DNA from: Reyranella aquatilis
Lineage (GTDB): Bacteria; Pseudomonadota; Alphaproteobacteria; Reyranellales; Reyranellaceae
Length of the DNA stretch: 64,000 bases
Reading direction: 5' to 3'
Assembly: GCF_020880995.1 (NCBI RefSeq)
Contig: NZ_JAJISD010000014.1
Coordinates: forward strand, 1 to 64,000
Shown here in pieces: positions 1 through 64,000 of the stretch (within the stretch, counting starts at the first letter, position 1; each line of letters starts with the position of its first letter). Below the pieces are notes generated by a model. The model was not told where the DNA came from, ran no database searches, and saw only the letters and a program-made list of their open reading frames with translations. The position numbers and the translations under genes were made by a program.

Positions 1-324
1 ACATGGATCTTGGCTCCCATCCTTGCGCATGCGGGCTCGCGGTTCGGCCCAGGCGACCGTTCGGGATCACAAAATCAACGGTGGAGGCACCGAGCTCAGG
101 AACGGGCTTGTAGGCCCCAGGAGCCTCCGGGCTCTCCACCGAGACCGCGCCCGCAACTCTACGCCGACGCGGCCGTCTCTTGATACAAGGAGGCGCGAAG
201 CGCCGTCTCGAAGGATGGGCACCCAACGGGGTGCGCGCGCCCACCCTTCGAGACGCACTCCTGCGGAGCGCTCCTCAGGGTGAGGTGGTCGTTATACTGG
301 TGACTCTTCTCGACCGGAAAGACC
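1..324. other. Gene-free stretch at window edge
   Basis: No open frame here has a convincing start, ribosome binding site or recognisable protein. Short frames on both strands are rich in Arg, Pro and Ser, as expected of shadow frames in GC-rich DNA. The only structure seen is the palindrome at 205-254, downstream of the J-domain gene on the minus strand. Confidence 0.6.
205..254. repeat. REP-like palindrome
   Basis: Arms 205-220 and 239-254 are inverted repeats of 16 bases with one mismatch (core GTCTCGAAGGATGGGC). They surround an 18-base GC-rich loop. This resembles the intergenic REP-type palindromes scattered through alphaproteobacterial genomes. It lies downstream of the minus-strand J-domain gene and could also help end that transcript, but there is no T-run, so a repeat is the better reading. 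Confidence 0.55.
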
Positions 325-1374
325 CTAGTACGCACGTCCCTCGCAGCGCGCGACGAAGGTCTGGAGGATCGCGCCGCGGGGATCGGCATAGTAGACGTGC
401 GTACCGTTCTCCTGGCCGCGCCGGATCCCGATTATGATCGTGTCGGTTGGCACGATCCCCGTCAGGACCACGAAGTGGCGGTCGGCAAACAGCATCGAGG
501 CGCGTACAGGCGCGGCGCCGTTGTAGATCACGGTCGGTTCGCCGCCCCGGTTGATGATCGCGAACTTCGCACCGTCGTCGGAGACGCAGACTGACTGCCC
601 ATCGGTGATTTCGACCGGCGCCGGCCTCGGGACGGCCGCGCGATCGGCCACTACACCCGGCATCGGTGCCGAGGGCGGTCGATCGGGAGATATACCGTAC
701 TGGCTGGGCTGCTGCATCGGCGGCACCGGCACCGGTCGGGGCTTGTCCGGCGGGGACTCGACCGCGCGCCGCGTCGCTTCGGAGGCGGCCATCACTTCGA
801 GGCCCGGCGTGCGGACGTAGCGCTGCGCGAGGTAGCCGGCGACGCCGACGAAAACCAGCAGCACTGCAGCAAGCATCACCGCCGCCCGCCGGCGCGCCAT
901 CGCGTCGGCGTGCAACAGCCGCGCCACCGGTGGCACGAGGGGGCTTGGCGGTTGGAACGGCCCAGGCGGAAACGAGCGGGCTCCTTGAGCCGGACGGGGA
1001 GCCGCTGCTTGGGGCGCCGAGCGGGCCTTGCCGAGCAGGATCGCCGCGAGGCGCTGGTGTGAGCGGGCCTTGACCGCCGCCTGAGCCGCGCGTGCGGTCG
1101 CCGCCGCCCGGGACACCTGTTCGCGGCGCGCGCGCTCGGCATCCAGCGCCGACTGGACCCTGGCGTCGTAGCGGGCGCGCTCGTCGGGATCGCTCAGCGC
1201 CTGATAGGCGGCGGTGATCTGGCGGAAATTGTAGGCGGCCAACTCGGGATTCCCGGCGGCGACGTCGGGATGATACTTCTTCGCGAGATCGACATAGGCG
1301 GCACGGATCGTCGCCGCGTCCGCCGTCCGCGGCACGCCCAGCACGAGATAATGGTCGACGTCGATCTTCATCAC
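325..1374 (-). CDS. J-domain protein with one membrane segment
   Basis: 349 aa. The N-terminal 70 residues form a DnaJ J-domain with the HPD tripeptide at residues 35-37, needed in this family to stimulate Hsp70 (DnaK) ATPase. A charged Ala/Arg-rich linker follows, then one hydrophobic segment at about 164-184, a Pro-rich stretch, and a C-terminal domain I do not recognise. It has no Gly/Phe or zinc-finger region, so it is a class C J-protein, probably anchored in the inner membrane with the J-domain in the cytoplasm. Start MMK; the second Met is also possible. It is transcribed divergently from the dioxygenase gene. The client is unknown. Confidence 0.85.
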   Translation of the reverse strand: MMKIDVDHYLVLGVPRTADAATIRAAYVDLAKKYHPDVAAGNPELAAYNFRQITAAYQALSDPDERARYDARVQSALDAERARREQVSRAAATARAAQAAVKARSHQRLAAILLGKARSAPQAAAPRPAQGARSFPPGPFQPPSPLVPPVARLLHADAMARRRAAVMLAAVLLVFVGVAGYLAQRYVRTPGLEVMAASEATRRAVESPPDKPRPVPVPPMQQPSQYGISPDRPPSAPMPGVVADRAAVPRPAPVEITDGQSVCVSDDGAKFAIINRGGEPTVIYNGAAPVRASMLFADRHFVVLTGIVPTDTIIIGIRRGQENGTHVYYADPRGAILQTFVARCEGRAY

Positions 1375-1533
1375 CGGGCCATCCTAGCGGATTCCGAGCC
1401 GGTGGCCCATGCGGTGCCCCAATCCTCCGGCCCGTCCGGAGTCCGCCACACGGACTCCTGCAAAATTCTCCTGCGGCAGCCGGCCGCGGGGCGTATCCTT
1501 CGGACAACGGACGGCAGTTCCGGGAGGAAACCA

Positions 1534-2373
1534 ATGGCCTACCAGTCGATCGAAGTGCGCAAGCTGACGCCCGGCATCGGGGCGGAGATTTCCGGTGTCG
1601 ATCTCGGCAAGCCGCTCGGCAACCAGCAGTTCCAGGAAGTGCACGACGCGCTGATGGAGAACCTGGTGATCTTCTTTCGCGACCAGAAGATGTCGGTCGA
1701 GCAGCACAAGGAGTTCGGCCGCCGCTTCGGGCCTCTGCACGTCCATCCCAACGCGCCGATCGAGTTGCCCGAACATCCCGAGATCCTGGTCATCAAGGCC
1801 GACGAGAAGTCGCGCCACGTCGCCGGCGAGGAATGGCATACCGACGTGTCGTGCGACGTCGAGCCGCCGATGGGCTCGATCCTCTATCTCACCGAGGTGC
1901 CGCCCGAGGGCGGCGGCGACACGCTGTTCGCCAACATGTACCGCGCCTACGACACGCTCTCCGAGCCGATCAAGCAGCTGCTGCAGGGGCTGACGGCGCT
2001 GCACGACAGTTCCAAGGCGCACTATTATCGCGTGAAGGCCACCGACCGCGACGACATCAAGTTCCCCAACGCCGAGCACCCGGTGGTGCGCACCCATCCG
2101 GTGACCGGCAAGCAGAGCCTCTACGTCAATCGCGGCTTCACGCTGCGCATCCCGCAACTGCGCAAGCACGAGAGCGATGCGCTGCTGGAGATGCTCTACC
2201 GCCACATCGAGACGCCGGAATTCCAGTGCCGCTTCAAGTGGCAGCCCAACTCGGTGGCCTTCTGGGACAATCGCTGCGTCCAGCACCATGCGATGTTCGA
2301 CTACTTCCCGCACCGGCGGTACGGCCACCGCGTCACGGTGTGCGGCGACAAGCCGTTCCTGCGGAAGAACTAG
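1534..2373 (+). CDS. TauD/TfdA-family 2-oxoglutarate-dependent dioxygenase
   Basis: 279 aa, about the length of E. coli TauD (283 aa). ATG at 1534 follows GGGAGGAAA at 1522-1530. The non-haem iron triad is visible: His102 and Asp104 (WHTD) and distal His251 (VQHH). Arg262 and Arg266 match the 2-oxoglutarate-binding arginines. The family couples decarboxylation of 2-oxoglutarate to hydroxylation of a sulfonate, herbicide or other carboxylate. No sulfonate transporter is adjacent, so taurine is not established as the substrate. An upstream in-frame extension to 1270 exists but lacks a good start. Cytoplasmic. Confidence 0.9.
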   Translation: MAYQSIEVRKLTPGIGAEISGVDLGKPLGNQQFQEVHDALMENLVIFFRDQKMSVEQHKEFGRRFGPLHVHPNAPIELPEHPEILVIKADEKSRHVAGEEWHTDVSCDVEPPMGSILYLTEVPPEGGGDTLFANMYRAYDTLSEPIKQLLQGLTALHDSSKAHYYRVKATDRDDIKFPNAEHPVVRTHPVTGKQSLYVNRGFTLRIPQLRKHESDALLEMLYRHIETPEFQCRFKWQPNSVAFWDNRCVQHHAMFDYFPHRRYGHRVTVCGDKPFLRKN

Positions 2374-2404
2374 CGTCCGCTTCCTTCCGCACTCCTCCAA
2401 TCCG

Positions 2405-2526
2405 TCGTCCCGACCGGAGCGCCGCAGGTGCAACGCGGAGAGACCCTCCCTCAACGAAGTGCAGGCCAATCGTGGAGAGTATGTCTCTCCACTCCAACCC
2501 GCGGCGCCCGGCTTCGGTCGGGACGA
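2405..2526. repeat. Composite REP-like palindrome
   Basis: A large imperfect palindrome. The outer 12-base arms 2405-2416 and 2515-2526 are perfect reverse complements. Further nested arms are 2419-2425 with 2501-2507 (GCGCCGC/GCGGCGC) and 2437-2444 with 2483-2490 (GGAGAGAC/GTCTCTCC). It lies between the dioxygenase gene and the asd leader. It may block read-through into the leader, but the nested layout is typical of REP/BIME-type chromosomal repeats. Confidence 0.6.
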
Positions 2527-2544
2527 TCGGGAGAAGCCCTCCTC

Positions 2545-2574
2545 TTTACAGCCCCGGCCCCTCTGCCCTATATC
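2545..2574 (+). promoter_or_regulatory. Candidate sigma-70 promoter of the asd leader
   Basis: TTTACA at 2545-2550 (5/6 to TTGACA), an 18-base spacer, and TATATC at 2569-2574 (4/6 to TATAAT). Initiation 7-9 bases downstream would fall at about 2581-2583, almost on the ATG of the leader peptide at 2585. The leader mRNA would then be nearly leaderless. This is inferred by eye, with no start-site data. Confidence 0.5.
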
Positions 2575-2584
2575 CTCTGCCACC

Positions 2585-2659
2585 ATGATGCGTTTCGCGA
2601 CCAAAACCACCACGACCAAAACGACCACCTTCGGTGGGCCGGCGAGGACGTGCGCGTAG
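2585..2659 (+). CDS. Threonine-rich leader peptide of asd
   Basis: 24 codons. Nine are Thr, eight of them in the block ATKTTTTKTTT. It ends in TAG at 2657-2659, about 100 bases before asd. Such a run is the signature of a leader peptide that senses charged tRNA-Thr in transcription attenuation, as in enterobacterial thr operons. No Shine-Dalgarno sequence precedes either of the two tandem ATGs. With the promoter proposed just upstream, translation would be leaderless, as described for trpL of Sinorhizobium. Too short for most gene callers. Confidence 0.7.
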   Translation: MMRFATKTTTTKTTTFGGPARTCA

Positions 2660-2713
2660 AGTCGAACGTGACATAGGACAACCTCAAGGCCCCGCCGGTT
2701 TCGGACGGGGCCT
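2625..2713 (+). promoter_or_regulatory. Putative threonine attenuator upstream of asd
   Basis: Three mutually exclusive pairings can be drawn. The 1:2 hairpin, CCACC (2625-2629) with GGTGG (2633-2637), lies inside the last Thr codons. An antiterminator pairs 2639-2647 with 2690-2698 (8 of 9 pairs). The terminator pairs 2687-2694 with 2706-2713. A ribosome stalled on Thr codons would hide the 1:2 stem and favour the antiterminator, so asd would be read through when threonine is scarce. This follows standard attenuation logic and is not shown by the sequence alone. Confidence 0.65.
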
Positions 2714-2719
2714 TTGTCT
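2687..2719 (+). terminator. Attenuator terminator hairpin before asd
   Basis: Perfect 8-bp stem AGGCCCCG/CGGGGCCT (2687-2694, 2706-2713) with an 11-base loop, followed by the T-rich tract TTTGTCTTT. It is about 40 bases upstream of asd and on the asd strand. That placement fits an attenuator better than a terminator for the upstream dioxygenase gene. Confidence 0.75.
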
Positions 2720-2760
2720 TTCCAGGCGTCCGTCTCCCGGCTTCAACGAAGGAGACAGAC

Positions 2761-3780
2761 ATGAGTTCGAGACCTCTCACGGTAGCCATCGTCGGGGCCA
2801 CCGGCGCCGTCGGCGTCGAGTTCCTGCGCTGCCTTGCCGAGCGGCGTTTCCCGGTGAAGGAGCTGCGCCTGCTTGCCTCCGCCCGCTCCGTGGGCCGTGA
2901 GCTTTCGTTCGACGGCAAGGCGCTGGTCGTCCAAGAACTCACCGAGAAGAGCTTCGAGGGCGTCGACATCGCCCTGTTCTCGGCGGGCGGCGGCATCTCG
3001 AAGCGTTACGCTCCGATCGCGGTCGCGGCGGGCGCCATCGTGGTCGACAATTCCTCGGCCTTCCGCATGGATCCCGATGTGCCGCTGGTGATCCCCGAGA
3101 TCAACGCGGGCGCCATCGCAGGCCACAAGGGCATCGTCGCCAACCCCAACTGCGCGGCCATCATCGCCATCACGCCGCTCTGGCCGATCCACCAGCACAA
3201 CCGCATCCGGCGCATGACCATCGCCACCTACCAGGCGGCCTCGGGCGCCGGCGCCGCCGCCATGGACGAGCTCGCGGACTCGACGCGCGCCTATCTCGAC
3301 GGCCGCGCCTTCCAGCCCAAGGTGCTGCCGCACCCCTATGCCTTCAACCTGTTCAGCCACAATACCGCGATCGATCCCGAGACCGGCTACAACGACGAGG
3401 AGACCAAGGTCATGCGGGAAACCCGCAAGATCTACGGCGATCCGGACCTGCGGCTGTCGGCGACCTGCGTGCGCGTGCCGGTCCTGCGCGCCCATGCCGC
3501 CGCCGTCACCTTCGAGTGCGAAAGGCCGATCGGCGAGGCGCGGGTGCGCGCTCTGCTGGCCAACGCGCCGGGCGTGCGCCTGGTCGACGACCGCGAGCGC
3601 AACGTCTTCCCCATGCCGCGCGACGCCAGCCATCAGGACGACATCCTGGTGGGCCGCATCCGCCAGGATCTCGGCGATCCCAGCGGTCATTCGATCTCGC
3701 TTTTCGTGGCCGGCGATCAGTTGCTGAAGGGCGCGGCGCTGAACGCCGTGCAGATCGCGGAGCATCTGCTGGCGGCATGA
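2761..3780 (+). CDS. asd: Aspartate-semialdehyde dehydrogenase
   Basis: 339 aa, the normal length. It reduces aspartyl-4-phosphate to aspartate semialdehyde with NADPH, the branch point to lysine/diaminopimelate, threonine and methionine. Visible are the nucleotide-binding GATGAVG (residues 12-18), catalytic Cys131 in NPNCAAI, YQAASGAG at 157-164, and the acid-base His245 in LRAHAAAV. ATG at 2761 follows AAGGAGACAGAC. It sits alone behind the putative threonine attenuator, with a convergent regulator gene downstream. Cytoplasmic. Confidence 0.96.
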   Translation: MSSRPLTVAIVGATGAVGVEFLRCLAERRFPVKELRLLASARSVGRELSFDGKALVVQELTEKSFEGVDIALFSAGGGISKRYAPIAVAAGAIVVDNSSAFRMDPDVPLVIPEINAGAIAGHKGIVANPNCAAIIAITPLWPIHQHNRIRRMTIATYQAASGAGAAAMDELADSTRAYLDGRAFQPKVLPHPYAFNLFSHNTAIDPETGYNDEETKVMRETRKIYGDPDLRLSATCVRVPVLRAHAAAVTFECERPIGEARVRALLANAPGVRLVDDRERNVFPMPRDASHQDDILVGRIRQDLGDPSGHSISLFVAGDQLLKGAALNAVQIAEHLLAA

Positions 3781-3852
3781 GCCTGGCGCCGCCGGTCGCC
3801 GAAGCCGCGGGTCGTCGCGAGCCGGATACCCCGGTCCGCGCCGACCGCCAGC

Positions 3853-4305
3853 TTACTTTCTTGCGCGCTCGGTGTGGGAGCCGGAGGACCCCATGGTCTT
3901 GACCAGTTCGTAGATGCGCTTGCGCACCGAAGGCTCTCGAATCTTGTAGTAGGCGCGCACGAGCTGCAGCGTCTCGCGCTTGACCAGCGGATCCTTCTCG
4001 ACGGCGAAGGGAGTGCCAGCCTCGCCAAAGCCGCTACCCTTCTTGACGCGGGCCGCCATGGGTCGACCCGCCAGGACGTTGCCCGGCATCTCGTCGAAGA
4101 AATAGGAAACCGGTACGTCCAACGCCTTGGCGAACTCGTAGAGGCGGCTGGAGCCCACCCGGTTCGAGCCGCGCTCGTACTTCTGCACTTGCTGAAAGGT
4201 GAGACCCACCGCGTCGCCAAGCTTGGTCTGGCTCATGCCAAGGAGGGTGCGGCGCTGGCGCATGCGAGTGCCGACGTGGGCATCGACTGGGTGCGATTTT
4301 GCCAT
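3853..4305 (-). CDS. XRE-family transcriptional regulator
   Basis: 150 aa. A Cro/C1-type helix-turn-helix spans about residues 10-65, with the LGMSQTKLGDAVGLTFQQVQ core recognising DNA and KYERGSNR following it. The C-terminal half, with its basic VRAYYKIREPSVRKRIYELV-like helix, is the arrangement seen in widespread alphaproteobacterial chromosomal XRE regulators (PhrR-like), not in phage repressors. It is divergent from the LysR gene across a 323-bp gap holding a palindrome at 4469-4495 that could be its operator. Target genes unknown. Confidence 0.85.
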   Translation of the reverse strand: MAKSHPVDAHVGTRMRQRRTLLGMSQTKLGDAVGLTFQQVQKYERGSNRVGSSRLYEFAKALDVPVSYFFDEMPGNVLAGRPMAARVKKGSGFGEAGTPFAVEKDPLVKRETLQLVRAYYKIREPSVRKRIYELVKTMGSSGSHTERARK

Positions 4306-4628
4306 TCGTGTTCTTCTTCCTTTTCGACGGTCCTACGCAATACGCGCCGGAAGCCCAGCCAGGCTCCAACCAACTGTCACCGCCTCGGTATCACCGACAG
4401 TGCCGGGCCGTTCAAGCCAAATGCGGAAGTCCGGCCCAAATCACGCGCAAGAGTCGCTTTCGCCACGGGTAAATTGCTTTCTGAACGCAATTTACACCCG
4501 CCTGTTCCCGTCACGAGGCCCACTTCTGCCATCGTTCAATCACTTGCACTGCAACCCGACGTTGCCAACTTGAGCGGGACACGTCCAATATCGCGGAACC
4601 CGCCTTCAATACCTTCTGGGTATCGACA
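4306..4628. other. Shared upstream region of the XRE and LysR genes
   Basis: 323 bases without a gene. It separates two divergent regulators and holds the perfect AT-rich inverted repeat described at 4469-4495. The rest has no motif I can name. It is less GC-rich than the flanking genes, as expected of promoter DNA. Confidence 0.6.
4469..4495. promoter_or_regulatory. Candidate operator palindrome
   Basis: Perfect 9-base arms GTAAATTGC (4469-4477) and GCAATTTAC (4487-4495) around a 9-base centre, in otherwise GC-rich DNA. It lies 134 bases upstream of the LysR start and 164 upstream of the XRE start. The dyad is wide enough for a dimeric helix-turn-helix protein. The XRE protein acting on its own promoter is the simplest guess. 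Confidence 0.5.
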
Positions 4629-5543
4629 ATGGACCTAAGACAGTTGAGATACTTCTGCGCGGTTGTGCGGGAAGGTCATTTCGGACGCGCCGCCGCATCG
4701 CTGGGCATCGCCCAGCCTCCGCTGACCCGCCAGATCCAGAACCTCGAGCGACGACTAGGGATAGAGCTCCTTCACCGGACCCAGAAGAAGTTCGAGGTGA
4801 CGCAGGCGGGCCTTCTCCTCTATGAGCGGGCGCGGCGTCTTCTCGACGGTGCCGACCAGGCCGTGGACGATGTGCGACGGCTGGGAAGCGGCGAAACGGG
4901 ACGCCTCACCGTGGGCTTCGCGCCCTCCAATGCTTTCACGCTTCTCCCCCCCGTCGTCACACGCTTTCGTTCAGCCTATCCCGACGTGGAACTGGAGTTG
5001 CGGCAGCTCACGACCTCGAACCTGGTGACCTCACTGGAATCGGGAAGCCTCGACGTCGCGCTGCTCCGGCCACCCCTCAGTTCGCGATCGCTGCAGATCG
5101 TGACGTTGATCCGCGAACCCTTCCTCGCGCTGGTGCCCTCAACCCACAGGCTGGCCGCCCGGCGAGCGATGCAGCTTCGCCAGTTCGCCGGCGAGCCTTT
5201 CGTGATGTACTCACGTGCCGGCTTGCCGCTCCTGCATGCGCGGGTGATGGACATGTGCCGGCGCGCGCATTTCTCCCCGCGGATCGTCCAATATGCCGAC
5301 CAGATCCACACGGTGGCGGGGTTCGTGGATGCGGGGCTTGGCGTTGCCATAGCGCCCTCGACGGTGACGCGGTTCAACATGCCCGGCCTGCGCATCCTTC
5401 AGATCGCCGAGACCCCCGTGCCGCTGGCAATGGCAATGGCCTGGCGCACCGGCACCGCCACTGGCCTCGTCCGCAACTTCACCCGCATCGCACGCGAGGC
5501 CGCCGCTGCCTGGCAGGCGGCTCAGCCGCGGGAGGCAGCCTGA
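4629..5543 (+). CDS. LysR-family transcriptional regulator
   Basis: 304 aa, the family length. The N-terminal winged helix-turn-helix (residues 1-60, MDLRQLRYFCAVV and AQPPLTRQIQNLE) is canonical. A periplasmic-binding-protein-like effector domain follows at about 90-290. The nearest structural gene is the convergent cupin gene downstream. LysR proteins usually control a divergent neighbour, which here is the XRE gene. The effector cannot be read from sequence. Confidence 0.93.
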   Translation: MDLRQLRYFCAVVREGHFGRAAASLGIAQPPLTRQIQNLERRLGIELLHRTQKKFEVTQAGLLLYERARRLLDGADQAVDDVRRLGSGETGRLTVGFAPSNAFTLLPPVVTRFRSAYPDVELELRQLTTSNLVTSLESGSLDVALLRPPLSSRSLQIVTLIREPFLALVPSTHRLAARRAMQLRQFAGEPFVMYSRAGLPLLHARVMDMCRRAHFSPRIVQYADQIHTVAGFVDAGLGVAIAPSTVTRFNMPGLRILQIAETPVPLAMAMAWRTGTATGLVRNFTRIAREAAAAWQAAQPREAA

Positions 5544-5668
5544 CCCGAGTTCGCGGCAAAGAGACTGCAGCCGCACTCGACTTCGGGTTTGGCTTCCGAC
5601 CGCCGCATATCGCGTGCGTCGGTCGCGAGCCGACAGCTGCCAGCGCGCGCGTCGCAATGGCCCCGCTC

Positions 5669-6199
5669 CTAGAGCGGATCGGCCCCGTTCAGCACAAAGA
5701 GAACGCGAGCGATCCGGTCGCTCCGATTGGCCCAGGCATGATTTGTGCCGCGCTGGATCAGCACGTCGCCCGCCTGCATGAGCGTTTCGCCGACGTCCAT
5801 CAGCGCCCAGATCTCGCCTTCGATGACGATCGCATAGTCGACGCTCAGGGTCCTGTGGAACCCGGGATGACGGGCGGCACTGTCATGCGCCTGGGAAGCG
5901 CCGTACTGGCTGAAAACCTCGGCTTGGTTGCCATAGTTGCGTTCCCGGTCGGGCGGAAACTCCACGACACGCACGACGTTGCCGTTTCCCGGCGGCTCGA
6001 GCCTGAAAGGTCGCGCCGTCGGATCAGGACGGCCGGCCTCATTCGAGGCGGGGATCGAGTCGAGGACCCAGAGGTTGGTCAGTCCGACATTGGGCGAGTG
6101 AGATGGCGAGAATGGATACGGTGCAGGCCCATCCTCGAGGAATACGGACCTACCCTTCTCGTCATGCCCCGTCACGATACGGCGTACTGGCTTGACCAT
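5669..6199 (-). CDS. Cupin-domain protein
   Basis: 176 aa from the ATG at 6199, which follows GAGGGAGAAAG. The longer frame to 6289 has no ribosome site. The C-terminal half carries a single cupin barrel: HPGFHRTLSVDYAIVIEGE (motif 1 region) and AGDVLIQRGTNHAWANR (motif 2), with His residues suited to metal binding. The N-terminal half has conserved-looking stretches but no named domain. Similar proteins are small-molecule binding or oxygenase-like and mostly uncharacterised. It is convergent with the LysR gene. Cytoplasmic. Confidence 0.85.
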   Translation of the reverse strand: MVKPVRRIVTGHDEKGRSVFLEDGPAPYPFSPSHSPNVGLTNLWVLDSIPASNEAGRPDPTARPFRLEPPGNGNVVRVVEFPPDRERNYGNQAEVFSQYGASQAHDSAARHPGFHRTLSVDYAIVIEGEIWALMDVGETLMQAGDVLIQRGTNHAWANRSDRIARVLFVLNGADPL

Positions 6200-7188
6200 C
6201 TTTCTCCCTCCTACACAAACACGTCGGGCACTAACCATGTCCTTGCCCGCCCGGCAAAGGGTCGATGCTCGGGCCGGCGAAGTAGCCACTCGCGATGATC
6301 GCTGGACAGGGTAGACCAGGGTTCGCCAGTCCCCACACCGGGAGCCAGGACCAGCCCGATTGTCTAGAGTGCCAGTCGGAATGATCCGCGGCCCACGCTC
6401 TCCCTTGCCGACGGCCTATTCGGCGGGTTGTCTGTATTGGGCAGGGGCCGACGTCGCGGGATTTGCGTACTCGTCACCGGACCTTCCGGTGATCTCCTGC
6501 ATTCGCTCCCATGTCGCTTGCCTGTCGGCCGTTCGGCTGAAGGACCTAAAGCGCTCTTGAACAGCGGACTGAACCTGTGCGGCCGTCGAGACCATTGCGG
6601 CATTGCCTTCCTTTACCGCTTCCCTGAACCTGACGAGGTCACGGAAATCGTCATTCGAGAGTGTCGGCCTCGCTTACCAAAGCGCCTCCTCCATCGCCGC
6701 ATCGGCCGACGCGCGCACCTCCGTCGTTCTTCTCCGTGTCGGGAAAGTCGATCATGGCCTGCGCCTCGATCAATCGCCGTCGCTCGCGGCCGGCCGCGAG
6801 AGCCCGTCCCTCAGACTTTCGAGAGTTTCGACGAATGCCGGCACGCTATTTATCTCGGCTTCCCCGGCTTCTCGAGAAAAGCGTCGTCGGACAGCCAGGT
6901 AGTGTCCTACAGCCCGCCCAGGAGGCTGTTCAACAACCGCTGAAGAACCAGTTCCCGTTCAGATTCCTGGAAGACCTTGACTTCTTGCTGCGGCACGCAG
7001 TCTTCCCGAGGAGCCGATGAGAGCCTAACCGATCGCATAGAACCGCGTAGCCGTTGAACCAGGATTGCCGAAAGCACCGAGCGGCCGGTCGTTCGGCAAG
7101 ACACCGGGCTTCGACGTCCTGGCTTCCACCGTCGGCCGATCCTAGGAAAGAATGATGGGCCATTGGGTGTTTCCCAGGATCCTCTCCT
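6200..7188. pseudogene. Degenerate region next to the phage cassette
   Basis: Almost 1 kb with no intact gene. On the minus strand several short frames have protein-like composition but lack starts and are broken by stops. One ends near 6418 and includes FRDLVRFREAVKEGNAAM. Another at about 6780-6960 includes FVETLESLRDGL. A third ends at 6907 with ERELVLQRLLNSLLGGL. GC content is lower than in the flanks. It sits exactly where a podovirus would carry gp15/gp16-type ejection genes, but I see no homology to them. Decay of unknown genes is the best reading. Confidence 0.4.
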
Positions 7189-7731
7189 CTACTTAAACCG
7201 GTTCCACTTTTCTGCCAGCGCGGAAGCACCCGCGAGCAAAGACGCACCTGCACCGAGGGTACTCCCGGCGGAAGCAGCGTTGCCGGTCCGCGCGTTGTGC
7301 AATGCGGCCTCGCCGCCGAAGCCGATCGCCCGCAGGCGATGCCCATAGGCTTCGCGAATCGCGTTGCTGCGCAAGGTCATAGCGTCCTGCTCACCGGCGG
7401 CCGCGGTATCGCCTAGGATGTCCGCAGGGCTGCCCTCCAGATCGGTGCCCTGTCCGGCGAGGCGGGCCAGTTGGCTCCCAAGCTGCTGCCGCAGCTGGGT
7501 GCGTCGGCTCATCTCGGCGACAAGGCCGCGCTGAAGCGCGTCGGCAGCCTGCCGCTGGGCGACTGCCTCGTTCTGCCGCGCCACCTGCGCTTGGTAGACC
7601 GCCTGTGCCTGCGCCTGGTTCGCCTGCTGTTGAGACGCCTCCTGCTGCTTCAACTGCCCTGCGAACCCGGCCGCGGTACTCACAGCCGACAGACCGAGTG
7701 AGATCATGGTTGCTGCGCTTAGACCCGACAT
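7189..7731 (-). CDS. Phage internal virion protein, gp14-like
   Basis: 180 aa. A hydrophobic Gly/Ala-rich N-terminus (residues 5-25) is followed by a Gln/Ala-rich coiled coil (27-110) and a Gly/Ala/Ser-rich C-terminus. This pattern and its place after the tail fibre match the gp14-like internal or ejection proteins of podoviruses, which line the DNA channel and enter the host envelope. ATG at 7731 follows GAGGA and overlaps the end of the cupin gene by 13 bases. It is the last intact gene of the cassette; gp15- and gp16-like genes that normally follow are absent. Confidence 0.65.
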   Translation of the reverse strand: MSGLSAATMISLGLSAVSTAAGFAGQLKQQEASQQQANQAQAQAVYQAQVARQNEAVAQRQAADALQRGLVAEMSRRTQLRQQLGSQLARLAGQGTDLEGSPADILGDTAAAGEQDAMTLRSNAIREAYGHRLRAIGFGGEAALHNARTGNAASAGSTLGAGASLLAGASALAEKWNRFK

Positions 7732-8165
7732 GCTTTGTCCTCTTTGCGCGTCATGAGTTTATCGAGTTCGTCGGTGAACTGACGCTCGGCCGATTCGAGA
7801 TCGCCGGCGTCGGTGGCGAAGATCATGGTAAGATGCGTGTCGGCAACGGCGAAGAGGGCCTGCTTTCGGCCTGCCGCTGCGGTGATCACGTTGTAGCCCT
7901 GCAGTTCGTGCGGCCCCTCGTCCACATGGACGACGGCATGCCCCTGTACGATCAGCAGCGTCGGAACCTTGATAAGCACACCGGTGATCATGACACCCGC
8001 GGGAACCATCACTGTGCGCGCATAGAGACCTGCGTGAAAGACGTGCCTCGTTTCGATCCGGTGTTGAGGCATTGCCAGTGCCAGCGCTTCCAGTCGACGC
8101 ACCCGTTCGATCGCCGCCGGGCCCATCGCCTCGATCCTCATGTCAGGGGCCAGCAGACTATTCAT
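7719..8165 (-). CDS. Phage cupin-like protein
   Basis: 148 aa from the ATG at 8165, preceded by AGGAGGG. Residues about 45-125 look like a small beta-barrel cupin, with a run of beta strands and VPAGVMITGVL near the start of the barrel. The usual metal-binding His set is incomplete. Similar small cupin-like proteins occur in the tail and ejection modules of podoviruses, function unknown. It overlaps the GNAT stop codon upstream by 8 bases and the gp14-like start downstream, so the three are probably translated together. Confidence 0.6.
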   Translation of the reverse strand: MNSLLAPDMRIEAMGPAAIERVRRLEALALAMPQHRIETRHVFHAGLYARTVMVPAGVMITGVLIKVPTLLIVQGHAVVHVDEGPHELQGYNVITAAAGRKQALFAVADTHLTMIFATDAGDLESAERQFTDELDKLMTRKEDKACRV

Positions 8166-8613
8166 TGGCAACCCTCCTGAAGAACACTCGGTTGGACTCG
8201 ACATACCCGACCCGCGGCAACACCTTGAACAGGTCGCCACCATAGGGAGCGCTGACGAGGAGCCCCGGCGATCCGAGCCGCCTCGCCAGGTCCTCGGCCG
8301 CACGCAGCAACTTCATCCCGGCACCTGTGGAGCGGTGGTTGCGGGCCACGAAGAAGCTCTCACTTACGGCAACGGCAATGCCATAGTGTGGCAGAGTCGG
8401 CATGAGAAGGGTCAGAAAGCCGACAAGGTGTTCGTCATGAGCCGCCGCCAGTACATGTAGCAACCCGCGCTTCTCGAGCTCGCGATAGATTTCGAACCGC
8501 GCCTGCGGTGGCGGCAACCCTTCGATCGAGCACTCGCGCGCATACTCATCGAGCAGAAGCGGGAGACGGACGTCGCTCGTCAACTCCGCGATACTGCTGG
8601 ATTGGATGTTCAT
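8158..8613 (-). CDS. GNAT-family acetyltransferase in the phage cassette
   Basis: 151 aa from the ATG at 8613. It shows a GNAT fold: strand HLVGFLTLL, strand AVSESFFVARNHRSTGAG (variant of the acetyl-CoA pyrophosphate loop, normally R/Q-x-x-G-x-G/A) and helix MKLLRAAEDLARRLG, ending GYVESNRVFFRR. The substrate is unknown. Such genes occur near tail genes of several podoviruses, where they may modify host or virion proteins. Coupled by a 4-base overlap to the gp13-like gene upstream and overlapping the cupin gene downstream. Confidence 0.8.
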   Translation of the reverse strand: MNIQSSSIAELTSDVRLPLLLDEYARECSIEGLPPPQARFEIYRELEKRGLLHVLAAAHDEHLVGFLTLLMPTLPHYGIAVAVSESFFVARNHRSTGAGMKLLRAAEDLARRLGSPGLLVSAPYGGDLFKVLPRVGYVESNRVFFRRVANE

Positions 8614-9065
8614 GGTGACTCCTTCCAGACACGGCGGAACACTCCGTGCGCCAGGACAAAGGGGGGACCGAACTCGAACCCAAGCCAGTCGAGCCACCGA
8701 AGTGCGGCGACGTACCTCGCGTCCACGACGTTGCGCAAGACGTCGAACATCGTCAGCCAGCGTGTCACCACCCGCCGCGTTTCGACCATGAAGGCGCGTT
8801 TGTGCCGATCCACCAGCTCGGTACCGAGGAGCCAGGGCACTCCCGTGTTGCCGATCAGGCTGTACGGCGACACTCCGGCCATGCAGATGATGCGCCCCTC
8901 GGCGTCCCGCACCGTCCAGGCCTCCCGTGCAGTCCGGATACCATCGGCCAAGGCGGCGGCTGGCGCACGGCCAAGCGCCACTACCTCCGCGAGGTCCGCT
9001 CTTCGCAAGCAACTGGCAAGCTCCACAATATCCGGGGAGATCGGGGCATGGAAAGACATCACCAT
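8610..9065 (-). CDS. Phage gp13-like internal virion protein (GNAT-like fold)
   Basis: 151 aa from the ATG at 9065, which follows AGGACGTGG; the ATG at 9059, in a TGATG overlap with the fibre stop, is the alternative. The C-terminal RYVAALRWLDWLGFEF matches the pattern of T7 gp13 family proteins, which have an acetyltransferase-like fold but are needed for virion assembly. WTVRDAEGRIICMAGV and GVPWLLGTELV fit the central strands. It is the second GNAT-fold gene in tandem. It may act in assembly, not catalysis. Confidence 0.7.
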   Translation of the reverse strand: MVMSFHAPISPDIVELASCLRRADLAEVVALGRAPAAALADGIRTAREAWTVRDAEGRIICMAGVSPYSLIGNTGVPWLLGTELVDRHKRAFMVETRRVVTRWLTMFDVLRNVVDARYVAALRWLDWLGFEFGPPFVLAHGVFRRVWKESP

Positions 9066-10489
9066 CCACGTCCTGCAGTAAACTTGAATTTCCACTTGCT
9101 TAAAGTAAGCACACCCTCAAGAACACCAGTTGTCTTAGTCACGGCATGAAATGCCTGCGAAGCACCGCTCGTAACGGCAATCGATCGTGAGGTTCTGAAC
9201 ATTGCTAGTGGAGCGACATTAACTCCGTCATAGATCCCAATACTCTGCTTCGTTAGTTGATCTCCAATGCTATAGCCTCGATCAGCTGCGGTACATTCAA
9301 TGACAAAGTCACTGTGGCAGGGGATAATTCCAATTCCATGACTAGCTGAGACAATTGTTGCCACTCCGGGTAGTGTCGGAGTGAATCCCGATTCGAACCT
9401 CCCATTGTATGCGTATGCGATTGTCGAGATTACACTCGTTGTATCGGTTGCCGCTTCCCCGACGAATACGAGGGTGGCCGGCGGCGCGCTTGCGCCGTTG
9501 CCGAGATAGCCGCGCATCTCCGAGATATTGAAGGTGAATTGGCCAGCGGCAGTGGAAGGGGTGCCCGCCCACTGATAGATGGGCGCGAGAACCGTCGACG
9601 CCGGAGTCAGCACTCCCGCTGCGATCGCCAGATAGAGAAAGTTAGGCGTCGTTGCAGCGCGGCCGGCGATCAATGCGGGCCAGGTGAGATTACCGGTAGC
9701 GACACCGACCGAATCGAGCGGAGCACCCGTGGCGGATGACCAACCTGCGGCAGCGGTAGCAGCCAGAGGATAGCTCGACGAAACGTTCTGGGTCTGCACC
9801 GTCAACGTCCCGCTCGTCGTGGCTGGCAGGAAGTTCGGCAAGCCCGCCGACGTGATGGGGCCTCCGCTCACCGTCTGGCGTACCCCGGAGTAGATCGGAT
9901 AGGACGGGACCTGCCAGGCCACATCCGCACCGCTGATGCCGAGAAACTGGCCCGTGGTGCCGCGCGGCAACCGCCTGTACCCGCTCCCGTCGCGGGTCAG
10001 GAGATCGCCGGCCGACGTAAGCCTGTGCATATCTCCGAGCGAGGTTTGCAGCGACTGAATCAGGCCATAGTTGGTCTGCTCGGTCGCCGGGTCGCTAATG
10101 CTGCTGACCGTGTTGCGTCCGACGACCTCGGCGATCTGCTGCAGCGCCATGTATATCTCGTCGAAGCGTCGTTCGACGACTTCGGGGTAGTAGCCACCTT
10201 GGTTGGAGAGGACCGTGGTCTGGGTGTAGGGAACGGTTCGGACGATCGTCAGCTTGGTCCCTGGGCCGATCGGGCTGCCAGCAAGCGGATAAGTCACGCT
10301 GCCACCGGCCGACGCGCCGATGCCGCTCACGCCGTAGAGCGAGGGCGCGAGGGTGGTCTCCGCGCCCGTGGCGTCGGTGTAGATCACCGACAGATGTGCG
10401 GCGTCGAGAACGGGAAAGCCATAGGGAAAGACGACGGCGCTGCCGTTGCCGGTGTGGATCACCTTGCGATCGATGTTCGTGAGGGCCAT
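9059..10489 (-). CDS. Phage tail fibre protein with T7-type N-terminus
   Basis: 476 aa. Residues 1-150 match the T7 gp17 N-terminal domain that attaches the fibre to the tail (MALTNIDRKVIHTGNG, then YYPEVVERRFDEIYMALQQI). The middle is Ser/Thr/Gly-rich and repetitive, as in fibre shafts. The last 130 or so codons (9059-9460) fall to about half GC against the upper 60s in the neighbours, a sign that the receptor-binding tip came from another source. No reverse transcriptase or template repeat of a diversity-generating retroelement is nearby. The stop overlaps the gp13-like start. Confidence 0.85.
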   Translation of the reverse strand: MALTNIDRKVIHTGNGSAVVFPYGFPVLDAAHLSVIYTDATGAETTLAPSLYGVSGIGASAGGSVTYPLAGSPIGPGTKLTIVRTVPYTQTTVLSNQGGYYPEVVERRFDEIYMALQQIAEVVGRNTVSSISDPATEQTNYGLIQSLQTSLGDMHRLTSAGDLLTRDGSGYRRLPRGTTGQFLGISGADVAWQVPSYPIYSGVRQTVSGGPITSAGLPNFLPATTSGTLTVQTQNVSSSYPLAATAAAGWSSATGAPLDSVGVATGNLTWPALIAGRAATTPNFLYLAIAAGVLTPASTVLAPIYQWAGTPSTAAGQFTFNISEMRGYLGNGASAPPATLVFVGEAATDTTSVISTIAYAYNGRFESGFTPTLPGVATIVSASHGIGIIPCHSDFVIECTAADRGYSIGDQLTKQSIGIYDGVNVAPLAMFRTSRSIAVTSGASQAFHAVTKTTGVLEGVLTLSKWKFKFTAGRGW

Positions 10490-10492
10490 GGC

Positions 10493-12979
10493 TCAGGCTC
10501 CGGCTTCGAGTCGGGGAATGATCGCCAGCAGGGTTGCCGGCAGCGGATTGGACTGGCGGACGAAGACGCGACCCGCCGCGCTCCAGTCCGGATCGATCAG
10601 CACGCGCTGGTCGCCGGTCGTCAGGGCCGTCGCAAACCCAGGCTGCTCCGACGTACGCTCCTTGATGTCGACCAGTCGGCTCGCGGTCGGCCCGGCGCTG
10701 AGACCGCGAGTGTCCTTCACGCGCAGCACGACCTCGTTCACCACCTTCTGCCGCCCCTGCAAGGTCGGTTGCCCTGCCTCCAGGTTCAGCGTCTCGAGAT
10801 CGCAGACATAGGGCAGGCCCGCCAGGATGGCGCCCGACGCGCGCGGCAGTACGATGGAGCCGTTGCGCACCGTGGCGGTCGGCTGCACCGATCCGTCGGC
10901 CAGCACCGCGAGCGCGCGGCCCTCCAGATGCCATAGGCCGTCCAGCGCGAGGGAGGCGAGCGCCCAATCCGGCGTCTCCACGTTCTGCAGACTGACATGC
11001 GGCGCGATGTCGAGCGTGGCGGTGGCCTCTCCCGGACCGCTCGACGACACGATCGAAACCGTCACCTGGTTCTGCCCGCGGCGCAGGATGTATTTCGAAC
11101 CCACCGAACCCGCACCGAACGGAGCGTGCCCCACCGCGTACAACGTGACGGTATCACCCGCCTCATAGCGGCTGCCCGATATGGCGAGTCGCCGGCTGGA
11201 CTCGTCGTTCCATCCGTCATAGCGCACGCCGCTGTCGACGCACCACGCGGCCTGGACGTCCGGGAAATATCGCGACGACATGCGCTCGATGTAGCGTCGC
11301 GTCTGGCCCCCGACGGTGCGTCTCACCGCGAGATACAGGATCGTCTCCGCGCCTTCCTGGACGGCGGCCACGCTTTCGACCGCACCGTCGGTGATGTGCC
11401 GTGACCAGGCGTAGACGTCGTGCTCCTTCAGGTATGTGAACGCCAGCAGCACGCCGTCGGCGCGCACGCACCAGACGATGCCGTGCGGGTCGCGTGCATA
11501 GGTCCACTCCTCGATCCCGTGCGCCTCGAACAGGTGCCCGGCGAAGATCGACACGTTGCGGCCCTGGAAGCTGTCCGATGTGAACTCGTAGGCGACATCT
11601 CGTACCTTGCGCGTGGAGGCCGTGACGTAGAGCGCGCTGCTCTCCGTCGCGATCGGCGGGATCTCGGCGATACCCTCGTAGCTCTGCGGCTTCACCGCGC
11701 AGTTAGCCGGCGTCATCACGTCGCCCTGCTGGCCCGCCCAGGCCTTCCAGACGGCGCCCGAGGTCCAGACCAGCAGCACGTTGAGACTCAGCAGAAAGCG
11801 GATCTCGTTGACCTCGCGGCTGGCGATGGTACGGGTGATGGCGTCGCTGTCCTTGGACGGCGAGCTGGTGTTCATGTTGTTGAAAGCCGCCGAGGCCGAC
11901 GAATAGAGCGTCTGCGGCTTGGTGTTGGTGCGGGCGTACCACTGCCGCCCCTCGTGATAGGTCGAGCAGCCCGGATATTTGTCCGCCGCGTCGAACGGGT
12001 TCTTGCTCTCCGGCGGCGTGTCGGAGGTGTCCGGGGCGACCGTCGTATCAGTGAAGCCCGGCGAGCCGCTCCCAGCGCGACCGATGAATCCGTACACGCC
12101 GTTCTTGCCCTTGTAGACGTTGTAGGAGTTGGCGCCGGGCGCGTTCGTCCAGAGCACGGTCGAGGTCTGGTCGGCCGAACTCGCCACGGCGGACGCCACG
12201 CTCTCCTCGCCGGTCTCCTCGCTGACCGCCGTGACGACATAGTCGAAGGCCGAGCCCGGATAGTCGGATAGGACGCCGGTCGGCGGTTGCTGGGTCGGCG
12301 CATAGCCGATCGCCGTCAGCGTCCACGCCGCATGGCCCGTGCGCGTCAGGTTGCGCGGCGCGTAACCCGGATGGGTGAGCGTCATCGTATCGGCGCTCTG
12401 CACGAACTTCAGCCGCGCCAGATCGGCTGCCACATAGGGCGTGTCGATCGTATAGAGGCGGGCCGCGCTACCGCCCGCGCTCCAGACGCCGTAGTCCGAG
12501 GTGTCGATGCCAATCGAGAAGCTCGAGCCGCCCAGCACCGTCACCGAGAAGCGACGGCGGTTGACCTGGGTCATGCCCGCGACGCCGTCGATCCACAGCG
12601 CGTCACCGGTCGACAGACCGTGCGGCGCCGACGTCGTCACCACCCCGGGGCTGGCCCTGGTGATGCCGGAAACCGCCACCGCGGCTTCAAGGACGTACCC
12701 GCCCTCCTTCACCACGCGCATCTTGCGGTCGCCGAATTCCAGCACGTAGGTCTGCTGGGTGTTGAAGCTGAACGGGATCAACCGGCTGCGCGTCGCGGAG
12801 TCCAGGACTTCGCCAACGAACGACGTGCCGGCCCGCGTGCTGGCGCCGCCGAACGGGTGGATGAACCAGTTGAGGCAGGTCGCGAGGCCAACCTGATACT
12901 TGTTGTTGTCGACGCGGCCCTGCAGCGCCGGCGCCAGCTCGCCCGCGGCAAAGCTCGGCAGGATGATGGGCGTGGTCAT
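10493..12979 (-). CDS. Phage tail tube/nozzle protein (gp12 position)
   Basis: 828 aa from the ATG at 12979, in a 4-base ATGA overlap with the gp11-like gene; the longer upstream frame is a shadow. It opens with ILPSFAAGELAPALQGRVD and FIHPFGGASTRAGTSFVGEV, the signature of a large podoviral structural protein found between gp11 and the fibre. T7 gp12 is 794 aa, and position plus size suggest the nozzle role. A fibronectin-like segment is possible around 215-260. No catalytic motif seen. Confidence 0.75.
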   Translation of the reverse strand: MTTPIILPSFAAGELAPALQGRVDNNKYQVGLATCLNWFIHPFGGASTRAGTSFVGEVLDSATRSRLIPFSFNTQQTYVLEFGDRKMRVVKEGGYVLEAAVAVSGITRASPGVVTTSAPHGLSTGDALWIDGVAGMTQVNRRRFSVTVLGGSSFSIGIDTSDYGVWSAGGSAARLYTIDTPYVAADLARLKFVQSADTMTLTHPGYAPRNLTRTGHAAWTLTAIGYAPTQQPPTGVLSDYPGSAFDYVVTAVSEETGEESVASAVASSADQTSTVLWTNAPGANSYNVYKGKNGVYGFIGRAGSGSPGFTDTTVAPDTSDTPPESKNPFDAADKYPGCSTYHEGRQWYARTNTKPQTLYSSASAAFNNMNTSSPSKDSDAITRTIASREVNEIRFLLSLNVLLVWTSGAVWKAWAGQQGDVMTPANCAVKPQSYEGIAEIPPIATESSALYVTASTRKVRDVAYEFTSDSFQGRNVSIFAGHLFEAHGIEEWTYARDPHGIVWCVRADGVLLAFTYLKEHDVYAWSRHITDGAVESVAAVQEGAETILYLAVRRTVGGQTRRYIERMSSRYFPDVQAAWCVDSGVRYDGWNDESSRRLAISGSRYEAGDTVTLYAVGHAPFGAGSVGSKYILRRGQNQVTVSIVSSSGPGEATATLDIAPHVSLQNVETPDWALASLALDGLWHLEGRALAVLADGSVQPTATVRNGSIVLPRASGAILAGLPYVCDLETLNLEAGQPTLQGRQKVVNEVVLRVKDTRGLSAGPTASRLVDIKERTSEQPGFATALTTGDQRVLIDPDWSAAGRVFVRQSNPLPATLLAIIPRLEAGA

Positions 12980-13614
12980 GCGCCGCCTCCCCATGCATCG
13001 CCCAGCCCGTCGAAATCGCGCGCCACCAGGCTCTGCGCCAGCCGGTCGGCCTCGGCCTGCGCGATGCCCTCGTTCGCACTGTCGGCGCGGGCGCGCTCGA
13101 TCCGCTCCGCTGCGCGCTTCGCCAGCATCTCCGCGAGGTCGGACTTCTGTGTGATGGCATGCGCCACCGCCGCAGCAAGGCAGTCGACGAAGGCCAGAAT
13201 GAAGCCCGGCGTGAAGCGCGCCGGATCGGTCACCCTCTGGGCGTAGACCGCCGAGACCCTGTCCTCGTTGCAGTAGAGGAAGGTACCGCTGCCGCTGGAG
13301 GCGATCTCGAAACCGCTTGCCGGATCGCCGGCCACCCAGCTCGCGGCGCCGAAATCGAGCCGCCGCATCTTCAGGCAATCCGACGGATAGGCGTAGCTCG
13401 ACGCCCAGCGCGCCGGGGGCGCTCCGGAAGCGGCGAGCGCCTGCGACACGCGATTGAAATTCCAGTCGACCAGCGACTGGAGATCGTCGCGCACGGTCGC
13501 ATACCAGAGATTGATTTGGCGCGCCTCGGTGCTGTTCTCGGTGAGGTCGGCGATGGTGGCGCGCGTGCCGAGACGGCTCAGCGCCATGTTGCCGATGTCG
13601 GTGTCGGCCGGCAT
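12976..13614 (-). CDS. Phage tail tubular protein A (gp11-like)
   Basis: 212 aa; T7 gp11 is 196. The N-terminus (DIGNMALSRLGTRATIADL, then TEARQINLWYATVRDDLQ) is the typical start of podoviral adaptor/tail tube A proteins. These sit beneath the portal and connect it to the nozzle. The stop overlaps the start of the 828-aa nozzle gene. It follows the holin gene directly, with no gap. Confidence 0.82.
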   Translation of the reverse strand: MPADTDIGNMALSRLGTRATIADLTENSTEARQINLWYATVRDDLQSLVDWNFNRVSQALAASGAPPARWASSYAYPSDCLKMRRLDFGAASWVAGDPASGFEIASSGSGTFLYCNEDRVSAVYAQRVTDPARFTPGFILAFVDCLAAAVAHAITQKSDLAEMLAKRAAERIERARADSANEGIAQAEADRLAQSLVARDFDGLGDAWGGGA

Positions 13615-14154
13615 CTAGCGCCCTCCCCCGACGACGGCCTTCTCGAGCGCGGCGCTCTTCTGCGCCGAGCCCGAGCTCGAACCCACCCAGTAGGCGACGA
13701 TGTCGCCGAACTTGGCGCCCAGCGTGCCCAGCAGGATGTAGGCGATCTCGCGCGAGGCGAGCGGGATCTCCTGGCGCACGACGAACCACAGCGCCGCCAT
13801 GAAGGCCGTCGTCACCAGCACGCTGACGGCGACCGCCCCCCAGGCAATGGCCGAACCGGCCTTGGCGAGTTCGACCGTCTGTTGGCGGGCGCTCTGCACA
13901 TCGGCGAGCCGGGCCTGCAGCGTGTCGAACTCCTGTCGGCGGGCATCGGCTTCGGCTTGGATGACGGCCATCCGGAACTGCAGCGCGAGGTTGGGATCGG
14001 CCGCGATTGCACGCTCGATGCCCTCGGCGCTGTCGGTGCCGAGCATGTCACGGGCGATCCCCGTCACCTTCGCCACGGCGGCGCCGGTCTTGTCGCCCAG
14101 GATCCACGAGGCGACGGTCGGCGCGAGGCCGAGCAGCAAGGGAAGAAACGGCAT
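13615..14154 (-). CDS. Holin with C-terminal membrane segments
   Basis: 179 aa. Hydrophobic segments lie at about 1-20, 103-125 and 137-160, separated by a charged helical region. The layout resembles the three-transmembrane holin family first described for gene transfer agent release. It would open the inner membrane to the lysozyme encoded just upstream, with which it is contiguous. No separate Rz/Rz1 spanin pair was found. Confidence 0.75.
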   Translation of the reverse strand: MPFLPLLLGLAPTVASWILGDKTGAAVAKVTGIARDMLGTDSAEGIERAIAADPNLALQFRMAVIQAEADARRQEFDTLQARLADVQSARQQTVELAKAGSAIAWGAVAVSVLVTTAFMAALWFVVRQEIPLASREIAYILLGTLGAKFGDIVAYWVGSSSGSAQKSAALEKAVVGGGR

Positions 14155-14628
14155 CTAGGCCTCCTGCGAAAGGAAAAGGTCACGCTCGGCAGCACGGCGG
14201 GTCACGAGGCCCGGCAGCACGCCGTCGGCACCACGGTTCCAGCGCCTGAACTGTTCGGCGGCGCCCGCCCTGTCACCGCCATTGAGCAACCGCCGCAGCG
14301 TCGAGTTACCGAAGGCCGCCGCGCCGCAGTTGAAGACGAAGCTCACCAGCGCATCGAACTGGCCCTGCATCAGCACCACATCGACGAGATCCTTCACCGC
14401 CCCCTCGGCGGCCTGCAGGTCCTCACGCAGCCAGGCCGTGGCCTGCTCCTCAGTGCAGGTGTCGCCTCGACGCACCCCGCGCGTATGGCCGTAACCGATG
14501 GTCCAGGGTTCGCCGGTGACGCGATTGCCGGGGTCGGGATAGGCCACGGTCTCCAGGCCCTCGAAGCGCTTCACCAGCGCGAGGCCCGCATTCGACATGA
14601 CGAGCCCGGAATTGGCGGCGTTGCTCAT
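14155..14628 (-). CDS. Phage lysozyme (glycoside hydrolase family 24)
   Basis: 157 aa. The GH24 signature is visible: catalytic Glu in KRFEG (residue 23), then an Asp and Thr-x-Gly-Tyr-Gly-His-Thr in EPWTIGYGHTRG, giving the E-D-T triad of T4-type lysozymes. The C-terminal ALVSFVFNCGAAAFGNSTL is also typical. There is no signal or SAR anchor at the N-terminus, so export depends on the adjacent holin. It cleaves the peptidoglycan glycan strand for host lysis. A second start at MSNAGLALVK, ten codons in, is possible. Confidence 0.93.
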   Translation of the reverse strand: MSNAANSGLVMSNAGLALVKRFEGLETVAYPDPGNRVTGEPWTIGYGHTRGVRRGDTCTEEQATAWLREDLQAAEGAVKDLVDVVLMQGQFDALVSFVFNCGAAAFGNSTLRRLLNGGDRAGAAEQFRRWNRGADGVLPGLVTRRAAERDLFLSQEA

Positions 14629-14635
14629 CGTTCAC

Positions 14636-14905
14636 CTACTTGCCGGGGAGCTTGGTCGAGGCGAAGAAGACCAACGCGCCGATCAGGACGAGGGCGAGCC
14701 CCTGCCCGATCTGCTTCAGCGCGCCATCGCGCACGGTCCGGTACATGTTGAACAGGTCGCGCAGGCCGCGGATGTGCTCCGGCGCCTTGTCATCTCCCAG
14801 ACCGATGCCGGTCAGCGCCTTGCGCGCGCCGCGCTCGGCGGCATCCTCCAGCAGGGCGTCGAGCGCCTCGCGCGGCAGGACGATCGGGTAACGGCCGCCG
14901 CTCAT
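14636..14905 (-). CDS. Small phage membrane protein
   Basis: 89 aa from the ATG at 14905, in an ATGA overlap with the gene upstream. A soluble helical N-terminal part (PREALDALLEDAAERGARKA) precedes one hydrophobic segment near the C-terminus (GQGLALVLIGALVFFAS). It resembles small one-pass proteins of alphaproteobacterial prophages (DUF6127-like), whose function is unknown. Its place just before the lysozyme gene suggests a lysis accessory role. Confidence 0.6.
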   Translation of the reverse strand: MSGGRYPIVLPREALDALLEDAAERGARKALTGIGLGDDKAPEHIRGLRDLFNMYRTVRDGALKQIGQGLALVLIGALVFFASTKLPGK

Positions 14906-15123
14906 ACGCCGATCTCCGCGGAGAAGGCGGGATCTGTGGCATCCATCTGCGGCAAGCCGGCCAGCACATCGTGGTGCATTGCGTGCGCGGGATCCCAAAG
15001 CACGGCCTCGCCGAGAATCCACACGCTGCCCTGCCGCCCGATCGGGTTGAGCGCGGCCGGCGGTACCGTCGGACCGCGCACCGCGTCGGCCTGCTGGGCG
15101 GTCAGGATAATGAAGCGACTCAT
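14902..15123 (-). CDS. Small phage protein of unknown function
   Basis: 73 aa. ATG at 15123 overlaps the preceding stop by 4 bases and its own stop overlaps the next start. It is soluble, begins with MSRFIILTAQQADAV and has no domain I recognise. The beta-then-loop composition resembles small virion-associated proteins next to tail or decoration genes. The tight coupling on both sides is the main evidence that it is a real gene. Confidence 0.6.
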   Translation of the reverse strand: MSRFIILTAQQADAVRGPTVPPAALNPIGRQGSVWILGEAVLWDPAHAMHHDVLAGLPQMDATDPAFSAEIGV

Positions 15124-15947
15124 ACGTTGGCTCCGATCGAGGTTGCCCACGCCTGTACGGCGTTGTGCTGCGCCAGCTCCTGGACATCGGAGAGCGGACC
15201 ACCAATGGCGACCAGGCCGATTGATGCGGCGCGGAAGGAGACCGGCGTGTCGCTGCTGTTGAAGGCACCGATGAAGAGTGCGACGGTCGGCGCGGAGGAG
15301 CCGCCAATCGTCAGACCGGTGACGTCGGTCAGTCGCACGCCGCGGTCGTATCCCAGCGCCGTGGTGCCGCCCGCGCGGCTGATCGCCTTGAAGCCACGGC
15401 TGTCGGCGGGCGAGAGGATGAAATTGACGGCACCAGCCGTGTGGTTGGTCGAACCGGTCAGGGAGCCTGCATTTCGCGGCGAAATCGAGATCGACGACGA
15501 GGTCCCCGTGCGGGCGCCGGCGGCCGCGCCGGAAGATGCCAGGTTGACGCGCTCGTAAGCGGCAATGCGCTGACTGGCACCCGTATAGTTGATCCCGTGT
15601 GTACCCGGAACGAAGCCGGTGTTGATGTAGCTGGCCGCGCCGTCGAAGGCATAGTGACGGTCCGCCGTGAAGGCCGGCGTATTGACCGTCGAGGCGGTCC
15701 GCCTCTGCTTGAGCGACACCAGCGCCTGCACGGCATTCTCGGCCCACAGCCCCCAATAATCGTCGGTCAGCGCCCACGCGCCCGACGCCTTCTCACTGAA
15801 GACGAACTGGTCGACCACGATGCGCCGTGCGAGCGACACCGAGCCGCCGGCAGCGACCACCGCCGCCTCCCACGACAGCACGTCGGCGTCGAAGGCACGG
15901 CCGGCGCCGCCGCGGACGCGATTGAGGTACGCGACAGGCATGGTCAT
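15120..15947 (-). CDS. Phage structural protein with lectin-like (LamG/ConA) fold
   Basis: 275 aa from the ATG at 15947 (MTMPVAYLNRVRGGAG). The central part, with AFDGAASYINTGFVPGTHG and repeated Ser/Gly/Thr-rich strands, resembles concanavalin A-like domains of phage decoration or receptor-binding proteins. It has no catalytic motif. It lies between the head genes and the lysis genes and is coupled by ATGA overlaps at both ends. A capsid- or tail-decorating carbohydrate binder is the inference. Confidence 0.55.
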   Translation of the reverse strand: MTMPVAYLNRVRGGAGRAFDADVLSWEAAVVAAGGSVSLARRIVVDQFVFSEKASGAWALTDDYWGLWAENAVQALVSLKQRRTASTVNTPAFTADRHYAFDGAASYINTGFVPGTHGINYTGASQRIAAYERVNLASSGAAAGARTGTSSSISISPRNAGSLTGSTNHTAGAVNFILSPADSRGFKAISRAGGTTALGYDRGVRLTDVTGLTIGGSSAPTVALFIGAFNSSDTPVSFRAASIGLVAIGGPLSDVQELAQHNAVQAWATSIGANV

Positions 15948-16309
15948 GCCCCCGTGTAGACGGTGAGCAGCTGCCCGTTGGTGCCGAACTGCGTCATCGC
16001 GCTCTGCGCTTCCTTGCCGGTGATCTGCACCGTGTCGCCTCCCGACAGCGGAATGCCGGCGTCGAGCGCACAGGTGCCGCCGGTCGGATCGAAAGCGGCC
16101 TCGCCGTTGGCCCGCGCGCTGCAGACGATCACGACGCGGCGGGTGGTGTCGGCGGCGACCAGCGGCGCCGATACGCCCGTCATCGTGACGGTCGACCTGG
16201 TCAAGGCCGTACCGGTGAGGGCGGTGAGCACCACCGGCAGCGGCCGCGATTCGGAGACCGCCACGTTGCTGCGGCCGATCGACGACTGGTAGGCGATATC
16301 CTGAGCCAT
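15944..16309 (-). CDS. Phage structural protein of unknown function
   Basis: 121 aa from the ATG at 16309, preceded by AGGAGA. It is Thr/Ala/Val/Gly-rich with alternating hydrophobic residues, so probably all beta, and has no signal peptide. The composition resembles head decoration or stabilisation proteins. It is the first gene of the overlapping run 16309 to 14636. Confidence 0.55.
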   Translation of the reverse strand: MAQDIAYQSSIGRSNVAVSESRPLPVVLTALTGTALTRSTVTMTGVSAPLVAADTTRRVVIVCSARANGEAAFDPTGGTCALDAGIPLSGGDTVQITGKEAQSAMTQFGTNGQLLTVYTGA

Positions 16310-16362
16310 GCAATTCTCCTGGGGAGAGGTGGGGCCGGCCCTCTCGACCAGCCCCTGCTTCT

Positions 16363-16635
16363 TCACTGAACGAGGACGACCTGGTCGCCGGGCCGGGCGG
16401 CCTTGACCGGCGCGCCGTCGCCGCGGCCCGCCAGCGGATCGCCGAAGATCGGCGCCTCGGCGCCGCCGCGGCGGCGCGGTGCGTCGACGGGCACCAGGGA
16501 CAGGCCCGGCGGACCGGACCACAGGATGCGCGCGCCGATCGGATGGAGCTGCACGCCGTCGTAGAAGGGATTGTCGACCACCACGTATTCCGTGGGCTTG
16601 TCGGCCTTCTCGCTCTTGTCGTTCTTCGGGGCCAT
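16363..16635 (-). CDS. Small phage protein of unknown function
   Basis: 90 aa. It has a charged Lys-rich start (MAPKNDKSEKADK), then YVVVDNPFYDGVQLHPIGAR. The C-terminal half is Pro/Gly/Arg-rich and probably disordered. It is placed among head genes downstream of the capsid cement gene. No domain recognised. Confidence 0.5.
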   Translation of the reverse strand: MAPKNDKSEKADKPTEYVVVDNPFYDGVQLHPIGARILWSGPPGLSLVPVDAPRRRGGAEAPIFGDPLAGRGDGAPVKAARPGDQVVLVQ

Positions 16636-16649
16636 CTGGGTATCTCCGA

Positions 16650-17078
16650 TCAGGTCACGGTGAAGCCTGGCGCGTAGGCCCTGGAGGCCTGGCGATCGTG
16701 GGCGAGGAAGGCGGTGAACTTGCCGGCCGTGAGCGGGCCGGTGGCCACCGTGTAGTTGGTGCGCAGGTAACGCTCGGCATCGAGCGGCACCTTCACGCGC
16801 AACACCTCGGTGCCGGCGGTCAGAGCCGCCTTGCCGACGGCGCCCGAACTGGCGAGCACCAGCGTCGAGGAGAAGCCGGCATTGTCGTCGGTCTCCAGGG
16901 TGAAGGAGACGGTCGCGGCGCCGGCGGCGGTGACCGTCTCGGTAACGAGGATCACCAGTTCGAGCGGCTCGCCGTTGCCCATGTCGCGGGCGGCACCGAG
17001 GTCGATGATGTCGGTCGAGGCGGCGGTCGTGGTGACCGCCTGGTCGGTGCCGAACGTATTGAGCTTGTCGTACATCAT
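16650..17078 (-). CDS. Capsid cement protein (Bbp16-like)
   Basis: 142 aa. The start MMYDKLNTFGTDQAV and the IIDLGAARDMGNGEPLELV segment match the pattern of the Bbp16 capsid cement protein family of Bordetella phage BPP-1. Members bind the outer capsid surface and stabilise it. It directly follows the major capsid gene, as in BPP-1-like phages. All-beta composition, no signal peptide. Confidence 0.75.
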   Translation of the reverse strand: MMYDKLNTFGTDQAVTTTAASTDIIDLGAARDMGNGEPLELVILVTETVTAAGAATVSFTLETDDNAGFSSTLVLASSGAVGKAALTAGTEVLRVKVPLDAERYLRTNYTVATGPLTAGKFTAFLAHDRQASRAYAPGFTVT

Positions 17079-17106
17079 GGAGCGGGTTCCTTTCCTGGTC
17101 GGCCGC

Positions 17107-18126
17107 CTACGACACGGTCGCTTCGGCCAGCGTGATCTGGTCGCACTTCCGGATCGGGATGCCGCCGAAGCTGTCGAAGATCCGGCCGTCGCTCTCGTCG
17201 AGCGTACGGCGGATGTTGCTGTTGTTGGTGGTGCTGGAGACAGCGGCGCCGATGTTGCGCTGGATGTCGAGCCACTGCTTGACGGTACGGTTCATGTACC
17301 AGGCGGGCTTGCACATCTTGATGTTGGGGATCTTGTTCATCGCCCGCATCATCAGCTTGACGAGGTCGGCCGGCGTGGAGCCCGCGAGATCCGAGACGTC
17401 GATGTTGCCGATGCGCACGACGTAGCGCCAATCGCGCACCGTCAGGCCCGCATCCCACTTGTAGTGCGTGCGATAGCCCTGGTAGCGGTTGCCGGCGGCG
17501 TCGAGCAACGTCTGCTCGCCGAGGTCCTTCATCGACAGCCCGGCCTTGCTGCCCTTCGGGAATATGCCGTGAACGGTGAGGTCGCCCCAGCCGACCAGCC
17601 AGATCGACGTGTTGTCGGAGCCGGCGCCACCGGCCGAGATGAAGTTGTTGGCGGTTTGCGATGTCGAGGTCGACGTCGTGTTGTAGCGCGGCGAGAATCC
17701 CATGAAGCGTTCGGGATTGGTCGCGGTGTTGCCGTAGAACAGCACGCCGGCGAGCTGCTGCGTCAGCCCCTCGAGGAAGGCGCGGTCCTCGGACAGTCGA
17801 TAGGCGGCGGTGTTGCCGTTGAGGTCCGCGAGCGCCTTGTCGATCTCCGAGTAGGTCTCCAGCATGCCGCAGGAGTCGGTGATCTGCGTGCTCGTGCTCT
17901 TGGTCGGCACGATACCCTCGTTGAAGCGGCGCCAGGTGCCGGTCGGCAGCGAGGTCTGCACGCTGGTGCGGTGGCCGGTGGGCAGGTTGCCCTCGTTCCA
18001 CACCATGTCGTCGGTGATCTCGTTCATCTGCGACAGCAGCGAGATCACCTGCGCGATGCCGCCGTTGGGGTCGAGGACCTTGGACCAGTCGGCCAGGGTC
18101 GGGTTGGTCACGGAAAGCGTTGCCAT
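17107..18126 (-). CDS. Major capsid protein (BPP-1-like)
   Basis: 339 aa. It has the layout of HK97-fold capsid proteins of the BPP-1 podovirus group: N-terminal TLADWSKVLDPNGGIAQVI, then LPTGTWRRFNEGI, a Ser/Thr-rich tip region (about 145-170) and a C-terminal GGIPIRKCDQI. There is no sign of a protease gene or N-terminal propeptide. The scaffold gene is just upstream, 12 bases away, and the cement gene downstream. Confidence 0.88.
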   Translation of the reverse strand: MATLSVTNPTLADWSKVLDPNGGIAQVISLLSQMNEITDDMVWNEGNLPTGHRTSVQTSLPTGTWRRFNEGIVPTKSTSTQITDSCGMLETYSEIDKALADLNGNTAAYRLSEDRAFLEGLTQQLAGVLFYGNTATNPERFMGFSPRYNTTSTSTSQTANNFISAGGAGSDNTSIWLVGWGDLTVHGIFPKGSKAGLSMKDLGEQTLLDAAGNRYQGYRTHYKWDAGLTVRDWRYVVRIGNIDVSDLAGSTPADLVKLMMRAMNKIPNIKMCKPAWYMNRTVKQWLDIQRNIGAAVSSTTNNSNIRRTLDESDGRIFDSFGGIPIRKCDQITLAEATVS

Positions 18127-18138
18127 GGGGCGTGGTTC

Positions 18139-18753
18139 CTAATTGTGCTGCGAGTTGGGGTAGAGGGACTTCGGATCCATCGCGCCGCCGCCGCGGCCGG
18201 CATTGCCGCCCACGAACGAGTCGTCCCTGATGGCATTGGCCACCTTCACCATCCCTCGGATCAGGCCGGGATGGTTGGTGAAGCCCAGGCTTTCGAGCGT
18301 GGCGATGGTCTGCCGATCGAACACCCGGGCAAGCGCGGTGCGGGCATTGCCCAGCGCCTCGGGTGAAAATTCCTTCTCCGACGTGGTACGCCACTCGGCG
18401 GTCTGTTTCGTCCAGGAGGTCGTGGCGTGCTCGTTGACCGCGCGTGCGATCTGCTTGTCGCGCTCGATCGTGAAGTCGATCAGCCGCTGCGCCGTGTCGG
18501 GCGCGATCTTCTCGCCCTCGAACAGCTTGATGGCCTCGCCGAACACCGGATCGTCGACGCGATAGCCCTCCGGCAGCGCGAGGCCGGAGTAGTCGGCCGG
18601 CGCAGCCGCCGCCGCTTCATCGACTGCCGCGTCCATGGGCGCCGGCGCCTGTCGGGCCTCATCCTCGCGGACGGCGGCCGTGTGCGTGCCCGGTCCCGCC
18701 TCGGGTGCCGGCGTCGATGCCGGCAACGTGTTCGTGTCGATCGTATCAGCCAT
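18139..18753 (-). CDS. Phage scaffolding protein
   Basis: 204 aa, acidic. The N-terminus is Ala/Pro/Glu-rich and disordered (1-60). A helical core (about 70-170) contains FGEAIKLFEGEKIAPDTAQR, followed by a Gly/Asn-rich tail. This composition, and its position between the portal side and the capsid gene, fit an internal head scaffold. It overlaps the preceding gene by 8 bases. Confidence 0.75.
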   Translation of the reverse strand: MADTIDTNTLPASTPAPEAGPGTHTAAVREDEARQAPAPMDAAVDEAAAAAPADYSGLALPEGYRVDDPVFGEAIKLFEGEKIAPDTAQRLIDFTIERDKQIARAVNEHATTSWTKQTAEWRTTSEKEFSPEALGNARTALARVFDRQTIATLESLGFTNHPGLIRGMVKVANAIRDDSFVGGNAGRGGGAMDPKSLYPNSQHN

Positions 18754-19102
18754 CGTTCTGCTCCTCTGCGATCAGGTCGGCCAGTTCCGCCTCGACCTGC
18801 ATCAGGCGGGCTTCCTCGCTCATCCGTTCGGTCAGGTGCGGCGCGTGCCGCTCGAGTTCGCCCAGCAGCTCGATGCCGATGCTGCGGCGGCCGGCCATGT
18901 AGTCCTGGTGCCGCTGCGCCTCGGGACCGCCCGGGACGTAGCCGTCGCTGCGGAGATTGCAGAGGCCCAGCAGCCCATGGACGAAGCGGCGGCCGTACTC
19001 GGTCTCCATCACCGCGTGGAGATCGTCGGCGGCACGCTCGCGACCGAGCTTCTCGCGCTGCTCGGCCTGGCGAACCTGCCGCGCATCGTTCGGATCGTGC
19101 AT
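18746..19102 (-). CDS. Small phage head-module protein (Bbp19-like)
   Basis: 118 aa, strongly helical and charged. Contains METEYGRRFVHGLLGLC and YMAGRRSIGIELLGELE, a pattern found in small conserved proteins between portal and scaffold genes of BPP-1-like phages (Bbp19 family). Function unknown; an assembly factor is possible. It lies 3 bases after the portal gene and overlaps the scaffold start. Confidence 0.6.
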   Translation of the reverse strand: MHDPNDARQVRQAEQREKLGRERAADDLHAVMETEYGRRFVHGLLGLCNLRSDGYVPGGPEAQRHQDYMAGRRSIGIELLGELERHAPHLTERMSEEARLMQVEAELADLIAEEQNDG

Positions 19103-19105
19103 CGC

Positions 19106-20779
19106 TCAGACTCCCAGGATGGATTGAAGCGCGCTGCGGCCGCCCCCGACCTCGGTCTCGCTGAGCGTCTTGGCACCCTGCGCGACGGCCGACGCCGTCT
19201 GCAGGGCCTGAGCCGCCTGCGCCTGGCGCGCCCGCTCGGCGCGCAGCCGGGCGACCACGTCATCGGCCACGGTTATGGCGGCCGGAGCGCCGAGCTTGTC
19301 GGCATAGACGTCGATGCTTTCGTCGGCGTTCAGCTTGTCGAGCACCTCGGGGCGCGTCGCCGCGATGTTGCCGGCGAAGGCCCACAGCCGCTCCACGCTG
19401 CCGAGGTCCGCGGCCTTCTGCGCCTGGGCCAGGATCGAGATCAGCTCGACGTCGAGCGGATAGCCGTGAAGCTCGCGCGGCGGCTCGCTGAACAGCCCGT
19501 GCTCGCCCATGATCGTGAAGGTGCGCTGGACCAGCGGCTGCAGCAGGTCGTCGTGCAGGTTCTCGAGCACAGGCCCCAGCATCTGCATCTTCTCCTCGCG
19601 GCGCGTGCTGATCTCGAGCTGGTTGCGCGGCTGCACGCCCTCCATCTGGTCGAACATCAGGAAGAGGTCCGCGAAGAAGGCCGACTTGATGACGGCCTGG
19701 GTGCGCGTGACCAGACGCTCGACCTCGGCGATGGCGCCGGGAGCGGTCTGGTAGAGCGGCCACATCCCCGCTCCCCTCTCCTGGGTGGTGAAATAGTTGA
19801 TGGCACCCGGCAGCACCGACGAGGCCGAGCCGCGCAGGCTGATGTGAGCGCCCATCGGCGGGTTCACATGCTTGTCGACCGCGTTGTGCTCGCGCTTCTT
19901 CAGGATCTGCAGCGACTTCACGTCGGGCAAAGCGTCGTGGCCGGGCCCCTTCGAATAGGCGTCGTTGCCGACCGGCGCCCAGCGCGGCGTCAGTGCCGGG
20001 AACTCCGAATAGCCGCCGCGATGGATGAACTCGCCGTCCGCCTGCCCCGCTCCCTCGCGCCAGTAGACCGAGCGGAACTTCTTGCCGGCCCAGTCGAGCC
20101 GGCCCTTCTCGAAGCCCGCGTTGGGCTCGACCATGTGCAGGATCGCGATCTCGCTGTCGGCGTCGTCGCCGCGCGCCTTGTCCGTGATCTCGGCGATGCC
20201 GTGATCGGGCCAGCGCTCCTCGATCTGGCGGTACGAATACATGAAGCGCCGCGCCAGCGTGTCGACCCGGCCGCGCCAGTCGAGGCCCAGCCAGTATTCG
20301 CCGATCGACAGCGTGTAGAGGCGGATCACGTCCTCGCGGTCGAACTCGACGATCGCGCAGCCAGTGCCGAACTGGCCCAACTCCTCGTAGATCAGCGGAA
20401 GCGCCGAATAGAGGTTGCCGGCGTTGAACACCATGCGCATGCGCTCGGCGCACTCGTCGAGCCAGACCTTCACCGGCGCCAGCGACGCCACGCGGCGATC
20501 GGCAATGGTGAGCCGAAACCAGGGCCGTGCCGGCGAGGTGACACCCGACATCAGGCCCGCGACCAGCGTGCGCAGCGCGAACAGCGCCGTTGGGTCGAGG
20601 ATCGCGCCGTTGGCCTGCGCGCCGCGCCCGCCCTGGTTGGGCGAGGTGAAGAACTGGCCGCGCCGCGGGTTGATGAAGCGCGAGAGGTCGCGCCAGCCCG
20701 GTTCCCACGATTGACGCTGACGCTTCAGCACCGCGAGGCGGGCGTCGATGTGGCGGCGAAGCGCGGGATCGTGCGCCAT
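19106..20779 (-). CDS. Portal / head-to-tail connector protein
   Basis: 557 aa, the size of T7-like portals (536). It begins with a helical RLAVLKRQRQSWEPGWRDLS region and SRFINPRRGQF, then SGVTSPARPWFRL, all hallmarks of the podoviral head-tail connector family. The C-terminal 60 residues are Ala/Gln-rich helix. The dodecameric ring forms the DNA entry vertex and docks the terminase. Next to the small 93-aa gene and separated from the terminase by the oxidase insertion. Confidence 0.92.
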   Translation of the reverse strand: MAHDPALRRHIDARLAVLKRQRQSWEPGWRDLSRFINPRRGQFFTSPNQGGRGAQANGAILDPTALFALRTLVAGLMSGVTSPARPWFRLTIADRRVASLAPVKVWLDECAERMRMVFNAGNLYSALPLIYEELGQFGTGCAIVEFDREDVIRLYTLSIGEYWLGLDWRGRVDTLARRFMYSYRQIEERWPDHGIAEITDKARGDDADSEIAILHMVEPNAGFEKGRLDWAGKKFRSVYWREGAGQADGEFIHRGGYSEFPALTPRWAPVGNDAYSKGPGHDALPDVKSLQILKKREHNAVDKHVNPPMGAHISLRGSASSVLPGAINYFTTQERGAGMWPLYQTAPGAIAEVERLVTRTQAVIKSAFFADLFLMFDQMEGVQPRNQLEISTRREEKMQMLGPVLENLHDDLLQPLVQRTFTIMGEHGLFSEPPRELHGYPLDVELISILAQAQKAADLGSVERLWAFAGNIAATRPEVLDKLNADESIDVYADKLGAPAAITVADDVVARLRAERARQAQAAQALQTASAVAQGAKTLSETEVGGGRSALQSILGV

Positions 20780-20782
20780 CGC

Positions 20783-21064
20783 TCAGCCTCCCAACAGGGT
20801 CTTGCCGCCGGCACCGCCAGCGCCACCGACACCCGCCCCGCCGAACGCGCCCGACGCAGTGGTCGAGGCGTTACCGGTGACTCCCAGCCCGCCAGTGGCG
20901 ATGGTCGAGGCATAGCCCGCCATGGCCGCGGCGCGCTTCTTCTGCGCCTCGCGCGCCTCGCGCACCGAGGGATCGGCCATCGAGGGAACAGGCGGCGGTG
21001 CCGGCGGCAGAGCCGGCGGCGAGATCGGAGGAAAAGCGGCCTGGCCGCCACCAAATATTCCCAA
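20783..21064 (-). CDS. Small Pro/Gly-rich phage protein
   Basis: 93 aa beginning at TTG (21062-21064), which follows GGAGAG. Residues 8-28 are Pro-rich, then a short basic helix, then a Gly/Ala/Thr-rich tail. Proteins of this make-up are common beside portal genes in podoviral modules; function unknown. It is the first phage gene after the oxidase insertion. Confidence 0.5.
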   Translation of the reverse strand: MGIFGGGQAAFPPISPPALPPAPPPVPSMADPSVREAREAQKKRAAAMAGYASTIATGGLGVTGNASTTASGAFGGAGVGGAGGAGGKTLLGG

Positions 21065-21226
21065 GGGGTTCTCTCCTGTGAGAAGCGAGCCCCTGAGTTA
21101 CTGATGAAGCGGACTTTGGAGATGCAAGAGGGAAAAAGGTGAGCCGTCGACGGGAGCGGTCAGATCTCATCTTCTCTTCAGGACAAGCGCTGCTTGCTTG
21201 CGGCACCGTCCGGGAAAGAGTCGATG

Positions 21227-22633
21227 CTAGAGGAAGCCGCGGTAAACCAGCGTCGCAAACATGCCCGCGGCCATGTGGTAGAGGTTGTGACAGTGAAAGG
21301 CCCATAGGCCGGGATTGTCGGCATCGAGCGCAACCTTCACGACCGTGCGCGGCGGGACCAGGATGACGTCGCGCATCGCGCCCGCAAGGGTTTGCCCATT
21401 GATCTCCCTGACCTGAAAGGAGTGGCCATGAAGATGCATGGGATGCGACATCATCGTCGTGTTGCGCATCACGAGCTCGACACGTTCCCCCTTTTCGACG
21501 TTTACCGGCAGGCCTTCGAGTCCATGGACGCCGACGCCCCAGGAGTAGGCCATCATGTTCCCGGTCAGATCGATCGGTACGGAGCGGTCCACGGGACGGC
21601 TGACCAGCGGCTTCTGGGCACGAAGCCTCGCTTCATCCGTGAGATCGAGTGCCGACGCGGCCATCGCCGCCATTTCTGGAATACGGGCGACGGCGGCGCC
21701 GCGCGGGCGCAACACAATGCCGGTCTGAGACATCCGCCCCTCGCAGCGCGCCAGTACCGGCAACGCCGTAGCATCGGCGGGCAGGCGCACCGCGATGTCA
21801 ACTCTCTGCGCAATCGCCAACGGAAACTGGCGCACGACAAGCGGTTCTACCGGATTTCCGTCGACGGTCAGCACGGTACCGCTCACGGCACCGAGATCGA
21901 TCACGAAGTTCGACGAGGCCGCGCCATTGATGATTCGAAGGCGCACCTCGGCGCCCTTCTCGACGTCGATCACCTGCGGATCGGCGAGCGTGCGGTCGTT
22001 GGCGAGGAAGGCATCGTAGGTGACATCGTTGAGATCGGGTCGGGCAGCCGCCATGTTCATGCCCGTGCCGTTCATCGCGCCTTCAGGCCTGGGGCGACGT
22101 AGATCGTCGAAGATCCGGCGCGGCTCAGTCCACGAGAAATCCTCGAGGAGGATCACGACCTCCTGCATGCCGCTGCGGATGGCGCTCTCTTCGCGCACGA
22201 TCAAGGGCGCGGCCAGGAGGTTCTGCTCCTGAAGGCCGAAATGAGAGTGCATCCAGCGCGTACCCACCGGCAGGGCCGGAAAGCGGTAGTCGGCGAATCG
22301 ACCCGGCGCGATCGGCGGACCGGAAAGATACGGCACGCCGTCCTGTCGCCACGGTGGGTTCAGCCCATGCCAATGGACTCCGGATTCCACGTCCAACCCG
22401 TTCTCCAGTCGAACGTCGAAGATATCCCCCTCGTTCAGCGTCAGGCCAAAGGCGCCGGAAGGCTGCTCGACGCCATATCGCTTGGCCGCCTTGCCGTTTA
22501 CCTCAAGGATGCGGTTGGTAAGCCTCAGTAAGCGGCGCTCGGGGCCGGGCGGCTGCTGAGCCGGAGCACCTCTTGCCATGGCCAGTGCCACGGCACTCGT
22601 TCCGCCAACCAACAGATGCCTGCGCTTCAGCAT
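21227..22633 (-). CDS. Multicopper oxidase with signal peptide, inserted in the phage packaging module
   Basis: 468 aa. The N-terminus MLKRRHLLVGGTSAVALAMA looks like a Tat-type leader. All four copper-site motifs are present: HWHG (87-90), HSHFG (129-133), HPMHLHG (397-403) and HCHNLYHMAAGM (447-458), giving the type 1, 2 and 3 copper ligands. It is a periplasmic oxidase of the three-domain laccase/CueO-like class, oxidising metals or phenols with O2. It sits between terminase and portal, which are normally adjacent, on the same strand. A terminator at 22735-22775 isolates it, so it behaves like a moron gene. GC is slightly lower than in the phage genes. Confidence 0.93.
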   Translation of the reverse strand: MLKRRHLLVGGTSAVALAMARGAPAQQPPGPERRLLRLTNRILEVNGKAAKRYGVEQPSGAFGLTLNEGDIFDVRLENGLDVESGVHWHGLNPPWRQDGVPYLSGPPIAPGRFADYRFPALPVGTRWMHSHFGLQEQNLLAAPLIVREESAIRSGMQEVVILLEDFSWTEPRRIFDDLRRPRPEGAMNGTGMNMAAARPDLNDVTYDAFLANDRTLADPQVIDVEKGAEVRLRIINGAASSNFVIDLGAVSGTVLTVDGNPVEPLVVRQFPLAIAQRVDIAVRLPADATALPVLARCEGRMSQTGIVLRPRGAAVARIPEMAAMAASALDLTDEARLRAQKPLVSRPVDRSVPIDLTGNMMAYSWGVGVHGLEGLPVNVEKGERVELVMRNTTMMSHPMHLHGHSFQVREINGQTLAGAMRDVILVPPRTVVKVALDADNPGLWAFHCHNLYHMAAGMFATLVYRGFL

Positions 22634-22734
22634 CGGAGTTCTTCCCGGACCGTTCGACAGTACCGGGACATTATCAGCTCGCCGTGCGGTCAGCTGAAAA
22701 GTTGCTTTGAAGGGCTAGGCGGCACCAACTGAAA

Positions 22735-22780
22735 AGGCCCGCCGTTCAATCGGGGATGATGAGAACGGCGGGCCTCCAGA
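22735..22780 (-). terminator. Rho-independent terminator after the large terminase
   Basis: Perfect 13-base arms 22735-22747 and 22763-22775 (AGGCCCGCCGTTC/GAACGGCGGGCCT). Read on the minus strand, TTTT follows the stem. It lies between the terminase stop and the oxidase start, so terminase transcripts should end here and the oxidase and downstream virion genes need their own promoter. Confidence 0.8.
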
Positions 22781-22892
22781 CATCGGGGCGGCCGGTCGAA
22801 ACGGTCTCCCAGGATGCCTCCCTGCCGCCTCTGGGGACGGTTGGTCCGACCTTGCCATTGCAGTCGGTGTGAGTCCAGCGTAACCGGCCGGC

Positions 22893-24431
22893 CTACAGGT
22901 CCCCGTGCGGGTCGTAATCGGACTGGATGGTGTTGGCGGCGACGCTTCCGCCCTCCCCCGCGCCGCGCCCGTCGAACCGCGCATCGTCGGGCAGGTCGGC
23001 CACCGGATAGGCGAAGGTGAGGCAGAGGCCGTCGGCATTGTCGGGCGAGGCCAGGCCGCGCTTCTTCATATCCTCCTTCTTCTCGAGGCGGATGGCGTTA
23101 TGCAGGTCGAAGCCATATTCGCGCCCCGTCAGCTCGGCCTTCAGCTCCGGATCATCGGGGATGGCGCCGGTCCTGAGCCACGCGCGCATCGAGGCCCACA
23201 TCTCGGCCGCCTTGTTGGCGGTGAGCGGCATGCCGTCGCCCAGCGTATAGCGATCCGCGCGGCCGCCGAAGTTCACGCCGACGACGAGATGGCCCGGCAG
23301 CATCTGACGCACCCGGTCGACCACGCCGGCGCCGATGCCGCCCTCGTCAATGAAGACCGCCGCAGCGCGATGGTGCATCGCCTGCTCCGCCACCTTGCCC
23401 GAGAGCAGCATAAGGTCGCTCACCCGCAGCTTGATCGCCGGGACCGTGCGCGCGTCGCGGCCGCGGCGGAACCAGATGGCGCTCTGGTCGTCGCCGCCGC
23501 GCGCGCAGTCGACGCCCATCACCAGTGGCTGACGAAGATGGCTTTCGGCGGGACGGCGCGTCGCCTCCTCCACCGTCTCGCTGTCGATGAACTGCATGGC
23601 GCCTCCCCTCGGAAACTCACCCTTCACGCGCACACGGAAGAAGTCGCTGTCGTCGCCATAGTCGGCGGCCCATCGCGCGATCTGCTCCTTGTCGGTGAGC
23701 GAGACCTGGCGGCCGTCGACCTGGTGGCGATGCCAGCGATGACGGAAGCGGCCGAAACATTCGCGGAAGCGGCCGGTGTTGCGCGTCGGGTTGCCGGTCG
23801 CCAGCCACAGGATCTCGGTGTCACGGTCGGTCAGCGCGCCCTCGATCGTCTCCCACACCGGATCGGGAATGGCCGAGGCCTCGTCGAAGGCGACGAACAG
23901 GCGGCGGCCCTGGTTGTGCAGGCCGGCAAAGGCCTCGGTGGCGCGCAGGCTCCACGGCACCGCGTCGATGCGCCAGGTGCGCTCGTGCGCGGGTTCGACG
24001 CTGTGGATCGCAGTGGCCGCTACCTCGAACCAGTCCGCGCAGGCGGCGAGCCGCAGCCATTTGACGAGTTCGGGCCAAGTCTTGGTCTTGAGCTGCGTCG
24101 CAGTGTTGGCCGTGACGATGCCGCGCGTGTCGCGGAAGGTGGCCAGCGCCCAGACGATGATCCAGGCCACCAGCGCCGACTTGCCGACGCCGTGGCCCGA
24201 GGCGACGGCGATGCGGATGGCGTCGGGCAAGGTGCCGAGGGAGTGCCCGATCTCGGACAGCACCTCGCGCTGCCACGGCTCGGGCCCTGGGTCGTGCGCC
24301 AGCGGCGTGCCCGCCTCGCCCCACGGGAAGGCGAACAGCACAAAGCCTAGCGGGTCATGCGCAAAGCTCCCGACCTCGATGCCGAGCGGATCGAGGGCGG
24401 GCTCGCGAGGGACATCGGGTTCATCAGCCAC
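22893..24431 (-). CDS. Phage terminase large subunit
   Basis: 512 aa from GTG at 24431, preceded by AGGAA; the longer frame upstream overlaps leuC and is a shadow. The packaging ATPase has Walker A SGHGVGKS (78-85) and Walker B LFVAFDE (178-184). The C-terminal nuclease has acidic residues Asp308 (MGVDCARGGDD) and Asp362 (VFIDEGG), and DNADGL near the end. It cuts concatemeric DNA and pumps it through the portal. No small terminase gene is adjacent. The neighbouring leuC starts 81 bases away on the other strand. Confidence 0.93.
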   Translation of the reverse strand: MADEPDVPREPALDPLGIEVGSFAHDPLGFVLFAFPWGEAGTPLAHDPGPEPWQREVLSEIGHSLGTLPDAIRIAVASGHGVGKSALVAWIIVWALATFRDTRGIVTANTATQLKTKTWPELVKWLRLAACADWFEVAATAIHSVEPAHERTWRIDAVPWSLRATEAFAGLHNQGRRLFVAFDEASAIPDPVWETIEGALTDRDTEILWLATGNPTRNTGRFRECFGRFRHRWHRHQVDGRQVSLTDKEQIARWAADYGDDSDFFRVRVKGEFPRGGAMQFIDSETVEEATRRPAESHLRQPLVMGVDCARGGDDQSAIWFRRGRDARTVPAIKLRVSDLMLLSGKVAEQAMHHRAAAVFIDEGGIGAGVVDRVRQMLPGHLVVGVNFGGRADRYTLGDGMPLTANKAAEMWASMRAWLRTGAIPDDPELKAELTGREYGFDLHNAIRLEKKEDMKKRGLASPDNADGLCLTFAYPVADLPDDARFDGRGAGEGGSVAANTIQSDYDPHGDL

Positions 24432-24512
24432 GATGCCGGTTCCTGATGAACCGGACTCGGCGATTGCAAGGGCAAAGCGCCTTCGCCAAGTTGGCGCGAA
24501 CGGGAGCAGGAC

Positions 24513-25925
24513 ATGACGGCGCCGGGACCGCGCACTCTCTACGACAAGATCTGGGACGCACACGTCGTCGAGCAGCTGAGCGGCGAGACATGCGTGCTCT
24601 ACGTCGATCGTCACCTGCTGGACGAGGTTCACAGTCCGCAGGCCTTCGACGGGTTGCGCCGCGCCGGCCGGCCTGTCCGGCGTCCCAATGCCACGCTCGC
24701 GGTGGTCGATCACAATGTCCCGACGGGGGACCGGCGCGGCGGCATCGCCGAGCCGCAGTCGCGGGCGCAGGTCGCGGCGCTCGAGGCGAACGTCGCCGAA
24801 TTCGGCGTGCCGTACATTCCCCTGCTCGACCGGCACCAGGGCATCGTCCATGTGATCGGGCCGGAGCTGGGCTTCTCGTTGCCGGGGCAGACGATCGTGA
24901 GCGGCGATTCGCATGCCTCCACGCATGGCGCGCTGGGAGCGGTTGCCTTCGGCGTCGGCGCGTCGGAGGTCGAGCAGGTGCTGGCGACGCAGACGCTGGT
25001 GCAGGACAAGGCCCGCAACATGAAGGTCGAAGCCACGGGTGGCCTGCCCTTCGGCACTTCGGCCAAGGATCTCGCGCTGGCGATGATCGGACTGGTCGGC
25101 GCAGCCGGCGGCAACGGCCATACGATCGAGTTCTGTGGCGATGCGATCGCGGCACTCGACATGGCGGGCCGCATGACGGTCTGCAACATGTCAGTGGAGA
25201 TGGGCGCCCGCGCCGGCCTGATCGCGCCCGACGAGACCACCTTCGCCTATGTGCGCGGCCGCGAGCGCGCCCCGACAGTCGACGCGCTCGACCGCGCCAT
25301 CGACTGGTGGCGCACCCTGCCGACCGATGCCGGTGCGCGCTTCGACCGGACGGTGACGATCGACGGGTCCGCGATCGCGCCGATGGTGACGTGGGGCACC
25401 AATCCCGAGGCAGTCGTGCCGATCACCGGCGCGGTGCCCGGTCCGGACGACGAGCCCGATCCGCAGCGCCGCGCCCAGCATCGGCGCATGCTCGACTATA
25501 TGGGTCTCGCCCCGGGCCAGAAGCTCATCGGCCTGGCGGTCGACGTCGTATTCATCGGCTCCTGCACCAACGGTCGCCTGGAGGACATCCGCGCCGCCGC
25601 CGCGGTGGTGCGCGGACGCAAGGTCGCCCCCGGCGTGCGGGCGCTGGTGGTGCCGGGCTCCGGACTGGTGAAGCGCCAGGCGGAGCAGGAAGGACTGGAT
25701 CGCCTGCTCGTCGAGGCGGGCTTCGAATGGCGCGAGCCCGGCTGCTCGATGTGCCTCGCGATGAACGGCGACCGGCTGTTGCCCGGACAACGCGCGGCCA
25801 GCACGTCCAACCGCAACTTCGAGGGACGACAGGGACCTGAAGGGCGCACCCACCTCCTGTCGCCGGCCATGGCCGCGGCCGCTGCCCTCGCCGGCGCCCT
25901 CGTCGACGTTCGCGAACTGGTCTGA
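24513..25925 (+). CDS. leuC: 3-isopropylmalate dehydratase large subunit
   Basis: 470 aa, normal length. Together with LeuD it isomerises 2- to 3-isopropylmalate in leucine synthesis. Aconitase-family features: [13 protein letters not shown] near residues 131-143, and [4Fe-4S] cysteines in FIGSCTNGR and [16 protein letters not shown] at 24513 follows GGGAGCAGGAC. leuD is not next to it: a terminator follows at 25938. The promoter must lie within about 80 bases of phage-bordering DNA or inside the terminase start. Cytoplasmic. Confidence 0.96.
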
Positions 25926-25937
25926 CCCAACGAAATG

Positions 25938-25962
25938 AGGCCCGGCGATGCCGGGCCTCTCC
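25938..25962 (+). terminator. Terminator after leuC
   Basis: Perfect 9-bp stem AGGCCCGGC (25938-25946) and GCCGGGCCT (25950-25958) with a 3-base loop, between the convergent leuC and YflT-like genes. The T-run is weak (CTCTCC), and it may serve both strands. Confidence 0.65.
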
Positions 25963-25991
25963 TGCCTGCCTTGTTGGCGAAACGTGCGGGA

Positions 25992-26579
25992 TCAGCCCGG
26001 CCAGTTGGCGCGCATGCGGTCGATCTCGGTCTGGTTCGGGCGGTAGGCCGGCGCCTTCGGATCGAAGGTGGTCCAGCCTTCCTTGCGATAGTCCGCACCG
26101 CGCGCGACCGGATCGATCGGGCGATAGTTGGCGAGGATCGCCTCGACGCGGCTGGCGTCGGCGTCGTTGACGCGCGCCGTCACCAGCGTGGCACCGCGGC
26201 GCACGGACTCCGAATAGACCTCGGCGTGCTCCTTGTCCGTGCCGGCATCGACCAGTGCGCCGACGATGCCACCGGCGGCCGCGCCGCCCGCGGCCACGGC
26301 GGCCGTCGACGCGAGCCAGCCGGCCGCGACGACGGGACCTAGGCCCGGGATCGCCAGCAGGCCGAGGCCAGCCAGCAGGCCCGCACCAGCGCCGACGGCG
26401 CCACCGATGCCCGCACCCGCAGCGGCCTTGTTCACGTCATCGACGTCGGCATATTCAGCGCTGACATACTTGTTGGCGACGATGCTGACGTCCTTGCTCG
26501 GGATGCCCGCCTTCTCGACGGCGTCGACGGCAGCGCGGGCCTGGGAATAGCTGTCGTAAGCGCGGCTAACGGTCTTCAT
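25992..26579 (-). CDS. General-stress YflT-like protein with glycine-zipper membrane domain
   Basis: 195 aa. The N-terminal ~45 residues (VSRAYDSYSQARAAVDAVEK, then GIPSKDVSIVANK) match the YflT / general stress protein 17M domain. A Gly/Ala-rich hydrophobic stretch follows (about 55-110), able to form a helical hairpin in the membrane, then RGATLVTARV and a C-terminal tail with a DYRKEGW motif. Such proteins are usually stress-induced (EcfG-type general stress response in alphaproteobacteria), but I could not identify a promoter here. The neighbours are an EF-hand protein and leuC. Confidence 0.75.
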   Translation of the reverse strand: MKTVSRAYDSYSQARAAVDAVEKAGIPSKDVSIVANKYVSAEYADVDDVNKAAAGAGIGGAVGAGAGLLAGLGLLAIPGLGPVVAAGWLASTAAVAAGGAAAGGIVGALVDAGTDKEHAEVYSESVRRGATLVTARVNDADASRVEAILANYRPIDPVARGADYRKEGWTTFDPKAPAYRPNQTEIDRMRANWPG

Positions 26580-26609
26580 GTTTGTTGTCCTTTGTGATGA
26601 TTGGGGGAA

Positions 26610-27068
26610 TTACTGGTTCGCCGTGACGACGTTGCCCTTGTAATCGACGGCCACCTGCACCGGCTTGCCGGCCTGCTGCGCGGTGCCGCGCCAGATGCCG
26701 TCGCCGTCCTTGGTAAGACCGGTGACGTTGTCCATGCCCTGGGCAATGATGCGGTCCTTCGCCTGGCCCTCGGTGAACGAGTTCGAGCCCTTCAGCGGGG
26801 CGCCAGCATCGGCCTGCTTGACCTTGTAGGCGTCCGCCTTGCAGGCGTTCATGAATTCGGTCTGCGTGATCGTGCCTTCCGTCGCGACGGTCATGCCCGC
26901 CACGCGCATGAACGACATGTACCGCATGGCCTCCCCGCCCGAGACATTGCCGTCGCTGTTGGCATCGGCCTTCTTCCACATCTCCGCGCACTCGGCATCG
27001 GTGGCGGCGAAGGACGGAGCGGCGGCGATCATCGTGGCGAACGCGGCGGCGGCGAAAATCTTCTTCAT
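26610..27068 (-). CDS. Secreted EF-hand protein
   Basis: 152 aa. Signal peptide about 1-21 (AAAFATMIAAAPSFA, cleavage after SFA). One EF-hand-like calcium loop lies in DANSDGNVSGGE, with a further acidic segment after it. The C-terminal part (GIWRGTAQQAGKPVQVAVDY) looks like a PepSY-type beta unit. Probably periplasmic calcium-responsive; function unknown. It is upstream of the YflT-like gene on the same strand, 31 bases away, so the two may form an operon. Confidence 0.75.
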   Translation of the reverse strand: MKKIFAAAAFATMIAAAPSFAATDAECAEMWKKADANSDGNVSGGEAMRYMSFMRVAGMTVATEGTITQTEFMNACKADAYKVKQADAGAPLKGSNSFTEGQAKDRIIAQGMDNVTGLTKDGDGIWRGTAQQAGKPVQVAVDYKGNVVTANQ

Positions 27069-27224
27069 GACGTGACCTCTCGTTGATTGGTCGTTGATTG
27101 GAACAGGGCTGAGAGCTCAGCCGCGGGCCATCAACGCGCTTTGGCGCAAAGGTTGCTCCGTCGGATCAGTCATGTTCGAGGGCCCGACCTGTCGCTGCAA
27201 CGAACCCGCAACGAGCGCCGTTGG

Positions 27225-27338
27225 ATGCACATGCTGCAGGTCATCCTCGCGATGCTTTGGCCGATCGTCATCGTCACGACCCTTCTGGCCGTGAGCGTCC
27301 TGCTCCTCGTGTTCTTCACGACCCGGAAGCTCGACTGA
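27225..27338 (+). CDS. Possible 37-aa one-pass membrane protein
   Basis: Short frame of 37 codons, nearly all one hydrophobic helix (LWPIVIVTTLLAVSVLLLVF) followed by the positively charged TTRKLD. No clear ribosome binding site is seen before the ATG at 27225. The composition is that of small alphaproteobacterial membrane proteins. The gene is plausible but unproven. Confidence 0.35.
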   Translation: MHMLQVILAMLWPIVIVTTLLAVSVLLLVFFTTRKLD

Positions 27339-27671
27339 GGCAGACACGAGCGAAGTCGAGGCGGGTAGGAGAAGCGTCCGCTACCGGACGGCAACCCGTC
27401 CGCTCACGGTTCATTGATTCGCTATCGTTGCAACCGTTTGGCTGCAGCCGCCTGCAGACAAGAGGACAGCATGTACCTGCGCAAGCACGGGCCCCTTCAC
27501 CCCGTCAGTCCGACGCGGCTCCATCGCCGGTACGGCAATCTCGCGATGCCCTTCAGCTGGAACTGCGATCGCTGCGTTCCATGGGACGCATGCGGCGCGA
27601 ACGCTCCGCACGCGATCGGCAGCAACGGCTACTGAAAGAGTCCGTGGCAACAAGCAACACAGGGGGGCTCA
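27339..27671. other. Gap with only doubtful small frames
   Basis: 333 bases. One frame at 27471-27635 (54 codons, ATG after GAGGA, containing CDRCVPWDACG) could be a small Cys-containing protein. A different frame across 27540-27694 also has coding-like composition. The two cannot both be real, and I cannot choose between them. Confidence 0.4.
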
Positions 27672-28145
27672 ATGGCGAAGACGTCCTGGTCTGAGGTGGC
27701 GGCGAAGCCGGGCGCCTGGCATCTCCTGCTCGGGCGCCTTCACAATAGCTTCGGGGATGGGCCTTGCGAAAGCGATCCGTTCGATACGGCACGCGTGAGG
27801 TTCGCGGTGAATCTGATGGCGCGTTATTGCAGCGGACTTCCGGTGCGTGGGCCCGTGGCACTCCAGGGTGGCCGCGACGGGTGCGATACGCTCGTCAAGT
27901 TGGCAACGGGCGACAGCGCTGATTTCGAGCGACTGCGGCTGGTGACGGCGAGCAGACCTGTCTCCGCGGGAGAATGGAAGGCGCAGGCCCAATTTGTGCT
28001 GGACGAACCACTCCACCGCGATCTGCTGCAGATAGCCGGCGCGCCCGACACCCGTGGAGCAGGCCGCCGCGCGCGCGAACGCCAGACGGCAGAGCGTGAG
28101 GATCGCAGCCTGCGCTGGCGCGTCTCGTCACGCGAGCGGCTTTGA
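27672..28145 (+). CDS. Hypothetical protein, paralogue of the 31203-31658 gene
   Basis: 157 aa, soluble, no signal peptide. It shares DPFDTARVRFAVNLM, a DSADFERLR segment and a C-terminal APDTRGAGRRAR motif with the gene at 31203-31658, so the two are paralogues about 3 kb apart and on opposite strands. Domain unknown. The start ATG at 27672 follows GGGGGG with weak spacing. The conserved C-terminal basic motif suggests binding of nucleic acid or a partner protein, but that is a guess. Confidence 0.6.
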   Translation: MAKTSWSEVAAKPGAWHLLLGRLHNSFGDGPCESDPFDTARVRFAVNLMARYCSGLPVRGPVALQGGRDGCDTLVKLATGDSADFERLRLVTASRPVSAGEWKAQAQFVLDEPLHRDLLQIAGAPDTRGAGRRARERQTAEREDRSLRWRVSSRERL

Positions 28146-28157
28146 CGACGCCGGCTG

Positions 28158-28907
28158 TCAGCAGGCTTCGACGTCTGGCGCGGCCTTGAGTGGAGGGTCT
28201 GAGAGCTTGCGCTCCGCGGATGCCGGCAACGCATGGTTGCCTCGCGCCGCCCGGCTCTGTCGCTCGAGACCAGCGGCATCGACGACGGTGATCCAGCGGC
28301 GGCCGATGAGCAGGAAGCGGCGATCGGCCAGATAGGCGAGCCCTTCCGTGACCGACGTACGACGCGTGCCCAGCAATCGCGCCAGCGTCTCGTGTGTGAG
28401 AGCAAAGCTCGTCTGACCAGTCAGCGCCACCGCACGGCTGAGCCAGCGCGCGAGGTTGGAGATCTGTAGCGAGCGGGTTCGCTCTTCAGCGTGGCGCACC
28501 GCTTCGCGCAAGGCCAGACCGCCCTGCGCACGCATCGCCTTCTCCACGGGTGGATGCTCTGCAGCCAACTGGCGCAAAATGGAAGTCGGGATCGACCAGG
28601 CCTCGCCTTCGACGGTCACGACGGCGTCGAGGCCGAGAGCGTCGGACCCGAGCAAAAGATCCGGTACGCTCGTACCTCCTGCGCCGAGGCTGAGTATCTC
28701 GACACCGCTCTGCGGCGATACGAAGCTCAGCAGTAGGCTGATGGGAAAGAACGTCAGCGAGGGCTCGACATCGCTGGTACGCACTCTTTGGCCAGCGCTG
28801 ACACGCGTCCTGCGCACGTCCGGCGTAAGCACGCTCCAGGCCTGTTCATCGATTCCGGGTGGGGCGTGACACGGCGAGAGTTTGGACGGTCCGCTCATGT
28901 TCGACAC
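28158..28907 (-). CDS. Crp/Fnr-family transcriptional regulator
   Basis: 249 aa. The effector-like N-terminal beta roll (about 30-130) has VEPSLTFFPISLLLSFVSP and SLGAGGTSVPDLLLGSD, followed by a dimer helix. The winged helix-turn-helix reads FALTHETLARLLGTRRTSVT (about 167-186). I see no cysteine cluster as in Fnr and no clear cAMP phosphate cassette, so the signal is unknown. Alphaproteobacteria carry many such regulators. Convergent with the paralogue gene at 27672. It could act on FNR-like sites such as 54108-54121, but that is not shown. Confidence 0.85.
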   Translation of the reverse strand: MSNMSGPSKLSPCHAPPGIDEQAWSVLTPDVRRTRVSAGQRVRTSDVEPSLTFFPISLLLSFVSPQSGVEILSLGAGGTSVPDLLLGSDALGLDAVVTVEGEAWSIPTSILRQLAAEHPPVEKAMRAQGGLALREAVRHAEERTRSLQISNLARWLSRAVALTGQTSFALTHETLARLLGTRRTSVTEGLAYLADRRFLLIGRRWITVVDAAGLERQSRAARGNHALPASAERKLSDPPLKAAPDVEAC

Positions 28908-28963
28908 TTACTACAGAGTCTCGAGAACGCGAACGTTCATGAAGGCAGATTTGACATCTGCCT

Positions 28964-29289
28964 CTAGAGTGCGATCTCCGCGATGACCGGAAGATGGTCG
29001 AAGACATGGCGCGGGCATGATCCGTTCGATCGATCCATGCGGAAGCGGGCGTCACATAAACGCGATCGAGCTGAAAGATCGGAAGACACTCGGGGAATGT
29101 GCGGTGTCTGATTACCCCGGGTAGTGCGTGCTCAAGACTGCGTCGCACCGAACCGCAGAACCAGTCGGTGAAGTCGCCCAGCGCGACGGTCGGCCTGTCC
29201 CGTCGTTCCAGCATGTTGAGCAAGGCCATCGCCTGGCTGCGCCGCTCGCGCAGGCTGAGGCCGAGATGCGTGGCCATGATGCCAAGCAT
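28964..29289 (-). pseudogene. Decayed endonuclease/exonuclease/phosphatase-family gene
   Basis: The frame from 29289 reads ATHLGLSLRERRSQA, PTVALGDFTDWF and IFQLDRVYVTPA, the C-terminal signature of the EEP (DNase I-like) fold. The expected ending DHLPVIAEIAL, with stop at 28964-28966, is in a different frame, so at least one frameshift lies near 29010. Upstream of 29289 the matching frame has a TGA and no N-terminal half is found. It is a remnant, or possibly sequencing error at the 3-prime shift. It lies between the Crp-like and RHH genes. Confidence 0.6.
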
Positions 29290-29446
29290 GCCGAGCGCAC
29301 GGCCTCAAAGAAATACGCACCATTCACCAGCACCGCTGCCCGACGCGCGCGCTGGACGGCCAAGCGGTGCTCCCGCTGAAGGATCGACTGCATGGCGCCT
29401 ATTACGCCGCGATCGCACGTTTGACCCGCCCCACCGGGCGGCAACC

Positions 29447-29689
29447 TCAATGCGGGACCAACTCGGCGGGAATAGAGTCGCGCTTTTTCACCAGCTCGCT
29501 CAACACATAAAGTCGCAACGCACTCGAGAGGTTCACGTCGTCCGACGTTCTGCCATGGTCGACTTCCGCCACCAGCATGTTGAGCGACATCGAGCGCTCG
29601 CGCGCCAGCCGCACCAGTTCGGTCCAAAAAGCATCCTCCAGCGATATGCTGGTGCGGTGCCCGTCGATTGTGACCGATCGCTTGCGCAT
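29447..29689 (-). CDS. Ribbon-helix-helix domain protein
   Basis: 80 aa. The start MRKRSVTIDGHRTSISLEDAF is a classic ribbon-helix-helix entry of the alphaproteobacterial RHH_4 type; two helices follow (WTELVRLARERSMSLNMLVAEVD). Members bind DNA as dimers and often act as antitoxin-like or housekeeping repressors. The C-terminal ~15 residues after LSSALRLYVLSEL are typical. No toxin gene is adjacent. Confidence 0.85.
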   Translation of the reverse strand: MRKRSVTIDGHRTSISLEDAFWTELVRLARERSMSLNMLVAEVDHGRTSDDVNLSSALRLYVLSELVKKRDSIPAELVPH

Positions 29690-30552
29690 GGCGTGATTTT
29701 AGAATCGTCGTCCGCTTGCCTCAAGCGTTCATGCATCACCAATTTGCTTTCGCGCGAAGGTTTTGACGTTCCCCCAAATTCTCGTCATCCGCGTCCCCAG
29801 CGAACGACGCCAAGAAGCGGGCGACCAACCCGAGGCGGCGTCTTTACCGGTCTCCCGCCGCGCCCGGCCGATGCAGGTACCCTCCCATCCTCATGACATC
29901 AGCCGTCGCTTCCTGGAGCGAGGGGCGTCAAGTTGGACAAGTAAATCCGGCATAATTTCAGTTTCGCTGCCATTTGCCTCGGCCTTTCCGTTCGACCTGC
30001 TCAATGAAGGGCAACACCCGTCACGTCGGCCCTCGCGCGCCGAGAGGTGCTCTCTGACAGCGCTCGAATCGACCTCCCTTCCGGAGGTTGGATAGGGCAA
30101 GACGCCGTCGGCTGCGCAGCCTCCTGCTTGAGGAGGTCCCGCCGGATTGTTCGGTTCCCGACTGAAAAGGTCACAGCAATCATGAATGTGAAGGGCGACC
30201 TGTCGAGCCAGGTCGAGCTGCTGGAGACGGCTTGTCAGCGCACGCTCGAAACCTCGGAAAATGATCCGGTGGCGTGGGAGGCCCTCGCCGCCGCATTGAG
30301 CCGGTACGACTTGTCGTCGTCGAAACTCGCGCGACCGCACATCACCGGGCTTGCCAACATGGTCCGCAAGCACACGGACAATCTCAGACATGCAGCGTGG
30401 TTCGCGAGCGACCACGAGACGGGAAGTCGCCCCGTTCGCCGGGCGTTGCCAGCGAACCGCGAAGCTCTGGCATCCGGCGAGGCGGAGAAGTGCCCGCTCC
30501 GCGTCGAGCGGAGCGGGCGTCAGGAAGCAGCCTTGGGGGAGATGCGACGGGA
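29690..30552. other. Long gap with one weak candidate gene
   Basis: About 860 bases without a firm gene. A plus-strand frame with ATG at 30182 (starting MNVKGDLSSQVELLETACQ) has plausible helical composition for about 80 codons, then runs into Arg/Ser-rich sequence opposite the isochorismatase-like gene. It may be a small gene whose end has been altered. The ribosome site (AAGG) is poorly spaced. 29690-30180 shows nothing. Confidence 0.4.
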
Positions 30553-31206
30553 TCAAGCCGCAGGCTGCTCAAGAAGAACGGAGCTTCGCTCTTCCCGGTT
30601 GCGCGGCCAGCGCTGCAAAACCTCTGCGGTGGTCGTCGCTGCGACCTGCGCGGAGAAGCGCCGCCGAAAAAGATCGACCAGCGCGTCATGGGCCCCGTCA
30701 CTCGTGCTGCACAGGGCGTCGACCGGAAGCACCACTCGGAAGCCGAGATCGATCGCCTGCATCACGGTAGCCAGCACGCAGACGTCAGTCTCGCCGCCCG
30801 TCATCACGATCGTCCTGATGCCCCGACGCCTCAAGACTGCGGCAAAGCCCGCGCGCGAGAAAACCGAGTTGGCGGGCTTGTCGACGACGCGGGCCGGCGG
30901 AACCAGTCGCGCCAGGGGTTCGACCAGTTCCAGCAGGCCCGGGTCGAGAGATGAACGAGTCATCTGCGGCCAACGCGCGTAGTAATCACGCCAGGCCCCG
31001 GTTGCTCCAGTGGCAGTTGTGGGCGGCATGAAGCGCGAGAACACGGTACGCGCTGGATGCCGACTCGCGATCTCGCGTACGGCTGGCAGAACGCGGGACA
31101 ACCAAGGGACCCGCCATGGGGTCTCCTCGGCGAACAGACGCTGCATGTCGATGCAGAGATGAAGCGTCGAGCCCGTATCGAGTGAAAAGGCCAGTCCCGC
31201 CGTCAG
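30553..31206 (-). CDS. Isochorismatase-like hydrolase, unusual start
   Basis: The family triad is present: Asp in HLCIDMQ, Lys in VVDKPANSVF and Cys in GGETDVCVLATV. It hydrolyses amide or vinyl-ether bonds in small molecules such as nicotinamide, N-carbamoyl compounds or isochorismate; substrate unknown. The first ATG (31146) lies after the catalytic Asp, so the start must be upstream. The only choice that keeps the fold is CTG at 31206, overlapping the TGA of the upstream gene (CTGA), or an ATG at 31344 deep inside that gene. Given as 217 codons from CTG; start uncertain. Coupled to the paralogue gene. Confidence 0.7.
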   Translation of the reverse strand: MTAGLAFSLDTGSTLHLCIDMQRLFAEETPWRVPWLSRVLPAVREIASRHPARTVFSRFMPPTTATGATGAWRDYYARWPQMTRSSLDPGLLELVEPLARLVPPARVVDKPANSVFSRAGFAAVLRRRGIRTIVMTGGETDVCVLATVMQAIDLGFRVVLPVDALCSTSDGAHDALVDLFRRRFSAQVAATTTAEVLQRWPRNREERSSVLLEQPAA

Positions 31207-31658
31207 ATTCGCCCCCAGTGCCGAGGGTCTTCCGACTCGCGCTCGCGGGCCACGCGCGCACGACGCCCTGCTCCGCGCGAATCCGGCGGGCCGGCGATGG
31301 CGAGGAGCCGCTCGTGCCGGGCTTCGTCCAACAGGACGTCGCATCGACCGCGCCACGGGCCGGCCTCAATCTCTGTCGCGCCCACGACTTCACGGAGCTG
31401 GGCGAAGTCGGCGGCGTCCGTCACGGCGCAGTGGATGACCAGTGCCTGCGGTTCCCGCAGAGGCTGCACTGCGAAGTCGCCCCTGAGATTCGAGTGCGTG
31501 CAGGTGCGCACCATGAGGTTGGCGGCGAACCGCAGACGCGCCGTGTCGAAAGGATCGTCCTCTCGCGCACCGCCACCGAAGTCCGGTCCGATCTCCGCCA
31601 CGATGAGAAAGGCCTCGGCCGGCCTCGCCCCGATCTCTCTCCAGACATTACGCGCCAT
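31203..31658 (-). CDS. Hypothetical protein, paralogue of the 27672-28145 gene
   Basis: 151 aa. It shares with 27672-28145 the blocks DPFDTARLRFAANLM, DAADFAQLREV and PPDSRGAGRRARVARE. No domain, signal or membrane segment is recognised. It is probably translationally coupled to the isochorismatase-like gene by overlapping stop and start. Role unknown. Confidence 0.7.
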   Translation of the reverse strand: MARNVWREIGARPAEAFLIVAEIGPDFGGGAREDDPFDTARLRFAANLMVRTCTHSNLRGDFAVQPLREPQALVIHCAVTDAADFAQLREVVGATEIEAGPWRGRCDVLLDEARHERLLAIAGPPDSRGAGRRARVARERESEDPRHWGRI

Positions 31659-31792
31659 ACCGCTGCCTTCCCGAACGGGAGTCCAAGCCTCGCATCGAAC
31701 CAGTATCGGCCATCGCGCGGCTGCTCATGGTCCACTTCCGGCCGCCCGGCGCGACGCCTCCGCCGGCCATGACTCGTGCCTTCTGATGTGGC

Positions 31793-31975
31793 TCAATCGT
31801 CCGCGCCCCACTCTTCCAACCGCACAGGCTCCGCTACGGGCTTCCGATGCATCGGCGCAGATTGGCAGCGTTCGCGGAGCAGCCTGTCCCGGGCGGAAAC
31901 GCGGCGGCGGAGGGAACCCAGCGCGCGCAACGCAGCGAGTTCCATGCCGACCGAGGAATTGAATGTGTCTGGCAT
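31793..31975 (-). CDS. Small hypothetical protein
   Basis: 60 aa, basic centre and acidic end (EPVRLEEWGADD). The ATG at 31975 has a good ribosome site, GGAGAG, six bases upstream. No domain. It lies in an otherwise sparse region and resembles short uncharacterised alphaproteobacterial proteins. Confidence 0.5.
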   Translation of the reverse strand: MPDTFNSSVGMELAALRALGSLRRRVSARDRLLRERCQSAPMHRKPVAEPVRLEEWGADD

Positions 31976-32401
31976 GGCGCTCTCCGGTTACAGAAATCCG
32001 GTTTGGCAACGGGAGGTTCGAGCCAGGGTTGCGTCGATCGGTGTGATAAAGTCGAGGCATGGGGCCGACATGACGCCCTCAAGGTGCGCGAGACCGAGGG
32101 CGAAAAAGCCCGGCGACGATGCCGCAACGCCGACGCAAAATCGGTCGGCGCGGCGGACGGCACCAGAAGCGAGAAGGCACGGGGCGCGCGAGGCCGCCAA
32201 TCGCCTGGCGAAGATCACTCCCGAGAAACAGGCCGCCGAGCTCTTCAGGACGGTGGTCGGCCGGCCCGGCAGCCAGGTTGAGCCGGTGGGATGGGCACGG
32301 TGGCTGGCCCCCCAGCGGACTGTTACGGGGCGCAGTTCAGGGATCAGGTACGGGGCCCTATCCCGACCGCGCCCGCAGTCTCGACCGAGGGTCGACGCCG
32401 G
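31976..32401. other. Gap with a possible coding fragment
   Basis: 426 bases. One plus-strand frame at about 32185-32320 includes AREAANRLAKITPEKQAAEL and LFRTVVGRPGSQV with coding-like third positions, but it has no clear start and continues into low-complexity Arg/Ser sequence. It could be part of a small decayed gene. No other feature seen. Confidence 0.35.
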
Positions 32402-32767
32402 TCACGATTCCGAAGTGTCCGGAACCCTCACCACCTTCCGCAGCGCTTCGCGCAACTCGGCAACAGTGATGTCGTCATGCAGGCCGCGCATCAGGACCAC
32501 CCCGTCGGGAATGGGTTCGACATGCTCGGCGGCGCGAATCGCGGCCATCCCGGCGTCGTAACGCTCCTCCTTCAGGCAATCGATCGCCGAAAGGACGTGA
32601 TAGGCCTCCCGGCGATTGGGATTGCGCTTGTAGCGTTCAAGCACCAGCACGAAGCGATGTACGCGCTGGGAAAGAGATTGACGTGTCGCTTCTGCCGCCA
32701 TGCCGTGGTGATAACGCACCTTCTCCAGTCGTGCCACCCCGAACGGCAACCCGCGCCGTTCCTTCAT
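32402..32767 (-). CDS. Hypothetical protein
   Basis: 121 aa from ATG at 32767; ATG 32701 and TTG 32794 are alternatives, none with a good ribosome site. Helical, with REAYHVLSAIDCLKEERYDA resembling half a tetratricopeptide repeat, and an end enriched in charged residues. Function unknown. Divergent from the small gene at 32838. Confidence 0.5.
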   Translation of the reverse strand: MKERRGLPFGVARLEKVRYHHGMAAEATRQSLSQRVHRFVLVLERYKRNPNRREAYHVLSAIDCLKEERYDAGMAAIRAAEHVEPIPDGVVLMRGLHDDITVAELREALRKVVRVPDTSES

Positions 32768-32837
32768 GCGTCGTGCGCGCTGCGCCCGCTGCAACAGATC
32801 GGCAGCGGCGGCGTAGTAGCTCGAGCAGGAGGTGGCG

Positions 32838-33014
32838 ATGGCTCAGCAGATTGCGGTGTCCGGTATCGAAGGAAAGCTCGAAGTGAACGAGGATGGGGAA
32901 TTGATCTATGCGAAGTCGGGCCTGGAAACCGAAGTCCTGACCGCTGATGAGGCAATCCGGCGCTGGCCTGCGGCGGCATCGGACATCAGGCGCGCCCTGA
33001 AGATACTGGACTGA
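32838..33014 (+). CDS. Small hypothetical protein with strong ribosome site
   Basis: 58 aa. ATG at 32838 follows AGGAGGTGGCG, an almost perfect Shine-Dalgarno sequence. Soluble, acidic (GKLEVNEDGELIYAK), ending in a helix with IRRWPAAASDIRRALKIL. No domain recognised. The strong start signal makes this a likely real gene. Confidence 0.6.
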   Translation: MAQQIAVSGIEGKLEVNEDGELIYAKSGLETEVLTADEAIRRWPAAASDIRRALKILD

Positions 33015-33040
33015 CGCCTGCGGCGAAACCGGCGCGGTCC

Positions 33041-33481
33041 CTACTTGCCGTCGGCGTGGCAGAAATCGGCCCTGTCGCTGGAACTCCTGACGGTCCGCGC
33101 CCGGAAGTCGTAGGTTTCGGTGAACGCCTGCTGCATCAGCCCGTTCCCCTTCTTCCAGAACACGGTCCGCTCGAGCGTCGTGCCGTTCAGCCTATGGGAC
33201 GCGAACGACTCGACCACCGTGCCGTCGGCTTCCTTGGCCTTGCCGAGACTGATCGCCGTACCTTCTTCCGACAGCCTGGTCCTGAGGGGACCGCTCACGC
33301 CATAGAGGTCCTTCCCGATGACCTCGTAGGTGGTGGGTTCCTTCATGGGCACGCCGCGATAGAGCAGGTGACACGAAAGGGACAGCGACGGAACTGCAGC
33401 AGCGGGCGCGTTGGCCATCTGTGCCTGCGCGCCCAGTGCCCCGATGAGGAGAACCGCGCCGCTCGTAAGTGCCAGCTTCAT
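33041..33481 (-). CDS. Secreted hypothetical protein
   Basis: 146 aa from ATG 33481, preceded by GGAGG. Signal peptide (LALTSGAVLLIGALGAQAQ) with cleavage near AQAQ. The mature part is small and beta-rich, with SLSCHLLYRGV and a final cysteine (DRADFCHADGK) that could form a disulfide. Periplasmic. No family recognised. Confidence 0.65.
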   Translation of the reverse strand: MKLALTSGAVLLIGALGAQAQMANAPAAAVPSLSLSCHLLYRGVPMKEPTTYEVIGKDLYGVSGPLRTRLSEEGTAISLGKAKEADGTVVESFASHRLNGTTLERTVFWKKGNGLMQQAFTETYDFRARTVRSSSDRADFCHADGK

Positions 33482-33660
33482 GGGGAGCCTCCGAAGAAAG
33501 TATCGCCCCATCAATCGTCGAACGTTCGGAAGGTTGCCCCTCTGCAGCGACTCGGCGGCGCTGGTTTGGCAAGGCGAGCCTGGCAGTGTGCCTTTCAGGC
33601 TGCAACCCGTCGATCCCGCGTCCCTTGTGGACGATCGTTGGAATCAAACGGAGAAGAGAC

Positions 33661-34524
33661 ATGGCCGAGAACGAGCAAAAGAACTGGGTCCAGCCGCCGC
33701 AGCAGCAGGCAAGGCCGGGGCTCACCGATGCGATGCGACCGCGGCCCGACCACGGCGAGGAGAGCTACAAGGGAGCGGGCCGGCTCGCGGGCAAGCGCGC
33801 GCTGATCACCGGGGGTGATTCGGGAATCGGCCGCGCCGTCGCGATCGCCTTCGCACGCGAGGGCGCCGACATCCTGATCTCCTATCTCAGCGAAGACGAG
33901 GATGCGGCGGAAACCAAGCGCTGGGTCGAGCAGGCGGGGCGAAAGGCCGTCGTGATGGCCGGCGACATCCAGGACTCGGCCCATTGCCGCGCTCTCGTCG
34001 ATCGGGCGGTGACCGATCTGGGAGGCCTGGACATCCTGGTGAACAATGCCGCCCACCAGGCCACCTTCCCGACGCTGGAGGAGATCACCGACGAGGAATG
34101 GGAACTCACGTTCCGCACGAACATCCATGCCATGTTCTGGCTCGCGCGTGCGGCCGTCCCGCACATGAAGCCCGGCAGCGCGATCATCAACACGGCCTCG
34201 ATCAACGCCGACGTGCCCAATCCCACCCTTCTGCCCTATGCGACCACTAAGGGCGCCATCCACAACTTCACCGGAGGGCTGGCGCAGATCCTGGCCCGGA
34301 AAGAAATCAGGGTGAACGCGGTTGCACCGGGACCAGTGTGGACGCCGCTCATTCCCTCTACGATGCCCCCCGATACGGTGGCGAGCTTCGGCAGCAACTA
34401 TCCGATGAAACGCCCGGCGCAACCGGCCGAACTCGCGACCGCGTATGTCATGCTGGCCGATCCTCTTTCGAGCTACACGTCCGGCGCGACCATCGCAGTC
34501 ACCGGCGGCAAACCGTTCCTGTAA
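33661..34524 (+). CDS. Short-chain dehydrogenase/reductase (YghA-like)
   Basis: 287 aa from ATG 33661, after GGAGAAGAG. N-terminal extension of about 45 residues (MAENEQKNWVQPPQQQA) as in YghA/YdaD-type SDRs. Rossmann motif TGGDSGIG (about 51-58), NNAAHQ, catalytic Ser in NTASIN, Tyr/Lys in YATTKGAI, and final VTGGKPFL. NAD(P)H-dependent aldehyde or alcohol chemistry; exact substrate unknown. Related proteins are often general-stress genes. A small hairpin (34513-34532) overlaps the stop. Confidence 0.92.
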   Translation: MAENEQKNWVQPPQQQARPGLTDAMRPRPDHGEESYKGAGRLAGKRALITGGDSGIGRAVAIAFAREGADILISYLSEDEDAAETKRWVEQAGRKAVVMAGDIQDSAHCRALVDRAVTDLGGLDILVNNAAHQATFPTLEEITDEEWELTFRTNIHAMFWLARAAVPHMKPGSAIINTASINADVPNPTLLPYATTKGAIHNFTGGLAQILARKEIRVNAVAPGPVWTPLIPSTMPPDTVASFGSNYPMKRPAQPAELATAYVMLADPLSSYTSGATIAVTGGKPFL

Positions 34525-34548
34525 GGGAACGGCCACCGCCGGCCTTGG

Positions 34549-35097
34549 CTACCTGTCGAGATCCTGCGCCATCTTCAGATGCATCTGCAGATGGGGCAGC
34601 GTCTTCGCCGCGAACGCCTTCAGGTCGGCATTGTCTCCGCTCTTCGCGTAGCGCTCGAACAGGGCGACTGCATCCATGTGCGCCGATACCTGCATCCCGT
34701 CGTAGGCCTTCTTGAACTCCGCACCACTCAATCCCTTGAGCTTGTCGATGTTCGACTGGTGCGCGGTATCCATGGCCGTCGGCAGGTTGACCTTCACCTT
34801 GCCCGACGTGACGAGCTGCTTGAGTTCGTTCGAGGTCTCGGTGTGGTCCTTGATCATCTTCTCGGCGAACGCCTTGTCCTTCGCGTCCCCCTTGGCGACG
34901 GCGAGCTTGCTCGATTCGATCTCGGCCATGTCGCTGATCGCGGCCTTGGTCACGAAGTCCTGCGTGGACGGTGCCACGCCGATTGTCGCGTTGACGCCGG
35001 ACCGCTCCGGCACCGACGGTGTTTGAGCCGCCGCCGCGAGTGGGAGAACGTACAGCATGGTCGCCGCGGCGATCCCGGTGAGGGTCTTGTTGTTCAT
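34549..35097 (-). CDS. DUF4142 periplasmic protein
   Basis: 182 aa from ATG 35097, preceded by AGGAGAAG. Signal peptide (IAAATMLYVLPLAAAAQT). The mature part is a ferritin-like four-helix bundle with TQDFVTKAAISDMAEIESSK, MIKDHTETSNELK and VSAHMDAVALFERYAKSGDN, matching the DUF4142 family. Function unknown. Members are frequent in stress-induced alphaproteobacterial regulons. Convergent with the SDR gene. Confidence 0.88.
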   Translation of the reverse strand: MNNKTLTGIAAATMLYVLPLAAAAQTPSVPERSGVNATIGVAPSTQDFVTKAAISDMAEIESSKLAVAKGDAKDKAFAEKMIKDHTETSNELKQLVTSGKVKVNLPTAMDTAHQSNIDKLKGLSGAEFKKAYDGMQVSAHMDAVALFERYAKSGDNADLKAFAAKTLPHLQMHLKMAQDLDR

Positions 35098-35280
35098 TGT
35101 CTTCTCCTTGCCTTGTTGCATTGAAAACCGGTCGTTCCACGCCCCGAACGGCCCCCTCGTCGCAGCGTTGCGCAGCCGTCGTCGCGGTCTGGCCAGCCCC
35201 GATCGAACAGCACCCGCGATCGATAGGCCCCTTCTTCACCAGAATTCGGAACGGAAGCCGTGCGCTTCCGTTCAACCAGG

Positions 35281-35490
35281 ATGATCACCCAGCTAAATCC
35301 GCCCCTGCCGCTCGAGACGTCGAAGGGACCGGGCCTGGCCCATTTCGTCATCGACTACGGCCCCGAATCGCACCTTCTGTGGGTGGTCTTCCTGGACGAA
35401 GGCGGGGCCTGCTGGACCGTTCCAAACCCGGAGATCCGGATCCAGAGCAACTGGTCGATGCGTCGCCGGGAGAAGGTCGCGACGACCTGA
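35281..35490 (+). CDS. Small conserved hypothetical protein
   Basis: 69 aa from ATG 35281 (MITQLNPPLPLETSKGPG). The core reads FVIDYGPESHLLWVVFLDE, then GGACWTVPNPEIRIQSNW. Similar short proteins recur in rhizobia and methylobacteria with unknown function. No signal or membrane segment. Divergent from the DUF4142 gene. Confidence 0.7.
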   Translation: MITQLNPPLPLETSKGPGLAHFVIDYGPESHLLWVVFLDEGGACWTVPNPEIRIQSNWSMRRREKVATT

Positions 35491-35780
35491 AGCGGCTGGC
35501 GAGCGTCACCGGACCTGTGCGCTGCAAATGACGGTGAAGCGGCTGCCGTTACGAGCCGCCCGATTGCGGCATAGGACGCTTCCGTATGCCTTGGCACACC
35601 CTGCGTATTGATACGCTGGCCTGTGGAAATGTCGCAAAATATCCAATAATTACAGTTAGTTAACCCGCCTGTGACCAATGTGGCAAATTTGCAACATTTG
35701 TTGGACGTGGGTAGCTCGCTTGGTCACTATGCCCTCCGGCCGTAGGCCCACCCCCGTGGTTCCAACCGGAGATGAATTTC

Positions 35781-36521
35781 ATGACCTTGAGAAACGGACG
35801 ACGCCCCCTCTTCCGCGCACGCCCCCTTCTCAAGGCGAAAGCCTTTTCCGTTACGATCCTGGCCACGCTCGCGGCATTCGGCGTGGCCGGCGCACTCGCT
35901 CCCGCCAGTGCCCAGGTCAAGGCCCCCCAAGTGAAGCAGGCCGCGAAGCCCAAGGCGCGTCCCGTCGTCCAGTCGGATCCGACGGACAGGATGGCCGACC
36001 AGCTCAATGCCAAGTGGCAGCAGGACAATGCAGCATTCGCCGGCTTCACCGCCGCGACGCCGGCGCCGGCAACGGTCCAGGCGGTTTCCTATTCCGTCCC
36101 CGCTTCCTCGGCGGCGACCGGCGCCAAGCCTGCCGTGGCCACCGAGTGGGGTGACAAGCTGGTCTCGCGCGCCATGAACTATCTCGGCACGCCCTATCGC
36201 TACGGCGGGACGTCTCCACAGACCGGCTTCGACTGCAGCGGCTTCGTCTACTATCTCTATGGCGCCGTCTTCGGGCAGCGCATCCCGCGCATGCCGCACG
36301 AGATGGTGCGCCAGGGCACGCCGGTGGCGCGCAGCGACCTGCAGCGCGGCGACCTCGTGCTCTTCGGTTATCGCGGCACGTTCACCCACATCGGTATCTA
36401 CGCCGGCAACGACCAGTTCGTTCACGCCACGCATCGCGGCTCGCCGGTCATGGTCACGAACCTCGACGCCGACTATTACCGCCAGCGTTACATCACAGCG
36501 GTCAGGCTCTCGCCGCAGTAA
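35781..36521 (+). CDS. Secreted NlpC/P60 peptidoglycan hydrolase
   Basis: 246 aa from ATG 35781, with GGAGATG seven bases upstream (ATG 35772 adds three residues). It has a signal peptide and a long linker, then an NlpC/P60 domain (about 130-240). Catalytic Cys lies in GFDCSGFVYY, His in THIGIYAGND and the third residue in FVHATHRGSP. It cleaves gamma-D-Glu to diaminopimelate bonds in cell-wall peptides. Upstream 35490-35770 is AT-richer and may hold the promoter. Confidence 0.93.
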   Translation: MTLRNGRRPLFRARPLLKAKAFSVTILATLAAFGVAGALAPASAQVKAPQVKQAAKPKARPVVQSDPTDRMADQLNAKWQQDNAAFAGFTAATPAPATVQAVSYSVPASSAATGAKPAVATEWGDKLVSRAMNYLGTPYRYGGTSPQTGFDCSGFVYYLYGAVFGQRIPRMPHEMVRQGTPVARSDLQRGDLVLFGYRGTFTHIGIYAGNDQFVHATHRGSPVMVTNLDADYYRQRYITAVRLSPQ

Positions 36522-36545
36522 GGGTGCCGCCAGGTCCGGCGCCGC

Positions 36546-37376
36546 TCAGCCGTTCGCCATGATGGTGCGATAGATCGCGGCCTTCTGCTTCAGCGGCAGG
36601 CGATCGATGGCGCCGAATAGGCGCAGCATCAGATCGCACTGACGCGCCTTGGGCTGATCCTTCAGATCGCGGAACGCGGCCATGTCGGCCTCCTCGAACG
36701 GCGGCTCGGCCAGGGTGCGCGCCTGCTCGTAGGCCGCCCCCAGTTCCTCGGCGGACGGTAGCTTGCTGCCGGGATTGCTCGACCTGTACGCCGCGACCAT
36801 CGCCCGCTGGCGCGCCGACAGCGCCGCATCGACCCGCAGGTTGGGCGGGGTGCGGTTGACGCCGGTCATCGCGTAGTCGGCACAGGCCTCGTCCGAGACG
36901 GTGCGGAACGCCTGCAGGGTTGCCGCCGTGCCGTCGCCCCAGGCCGCGACCGCCTCGTCCGAGCCGCGCTGGGCCACCGGCAGCACCTTGGCGCGATACA
37001 CCGCGGCGGCGGCCTTGGAGGCAGCCGGCAGGATGGCCGGATCGTCCATGCCGATGCGGGACTCGCGCAGGACCGACAACAGGCCGCTGCTCAACTCAGC
37101 CTCGATCGACGGATCGAGGGCGAACACGTCGAGCAATACCGGGTCCTGGGCCACCAGCCGCGCGCGCACCACCGACCAAGCATAGGCGTCGCTGCGCTCG
37201 AAGGCGAACCGCTCAACCTCCGGCCGGGCGGCGGTGAAGACGAGCGTTACGATCACCGCGGCGGCTAGGCCCAGACCCAATCGCTGCGGCCAGGCGCGTC
37301 GGCGGGCGAGCCATGCCGCGAGGGCGACCGCACCGCCGACGCACAGCGCCGTGACGATCGGATAGAGATTGTTCAT
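36546..37376 (-). CDS. Membrane-anchored hypothetical protein
   Basis: 276 aa. Two hydrophobic helices near the N-terminus (IVTALCVGGAVALAAWLA and LGLGLAAAVIVTLVFTAA), then a helical domain to the C-terminus with no catalytic motif. There are Cys pairs in SDEACADYAMTG and ARQCDLMLRLF. Probably anchored in the inner membrane with the bulk in the periplasm. Family not recognised. Convergent with the NlpC/P60 gene. Confidence 0.65.
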   Translation of the reverse strand: MNNLYPIVTALCVGGAVALAAWLARRRAWPQRLGLGLAAAVIVTLVFTAARPEVERFAFERSDAYAWSVVRARLVAQDPVLLDVFALDPSIEAELSSGLLSVLRESRIGMDDPAILPAASKAAAAVYRAKVLPVAQRGSDEAVAAWGDGTAATLQAFRTVSDEACADYAMTGVNRTPPNLRVDAALSARQRAMVAAYRSSNPGSKLPSAEELGAAYEQARTLAEPPFEEADMAAFRDLKDQPKARQCDLMLRLFGAIDRLPLKQKAAIYRTIMANG

Positions 37377-37684
37377 TGACCCTCTCGAACGCGAAAGCTT
37401 CCAACGCGGTGCCCACGGCGCTGTTCCGGCCGGACTGTAGCAGTGAGGGGCGAGCCTCGGCGTTTCAGGACTCGGAACGGGACGGCGGCTCGTTCGGGAT
37501 CGTAAGCAGTGCGTAAGCCCGAGGGGTCATCGTTCCCGCAAGACCGAAAAGGGCGTTGGGGGAAAGCATGGCGAAGCCGCTGTGGCCGAATGTGAGCAGC
37601 ATCCAGTATCGCAACGATCGCAGCCCGATCCTGCCGCAACGCCGATTGAAACCGCGCGATCACTGATCCGCACTCGCCAACCGC
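37377..37684. other. Gap upstream of the membrane protein gene
   Basis: 308 bases between the start of the minus-strand membrane protein gene and the stop of the TauE/SafE permease on the same strand. No convincing open frame, palindrome or promoter motif was found. Confidence 0.4.
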
Positions 37685-38413
37685 TCACCGCGAGAGCAGG
37701 CGAATGCCCGCGATCGCCACGATACCCGCCAGTACGAGGCGGATCGCGCGCTCCGACAGGCGTCGCGTGAAGACGGTGCCGGCGGCGGCTCCCAGCAGCG
37801 CGGCAGCCGCGAACAGGCCAAAGTCCGGGGCGAGTTGCTGGCCCGACAGAAGGGCGCCAGCCAGGCCGGTGATCGAATTGCCCAGGATGAAAGGCGCGGA
37901 CAGGCCGGCCGCTTCGCGCGGACGCGCCCACCCCAGCACGATCAGGGCCGGCGCCACAAACACGCCGCCGCCGATCCCGGACAGGCCCGACAGAAGACCC
38001 GCCGCCGCCCCAAGCGCCGTCCATCCCGCCCCCGGCTCCCGTGTCGAGGCCGCGCCACCGGCCCACAGCGCTCCCTTTGGCCGTGCCACCATCATCGTGG
38101 CGGCACCCAGCAGCAGGACACCCGTGACCGCCGTGTAGACTCCCGGCGACAGCGCGATCAGCCCGCCCATGAACGCGGCGGGAAGCGCGGGTACCGAGAG
38201 CGCGGCCAGCCGGCGCCAGTCGATCAGCCTCGCGACGTGCAGACGCCAGCTCGTGTAGGCCGCCGCCACGACGTTCATGGCCAGCGCGGTCGGGCGAAGC
38301 TGGTCCACCGGAATGCCCGAAACCGCCATCACGGCGAGAAAGCCAGTCCCTCCGGCCTGGCCGACGCTGGCATAGACGGCGGAAATGGCGAGGATCGCGA
38401 GCGCGGCGAGCAT
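37685..38413 (-). CDS. TauE/SafE-family membrane transporter
   Basis: 242 aa from ATG 38413 (GTG 38419 is possible). Eight hydrophobic helices in two repeats, each with a Gly-rich signature: VYASVGQAGGTGFLAVMA near the start and LSGLSGIGGGVFVAPALIV in the middle. The family exports sulfite, sulfoacetate or organosulfur anions. Specificity unknown; no taurine or sulfur operon adjoins. Divergent from the phytochrome gene with under 100 bases between. Confidence 0.9.
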   Translation of the reverse strand: MLAALAILAISAVYASVGQAGGTGFLAVMAVSGIPVDQLRPTALAMNVVAAAYTSWRLHVARLIDWRRLAALSVPALPAAFMGGLIALSPGVYTAVTGVLLLGAATMMVARPKGALWAGGAASTREPGAGWTALGAAAGLLSGLSGIGGGVFVAPALIVLGWARPREAAGLSAPFILGNSITGLAGALLSGQQLAPDFGLFAAAALLGAAAGTVFTRRLSERAIRLVLAGIVAIAGIRLLSR

Positions 38414-38499
38414 CCCCACAATCTACGCGACGGCTATCCCTCGGCAACCTCGGCTGCCCCGCCGCGTTATTGAGCGCTCGGGGGAGCGTGGATACGGGT

Positions 38500-41157
38500 A
38501 TGCGACTTGAATCGGCCTCGCTCCCGGAGCAGACCTTGGAGTCCTGGGTGAACGAGCCGCTTCAGAGTGTAGATCTCACAAATTGCGACCGTGAGCCCAT
38601 TCACATCCTGGGCGCCATCCAGCCGATCGGCTTCCTGATCGCGCTGACCTCAGACTGGATGGTGGCGCGCGCTTCGGCGAATGTCGAAACGTGGCTCGGC
38701 AAGGGCCCCGAGGAAATCCTCGGCAGGCCGCTGGCGGACGTGTTCTGCGCCGAGGCCATCCACGATCTGCGAAACCGCACCATCATGCTGCGCGGCCCCG
38801 ATTCCGTCGAACGGCTGTTCAGCGTCGAGGTGGTCCCGGGCCGCCCGCCCCTCGACATCGCGCTCCACCTGTCGGGCGGTAGCGTGGTCATCGAGGGCGA
38901 GCCCTCTTCCGGCGAGCACCAGGATTCCACCAGCCTCGTGCGCTCGATGATCGGCCGCCTCGATCAGTGCACTGATCTCAACACCTTCTTCCGCGAAGGC
39001 GCCCGCCAGGTGCGCGGCCTTACCGGCTTCGACCGCGTGATGGTCTACCGCTTCGCGCCCGACGGCTCGGGCGAGGTCGTGGGCGAGGCCTGCAAGGCCG
39101 GCATCGGCACCTTCTTCGGCCTGCGCTATCCCGCCAGCGACATTCCCCAGCAGGCGCGCGAACTCTACAAGCGCAACCTGCTGCGCGTCATCGCCGACGT
39201 CGACGCCGAGCCGGTGCCGATCGTGCCGCAGCTCGACCCGACGGGCCGGCCGCTCGACCTGTCGCTGTCGATGTTGCGCGCGGTCTCGCCGATCCATATC
39301 GAATACCTGCGCAACATGGGCGTCGGCGCCTCGATGTCGATCTCGATCATGGTGGAGGGCCGGCTGTGGGGCCTGTTCGCGTGCCATCACTATTCGCCGC
39401 GCTGCCCGAGTTTCGAGCGCCGTTCCGTCTGCGAGCTGTTCTCGCAGATGTTCTCGATGCGGCTTGAAGCGCGCGAGCGGCAGGAGCACGTGGCCTACGA
39501 ACGGCGGGCGCGCGACATCTCAGACCAGCTACTGGGCGCCATCGCCTCGAACGAGACGCTGCTGCAGGACCCCGAATGGCTGGCCGACATCCTGATGCGC
39601 GCCATCCCGGCCGACGGCATGGGCATCTGGATCGCCGGCTCCTATGCGTTCTCCGGCGTCACCCCGCCGACCGAGGAATTCCGCCGCATCATCCGCGCGC
39701 TGAACGGTACGGCGGCCGGCAAGGTGTTCGCCACCGACCATATCGGCTCGATCCTCGACGGCGCCGGTGCCTTCGCCTCGACCGCGGCCGGGATGCTCGC
39801 CATCCCGATCTCGCGCTCGCCGCGCGACTACGTCGTGCTGTTCCGTTCCGAGCTGGTGCGCGCCGTGCGCTGGGGCGGCGATCCGCACAAACCGGTCGAG
39901 TACGGGCCCAACGGCCCGCGCCTCACGCCGCGCCAGAGCTTCGAGGAATGGAAGGAACTGGTGCAGGGCAAGTCGCAGCCCTTCAGTCCCGCCGAGCTCC
40001 GCGTCGCCGAGACGCTGCGCGCCACGCTCATCGAGGTGGTGCTGCGCCTGGCCGACGAGGCCACGGCCGAGCGTCAGCAGGCCAGCGCGCGGCAGGAGAT
40101 GCTGATCGCGGAGCTGAACCACCGGGTGCGCAACATCCTGGGCGTGATCCGCGGCCTGATCCGCCAGTCTCAACCCGACGAACCCGCGGTGCGCGACTTC
40201 GTGCGACTGGTGGATGGCCGGATTCACGCACTGGCGCGCGCCCACAATCAGATTACCGACGACCATTGGGGGCCCGCGCCGATGCAGGCGCTGATCGACG
40301 CGGAGACGGCGGCGATCGTGGGCGACAAGGAACGGCTGGTCTCCGAGGGCAAACCCCTGCTCCTCAAGCCGCAGGCCTATTCGACGCTGGCGCTGCTGCT
40401 GCACGAACTCGTCACCAATTCGACCAAGTACGGCAGCCTGTCGGTGCCGGATGGCCGCACGCGGCTTGGGTGGCATCTCGACGCCAAGGGCGACCTGCAA
40501 CTGCAATGGTCCGAGAGCGGCGGCCCGCCGGTGACGCCGCCCAAGCGCAAGGGCTTCGGCACCACCATCATCGAGCGCTCGATCCCCTACGACCTCGGCG
40601 GCACCGCGGAGATCACCTACGACCCCGCTGGCATCCGCGCCCAGTTCAGCATCCCCGCGCGCCACGTCGTCGAACCGCGTCCCGGCCAGGCGCGGCCGGT
40701 GCGCCTGAAGCGCTCCGCACCCGATCATCCGCAGGCGCTGCCGGGACCGATCCTCAAGGGCCAGACGGTGCTGCTGGTCGAGGACAGCCTGATCATCGCG
40801 CTCGACGCCGAAGACATCCTGTACCGGCTGGGGGCCGAGAGCGTCGTCACCGCGGCGACCATCGAGGCCGCCCTCGACGCCATCGAGACCGCGCGGCCCG
40901 ACCTCGCCCTACTCGACATCAACCTGGGCGACCGCAACAGCTTCCCGATCGCCCACCGGCTGAACGATCTCGGCATCCCGCTGTTCTTTGCCACGGGCTA
41001 CGGCGAGCAGGCCCAGCTGCCGATGGAGCATCGCAGCCGGATCGTCGTCCAGAAGCCCTACACGCTGGAGATCGTCGCACGCGCGGTGCACGAGCTGACC
41101 GGCGAACCGGTGCCGGTGGAGAGGACTGAGGCGGACCGATCTGTTACGACGGGCTGA
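38500..41157 (+). CDS. bphP: Bacteriophytochrome HWE histidine kinase with fused receiver
   Basis: 885 aa from ATG 38500 (GTG 38488 and TTG 38470 are possible). Order: PAS (1-115) with biliverdin Cys29 in LTNCDREPIHI; GAF (about 135-310) with YPASDIPQQAREL; PHY with PRQSFEEW tongue; HWE-type kinase ELNHRVRNILG; ATPase; receiver with LVEDS and phospho-Asp in LLDINLGD. It should sense red/far-red light and phosphorylate itself. In the knotted N-terminal motif, usual IQPHG reads IQPIG. The stop overlaps the next gene in TGATG. Confidence 0.95.
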   Translation: MRLESASLPEQTLESWVNEPLQSVDLTNCDREPIHILGAIQPIGFLIALTSDWMVARASANVETWLGKGPEEILGRPLADVFCAEAIHDLRNRTIMLRGPDSVERLFSVEVVPGRPPLDIALHLSGGSVVIEGEPSSGEHQDSTSLVRSMIGRLDQCTDLNTFFREGARQVRGLTGFDRVMVYRFAPDGSGEVVGEACKAGIGTFFGLRYPASDIPQQARELYKRNLLRVIADVDAEPVPIVPQLDPTGRPLDLSLSMLRAVSPIHIEYLRNMGVGASMSISIMVEGRLWGLFACHHYSPRCPSFERRSVCELFSQMFSMRLEARERQEHVAYERRARDISDQLLGAIASNETLLQDPEWLADILMRAIPADGMGIWIAGSYAFSGVTPPTEEFRRIIRALNGTAAGKVFATDHIGSILDGAGAFASTAAGMLAIPISRSPRDYVVLFRSELVRAVRWGGDPHKPVEYGPNGPRLTPRQSFEEWKELVQGKSQPFSPAELRVAETLRATLIEVVLRLADEATAERQQASARQEMLIAELNHRVRNILGVIRGLIRQSQPDEPAVRDFVRLVDGRIHALARAHNQITDDHWGPAPMQALIDAETAAIVGDKERLVSEGKPLLLKPQAYSTLALLLHELVTNSTKYGSLSVPDGRTRLGWHLDAKGDLQLQWSESGGPPVTPPKRKGFGTTIIERSIPYDLGGTAEITYDPAGIRAQFSIPARHVVEPRPGQARPVRLKRSAPDHPQALPGPILKGQTVLLVEDSLIIALDAEDILYRLGAESVVTAATIEAALDAIETARPDLALLDINLGDRNSFPIAHRLNDLGIPLFFATGYGEQAQLPMEHRSRIVVQKPYTLEIVARAVHELTGEPVPVERTEADRSVTTG

Positions 41158-42389
41158 TGGAAGCCCGCCGACACTCCGACGAAATCCGGCGCGTCGCCGC
41201 CCTTCGGGCATACGACATCCTCGATACGCCCCGCGAGGAGGAGTTCGACGAAGTGGTGCGGGTCGTGAGCGCGATCTGTGGCACGCCGATCTCCGTCATC
41301 AACCTGATCGATTCGAGCCGCCAGTGGTTCAAGGCCGAGCTCGGCCTCGGCGTGCGCGAGACGCCGCTGCCCGCCTCGATCTGCGCCCACGCCATCCTGC
41401 AGCCGGATCTCTTCATCGTGCCCGACACGCTGGAGGACGCGCGATTCGCCGACAACCCGCTGGTCACCGGCGAGCCGCACCTGCGCTTCTATGCCGGCGC
41501 GCTCCTCGAATCGCCCGAGGGCCTGCCGCTCGGCACGATCTGCGTGCTCGACTACCAGCCGCGCGAGCTCGACGAGAACCAGAAGGCATTGCTGCGCCTG
41601 ACCGCGCGGCAGATCATGAAGATGATCGAACTGCGCCGGCTGAACGCGATGGAGCGCATCGCCCGCGAGAAGGCCGAGACCCGCGCCGAATCGACGTCGG
41701 CCCGGCTCGCCCACGCCAACCGCGAGTCCGAGCTGCGCGAGCAGTTCATCGCCGTGCTGGGTCACGACCTGCGCAATCCACTGGCTTCCATCCAGGCGGG
41801 CGCCGACCTCGTGAAGCGCGGCCGGCTCACGCTCGACGAGATGCTGCATCTCACCCAGGGCAGCATTTCGCGCATGTCGACGCTGATCGACAACATCCTC
41901 GACTTCGCGCGCGGCCGGCTGGGCAACGGCATCGACCTCGAGCGGCACGACGTCGTTCTGACGCCCCTGCTCGCCCAGGTCGTCGACGAGCTGCGCGCGG
42001 CCTCGCCCGACCGCAGCTTCGTCAGCCACATCGCGATGGACCAGCCGGTCTCGTGCGATGCCGGCCGTATCGGCCAGCTCCTGTCGAACCTGCTCGGCAA
42101 CGCCGTCGTCTACGGCGCGCCGGGCACCCCGATCGCGATCGACGCCAGGATCGAGGACGGCACGTTCGGACTGTCGGTGACCAACCACGGCGATCCGATC
42201 CCCGCCGAGGCGCTGGCAAGACTGTTCGAGCCCTTCTTTCGCGGCGAGGTCCGCGCCAGCCAGCAGGGGCTGGGCCTCGGCCTCTACATCTGCAGCGAGA
42301 TCGCGCGTGCCCATGGCGGCACGCTAACGGCCACGTCGACGACGGACGCCACCGCCTTCCTCTTCCGCATGCCCACGCTTGGGACCTGA
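41157..42389 (+). CDS. GAF-domain sensor histidine kinase
   Basis: 410 aa. GAF domain about 20-155 (FDEVVRVVSAICGTPISVIN, then LGTICVLDYQPREL), coiled coil 160-195, HisKA with His203 in VLGHDLRNPLASIQ, and HATPase (LLSNLLGNAVVYGAPGTPI and GLGLGLYICSEIA). No membrane segment or receiver. ATG overlaps the phytochrome stop (TGATG), so the two are translated together. It may exchange phosphate with the phytochrome receiver or sense a second signal; no cognate response regulator adjoins. Confidence 0.92.
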   Translation: MEARRHSDEIRRVAALRAYDILDTPREEEFDEVVRVVSAICGTPISVINLIDSSRQWFKAELGLGVRETPLPASICAHAILQPDLFIVPDTLEDARFADNPLVTGEPHLRFYAGALLESPEGLPLGTICVLDYQPRELDENQKALLRLTARQIMKMIELRRLNAMERIAREKAETRAESTSARLAHANRESELREQFIAVLGHDLRNPLASIQAGADLVKRGRLTLDEMLHLTQGSISRMSTLIDNILDFARGRLGNGIDLERHDVVLTPLLAQVVDELRAASPDRSFVSHIAMDQPVSCDAGRIGQLLSNLLGNAVVYGAPGTPIAIDARIEDGTFGLSVTNHGDPIPAEALARLFEPFFRGEVRASQQGLGLGLYICSEIARAHGGTLTATSTTDATAFLFRMPTLGT

Positions 42390-42395
42390 ACCGCG

Positions 42396-43238
42396 TCAGG
42401 TGCCGAGACGCTCGGCGTGCCAGGCGAGATGGTCGGCGATGAAGCTCTGGATGAACCAGTAGGAATGGTCGTAGCCCTCGTGCCGGCGCAGGACCAGTTT
42501 CTGGCCCACGGCGGCGGCCGCGCTCTCCAGCGACTCGGGCCGCAATTGCCCGTCGAGGAACTGGTCCTTCATCCCCTGGTCGACCAGGATCGAATCGGGG
42601 AACGGCCGCTGGCGCATCAGCAGGCTCGCATCCCAGGCCGTCCAGCGGCTGCGATCGGGACCGAGATAGTGGCCGAACGCCTTCTCGCCCCACGGCACGG
42701 CGACGGGATTGCAGATCGGCGCGAAGGCCGAGACCGAGCGATAGGTCTCGGGATTGCGCAGCCCGATCACCAGCGCGCCGTGCCCGCCCATCGAATGGCC
42801 GAACACGCCGCGCCGCCCGGCCTGGACCGGGAAGCCGGCCTCGATCAGCGCGGGCAGCTCGCGCGTCACATAGGAATACATCCGGTAGTGCGGCCGCCAC
42901 GGCTCGGCCTCGGCGTCGAGATAGAAGCCCGCGCCGGTGCCGAAATCCCAACTGTCCTCCTCGCCCGGCAGGCCGAGCCCGCGCGGACTGGTGTCGGGCG
43001 CCACCAGGACCAACCCGTGGTCGGCGGCATGGCGCAGGGCGCCCGCCTTGATCATGAAGGTCTCTTCCGTGCAGGTGAGCCCCGCCAGGAAATAGAGCGC
43101 CGGACGGGGCCGCGCCGCCGCGCCCGGCGGCACGAAGACGGAGAACCTCATCTCGGTGCCCGTCTCGCGCGACGCATGGCTGTAGACTCCGATCGTGCCG
43201 CCAAAGCACGCCTGTTCGCTCCGCACCGTAACGCTCAT
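42396..43238 (-). CDS. fghA: S-formylglutathione hydrolase
   Basis: 280 aa from ATG 43238. Alpha/beta hydrolase of the FGH/esterase D type: nucleophile Ser149 in GHSMGGHGAL, Asp around 225 and His in YDHSYWF near residue 258, plus conserved LTCTEETFMIKAGA and PDTSPRG. It splits S-formylglutathione to glutathione and formate in formaldehyde detoxification. The partner glutathione-dependent formaldehyde dehydrogenase is not in this window. Ends 6 bases from the convergent kinase stop. Confidence 0.95.
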   Translation of the reverse strand: MSVTVRSEQACFGGTIGVYSHASRETGTEMRFSVFVPPGAAARPRPALYFLAGLTCTEETFMIKAGALRHAADHGLVLVAPDTSPRGLGLPGEEDSWDFGTGAGFYLDAEAEPWRPHYRMYSYVTRELPALIEAGFPVQAGRRGVFGHSMGGHGALVIGLRNPETYRSVSAFAPICNPVAVPWGEKAFGHYLGPDRSRWTAWDASLLMRQRPFPDSILVDQGMKDQFLDGQLRPESLESAAAAVGQKLVLRRHEGYDHSYWFIQSFIADHLAWHAERLGT

Positions 43239-43306
43239 TTGCACACCACTCCTCGACCGGCTTCGATGATACAGGAGAGTGCGGGACGAGGACCAAGGAG
43301 TTCGTG

Positions 43307-43765
43307 ATGGCGGGCGCAAAGGCGGCGAAGGACGAGCGGCGGGACGATTACCGATGGTGGATGCCGGTCGCCAGCCGCTGGGCGGACTGCGACGCCTACG
43401 GCCACGTCAACAATGCCGTCTACTACAACTGGTTCGACACGGCGCTCACCACGCTGGCCATCGAGCGCGGCATCCTGCGCGCGCCCGGCCAGACCTCGAT
43501 CGGCCTCTGCATCGCCAGCGGCTGCGAGTTCCTGGCCCCTGTGGGCTTTCCCGAGACGGTCGATGTCGGCATCCGGCTCGGCCGCATCGGCAACAGCTCG
43601 TTGCGCTACGAACTCGCCATTTTCCCGAAGGGAAGCGACACGCCGGCCGCGGTGGGCCATTTCGTGCACGTCTATGTCGATGCCGGGACCCGGCGAAGCG
43701 TCGCGCTTACGGAAGCGCAGAAGGCGTCGATGTCGGACCTGACAGCGGAATCCTTCGCCGGCTAG
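43307..43765 (+). CDS. Acyl-CoA thioesterase, hotdog fold
   Basis: 152 aa from ATG 43307, after AAGGAG. Hotdog 4HBT signature WADCDAYGHVNNAVYYNWFD, with the Asp common to FadM/YbgC-type thioesterases. It would hydrolyse acyl-CoA thioesters; chain length unknown. Its TAG and the stop of the convergent gene at 43762 share the CTAG tetramer. Confidence 0.9.
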   Translation: MAGAKAAKDERRDDYRWWMPVASRWADCDAYGHVNNAVYYNWFDTALTTLAIERGILRAPGQTSIGLCIASGCEFLAPVGFPETVDVGIRLGRIGNSSLRYELAIFPKGSDTPAAVGHFVHVYVDAGTRRSVALTEAQKASMSDLTAESFAG

Positions 43766-44181
43766 GCCAGAACGGCACGGGCCGATTCGGGCTTGCTCAC
43801 GCCCTCGCCGGCCGCCACGGCGTCCAGCCACTTGCGCGCCCGTTCGACATCCTTGAACACCCGCAGCGGCCGATTGGAGGCAGCGAGGATGCCGAGCAGG
43901 CGGGTCAGGAGCAGGTGCTTGTCTTCCGGGATGACGATGGCGAGGGGGCCGTGCGTGTCCGTCAGGCCCTCGAGCGAACGCATTCGAACGCCGATGCCGA
44001 GAATGTCCAGAGGACCGATCCGGGTATCGCCGTGGGTGCCATCGAACATCTTGCGATAGCCGAGGGCGTTGCATCCCACGGCCACGTCGATCATCTCGTG
44101 GACTTCCGCGAGCTCGACGTCGCCGTCGCAGGTGGCCACGAACAGCTGCTGCCGCGAATCGATGGTCCAGTGCAGGGGCAT
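43762..44181 (-). CDS. Hypothetical protein with STAS/SpoIIAA-like fold
   Basis: 139 aa from ATG 44181. The strand-turn-helix order (LFVATCDGDVELAEVHEMID, then GYRKMFDGTHGD and PLAIVIPEDKHLLLTRLLGI) resembles the SpoIIAA/STAS-like fold of small uncharacterised proteins. A phosphorylatable residue is not obvious. Weak ribosome site. Convergent with, and overlapping the stop of, the thioesterase gene. Function unknown. Confidence 0.55.
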   Translation of the reverse strand: MPLHWTIDSRQQLFVATCDGDVELAEVHEMIDVAVGCNALGYRKMFDGTHGDTRIGPLDILGIGVRMRSLEGLTDTHGPLAIVIPEDKHLLLTRLLGILAASNRPLRVFKDVERARKWLDAVAAGEGVSKPESARAVLA

Positions 44182-44345
44182 GCCGAGGGTCCAGTGCGGA
44201 GACGACGCAAGTTGATGAGAATGAACTCGCCGCGAGCACCCGACAAGCCTGGGCATCACTTGCGTGCGCAACGCGTAAGCCGAGACTGGCTTGCGGGCGC
44301 GAATCCGCCACGCCTGGGCAGCTGCGCTCGTGACGTGGCCAGCCG

Positions 44346-44837
44346 TCAGATCCGCCGATAGGTCGCGTGGATGAAAGCGAAGGGAAGCCCCGCCCGCCCG
44401 GCGCTGGCGCGGACCATCACCACGCGCTCGTCGATGCGGTAGAACCAGTCGTTGAAGTTCAGGACCATGGACGACCGATCGCCCGGCTCCTCGCCCTTCT
44501 GCGGCGTGTCGCGCGTGTAGCGCCAATGAAAGGCACAGCCCCGCGCTTCCCCTTCAGCCTCGCCCTCGAGCCGTGGCTCTTCGCCCGCATAGCGTCCATC
44601 CGGCCGGCGGGCGATCCGCCAGGACAGCGTATCCTGCCGCCCGTCGTCGAAGATCCACGTCTCGGTGAAGGTGAGAAGCTGCACCGCCTCGTCCCAGGAA
44701 CCGTGCGCCTTCACCGTGAAGCGTTGCTGCAGTCCTCCGGTCACGCGCTCGATGATGCCCCAGCCCTCCAACTCACCGACGAGGAAAAGCTCCGGCCGAA
44801 GCTCCGGCAAGGAGCCGGCAAAATCCTGAATGTCCAT
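44346..44837 (-). CDS. DUF3833-like protein
   Basis: 163 aa from ATG 44837. Reads ELFLVGELEGWGIIERVTGG and FTVKAHGSWD, FTETWIFDDGRQDTLSW and NFNDWFYRIDERVVMVRA. This matches the beta-barrel pattern of DUF3833 proteins, many of which are lipoproteins. Here there is no signal peptide or lipobox. Function unknown. Divergent from the lipoprotein gene downstream. Confidence 0.75.
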   Translation of the reverse strand: MDIQDFAGSLPELRPELFLVGELEGWGIIERVTGGLQQRFTVKAHGSWDEAVQLLTFTETWIFDDGRQDTLSWRIARRPDGRYAGEEPRLEGEAEGEARGCAFHWRYTRDTPQKGEEPGDRSSMVLNFNDWFYRIDERVVMVRASAGRAGLPFAFIHATYRRI

Positions 44838-44950
44838 CCGCCTCAACGCAGCCGGAGGCACGCGCGTTGCGGGCGGCTTGCACCAGGCCGATCGCCTCCT
44901 ATCTCTGTCGGACGACGTTGCGACCGCCGAGCCCCCAAGGAGATTCCGGC

Positions 44951-45295
44951 TTGCCCCTCAGCCCGTTCCTTTCCCTGCGTTCCCGCCGGAGTTTAGCCGC
45001 CATCGCCTGTCTGCTGGTGCTCGGGGCCTGCGCCCGGGAGATTGGCCAGCCGCTGGAGGTCGACGCCGTCGACCGGTTGAAGCCTGGACAATCGACCTAT
45101 CAGGACGCCGTGGCGCAGTTCGGCAAGGCCACACGCGTCAAGGGCCAAGGCAATCGAATTGTGGCCCACTGGCATTACCTGAAGGACACGGACGGCGGGA
45201 CCGAATATGACAGCTTGAAAATCCTGTTCGACGAGGACGGCCGCATGGTCCGCATCGTCGAACGCCTCGACAGCGACGACGAAGAAGAACGCTGA
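44951..45295 (+). CDS. SmpA/OmlA-like lipoprotein
   Basis: 114 aa from TTG 44951, which has AAGGAG eight bases upstream; the ATG at 44867 lacks a ribosome site. Signal peptide with lipobox LVLGAC. The body (LKPGQSTYQDAVAQFGKA) has the fold signature of SmpA/OmlA (BamE-type) proteins, followed by an acidic end. It is probably on the inner leaflet of the outer membrane. BamE itself is better conserved, so an accessory role is likely. Confidence 0.75.
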   Translation: MPLSPFLSLRSRRSLAAIACLLVLGACAREIGQPLEVDAVDRLKPGQSTYQDAVAQFGKATRVKGQGNRIVAHWHYLKDTDGGTEYDSLKILFDEDGRMVRIVERLDSDDEEER

Positions 45296-45355
45296 GGGGC
45301 GCGCGGCCGCCGCCCGCCGCCCCCTGCCGCATCACGAGAGTCCCGGAGCTCCGCC

Positions 45356-45952
45356 ATGTCCGCGCCAGAGTCAGCAACCGCCGAAGCCGCCACCATCAGC
45401 CGCTTCCCCGTCCCGCGTCTCGCCGACCTGCCGGCCGACATTCGCGAGCGCATCGAGAGGGTGCAGGAGAAGTCGGGCTTCGTGCCCAACGTCTTCCTGG
45501 TGCTGGCCCATCGCCCCGAGGAGTTCCGCGCCTTCTTCGCCTATCACGACGCGCTGATGGACAAGAAGGGCAACCTCACCAAGGCCGAGCGCGAGATGAT
45601 CGTGGTGGCGACCTCGAACCTCAACCAGTGCCAGTACTGCGTGATCGCCCACGGCGCGATCCTGCGCATCCGCGCCAAGGACCCGCTGATCGCCGACCAG
45701 GTCGCCATCAACTACCGCAAGGCCGACATCACCGCGCGCCAGAAGGCGATGCTCGACTTCGCGGTGAAGGTGAGCCAGTCGGCGCACCTCGTCGGCGACG
45801 CCGACATCGAGACCCTGAAGGGCCACGGCTTCGACGAGGAAGACGTCTGGGACATCGCCGCCATCGCATCCTTCTTCGGCCTGTCCAACCGCATGGCCAA
45901 TGTCACCAGCATGCGCCCCAACCCCGAGTTCTACGCGATGGGCCGCGGCTGA
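45356..45952 (+). CDS. Peroxidase-related AhpD-like protein
   Basis: 198 aa. Carboxymuconolactone-decarboxylase/AhpD fold: NLNQCQYCVIAHGAI holds the CxxC-plus-His active site used for thiol peroxidase chemistry, and KADITARQKAMLDFAVKVSQ is typical. This matches uncharacterised peroxidase-related enzymes. No electron-donor partner adjoins. Cytoplasmic. Confidence 0.88.
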   Translation: MSAPESATAEAATISRFPVPRLADLPADIRERIERVQEKSGFVPNVFLVLAHRPEEFRAFFAYHDALMDKKGNLTKAEREMIVVATSNLNQCQYCVIAHGAILRIRAKDPLIADQVAINYRKADITARQKAMLDFAVKVSQSAHLVGDADIETLKGHGFDEEDVWDIAAIASFFGLSNRMANVTSMRPNPEFYAMGRG

Positions 45953-46417
45953 GGCGCGTCAGCGAACGATCCCTCGCATCGTTCGCGATGACACTGCTGT
46001 CGGAAGCTGCACGGGTGCGCCGATGCGGAGGCGCGTGTCATTCTGAGCGCAGCGAAGGTTCCTTTGATTAGGATGCGACGACCGCGCGATCTCCGAGCTG
46101 CGGCATGGTGGTTGATCAGTCATCGTGAATTGCGGCGTCGTCCACATAGTTGCGGCGATGTCCGCGCGACGGTCACCGTCACCGCCTTACCCTGATGGTT
46201 GCCGCTGAACTCTTCGGCCGCGCCGCCTCGGCCATCGGCGCCCGGCTGTTCACGCCGCTGGGCCTCGGCAACCTCGCCGCGCTGGGGGGATCGCCGCCAA
46301 CCTCGCGAACGTCGAGTTCGCGGCGCCGATCACGATCCTGGGCTTCGGCGCGATGCTCCTTGTCTTGCTGGTCGATCTCAGCGAGACAACGGCCGGGGCC
46401 GACGTGGACCGGGACTC
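45953..46417. other. Gap with repeat and MFS remnant
   Basis: 465 bases. It holds REP-like hairpins (45962-46041) and a decayed MFS-type fragment (46195-46422) ending at the nitroreductase stop. No other gene was found. Confidence 0.5.
45962..46041. repeat. REP-like hairpins
   Basis: GCGAACGAT (45962-45970) pairs with ATCGTTCGC (45978-45986). The ATGACAC and GTGTCAT segments at about 45987-45993 and 46035-46041 form a longer arm. The GTGTCATTCTGAGCGCAGCG motif is typical of dispersed alphaproteobacterial repeats. Confidence 0.5.
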
Positions 46418-46422
46418 TTAGT
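46195..46422 (+). pseudogene. Remnant of an MFS transporter C-terminus
   Basis: One frame reads MVAAELFGRAASAIGARLFT then GLGNLAALGG. A shift near 46287 is needed to continue as IAANLANVEFAAPITILGFG then AMLLVLLVDLSET and the stop at 46420-46422. Both pieces look like the last helices of an MFS permease; the rest is missing. Weak, composition-based call. Confidence 0.3.
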
Positions 46423-47092
46423 CGAACCCGACGTAGCGCACGAATTCCTCGGCAGGCACGCGCTCGGAGCGCACGGCGTTGGCCGCGAAGGACTCGTCGG
46501 GATAGCCCAGCGCCACGCAGGTCATGATCGCCTCGTCGTCGGGGATGCTGGCGACCTCGCGCACGATGTCGGAGCGGGCGATGCCCTGGCCGTTCACCAC
46601 CGCACCGATGCCGCGGTTCCACGCGGCCAGCACGATGCCGTAGCACAGCGCGCCGAGGTCGAAGTGGCAGGTGGCGCCGGGATCGAGCACGCGGTCGTAG
46701 GTCAGCACCAGCGACACCGGCGCATCGAACTGGCGGAAGCCGCGCATCACCCAGTCCTGGCGCATCGCCTTGTCGTCGCGCGCGATGCCCATGGCGGCGA
46801 ACAGCTGCTTGGCGATGTCGACCTGGCGCTGGCGATGCGCGCCCTCGTAGGGCCCGTGGGTGAAGATGTCCCGTTTCGACGGCTTGCCCGCCGCCATCTC
46901 CTCCATGTTGCGCCGGCGCACCTCGTCGAGCGGCGCGCCGGTCAGCACGTGGACGTGCCAGGGCTGGCTGTTCATCGACGACGGCGCACGCTTTGCGTCC
47001 TCGATGATCTCGTGGATCGTCGCCTTCGATATCGCCCTGTCCGCGAAGCCGCGCACGCTGCGCCGGCTGTGCACCAGTTCCTGGAAATCCAT
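46418..47092 (-). CDS. Nitroreductase-family protein
   Basis: 224 aa. FMN-binding pattern: SRRSVRGFADRAISKATIHE near the start, APSSMNSQPWHVHVLTG, GRAVVNGQGIAR-like IGAVVNGQGIAR, and the closing ALGYPDES. It is a flavin-dependent NAD(P)H oxidoreductase, usually reducing nitro or quinone compounds. The stop overlaps the end of the MFS remnant on the other strand. Confidence 0.9.
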   Translation of the reverse strand: MDFQELVHSRRSVRGFADRAISKATIHEIIEDAKRAPSSMNSQPWHVHVLTGAPLDEVRRRNMEEMAAGKPSKRDIFTHGPYEGAHRQRQVDIAKQLFAAMGIARDDKAMRQDWVMRGFRQFDAPVSLVLTYDRVLDPGATCHFDLGALCYGIVLAAWNRGIGAVVNGQGIARSDIVREVASIPDDEAIMTCVALGYPDESFAANAVRSERVPAEEFVRYVGFD

Positions 47093-47198
47093 TCCGTCCC
47101 CACGCTCTTCGTATTGGAGAGGAGGATAGCAGGCAGGAAGCGTCAGGGAACGCGAGGACGCCGATCCATTTCCGCAGGGAGCAACGGGCGCGGCCGCG

Positions 47199-47735
47199 TC
47201 AGGGCAGGCAGATCGTGGGCGGACAGGAGGCGGGACGCACGATCTTGAACAGCGGCGGGATCACGTTGTTGGCCGGGCCTGGATTGGTCGGCGTCACGAC
47301 GATGCCCGGCGCAATCTCGGGACCGAACGGCGGCTCTATGTTGGCGAACAGGACATGCGCGGTGCCGCCGGCAAACTCCGTCTCGAAGCGCTTGCTCTTC
47401 AACAGGAGCCCTTCGGTGTTGTTCAGCGGCAGCCAGTGCAGGCTGTAACGGCCGGGCACGATGTCGACCACCATCGCCTCCTTCGGATTGACCGTCCCGA
47501 TCTTCGTCTCGTCGACGTATAGGTCCGCGGTGACGTCGTGCAGCGTGTAGGTGGTCAGGAGCGCGTGCGCCTGGTGCTTGCCGGTGAAGATGTAGAGACG
47601 CGCCCGGTCGGACGGCGGCGCGGCGATCCTGCGGACCTGCTGCTCGTAGTCCGCCGTCGCCATCAACGGCGCCGAGCGCGGCTGGCAGGCACCGACGGCC
47701 AGCGCCAGCGCCACCAGCAAGGCAAACTTTCGCAT
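47199..47735 (-). CDS. DUF2846-like lipoprotein
   Basis: 178 aa from ATG 47735 (after GGGAGGAAAC). Signal peptide with lipobox LAVGAC (Cys17). The mature part reads ARLYIFTGKHQ, YVDETKIGTVNPKEAMVVDI and GRYSLHWLPLNNTEG, an all-beta pattern like DUF2846 proteins. An outer-membrane lipoprotein of unknown function. Confidence 0.7.
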   Translation of the reverse strand: MRKFALLVALALAVGACQPRSAPLMATADYEQQVRRIAAPPSDRARLYIFTGKHQAHALLTTYTLHDVTADLYVDETKIGTVNPKEAMVVDIVPGRYSLHWLPLNNTEGLLLKSKRFETEFAGGTAHVLFANIEPPFGPEIAPGIVVTPTNPGPANNVIPPLFKIVRPASCPPTICLP

Positions 47736-47836
47736 CCAGTTTCCTCCCGGCGCTTCTTCTAACGTGCCGGACGAATGTGACGCCAGCGGATTGCCGAAAA
47801 ACTGCCGATCGGAACAACCCGGCGACGTATGGACGA

Positions 47837-49054
47837 TCATTCGCGCGACGGCGGCACGGGTTCGCGCCGTTTCGCGGAGGCAATGCCTGCCGCGACGGTC
47901 GCGAAGACCATCGCCGCCGTGATGGCGGACAGCGCCGTCGACAGGGACACCGCGGTCAGCAGCGCGCTCGCGAGGATGACGCCGCACGCATTGGCGGTGC
48001 GCAGGAGGGCGAAGACCTCGGGCCGGCGGTGCGGCGGCGCGAGCGCGTCGAGCGCCAGCGAATAGTGCGTGGCGAGCGGCGCCAGCACGAGGCCGATCAG
48101 GATCGCGCCCGCGAGCGTGGTGGCGACGGAAAGACCCGAGGCGGCGAGCGCGGCGCCCGCGCTCATGACCAGCAGCTGCGCCACCACGACGCCGCGCGTC
48201 GCGCGCCGGTTGCGCACGCTGACCCACACGCCGCCCGCCACCGAGGCGATGCACAGCGGCACGGTGAACAGGATCGCGAGCGCGGGCTCGTAGCCGAACT
48301 TCAACGCCAGCGCGACGGCGCCGATCTCGATCGCGGCCACGGTCGCGCCGCCGGCCGCCGCGCACAGCAACCAGAGCAGGATCGCGGGCCGCAGGATCGA
48401 GCCCGCCCCGCGGCGCGGCGCCGCCTCCGGCGGAGCGGCCGTTGCCGGGCCGAGGTTGGGAACGAGCAGCGCCGGCAGCGCGCCGACCAGCGCCATCGCC
48501 ACGATGCCGAGCACCGGCGAGATCGAGCCGAGTCCCGAGGCGACCACGGGCGCGGCCACGTAGGTGAGCTCGTTCAGCGTCGCGGAGATCCCCAGGGCGC
48601 GGGACAGGCCCGCGGCGGGCGCGATCCGGTTCAGCACCGCGCGCAGATAGCCATAGGCCGCACCGTTCACCAGCCCCGCGGCGGCGGCGAGCGCGATGAG
48701 CCAGGCGAGCGAGACTCCGGAGGCGGCGCTTGCGGCGATCGCCACCAGCGCCACGGTGCGCGCGATCACCAGCAGCCGCAGGAACGCCGCCATCGCGAAG
48801 CGGCGGCCGAGCCGCGTCAGGGGAATGGCGCCGGCCACCTGCGCCAGCGTCATGGCGAGGATCATCGCCGCGCCGCCGCTTGCGTCGCCCGTGAGGGCGA
48901 CGGCCACCAGCGCGAAGGCGACGGGGCCTGCCGCCTGCGGGAAGCCGAGCGTCGACGAGGCGATCGCCCAGCGCGCGAGCGTCCACCGGCCGGGCGGCAC
49001 GCTCTCCGTCGCTGCGGCCATCGTCTTCGCGCGTGCTGGATCGCCGGTCGACAT
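47837..49054 (-). CDS. MFS transporter
   Basis: 405 aa with about 12 hydrophobic helices. The Ala/Val-rich segments with LTRLGRRFAMAAF near residue 90 fit the cytoplasmic loop of a major facilitator. It has no clear drug or sugar signature, but its overall length and small-residue content resemble exporters. Substrate unknown. It may be drug efflux, or simply uncharacterised. Confidence 0.85.
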   Translation of the reverse strand: MSTGDPARAKTMAAATESVPPGRWTLARWAIASSTLGFPQAAGPVAFALVAVALTGDASGGAAMILAMTLAQVAGAIPLTRLGRRFAMAAFLRLLVIARTVALVAIAASAASGVSLAWLIALAAAAGLVNGAAYGYLRAVLNRIAPAAGLSRALGISATLNELTYVAAPVVASGLGSISPVLGIVAMALVGALPALLVPNLGPATAAPPEAAPRRGAGSILRPAILLWLLCAAAGGATVAAIEIGAVALALKFGYEPALAILFTVPLCIASVAGGVWVSVRNRRATRGVVVAQLLVMSAGAALAASGLSVATTLAGAILIGLVLAPLATHYSLALDALAPPHRRPEVFALLRTANACGVILASALLTAVSLSTALSAITAAMVFATVAAGIASAKRREPVPPSRE

Positions 49055-49152
49055 GACGCGTCCCGTCTACACAGGTGAGGCGGACGCGCCAATGCCGGCG
49101 CCCTCCTCCGCGTGACGGAAGGAGCGCGCGCCGGACGTCGATTCGGTTCTGG

Positions 49153-49518
49153 TTAGGCGGCGGCCTGGAAGCGCCGCGGCGGCATCGCCTGGGCAATCTT
49201 CAGTTCGCGGGCAAGTTCGTCCAGCGTCAGCATGCCGGGACGCAGCAGCAGGCGCGCGACGCCGGAATTGCGGCGGTTTTCCTCGGGCCAGATCGCCCGG
49301 CGCGCCAGCGCGCGCGAATCGTCGTACTTGCTCGCACGCAGCGCGATGATCGACGCGGCCAGGCAACGCTGTTCCCACTCGCCGAACGGGCCGACGCCGC
49401 GCCCCAGCGCGTCGAGGATCGTGGTGATGGCGGAAACGGCCATCTTCTTCTTGTCTTCGGAGGAGAGCCCTTCGGAGGAATGGGCCAGCGACTTACGCAG
49501 GGTTTCGATATCGGACAT
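49153..49518 (-). CDS. Hypothetical protein
   Basis: 121 aa from ATG 49518 (MSDIETLRKSLAHSSEGLSS). Helical, with LDALGRGVGPFGEWEQRCL and a C-terminal MLTLDELARELKIAQAMPPR. No signal, membrane segment or known domain. Possibly a small regulator or adaptor. Confidence 0.55.
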   Translation of the reverse strand: MSDIETLRKSLAHSSEGLSSEDKKKMAVSAITTILDALGRGVGPFGEWEQRCLAASIIALRASKYDDSRALARRAIWPEENRRNSGVARLLLRPGMLTLDELARELKIAQAMPPRRFQAAA

Positions 49519-49620
49519 CGGCACCTTATAACCGCTGAAACGCGGCTGTGAAGTGCGACGACGAGCCCTTCGCTGCGGCAAGGTGTCGAATGGAAATCGC
49601 CTGGCAATCAGGCGCGGCGA

Positions 49621-49821
49621 TCAGGCGTGCCGCAGCGTGCCGCGCAGCTGTTCGACGCTGGACTGCGTGGCCACGATGCGGCCCATCAGGTTGACGCGCC
49701 GGATCACGAGGCTGGTGTTCCGAGGATTGACGTTCAGCGCCTTCGACAGATCGTTGAGATCGTCGCGCAACTGATTGAGGCCCTTCTCGAGCTCGGCAAG
49801 TCTTCTGTCGTCCCTGGTCAC
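49621..49821 (-). CDS. Small coiled-coil protein
   Basis: 66 aa from GTG 49821, with GAGGG upstream; the longer ATG start at 49857 is possible. Heptad-like RRLAELEKGLNQLRDDLNDL forms a coiled coil, then a basic end with a short helix. Function unknown. Confidence 0.5.
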   Translation of the reverse strand: MTRDDRRLAELEKGLNQLRDDLNDLSKALNVNPRNTSLVIRRVNLMGRIVATQSSVEQLRGTLRHA

Positions 49822-50003
49822 CGGCAACCCTCGCAACCGCTGTGGACAGAATATCACGGACGGCCGTTTCCGGGACGCACGCGGCGCCGCCCGGTTACGA
49901 TTGATACAAAACAGGATGCCGGCGCGGGCCGTCGTTGACTCGCCGACATACCTCTGGGTAGCGTGCGCCGGGACGCTGCAACCACGGGCAGCACGGGGGA
50001 GCT

Positions 50004-50810
50004 ATGAAGAGGCGATCTTTCTTCGCGCTGGGCGGCGCCTGTGCTTTGTGCGGTTGCGCGGGGGCCGTGCATCAGCTGCCCCAAATCAACGACAACAACC
50101 TCAGCCTGGCGCAGAGCGAAGTGAAGGCGTCGGGTGGGCCGCCGGCGCGCCGCGAACTGACGGACGAACAGGTCAACGACATCATGGCCTCGGCCCTCGC
50201 CCGTATCCGGCCGACGGCCCAGCAGATGTGCGGTGAGATGAACGTCGGCGTCTGCAACTGGAATATCACCTCGTCGCAGAGCCGCGCGATGAATGCCGGC
50301 GCGGGCTCCAACGGGCTGATCTACGTCAATCGCGGCCTCGTCGAATACACGGCGAACGAGGAAGAAGTCTGCATGGCGTTCGGTCACGAGATCGGTCATC
50401 AGGCAGCGAACCATATCGCCAACAACCAGACCAACCAGAGGACCGGCGCGCTCATCGGCGCGGTGCTGGGCGCGGCGGTCGGCGTCGCGACCTCCAGCAC
50501 CTACCTGCCCCAATCGCTGATCACCTCGATGACGAGCACGGGCGCGCGCGCCGGCGGGTCCGTCGGCCGCATTTCCTTCTCGAAGTCGCAGGAGCGCGAG
50601 GCCGACTATCTCTCCGCGGTGATCCTCTATCGCTCGAACGTCGATCTCGACAAGGCGCGCGGCCTGCTGGTCACCATGGCGCGCGCCTCCGATCGCAAGG
50701 ATACCGGCCTGCTCGACACCCATCCCGCCGGCCCCGAGCGCCTCGCCGCCTGGGATCAGGCCGTCGCCCAGATCCGCGCCTCTAAGGGCGCGCTGCCCGC
50801 CCGAGCGTAG
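50004..50810 (+). CDS. M48-family metalloprotease, lipoprotein
   Basis: 268 aa. N-terminal signal with Cys-rich lipobox region (ACALCGCAG). Zinc site HEIGH (128-132) with third ligand Glu in SQEREADYLSAV, the M48 signature. A hydrophobic stretch (150-175) lies between. Similar proteins (BepA/LoiP-like) act in the periplasm on misfolded outer-membrane proteins. Possibly anchored as a lipoprotein. Confidence 0.9.
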   Translation: MKRRSFFALGGACALCGCAGAVHQLPQINDNNLSLAQSEVKASGGPPARRELTDEQVNDIMASALARIRPTAQQMCGEMNVGVCNWNITSSQSRAMNAGAGSNGLIYVNRGLVEYTANEEEVCMAFGHEIGHQAANHIANNQTNQRTGALIGAVLGAAVGVATSSTYLPQSLITSMTSTGARAGGSVGRISFSKSQEREADYLSAVILYRSNVDLDKARGLLVTMARASDRKDTGLLDTHPAGPERLAAWDQAVAQIRASKGALPARA

Positions 50811-50900
50811 CGCAGGCAGTGTCGTCCGGCGGGGCGCAATAGTTATCCATTCGTGAAACTGTTATTGACCGGGATCGGGCATCGGTTAATACTTTCTCAT

Positions 50901-51239
50901 ATGGCTAAGTATTCATCCGATCTCGACGGTGCTTTCGCGGCACTCGCCGATCCGACGCGGCGGGCGATTGTCAGCCGGCTGTGCGAGGGACCGCAATCCG
51001 TGAGCGAACTCGCCCGGCCGTTCGACATGGCCCTGCCCTCGCTGCTGAAGCACGTGCGCGTGCTCGAGCAGAGCGGGCTGGTCAGTTCCGAGAAGACCGG
51101 GCGGGTGCGGACCTGCCGGATCGAGCCGCGCGCGCTACAGGAAGCGCAATCGTGGATCCACCGGCACGTGACCGAATGGGAGAAGCGCCTAGACCGGATG
51201 GAGGCCCACATCCACCGCATGAAGACGAAGAGGCATTGA
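50901..51239 (+). CDS. ArsR-family regulator
   Basis: 112 aa from ATG 50901. The winged helix-turn-helix (FAALADPTRRAIVSRLCEG then ELARPFDMALPSLLKHVRVL) is of the ArsR type. No metal-binding cysteines are visible, so it belongs to the metal-free group that pairs with AHSA1/SRPBCC proteins. It is 4 bases before the SRPBCC gene, so they form one operon. Confidence 0.9.
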   Translation: MAKYSSDLDGAFAALADPTRRAIVSRLCEGPQSVSELARPFDMALPSLLKHVRVLEQSGLVSSEKTGRVRTCRIEPRALQEAQSWIHRHVTEWEKRLDRMEAHIHRMKTKRH

Positions 51240-51243
51240 GACC

Positions 51244-51771
51244 ATGAGCGATTCCTCCCCGAAGGACGCTGCCCGACCGGCCACTTCCCCGTGGCGCGAC
51301 TGGCCGCTCGACCGCGAGATCGTACTCACGCGCCTGATCGATGCGCCGCGCGAGCTGGTCTATGCCGCGTGGACCGACCCGGAGCAGATCCGGGCCTGGT
51401 TCGGGCCCGAGGGCTTCGCCGTCGAGACCCACGCCATCGACCTCCGGCCGGGCGGCATTTGGCGTTTCGACATGGTGGCGCCCGACGGCACACGCTACGG
51501 CAACCGCATGGTCTTCCTGCGCCTCGAAGCGCCATCCTTCATCGAGGTAGAGCACGGATCCGACAAGGATCCCGATCCTGACCGGTTCCACATGCTCGTG
51601 ACCTTCGACCAGCAGGGCGACGGTAAGACGGTGCTGACGCTGCGCCAGATGCACCCCTCGAAGGAGCGCCGCGCCACGGCCATCGGCTTCGGCGCCGTGG
51701 CTTATGGCGGCCAGACCCTGGACAAGCTGGCCCGGCATCTCGCGACGCGCGCCGGGTCGTCACGCGGCTAG
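51244..51771 (+). CDS. SRPBCC/AHSA1-domain protein
   Basis: 175 aa. START-like fold of the AHSA1 type: REIVLTRLIDAPRELVYAAW, then FDMVAPDGTRYGNRMVFLRL and GFGAVAYGGQTLDKLARHL. The pair with an ArsR regulator is common across proteobacteria. It may bind a hydrophobic ligand; function unknown. Confidence 0.88.
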   Translation: MSDSSPKDAARPATSPWRDWPLDREIVLTRLIDAPRELVYAAWTDPEQIRAWFGPEGFAVETHAIDLRPGGIWRFDMVAPDGTRYGNRMVFLRLEAPSFIEVEHGSDKDPDPDRFHMLVTFDQQGDGKTVLTLRQMHPSKERRATAIGFGAVAYGGQTLDKLARHLATRAGSSRG

Positions 51772-51781
51772 GCAGGAGAGG

Positions 51782-52024
51782 CTAAGCCTCCTCCTCCTCG
51801 CCCTCTTCGTCGCGGATCGCGATGGCGTCGGCGAAGCGCTTGGCGACGGCGGGAAGGCCCGCTTCCTCGGCGGCACGCACGCCCTCGCGGTTGGCGGCGA
51901 GGCGGTGGAAGTCGTCGGGAGCGGCGGCAGCCAGCGCCCTCTGAAGCAGGTCGATCGCCTCGGGATATTTTTTCTGTTCGCGCAGGGCGCTCGCCACCCT
52001 GACAGCGTCATCCAGACTGCTCAT
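51782..52024 (-). CDS. Small TPR-like protein
   Basis: 80 aa, helical, with REQKKYPEAIDLLQRALAA resembling one tetratricopeptide repeat, then an acidic tail (DEEGEEEEA). ATG 52024 starts 4 bases after the PLP-fold-like gene, so the two form an operon. Partner unknown. Confidence 0.55.
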   Translation of the reverse strand: MSSLDDAVRVASALREQKKYPEAIDLLQRALAAAAPDDFHRLAANREGVRAAEEAGLPAVAKRFADAIAIRDEEGEEEEA

Positions 52025-52027
52025 GCT

Positions 52028-53368
52028 TCACCTCGCTGATGCGAGGCTATGAACGTCGCGGCCCGCCGTAAAGTTGCCGCGCGCCAGTTCGCCGAACAGC
52101 TCGATCATCGCCGCGACGCCGGCGCCGCCGCGAAAGCCCAGCGCCGCGCGCAGGAACGGCGCACCGTCCTCGGGGTTCGGCTCGACCAGTTCGTAGCGGA
52201 TGCCGCGAAAGCCGAACGAGCCGCCCTTGGTCGCCACGATCCCGCGCCGCCCGACTTCGTGTTCGACGCACGCCAGCAGGCGGCGGTGGGCCGCAAGGTC
52301 GCCGTCGCGAAGCCGCAGCGCGCAGAAGGCAGCGGGCGGCGCGGTCTCTGAGACAAGACAGGGATGGCAGTCGGGCTCGAAGACCGGCGAATCGCGGCCG
52401 ATCGCCTGCGCCAGTGCCGCGTTGTGGGCGAACAGGCGCTCGGTGTAGCGGCGGAAGTAGTCGCGATCGAGGAACCACGGCGCGGAAAGCGCGCCCAGCT
52501 CGTCGAGCGTCAGGCCGGTGGCGGTGAGGCCGCGGATGTGGCGCAGCTTCTCGGCCAGCGCCTCGGGATCGAGCCCCGAGCCCTCGCGCACCATGAGCTG
52601 CACGATGCCGACATTGGCCAGCTCCAGGCCGGCCTGGTCGAGCTTCAGCCCCGAGCGGAAGACCGCGGCGATCGCTCCGTCGTGGTGTGCGAACCACGGG
52701 GCGAGATCGACCGCCGGCCCGCTCATCGTCGTGTCGAGCAGCAGCACGTGGCGCACCCGCGGCAGCGCTTCGGGTCGCGCGACCTCGAAGCCGCCGCTGC
52801 ACGCGGCGGGTTCGCCGATCAGCAGGTCGACGTCCTGCACATCGAAGGCACTGGCCTCCGCCGGCACGCGCGGCAGCACGCTGCGCGGCCACAGGTCGAG
52901 CAGCGCCTTGGTCTCGAAGTATCGGCCGGCGTGCCGGGTGCGCAGCGTGCCATCCCGCGCGGTCGACAAGGCGAGATGCAGCAGGCAGGCCAGCGCCGCT
53001 TGCCCGCTGCGGCAGAGCACGCGCAGCGAGCGCCAGCCGGGCGGCGTGGGATAGTCCTCGCCGCCGCGCTGCTCCAGCGCCGACACGTCGAGATCGCGTT
53101 CGTAGCCCAGCGACACGCGGCTGCCGCAGGGCAGGCGCGCCACCGTGCCCGCGCACGGGCTCTTCAGCTTGGGATCGGCCTGGCGATGGGCACGCGCGAG
53201 ACAGTGACGGCGCAGCTCGAGCGCCGCCGCCTCCAGCTGCTGCTCATCCGCGTCGTCCTCGAGCAAAAGCGGAGATGCGTCGATCCGCGCCGCCAACGCC
53301 CGCAGGTCCTCCGCATCTTCTGCCGCGCCGCTGCCACGCGCCTGTGCTTCTAATTCTGTTTCCAACAT
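52028..53368 (-). CDS. Uncharacterised PLP-fold-like protein
   Basis: 446 aa from ATG 53368 (MLETELEAQARGSG). The pattern RSGQAALACLLHLALST, then YFETKALLDLW, a Pro/Gly-rich centre and FRSGLKLDQAGLELANVGIV resembles fold-type I PLP enzymes, with a Lys (GLK) where the Schiff-base lysine would be. The substrate-binding motifs of known families are not clear. N-terminal ~70 residues are Ala/Glu-rich. It is in an operon with a small TPR-like gene. Function unknown; resemblance is by eye only. Confidence 0.5.
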   Translation of the reverse strand: MLETELEAQARGSGAAEDAEDLRALAARIDASPLLLEDDADEQQLEAAALELRRHCLARAHRQADPKLKSPCAGTVARLPCGSRVSLGYERDLDVSALEQRGGEDYPTPPGWRSLRVLCRSGQAALACLLHLALSTARDGTLRTRHAGRYFETKALLDLWPRSVLPRVPAEASAFDVQDVDLLIGEPAACSGGFEVARPEALPRVRHVLLLDTTMSGPAVDLAPWFAHHDGAIAAVFRSGLKLDQAGLELANVGIVQLMVREGSGLDPEALAEKLRHIRGLTATGLTLDELGALSAPWFLDRDYFRRYTERLFAHNAALAQAIGRDSPVFEPDCHPCLVSETAPPAAFCALRLRDGDLAAHRRLLACVEHEVGRRGIVATKGGSFGFRGIRYELVEPNPEDGAPFLRAALGFRGGAGVAAMIELFGELARGNFTAGRDVHSLASAR

Positions 53369-53526
53369 GCGGCCACAACGGCCTCGTCCCGACAGCGCTG
53401 CGGCCGCGGCAACGCACTGCCCCACGTTGTCCGCTTGCGGACGAACCTCGCCGGCCGAGCGCGCGAGCGGGCAACGTTGAGCAGCCCATGACGTTGATGC
53501 CGCGCGCTGGAGCGGAGGAGCGAGCA

Positions 53527-54021
53527 GTGCCTGGGCTGTTCTCTATCGACTGGCGTGCCATCTTCATGCCCGAACTAGGGCTGGCCGAGCTGCTTGTTCG
53601 GGGCGTGCTGATGTATGTCATCGTGTTCGTGCTGCTGCGGCTGGTGCTGCGGCGGAATGTCGGGGGCATCGGCACGATGGACGTCCTCGTGATTGTTCTG
53701 GTGTCGGAAGTGGCCGGCCAGGGGTTCCTGCCCGACTCTCGCTCGGTGATCGACAGCGCCATCGTCATCCTGGTGATCCTGTCGTGCAGCTACATCATCG
53801 AGTGGCTGCAGTACCGGTTTCCCGCCTTCGAACGCCTGACCCGCGACCCCAAGCTCAAGCTGGTCGAGGATGGACGCCTGCTTCGGAACAACATGCGTCG
53901 TGAATTCGTCACCGAGGAAGAGTTGATGGCACAGATCCGCGAAGAGGGTTGCGAGGACTGCCGCGAGATCAAGGCCGCGTACATCGAAGCCGACGGCCGC
54001 ATCAGCATCATCAAGCGCTGA
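53527..54021 (+). CDS. DUF421 (YetF-like) membrane protein
   Basis: 164 aa from GTG 53527, with GGAGGAG six bases upstream; the long in-frame extension upstream is shadow. Three helices (LAELLVRGVLMYVIVFVLLR, MDVLVIVLVSEVAG, SAIVILVILSCSYIIEWLQ), then a cytoplasmic domain with KLKLVEDGRLLRNNMRREFV and REIKAAYIEADGRISII. This is the DUF421/YetF family, linked in Bacillus to germination and membrane stress. Divergent from the PLP-fold-like gene. Confidence 0.85.
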   Translation: MPGLFSIDWRAIFMPELGLAELLVRGVLMYVIVFVLLRLVLRRNVGGIGTMDVLVIVLVSEVAGQGFLPDSRSVIDSAIVILVILSCSYIIEWLQYRFPAFERLTRDPKLKLVEDGRLLRNNMRREFVTEEELMAQIREEGCEDCREIKAAYIEADGRISIIKR

Positions 54022-54107
54022 CCTGCCCCAGGCGCGAACACTCACAGTGGTCGCGAGAGCATGCGCCCGCGCCGTACGCCTGCGGCTGAGGTGACCGCAA
54101 CTTGCGA

Positions 54108-54121
54108 TTGACCCAGATCAA
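54108..54121 (+). promoter_or_regulatory. FNR/FixK-like box upstream of the Usp gene
   Basis: TTGAC-CCAG-ATCAA at 54108-54121 matches the FNR/FixK consensus TTGAT-N4-ATCAA in 9 of 10 half-site bases. It lies 58 bases before the start codon of the universal stress protein gene, a position fit for activation. Whether a FixK or Crp/Fnr protein binds is not shown. Confidence 0.6.
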
Positions 54122-54179
54122 TATGGCGGGCCGGCAGTACAGGTAGCATCGCGGAATACAAGGAGGGAGGATTCAGATC

Positions 54180-54617
54180 ATGTATCGGCACATTCTCGTT
54201 CCCACGGACGGCTCGGCGCTCTCTATGACGGCCGTCCAGAATGCGATGGCATTCGCACGCGATGCAGGCGCAAAGGTCACGGTCCTGACCGTGCTGGAGC
54301 CGTTCCAGATTTTCTCCATGGACAGCACCCAGCTATCAGACACGAAAGCGGAATACGAGACTCACGCGCGCCAGGCGGCCGACCGCCATCTCGCGGAAGC
54401 TGGCAGCGCGGCAAAGGCTCTTGGCGTGCCGCACGAACTGGTACAGGTCACACAGGCCTTGCCTTGGAAAGCCATCATCGACGTGGCGAAAGACAAACAA
54501 TGCGACCTCATCGCCATGGCCTCGCACGGCCGTCGCGGCGCGGCAGCGCTCATCCTGGGGAGCGAGACCGTCAAGGTCCTTACCCACAGCACAATCCCCG
54601 TGCTGGTGTTTCGCTGA
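54180..54617 (+). CDS. Universal stress protein (UspA family)
   Basis: 145 aa, the single-domain Usp length. HILVPTDGSALSMTAVQNAM at the start, and the ATP-binding signature GRRGAAALILGSETVKVL (G-2X-G-9X-G-S/T) near the end. ATG 54180 follows AAGGAGGGAGG. Such proteins help survival under nutrient or oxygen limitation. The FNR-like box upstream suggests induction at low oxygen. Confidence 0.93.
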   Translation: MYRHILVPTDGSALSMTAVQNAMAFARDAGAKVTVLTVLEPFQIFSMDSTQLSDTKAEYETHARQAADRHLAEAGSAAKALGVPHELVQVTQALPWKAIIDVAKDKQCDLIAMASHGRRGAAALILGSETVKVLTHSTIPVLVFR

Positions 54618-54656
54618 AATTCTCCGCGCCTCACACCGCAAGGTGTGAGCGCGGCT

Positions 54657-55265
54657 TCAGCGGTGCGGCGGCTCCAGCGCGGCGCTCTGCAGGTCGCTTT
54701 CGGCACCACACCGGCGCACTGCGGCGATGACGCTCCGGCTGTCCGCACCGCGCAGGTCAATGACGGTCTCGCCGTCGAAGGCGTCGGAGTCACGGCCAGG
54801 CTCGGCGACGAGATCCAGCCGCAGCTTCATCACCTGGCCTTCCTGCAGCGAGTCCAGAAGCCGATCCGACACCCCGGGAAACATGCGATCGGTCTCGTCG
54901 GCCAGTACGACATGGTCACCCGCGAAGAGGATGTCGATCGGGAAGACCCTGCCATCGATCGAGACTTCCGCGCGCGGGTTGGTCTTCAGCCGGTCGGCCC
55001 TGGCGTTGGCGGGAACGAGTGGACCCTCGTTGGACAAGTAGAGCTGAAGCTGCACGACCCGACGCTCATCGGCCTGCTCGCAGGCGAGAACGACGGTATC
55101 GATGTTGAAGTCGCTGGTGCGGGGTTCGATGAAGGCGTAGCTGGGTGTAACTACATCACGCTCGACGGTCCAGGTACCGCCTTCCGCCCGCAGCGGTCCG
55201 CCAAAGGCCAAGGTCAGCGCCAAGGACGCCAAGCCTGTTCTCGCGATCTGCAGCAGCCTACGCAT
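54657..55265 (-). CDS. Secreted hypothetical protein
   Basis: 202 aa. Signal peptide (ASLALTLAFGGPLRAEG). The mature part has beta strands with VTPSYAFIEPRTSDFNIDTV and VLACEQADERRVVQLQLYL, and a C-terminal Cys (RRCGAESD) that could pair with the first. Periplasmic, family unknown. Convergent with the Usp gene; a second FNR-like box lies just upstream of its start. Confidence 0.65.
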   Translation of the reverse strand: MRRLLQIARTGLASLALTLAFGGPLRAEGGTWTVERDVVTPSYAFIEPRTSDFNIDTVVLACEQADERRVVQLQLYLSNEGPLVPANARADRLKTNPRAEVSIDGRVFPIDILFAGDHVVLADETDRMFPGVSDRLLDSLQEGQVMKLRLDLVAEPGRDSDAFDGETVIDLRGADSRSVIAAVRRCGAESDLQSAALEPPHR

Positions 55266-55316
55266 GAGGGCTCCTTCCGATGGTCGATACGCTAGCCTGA
55301 CGCCTCAAGGCGGGAT

Positions 55317-55330
55317 GTGATGCAGATCAA
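55317..55330. promoter_or_regulatory. Second FNR-like box
   Basis: GTGAT-GCAG-ATCAA at 55317-55330, differing from the FNR/FixK consensus at one base (GTGAT for TTGAT). It lies 51 bases upstream of the minus-strand secreted-protein start at 55265 and 167 upstream of the plus-strand gene at 55498. The nearer gene is the more likely target. Together with 54108-54121 it gives two such sites in about 1.2 kb. Confidence 0.5.
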
Positions 55331-55497
55331 ACGACTGCCTCATGGGAAGGTTTCCTGCTCGCCACAACCTGCGAGCCATTCGCAGCCGAAACCTTTCCCG
55401 GCCGGCGACGTTGGTTCGGTGCCGACCACAAGGCACGCACAGCTATGGCGCGGATGCAGTCGTACCTGTCTATGTCGGCCTGTTTGGAGGTCCCTGT

Positions 55498-56073
55498 ATG
55501 AAGCCGATCAGCCTGGCGCTCGCCCTCGTGTGTTTCACGACGTTCGCGGCTCCTGCCTCCGCCCAGAATCCAGGCCACGGTCGTGGCGCCGACAAAGCCG
55601 ACAAAGGCGGCCCGAAGACAACCGGGCAAGACGGCCCCGGACAGGGTCGCGGGCAAGGACCGGACAAGGTTCAGTCCCCCGGAAATCCCGGCCAAGGTGC
55701 GGCCGGGGCAGCGCCGGGGAATGGTCCAAACCCGGCTTCCGCACCTGCCGTCATCGTTACGGATCGCGACCGGACGGCGATCTACGGCTACTACCAACCG
55801 CTGTACGCAGCGGGCAATTGCCCGCCCGGTCTCGCGAAGAAGAACAATGGCTGTCTGCCCCCGGGTCAGGCCAAGAAGCTCTGGGCAATCGGCCAGCCGT
55901 TGCCGACCAGCGTCGCTTTCTATGCGCTGCCCGGACCCCTCCTCGGCCAGCTTACGCCGGCGCCCGCTGGCTACCAGTATGTGCGCGTCGCCAACGACAT
56001 CCTGCTCATGGCCATCGGCACGCGGCTGATCGCCGGTGCCATTGCCGATCTCGGCGCGATGGGAGCCATGTAG
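55498..56073 (+). CDS. Secreted Gly/Pro-rich protein with RcnB-like end
   Basis: 191 aa from ATG 55498 (after GGAGG). Signal peptide (LALALVCFTTFAAPASAQ). The long low-complexity middle repeats NPG/GQG-type units. The end reads AGNCPPGLAKKNNGCLPPGQ, a pattern like RcnB-type periplasmic proteins. A role in metal or stress tolerance would be a guess. Confidence 0.6.
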   Translation: MKPISLALALVCFTTFAAPASAQNPGHGRGADKADKGGPKTTGQDGPGQGRGQGPDKVQSPGNPGQGAAGAAPGNGPNPASAPAVIVTDRDRTAIYGYYQPLYAAGNCPPGLAKKNNGCLPPGQAKKLWAIGQPLPTSVAFYALPGPLLGQLTPAPAGYQYVRVANDILLMAIGTRLIAGAIADLGAMGAM

Positions 56074-56089
56074 CTCGTCGCCGGTGGGC

Positions 56090-56791
56090 TCAAGTACCCA
56101 TGCCCACGCTGGCAGGCATCGTACGCAGGTGAATCTTGACGCGACGCACGCCGGGAATGTTTTCGGCGGCGACCCTGTAGGCCTGCCGCACCGCGTCCCC
56201 CTCGACGAATCCCCAGAGATGCACCACGCCGTCGCTGACGACGACGGTGGTGGGCCAGCGCGAAGACCAGGGCTGCCCTTCGACGGCCTTCGATACTGCG
56301 TCGCGCAACGCCTTGTCGTCGGTCGGGGAAGCGGTTGCTGCACCGTCCGGTTCACGCGAAAGCAGCGCTTCCAGCAGGTTGGCCCTGCTGACGATGCCCA
56401 CCAGCAGCCCGTCGCGCACGATCGGGATGCGCTTGACCTTGTGCTTTTCGATAAGGGCCACGAGGTCGCCCAGCGTCGCATCGCCCGAGGCGGTTACGAC
56501 GTTGCGCGTCATCACGTCGGCGACCTTGCGCGCGTGTGTCGCCACGAATTCACGGGCGGCGTCGGCGTTCGTCTCGAGTAGGCGCCCCAGCCAGGATTTG
56601 CGCGAGCCGGTGGCGAGCTCGGCGCGATGGATGAGATCGGCCTCACTCACGATGCCGTGCACATGTCCCTCGTCATCGACCACCGGCGCAGCGCTGACTC
56701 GCGCGCCGAGAAGCATCTCGGCGGCATCGAACACCGTGTCCTTGAGGTTCACGCTGACGATGTTGGTCGTCATGATCTCGCTGGCTCGCAT
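56090..56791 (-). CDS. CBS-BON protein
   Basis: 233 aa from ATG 56791 (after GCGGAGGAA). Two CBS domains (about 7-60 and 85-150: MTTNIVSVNLKDTVFDAAEM, MTRNVVTASGDATLGDLVAL), then a BON domain (DDKALRDAVSKAVEGQPW, VVVSDGVVHLWGFVEGDAV). CBS pairs bind adenosine nucleotides and sense energy state; BON domains often bind phospholipid. Similar proteins occur in alphaproteobacterial stress loci near Usp genes, as here. Confidence 0.9.
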   Translation of the reverse strand: MRASEIMTTNIVSVNLKDTVFDAAEMLLGARVSAAPVVDDEGHVHGIVSEADLIHRAELATGSRKSWLGRLLETNADAAREFVATHARKVADVMTRNVVTASGDATLGDLVALIEKHKVKRIPIVRDGLLVGIVSRANLLEALLSREPDGAATASPTDDKALRDAVSKAVEGQPWSSRWPTTVVVSDGVVHLWGFVEGDAVRQAYRVAAENIPGVRRVKIHLRTMPASVGMGT

Positions 56792-56995
56792 CTGGGTTCC
56801 TCCGCGGATGGCGCCCGTCCAACATGAGCTCCCGGCAGGCAATCCGCCTTGCGCCATGTCAAATGCCGAGGCCCCCTCCTCGCAGGCGGCACGCGCCGAT
56901 GTGGCAAGAATGCCGCGCAACGATCGCATCGCGCCGTGCGTTTGGCCGACGCAGCGCCATCCATTGCCGGCGCCCCCTCAGAAGGAGAGCCAGCC

Positions 56996-57643
56996 ATGGC
57001 AAGCCCCCCGCAACAGGAGTTGCGCCGCCGCAGCATGATCGCCGCAGCCGCGACCACGGCAGCGATCGGAACGGTTCCAGCCGCCCTGGCACAATCTTCC
57101 GCCGAAACGCCGCCAGAAGCCGCGAAGGCCACGACGCTCAAGGTGTCGTTCACCGTGAACGGCAAGCCGCGCGACCTCGAACTCGATCCACGTACCACCC
57201 TGCTTGACGCCCTGCGCGAGGGGATGAACCTCACGGGGACCAAGAAGGGCTGCGACCACGGCCAGTGCGGCGCCTGCACGGTGCTGCTGGACGGGCGGCG
57301 CATCAATTCCTGTCTGACGCTCGCCGTGATGCATCCCGGCGCCGACATCACAACGGTGGAGGGACTGGGAACGCCCGACAGGCTGCACCCGATGCAGGCC
57401 GCCTTCGTGAAGCATGACGGCTACCAGTGCGGCTACTGCACGCCGGGCCAGATCTGCTCCGCCGTCGCCGTACTGGCCGAGATCGAGGCCGGCATTCCGA
57501 GCCACGTCACCACCGACCTCAATGCCAAACCGCAACTCACCGGCGCCGAACTGCGCGAGCGCATGAGCGGCAACATCTGCCGCTGTGGCGCCTATTCCAA
57601 CATCGTCGACGCGATCACCGAAGTCGCGGGGAGCAAGGCATGA
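56996..57643 (+). CDS. Molybdenum hydroxylase, 2Fe-2S subunit (PaoA-type)
   Basis: 215 aa from ATG 56996 (after AGGAGAG). Tat-type leader ([20 protein letters not shown]), so the complex is probably periplasmic. Two [2Fe-2S] clusters: the plant-type cluster [16 protein letters not shown] with C later in SCLTL, and the second with CGYCTPGQ and CRCGAYSN. It passes electrons from the molybdenum subunit to FAD. ATGA overlap with the FAD subunit gene. Confidence 0.95.
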
Positions 57644-58590
57644 AGCCCTTCACCTACGAACGCGCGGGTTCGCCCGCGGAGGCCGCGGCGGCGGCGGCGC
57701 GCCGGCCCGAGGCGAAGTTTATCGCCGGCGGCACCAACCTGCTCGACCTGATGAAGCTGCAGATCGAGACGCCGGCGCATCTGATCGACGTGAACGGGCT
57801 GAAGCTCGACACGATCGAGCCGACGCAAGAAGGCGGCCTGCGCATCGGGGCACTGGTGCGCAACACCGACCTAGCGGCCGACGAACGCGTGCGGCGCGAC
57901 TACGGGGTACTGTCGCGCGCGTTGCTGGCCGGCGCGTCGGGCCAGTTGCGCAATCGCGCGACGACGGCGGGCAACCTGCTCCAGCGCACGCGCTGTCCCT
58001 ATTTCTACGACACCAACATGGCGTGCAACAAACGCCGGCCCGGCAGCGGCTGCTCGGCGATCGGCGGCATCAACCGCCAGCATGCCGTGGTCGGCGCCAG
58101 CGAGGCCTGCATCGCCACCCATCCCAGCGACATGGCGGTGGCGATGCGCGTGCTCGACGCCAGCATCGAGACGGTGAAGCCGCAGGGCGCCACCCGCACG
58201 ATTTCGATCGCGGAGCTGCATCGCCTGCCCGGCGACACGCCGAACGTCGAGACCGTGCTGGAAGCCGGAGAACTGATCACCGCCGTGACGCTGCCCAGGC
58301 CGGTCGGCGGCTCGCAGCAGTACCGCAAGGTGCGCGACCGCGCCTCCTATGCCTTCGCGCTGGTGTCGGTGGCCGCCATCGTGCAGCCCGACGGCAGCGG
58401 ACGCGTCGCGCTGGGTGGCGTGGCGCACAAGCCGTGGCGCCTCGACGCCGCCGACGCGGAGATGCCGCGCGGCGCCAAGGCGGTCGCGGGCAAGCTGTTC
58501 GCGGACGCCAAACCCACGGAACACAATGCATTCAAACTGCCGCTGGCCGAGCGCGCGCTCGCGTCCGTGCTGGCCGATGCGAGGGGCTGA
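57640..58590 (+). CDS. Molybdenum hydroxylase, FAD subunit (PaoB-type)
   Basis: 316 aa from ATG 57640, overlapping the stop of the 2Fe-2S subunit. FAD-binding (CO dehydrogenase flavoprotein type): [41 protein letters not shown] Cys-rich insertion ([20 protein letters not shown]) as in PaoB holds an extra [4Fe-4S] cluster in E. coli PaoABC. Three bases before the large subunit. Confidence 0.95.
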
Positions 58591-58593
58591 GCC

Positions 58594-60795
58594 ATGAAAT
58601 TCGACACGCCCGCCACCACCAATCCCATCGACCAGCTCAAGGTCGTCGGCCAGCCGGTCGACCGCATCGACGGCCGCTTCAAGACGACCGGCACCGCGCC
58701 CTATGCCTACGAGCGTCACGACGCGGCACCCGACGCGGCCTATGGCCATGTGCTGGGCGCCGCCATCGCCAAGGGTCGGATCCAGTCGATGGACCTCGCC
58801 GCCGCCAAGGCAGCGCCCGGCGTGCTGGCGATCGTCACGGCAGAGAATGCCGGCAAGCTCGGCAAGGGCGAGTACAACACCGCCAGGCTGCTGGGCGGGC
58901 CGGAGATCCAGCATTATCACCAGGCCATCGCGCTGGTCGTCGCCGAGACCTTCGAGCAGGCGCGCCATGCGGCGGGGCTGATCAAGGTCGAGTATGCGCC
59001 GGCCAAGGGCGCCTACGACCTCGCCGCGTCCCGCGACAAGGCCAAGCCGGCCGGCACCGACGACGAGCCCGCCGACAGTTCGGTCGGCGATTTCGACGGC
59101 GCCTTTGGCGCGGCCCCGGTAAAGCTCGATGCCACCTACACGACGCCCGACCAGGCCCACGCGATGATGGAGCCGCATGCCAGCACCGCCGCCTGGAACG
59201 GCGACAAGCTCTCGCTGTGGACCTCGAACCAGATGATCGCCTGGAGCGTGGGCGATATGGCCAAGACACTGGGCATCGCCAAGGACAGGATCCACCTGAT
59301 GTCGCCCTATGTCGGCGGCGGCTTCGGCGGCAAGCTGTGGGTCCGCGCCGACGCGCTGCTCGCCGCCCTGGGCGCGCGCGCGGCGCGGCGGCCGGTCAAG
59401 GTGGCGCTGCAGCGTCCGCTGATGTTCAACAACACCACCCACCGTCCGGCGACGATCCAGCGTCTGCGCATCGGCGCGACAAGGGACGGCACGATCACGG
59501 CGATCGGTCACGACAGCTGGTCGGGTGACCTCCCCGACGGCAAGCCGGAAACCGCCGTCCTGCAGACGCGGTTGCTCTATGCCGGCGCCAACCGGCTGAC
59601 GCGGCTCAGGCTCTCCGAACTCGACCTGCCCGAAGGCAACTCCATGCGCGCGCCCGGCGAGGCGCCCGGCATGATGGCGCTCGAGATCGCCATGGACGAG
59701 ATGGCGGAGAAGCTCGGCCTCGATCCGGTGGAGTTCCGCATCCGCAACGACACCCAGGTCGATCCCGAAAGCCCGAAGCGCAAGTTCTCCCAGCGCCAGC
59801 TCACCGAATGCCTGCGCACCGGTGCCGAGAAGTTCGGCTGGGCCGCCCGCAGGAAGCCGATGCAGGCACGCGACGGTCGATGGCTGGTGGGGCTCGGCAT
59901 GGCGGCGGCCTATCGCGGCGCCCCGGTCATGAAGTCGGCGGCGCGCGTGCGGCTCGATGCGCGCGGCATCGTCACGGTCGAGACAGACATGACCGATATC
60001 GGCACCGGCAGCTATACGATCATCGCCCAGACCGCGGCGGAGATGATGGGCCTGCCGCTGCAGAAGGTCGTCGTGCGCCTGGGCGATTCGACATTCCCGG
60101 TGTCCGCGGGCTCCGGCGGCCAGTTCGGCGCCAACTCCTCGACCGCCGGCGTCTATGCCGCGTGTGTGAAGCTGCGCGAGGCGGTGGTGAAGAAGCTTGG
60201 CCTCAATGCCGCCGACGCGCAATTCGTCGACGGCGAGGTCCGTTCCGGCAGCCGGGCGATCGCGCTCGGCGACGCGGCCAAGGGCGGCGAGCTGGTTGTC
60301 GAGGACGCGATCGAGTTCGGCGACCTTGCGAAGAAGTACCAGCAGTCGACCTTCGGCGCACATTTCGTAGAGGTCGGTGTCGATGCCGCGACCGCCGAGG
60401 TGCGCCTGCGCCGCATGCTCGTCGTCTGCGCCGCCGGCCGCATCCTTAACCCGAAGTCCGCGCGCAGCCAGGTGATCGGCTCGATGACCATGGGTGCCGG
60501 CGCCGCGCTGATGGAGGAACTGGCGATCGACGCGCGCCACGGCTTCTTCGTCAACCACGACCTCGCGCACTACGAGGTGCCGGTGCATGCCGACATCCCG
60601 CACCAGGAGGTGATCTTCCTCGACGAGACCGATCCCATGTCCTCGCCGATGAAGGCCAAGGGCGTGGGCGAACTCGGCATCTGCGGCGTCGCCGCCGCCA
60701 TCGCCAACGCCATCCACAACGCCACGGGCATCCGCGTGCGCGACTACCCCATCACGCTCGACAAATTGCTGAAGGACATGCCCCTGCCCGCATAG
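58594..60795 (+). CDS. Molybdenum hydroxylase, large subunit (PaoC-type)
   Basis: 733 aa; E. coli PaoC is 732. Molybdopterin-cytosine-dinucleotide binding: VGGGFGGKLWVRAD, GEAPGMMALEIAMDEMAEKL and the catalytic Glu in KGVGELGICGVAAAI. With the two small subunits it oxidises aldehydes or N-heterocycles to acids or lactams, using water. No PaoD/XdhC-type maturation gene was found in this window. Confidence 0.95.
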   Translation: MKFDTPATTNPIDQLKVVGQPVDRIDGRFKTTGTAPYAYERHDAAPDAAYGHVLGAAIAKGRIQSMDLAAAKAAPGVLAIVTAENAGKLGKGEYNTARLLGGPEIQHYHQAIALVVAETFEQARHAAGLIKVEYAPAKGAYDLAASRDKAKPAGTDDEPADSSVGDFDGAFGAAPVKLDATYTTPDQAHAMMEPHASTAAWNGDKLSLWTSNQMIAWSVGDMAKTLGIAKDRIHLMSPYVGGGFGGKLWVRADALLAALGARAARRPVKVALQRPLMFNNTTHRPATIQRLRIGATRDGTITAIGHDSWSGDLPDGKPETAVLQTRLLYAGANRLTRLRLSELDLPEGNSMRAPGEAPGMMALEIAMDEMAEKLGLDPVEFRIRNDTQVDPESPKRKFSQRQLTECLRTGAEKFGWAARRKPMQARDGRWLVGLGMAAAYRGAPVMKSAARVRLDARGIVTVETDMTDIGTGSYTIIAQTAAEMMGLPLQKVVVRLGDSTFPVSAGSGGQFGANSSTAGVYAACVKLREAVVKKLGLNAADAQFVDGEVRSGSRAIALGDAAKGGELVVEDAIEFGDLAKKYQQSTFGAHFVEVGVDAATAEVRLRRMLVVCAAGRILNPKSARSQVIGSMTMGAGAALMEELAIDARHGFFVNHDLAHYEVPVHADIPHQEVIFLDETDPMSSPMKAKGVGELGICGVAAAIANAIHNATGIRVRDYPITLDKLLKDMPLPA

Positions 60796-60828
60796 AAGAA
60801 GCAAATCGGCATTCTCCCCTCGTCCTTT

Positions 60829-62604
60829 GTGTCCCCCTTCCGACATTTGGAGGGACGCGCCTGTTCGGACGGCAACTTATCGGCTGCCCGGTCATTGGTC
60901 TCTTGGCTGCAGGGGAGCGCCCACATTCCGGATGAACGCTGCAACGTCCTGCTGGTGTCGCCGCGCTTTCCGGCCACCACCTTCTGGAACAACAAGGCAC
61001 TCAGCGAGGTTGGCGGCGCGCGTCATACCGCAATCCCACTGGGCCTGCTGACGGTCGCAGCGCTTCTGCCTTCCAGCTGGACCTGCCGGATGATCGATCG
61101 AAATGTTGCCGATGTCGCGGAAAGCGATCTCGACTGGGCCGATCTCGTGATGACGGGCGGAATGAACGTGCAACGGCCCGACTGCCTCGAACTGGTCGGG
61201 TTGGCGCAGCGCAGAGGCAAGCCCGTGGTCGTCGGCGGACCTGATGCGAGTTCCGAGCCTCACGTCTATGCCCATGCCGACTTCGTCGTGGTCGGCGAAG
61301 CCGAGACCGTGATCCGCGATTTCATCGCCGCCTGGGAAGCCGGCGATCGGAGCCGCACCTTCACAGCGGAGAAGTTCAAGGTCGACGTCACCACGACGCC
61401 GGTGCCGCGCTATGACCTGCTAAAGCGCGGCGACTATCTCTATCTCGCCGTCCAGTTCTCGCGCGGCTGTCCCTTCACCTGCGAGTTCTGCGACATCATC
61501 GAGCTGTACGGCCGCCGTCCGCGCGTAAAGACGACGGCGCAGATGCTGGCCGAACTGGAGGCGATCCGCCGCAGCGGCTACCGCGGCCATGTCGATTTCG
61601 TCGACGACAATTTCATCGGCAGCAAGAAGGCGGTGAAGGAATTCCTGCCCGCGCTCATCGCCTGGCAGAAGCAGCACGACTACCCGTTCAACTTCTCGAC
61701 CGAGGCGTCGGTCAACCTGGCCGACGACGAGGCGCTGCTGGCGCTGATGCGCGAGGCCGGTTTCTTCGTGGTGTTCGTCGGCATCGAGAGTCCGGACGGC
61801 GATACGCTGGTGTCCATGCAGAAGAAGCAGAACACCCGCCGGGCGCTGAGCGACAGCGTCGCGCGAATCCATCGCCACGGGATGTTCGTGATCGCGGGCT
61901 TCATCGTGGGCTTCGACAGCGAGATGGCAGGCGTCGCCGACGGCATGGTCGACTGCATCGAGGATGCCGGTATCGCGATCTGCATGGCGGGGCTGCTCAC
62001 GGCGCTGGCCAACACCCAGCTCACGCGGCGACTCGAACGCGAGAACCGTATGTTTCCCGAGGACTGGACGCAGAAGAAACTGCGCGAGGGCGGCGACCAG
62101 TGCCTGCTCGGGCTCAACTTCGAGACGCTCCGGCAGCGGCGCGACGTGCTTGCCGACTACAAGAGCGTGATCGATCGCATCTACACGCCGCAGGCCTTCT
62201 TCGGGCGGGTGAGCCGCGCGGCGCGCCAGCTCGACTGCTTCTGGCCCGCGCGCCAGTCGATACCGGGCGCGAAGCCGCCGTGGCGCGTGCTGGGCCTCGG
62301 CCGCGGCGACTGGATCTCGCTCTACCGGCTGCTGCGCGCGGCGATGCGGCACCATCCGCTGCTGATCGGGCATTACGTCAAGGCGCTGGTCGACTGCCAC
62401 CGCGTCAATCCCGGCGCGCTCCAGGCGGTGGGCACGATGGCCGCCTTCTATCTCCACCTCGGCCCCTTCGCGCGCGTGGTGTCGCGCGAGATGGCGCGGC
62501 AGATTGCCGAAATCGACGCGGGAACGTGGCGCTCTCCCGTCGTCGCGCGAAAAACCGGCGCGTCCCGCGAGGAAACGCGCGCGCGCGACCGCTTCGCGAC
62601 CTGA
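60829..62604 (+). CDS. B12-binding radical SAM protein
   Basis: 591 aa from GTG 60829; no good ribosome site, so the start is uncertain. N-terminal cobalamin-binding-like domain (LDWADLVMTGGMNVQRPDCL, then VVVGGPDASSEPHV), radical SAM core with CPFTCEFC (CxxxCxxC) and FVDDNFIGSKKAVKEFLPAL, then a DUF4070-type C-terminal region. Architecture as in HpnP-type methylases and related enzymes. It is 33 bases after the molybdenum hydroxylase operon. Substrate unknown. Confidence 0.85.
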   Translation: MSPFRHLEGRACSDGNLSAARSLVSWLQGSAHIPDERCNVLLVSPRFPATTFWNNKALSEVGGARHTAIPLGLLTVAALLPSSWTCRMIDRNVADVAESDLDWADLVMTGGMNVQRPDCLELVGLAQRRGKPVVVGGPDASSEPHVYAHADFVVVGEAETVIRDFIAAWEAGDRSRTFTAEKFKVDVTTTPVPRYDLLKRGDYLYLAVQFSRGCPFTCEFCDIIELYGRRPRVKTTAQMLAELEAIRRSGYRGHVDFVDDNFIGSKKAVKEFLPALIAWQKQHDYPFNFSTEASVNLADDEALLALMREAGFFVVFVGIESPDGDTLVSMQKKQNTRRALSDSVARIHRHGMFVIAGFIVGFDSEMAGVADGMVDCIEDAGIAICMAGLLTALANTQLTRRLERENRMFPEDWTQKKLREGGDQCLLGLNFETLRQRRDVLADYKSVIDRIYTPQAFFGRVSRAARQLDCFWPARQSIPGAKPPWRVLGLGRGDWISLYRLLRAAMRHHPLLIGHYVKALVDCHRVNPGALQAVGTMAAFYLHLGPFARVVSREMARQIAEIDAGTWRSPVVARKTGASREETRARDRFAT

Positions 62605-62824
62605 GGCCATCCGCGCTGGTCGCCGCTTCTCCCCTTGACCCGAGCCGATCCCGCCGACGTGATCCAGGCGACGCGGCACGGGGGCTTTTTCGGGACAGCC
62701 GTGACCGCCGGGCGCGGCGTCAGTCGCGCGTCTACCGCAGCCCCTCCATCATCGCCTTGATCGAGGCCGGTGTGACGCCGGTCTCGCTGAGGTCAGAGGT
62801 GATCGCCGCTCGGCATGCAGGCCA

Positions 62825-63634
62825 CTACCGCTGGCCCGGGTTGTGCTGGTAGTTGCCTTGGAACTGGTCGAGAACGATAGTGTTGGGCGGGTTGGCGTCG
62901 TAGCTGGACGACAGGGTCAATTCCCGGTCCAGCGTCCGGACCCGGTACCGCCATCCCGCCGGCAAGGTCAGGCGCTCCCCAAGGGTCGCCAGCCTCTCGA
63001 GGGAGTTGGCAGGATCCACTTTCAGGGAGAGGCTGAACATCGTGTAGACCTCGCCCTCAGGCGTGATCAACTCGTGCACCTGCTCACCGGCATTGAAGAT
63101 GAAGGTATTGGTGCGCTTGGAAACCAACGGCCGGTAGGCCGGCGGCGCGGTGGTGACGAATGCCTCCAGATTGGGAACTTCGAAGGTTCCATATAGATAG
63201 AAGGTGATCGAGTTCATCACCCGCGGCGCACAGTTGTTGTAGGCGATGCCGGTGACGCCGTTCGCCACGAAACGCCGGGGCCCGTTGAAGAAGACACCGT
63301 CGCTGCCAAACTCATGCCGCAGCGCCTCGGCGTTCAGTTCCCGGAACCGCGCATCCGTCACCTCGCCGGGCGCTTCGAGCGGGCTCCCGATTGAGTTGAA
63401 GTAATTGCCGCTCCCGCCCGGTCCGCCGGGAACGCGGTTCATGAACAGCACTTCGTAGAAGGCCCTGCCACGCCAGTTCAGCGCGCGGACCTCGCAAGGA
63501 TCCTTCAAGGCGGTCGATGGCGGAGGCGCCGCTGTGGTTTGCGCGATCGCTTGCGAGGCGGGGGCCGAAGCCACCGCCACGACCAGCGCGGCCGCCGCGA
63601 AGAACGCACGCGATACGTTGAACTTTCTCGCCAT
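62825..63634 (-). CDS. Secreted hypothetical protein
   Basis: 269 aa. Signal peptide (SRAFFAAAALVVAVASAPAS). The mature part, starting after a Pro/Ala-rich linker, has CEVRALNWRGRAFYEVLFMN and GVTGIAYNNCAPRVMNSITF with two cysteines; the end is beta-rich. Periplasmic, family unknown. Divergent from the AraC-type gene. Confidence 0.6.
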   Translation of the reverse strand: MARKFNVSRAFFAAAALVVAVASAPASQAIAQTTAAPPPSTALKDPCEVRALNWRGRAFYEVLFMNRVPGGPGGSGNYFNSIGSPLEAPGEVTDARFRELNAEALRHEFGSDGVFFNGPRRFVANGVTGIAYNNCAPRVMNSITFYLYGTFEVPNLEAFVTTAPPAYRPLVSKRTNTFIFNAGEQVHELITPEGEVYTMFSLSLKVDPANSLERLATLGERLTLPAGWRYRVRTLDRELTLSSSYDANPPNTIVLDQFQGNYQHNPGQR

Positions 63635-63756
63635 TATCGGTCCTCTCCAAGGAACCCGAGACTATCCGCCCAGCCCTCCCGGGACTTGTCCTTTTGCGCC
63701 ACCGCTGCAATAAACCGCGCGACGGCGGCGCATGACGGGCTGACGGGCCACGACCC

Positions 63757-64000
63757 ATGATCAATGATCTCACCGGCTTTCCCATCCTGCAGGAGGGCAT
63801 GCTGCGCGCGGCGCCGCTCGGCGCCCTGCCGCGCGTCGTGGCGGACTTCGGCCTCTCCTTCGACGCGATCTGTGCGGAGCTCGGCCTGCCGGCCGAAATG
63901 GTGGCGGACCCGGAGGCGCCCGTATCGATCGAGGAGGCGGGACGGCTGCTCGCCGCCTGTGCCCAGCGCACTGCCTGTCCCCATCTCTGCCTGCATGTCG
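63757..64000 (+). CDS. AraC-family regulator, 5-prime end only
   Basis: Partial: 81 codons from ATG 63757 to the window edge, with no stop reached. MINDLTGFPILQEGMLRAAP then VVADFGLSFDAICAELGLPA match the N-terminal arabinose-binding-like domain that precedes the AraC helix-turn-helix in many lipid- and aromatic-responsive regulators. The DNA-binding half lies outside the window. The target is not visible. Confidence 0.75.
   Translation, partial: MINDLTGFPILQEGMLRAAPLGALPRVVADFGLSFDAICAELGLPAEMVADPEAPVSIEEAGRLLAACAQRTACPHLCLHV

What the first reader, a model, noticed from the sequence alone, without database searches (positions are those of the whole stretch)
7189..24431. Podoviral virion and lysis cassette without integration or replication genes
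The cassette has terminase, portal, head, tail and lysis genes in intact-looking form, but no integrase, repressor, replication, small terminase or ejection gp15/gp16 gene. Intact frames with missing lifestyle genes are what a domesticated particle (gene transfer agent or tailocin-like) would leave. Known gene transfer agents of this class are siphovirus-like, so a podovirus-based one would be new. A recently truncated prophage is the simpler alternative.
Basis: partly seen in the sequence, partly recalled or inferred. Interest (0 to 1): 0.72.

Follow-up and report, generated by a model that had tools for sequence, protein, structure and literature searches.

The report
Inherited podovirus particle with toxin-type partners
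A group of soil and water bacteria has inherited one set of virus shell-and-tail genes for a long time at a single chromosomal site, without the genes a virus needs to multiply, while toxin-like versions of a missing virus ejection protein sit elsewhere in the same genomes; this suggests a tamed virus-like particle, possibly a toxin- or DNA-delivery device, of a kind not described so far.

Summary
Window 7189-24431 is the late region (terminase, portal, head, tail, lysozyme) of a BPP-1/epsilon15-type podovirus, with no integrase, repressor, replication gene or TerS, and only a 35-codon stub of gp15. It is not a recent truncation. The same cassette sits beside the same host genes in seven sequenced Reyranella species. 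Its carriers form one rpoB clade (100% support). Its genes co-diverged with the host under purifying selection (concatenated dN/dS 0.12-0.18, no stops; about 100 expected if neutral).

The missing ejection protein led to a second finding. Cassette-bearing genomes encode, at other loci, proteins with a T7-gp15-like N-terminal half and a variable C-terminal half. In the wider family the C-termini include Colicin M, Tlde1, Ntox33 and SLT domains beside putative immunity genes. In one relative such a gene lies directly behind gp14 of the cassette.

Best reading: a vertically inherited, domesticated podovirus-like particle, probably packing DNA, with toxin-type ejection proteins supplied in trans. 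Neither particle production, DNA transfer nor toxicity is shown. Several carriers have lesions, so slow decay remains a serious rival. A podovirus-type GTA is possible but unproven.

The parts
22893..24431 (-). Large terminase (TerL), all catalytic motifs intact
   Evidence: phrog_5902 E 2e-69, phrog_2 E 5e-43; motif alignment; dN/dS 0.08-0.19
21227..22633 (-). Multicopper oxidase (CopA-like), lineage-specific insertion in the TerL-portal slot
   Evidence: PF07731/PF07732/PF00394; no homologue in assembled relatives; a 75-78% homologue in the same slot, opposite strand, in viral contig L046
20783..21064 (-). Small Gly/Ala-rich protein preceding the portal, conserved in carriers and phages
19106..20779 (-). 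Portal / head-tail connector
   Evidence: PF12236 E 3e-137; 88-96% identity in carriers; dN/dS 0.07-0.14
18746..19102 (-). Bbp19-like protein
   Evidence: PF25181 E 5e-4 (below curated cut-off), phrog_528 E 5e-15
18139..18753 (-). Putative prohead protease/scaffold
   Evidence: phrog_458 E 2e-25
17107..18126 (-). Major capsid protein (BPP-1/epsilon15 type)
   Evidence: PF20911 E 6e-133; PDB 3j4u E 4e-113 and 3j40 E 3e-79; 94-98% identity in intact carriers
16650..17078 (-). Bbp16-like protein
   Evidence: PF21190 E 5e-39
16363..16635 (-). Small conserved head-region protein, 86-93% in carriers
15944..16366 (-). Conserved small protein (start probably internal, MAQDIAY...), 77-87% in carriers
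15120..15947 (-). Fast-evolving protein, possibly fibre- or decoration-like
   Evidence: phrog_26223 E 1e-6; dN/dS 0.14-0.44
14902..15123 (-). Small fast-evolving protein, 48-69% in carriers
14636..14905 (-). DUF6127 protein with C-terminal hydrophobic stretch (holin candidate, inferred)
   Evidence: PF19622 E 4e-14
14155..14628 (-). Phage lysozyme (endolysin)
   Evidence: PF00959 E 8e-44, phrog_7 E 5e-59
13615..14154 (-). Conserved protein (spanin/lysis accessory by position, inferred)
   Evidence: phrog_1544 E 1e-23
12976..13614 (-). Tail protein (tail tube, phrog_394)
   Evidence: E 5e-38
10493..12979 (-). Tail nozzle-type protein (phrog_376)
   Evidence: E 1e-195
9059..10489 (-). Tail fibre with conserved N-terminal attachment part, fast-evolving
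   Evidence: phrog_1640 E 4e-25 over residues 3-120; dN about 0.3
8610..9059 (-). Internal virion protein (phrog_308)
   Evidence: E 3e-31
8158..8613 (-). GNAT acetyltransferase
   Evidence: PF00583 E 5e-8
7719..8165 (-). Fibre-associated protein (phrog_12032 short tail fibre)
   Evidence: E 8e-21
7189..7731 (-). gp14-type ejection protein
   Evidence: PF24072 E 2e-6; phrog_418 E 8e-21
7052..7156 (-). Stub of gp15 N-terminus, end of the cassette
   Evidence: tblastn 51% over 35 aa, E 3e-5
24513..25925 (+). LeuC-like aconitase-family gene, variable neighbour (present in window, G030, G008, G056, G016, G033; absent in G042, G024, G044)
   Evidence: PF00330 E 2e-165
25992..26579 (-). YflT-type gene: conserved left host flank of the cassette
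   Evidence: PF11181; present beside TerL or TerL remains in G042, G024, G030, G008, G044, G056, G028
26610..27068 (-). Conserved left host flank gene
2761..5543 (+). Right host flank (semialdehyde dehydrogenase, 3853-4305 gene, LysR), conserved in G042 and G044; dehydrogenase marker also to the right in G030 and G008

Best explanation
The cassette is the late operon of a temperate BPP-1/epsilon15-type podovirus that entered the ancestor of one Reyranella clade, lost its early genes, TerS and giant gp16-type protein, and has since been inherited vertically and kept by selection as a host-owned particle factory. Shown by comparison: single locus, clade-wide vertical inheritance, purifying selection, intact TerL/portal/capsid/tail/lysis genes. 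Inferred: the cell makes podovirus-like particles, fills them with DNA through TerL (without TerS the DNA would be largely unspecific host DNA), and releases them by lysis. The ejection-protein place left by gp15 is, as proposed here, filled in trans by proteins encoded elsewhere in the genome, each a T7-gp15-like ejectosome half fused to a variable, often cell-wall-attacking C-terminal half. On that view the particle injects toxins into the periplasm of competing relatives, with or without transfer of DNA.
For: Same left flank in seven species, both flanks in window, G042, G044, G030, G008. Carriers form a 100% rpoB clade; the sister pair G035/G021 lacks the cassette and the gp15-toxin genes. 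The cassette tree gives the same species groups. Core dN/dS 0.12-0.18 at dS 0.39-0.54; neutral drift would give about 105-135 stops between window and G042, none seen. TerL motifs intact. TerS and gp16 type absent from near-complete carriers, present in phage relative L026. gp15-toxin proteins at other loci in G000 (C12, C1), G024, G030, G008, G056, G028, G033, G044, G042; directly behind gp14 of the cassette in G044 and as scraps there in G042; co-occurrence with related portal/capsid genes in 65 Reyranella genomes, Fisher p 2e-7. N-terminal half resembles T7 gp15; C-termini Colicin M, Tlde1, Ntox33, SLT in the wider family.
Against: No particle, packaged DNA, killing or expression has been seen. 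Several carriers have lesions: G044 lost part of TerL, portal and protease; G028 keeps scraps; G016 is deleted from portal to fibre; G030 fuses tail protein and fibre; G008 lacks the genes from phrog_308 to gp14; G056 has a portal frameshift. Core dN/dS is about twice that of the few flanking host genes. The C-termini of the two intact G000 proteins match no known toxin family. No shared upstream motif was evident between TerL and the gp15-toxin genes. Loss of the gp16 type may block DNA entry into the recipient cytoplasm.
Confidence: 0.5

Rival explanations
1. Ancient prophage remnant in slow, patchy decay. The late operon was kept for a time by some weak benefit (immunity to related phages, lysis, recombination with incoming phages) and is being lost in one lineage after another.
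For: Independent deletions in G044, G028, G016, G030 and G008 and a frameshift in G056. Early region, TerS, gp15 and gp16 all lost. Many other podoviral prophages and remains exist in Reyranella.
Against: At dS 0.39-0.54 neutral decay would have produced about 100 stops per pair; none is found in the core of any carrier. TerL, portal and MCP have the lowest dN/dS. Fully intact late regions persist in window, G042, G024 and in independent metagenome contigs such as L036 and L061.
Confidence: 0.25
2. Podovirus-type gene transfer agent whose only function is DNA exchange. The gp15-toxin proteins belong to other prophage-derived elements and have nothing to do with this cassette.
For: Endogenised, vertically inherited, TerL kept and TerS lost. 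Side-chain carbon per residue is lower than in near phage relatives for TerL, portal, tail tube and protease, as reported for RcGTA-like elements (PMC7360931).
Against: The composition signal is absent in MCP, Bbp16 and tail376. Without gp15 and gp16 there is no known route for DNA through the envelope. A gp15-toxin gene follows gp14 of the cassette itself in G044.
Confidence: 0.15
3. Satellite-like or helper-dependent element: the cassette is assembled with TerS, gp15 and gp16 supplied by resident or incoming related phages and is kept because it parasitises or poisons them.
For: Related prophages are frequent in the genus. The structural genes of G056's second copy are 53-81% similar.
Against: Satellites usually lack capsid genes rather than replication genes and are mobile (own knowledge); this one has no mobility gene and does not move. 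G000, G042 and G044 have no other capsid of the PF05065 type and G000 has a single hit each for TerL, portal and MCP.
Confidence: 0.06

Closest known systems
Bordetella phage BPP-1 / epsilon15 / phiV10-type podoviruses
   Same: MCP (54-56% identity to the closest cultured phages; PDB 3j4u and 3j40), portal, Bbp16- and Bbp19-type genes, gene order.
   Different: No TerS, early genes, integrase, gp15 or gp16; fixed at one host locus and vertically inherited.
RcGTA and related alphaproteobacterial type I gene transfer agents
   Same: Endogenised, TerL kept, vertical co-divergence, purifying selection; further virion-type genes at other loci.
   Different: Podovirus-type head and tail genes instead of the siphovirus-like set of RcGTA (own knowledge; no RcGTA sequence was compared here); DNA packaging and transfer not shown; toxin-type ejection proteins.
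BaGTA (Bartonella type II GTA)
   Same: Host-owned phage-derived cluster in an alphaproteobacterium; tailless, short-tailed and long-tailed particles have been reported (PMC9662315).
MuF polymorphic toxins of temperate phages (PMC5576092) and Bxa (PMC11699363)
   Same: Variable C-terminal toxin on a phage-derived N-terminal part, with neighbouring immunity genes.
   Different: The N-terminal part here resembles the T7 gp15 ejectosome protein; genes often stand alone at host loci, in trans to the virion genes.
T7 gp15/gp16 ejectosome
   Same: The predicted all-helical fold of the N-terminal half matches T7 gp15 structures (6yt5, 9jyy, 7k5c, 7eyb; weak E-values).
   Different: C-terminal toxin-type domains; no gp16 partner found in carriers.

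Membership tests
Gene transfer agent (definition of PMC9662315) | Caudoviricete-derived particle proteins | tested here: met
Gene transfer agent (definition of PMC9662315) | Particles contain mostly random host DNA | not testable with these tools
   needs particle DNA; TerL intact and TerS absent are only compatible with it
Gene transfer agent (definition of PMC9662315) | Fully endogenised, often at several loci | tested here: met
   no integrase or early genes at the cassette; gp15-type proteins at other loci, whose link to the cassette is inferred
Gene transfer agent (definition of PMC9662315) | Own genome not fully packageable | tested here: inconclusive
   the 17-kb cassette would fit a head of the size used by 40-kb relatives; the loci in trans would not be included
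Gene transfer agent (definition of PMC9662315) | Vertical inheritance and co-diversification | tested here: met
Gene transfer agent (definition of PMC9662315) | DNA delivered to other cells | not testable with these tools
   needs experiment
BPP-1/epsilon15-type phage (functional virus) | Homologous head, connector and tail module | tested here: met
BPP-1/epsilon15-type phage (functional virus) | Replication, lysogeny and TerS genes | tested here: not met
BPP-1/epsilon15-type phage (functional virus) | Complete ejection set (gp14, gp15, gp16 types) | tested here: not met
   gp14 only, gp15 stub, gp16 type absent from the genome
Tailocin | No capsid or terminase; tail only | tested here: not met
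   MCP, portal and TerL intact and the most constrained
Polymorphic toxin system (for the proteins in trans) | Conserved N-terminus, variable C-terminal toxin domain | tested here: met
Polymorphic toxin system (for the proteins in trans) | Cognate immunity gene beside the toxin and orphan modules | tested here: inconclusive
   co-varying small neighbours and orphan N-terminal scraps seen; none matches a known immunity family
MuF toxin | MuF domain at the N-terminus | tested here: not met
   no Pfam hit in the N-terminal half; phrog_10475 and a T7-gp15-like fold instead

The most novel reading that the evidence does not exclude
Reyranella owns a domesticated, DNA-filled podovirus-like particle that works as an antibacterial weapon: ejectosome protein gp15 has become a family of interchangeable toxins, encoded away from the virion genes and loaded in trans, so that one inherited particle can be armed with several toxins against relatives lacking the immunity genes.
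Probability: 0.35. Interest if true: 0.9.

Novelty: new variant of a known kind. Interest (0 to 1): 0.74.

Why it matters
If it makes particles, this would be a domesticated podovirus-type element (a viriform) with a clear phylogenetic history, including carriers, decayed copies and a cassette-free sister pair. The genetically defined GTAs in the ICTV-oriented review read here (PMC9662315) belong to other lineages. The gp15-toxin proteins would add a new delivery domain to the polymorphic toxins and link two fields, GTAs and phage-derived weapons. It also gives a natural test of whether selection keeps such particles for DNA exchange or for killing.

Tried and rejected
Recent truncation of a prophage: rejected by the shared locus and co-divergence. 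Tailocin: rejected, since capsid, portal and TerL are kept. A missing integrase or early region just outside the window: rejected by host genes on both sides, the same flanks in relatives and no integrase on contig C6. gp16 or TerS hidden elsewhere in the genome: not found. A shared regulatory motif upstream of TerL and the gp15-toxin genes: none evident by eye in alignments; no motif finder was run. Structure of the toxin C-terminus typical of G000 C12, modelled on viral-contig homologues: low confidence (pLDDT 60), no PDB match. A viral-contig scan with the G000 gp15-toxin protein alone found nothing; the alignment query found two. A first rpoB tree was wrong because wrong-strand frames were picked for some genomes; it was redone. 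YN00 estimates failed for many pairs, so NG86 values are used; with strong GC3 bias they understate dS.
Full report
1. What is there. The 17.2 kb on the minus strand of 7189-24431 is a complete late region in the order TerL, (multicopper oxidase), small protein, portal, Bbp19-like, protease, MCP, Bbp16-like, small proteins, DUF6127 protein, lysozyme, accessory protein, tail tube, nozzle-type tail protein, fibre, internal virion protein, GNAT, fibre-associated protein, gp14-like. The MCP is of the BPP-1/epsilon15 kind (PDB 3j4u E 4e-113; cultured phages at up to 56% identity). A 35-codon stub of gp15 follows gp14, so the cassette once went on into gp15. Host genes lie on both sides, and the contig has no tyrosine integrase.

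2. It is old and vertically inherited. The host belongs to Reyranella: close relatives with named records are Reyranella MAGs. In the searches of the family (75 genomes, 65 in the genus) cassette parts at high identity (MCP 92-98%, TerL 82-94%, portal 88-96%) occur in G042, G044, G024, G030, G008, G056, G059, G033, G026, G013 and G016, and scraps in G028. About thirty metagenome contigs carry the same genes at the same level; other Reyranella podoviral prophages are at 67% MCP identity or less. In the seven well-assembled cases (window, G042, G024, G030, G008, G044, G056) the same two host genes (window 26610-27068 and 25992-26579) precede TerL, with or without leuC between; G028 has its scraps at the same place. 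The right flank agrees in window, G042 and G044, and its dehydrogenase marker lies about 20 kb further right on the same contig in G030 and G008. In an rpoB tree all carriers with a full rpoB form one clade with 100% support; its sister pair G035/G021 has the left flank gene but no cassette. The tree of ten cassette genes recovers the same two groups, window/G042/G033/G044 against G030/G056/G008/G026/G059, with G024 near the latter.

3. It has been under selection. No internal stop occurs in any cassette gene copy compared. Concatenated core dN/dS (NG86) is 0.18 (0.16-0.21) for window/G042 and 0.12 for G030/G008, at dS 0.39-0.54; dS of flanking host genes is similar or higher. Under neutrality about 105-135 stops would be expected between window and G042 alone. 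TerL, portal and MCP are the most constrained; fibre, internal virion and gp14-like proteins evolve fast, as expected for recognition parts. TerL keeps Walker A, Walker B and nuclease motifs in all six complete carriers. Against this stand clear lesions in G044, G028, G016, G030, G008 and G056; some are MAGs, so part may be assembly error. The most economical reading is long-term maintenance with repeated loss.

4. Where it came from. The nearest relatives outside the clade (L026, L055, L057, L059, L078; MCP 83-89%, TerL 63-64%) look like ordinary phages. L026, a 41.5-kb contig, has a repressor-like gene, a helicase, TerS, the late genes, gp15 (765 aa) and a 2,904-aa gp16-type protein. So the cassette is such a phage minus early genes, TerS, gp15 and gp16.

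5. The missing ejection proteins. A 700-aa protein behind gp14 in G044 led to homologues at other loci in nearly all cassette-bearing genomes: in G000 on C12 (268760-270856) and C1 (416081-418489), both intact, and a remnant on C25; in G024, G030, G008, G056, G028, G034 and G042 at one shared host locus without other phage genes. Their first 490 residues are conserved, the rest differs. The N-terminal half belongs with phrog_10475, as does gp15 of phage contig L067, and is weakly similar to gp15 of L026 (E 3e-10). Its predicted fold (from viral-contig homologues L269/L270) matches predicted podoviral virion proteins with cell-wall hydrolase domains (E 7e-11) and, weakly, T7 gp15 structures. 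C-termini in the wider family are Colicin M (G010, E 6e-18), Tlde1 (G051, E 4e-7), Ntox33 (G044 C3, E 1.6e-11) and SLT (G033, E 4e-8); those of the two G000 proteins are unassigned. Small genes next to them co-vary with the C-terminus, as immunity genes do, but match no known family. Presence of these proteins goes with related portal or capsid genes across 65 Reyranella genomes (20/5/6/34, Fisher p 2e-7); the genomes are related, so the p value is only indicative, and the classes were set by hand.

6. How it may work. Inference: cells lyse through the lysozyme module and release short-tailed particles filled by TerL; the fibre binds relatives; the gp14-type and gp15-toxin proteins are ejected into the envelope. 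Three of the four recognised C-termini act on the cell wall, which fits delivery to the periplasm. Whether DNA also enters recipients is open, since the gp16 type is missing.

7. Known or new. Of the six GTA features of PMC9662315 three are met here, one is inconclusive and two need experiments (membership table), so it is not filed as a GTA. Phage-borne polymorphic toxins are known (MuF, PMC5576092; Bxa, PMC11699363), but the paper searches made here showed neither a podovirus-type GTA nor toxins on a gp15-type protein. The library lacks most subscription papers, so absence there is weak evidence. An amino-acid cost signature reported for GTAs (PMC7360931) is seen in four of seven proteins only.

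Noticed in passing
L263:7756-15629 (G031 C148), L248 (G029), L268 (G051), L265 (G010), L264 (G025), L269, L270: A smaller element: TerL, small protein, portal, gp15-toxin, putative immunity gene or orphan module, gp14-type protein and nothing else of a phage, between host genes that recur in several species (AI-2E-type transporter on one side, outer-membrane protein on the other; names judged from sequence, not searched). It may be another domesticated form.
   Followed up: partly
window 21227-22633; L046:3108-4364; L047:4876-6156; L052:1800-3080: The gap between TerL and portal is an insertion hot spot: multicopper oxidase in the window, an oxidase on the other strand in L046, a 426-aa protein in L046/L047/L052, other genes in G024 and G056.
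   Followed up: partly
window 24513-25925: LeuC-like gene between the host flank and TerL is present in some carriers and absent in others, so it came or went after the cassette did.
   Followed up: partly
L216:4284-19275 (G056 C58): G056 has a second, mosaic podoviral region: portal 81%, TerL 66% but MCP 53% identical to the window, with a TerS-like gene upstream.
   Followed up: no
L206:10670-12249 (G028 C58): Deletion scar at the cassette locus: ends of TerL, portal, MCP, tail and fibre genes joined, with the Bbp19-like and protease genes left whole.
   Followed up: partly
L231:8846-12489 and L232:7331-9755 (G000 C1 and C25): Orphan N-terminal scraps and partial copies of the gp15-toxin family beside or apart from the intact genes, as is usual for polymorphic toxins.
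   Followed up: partly
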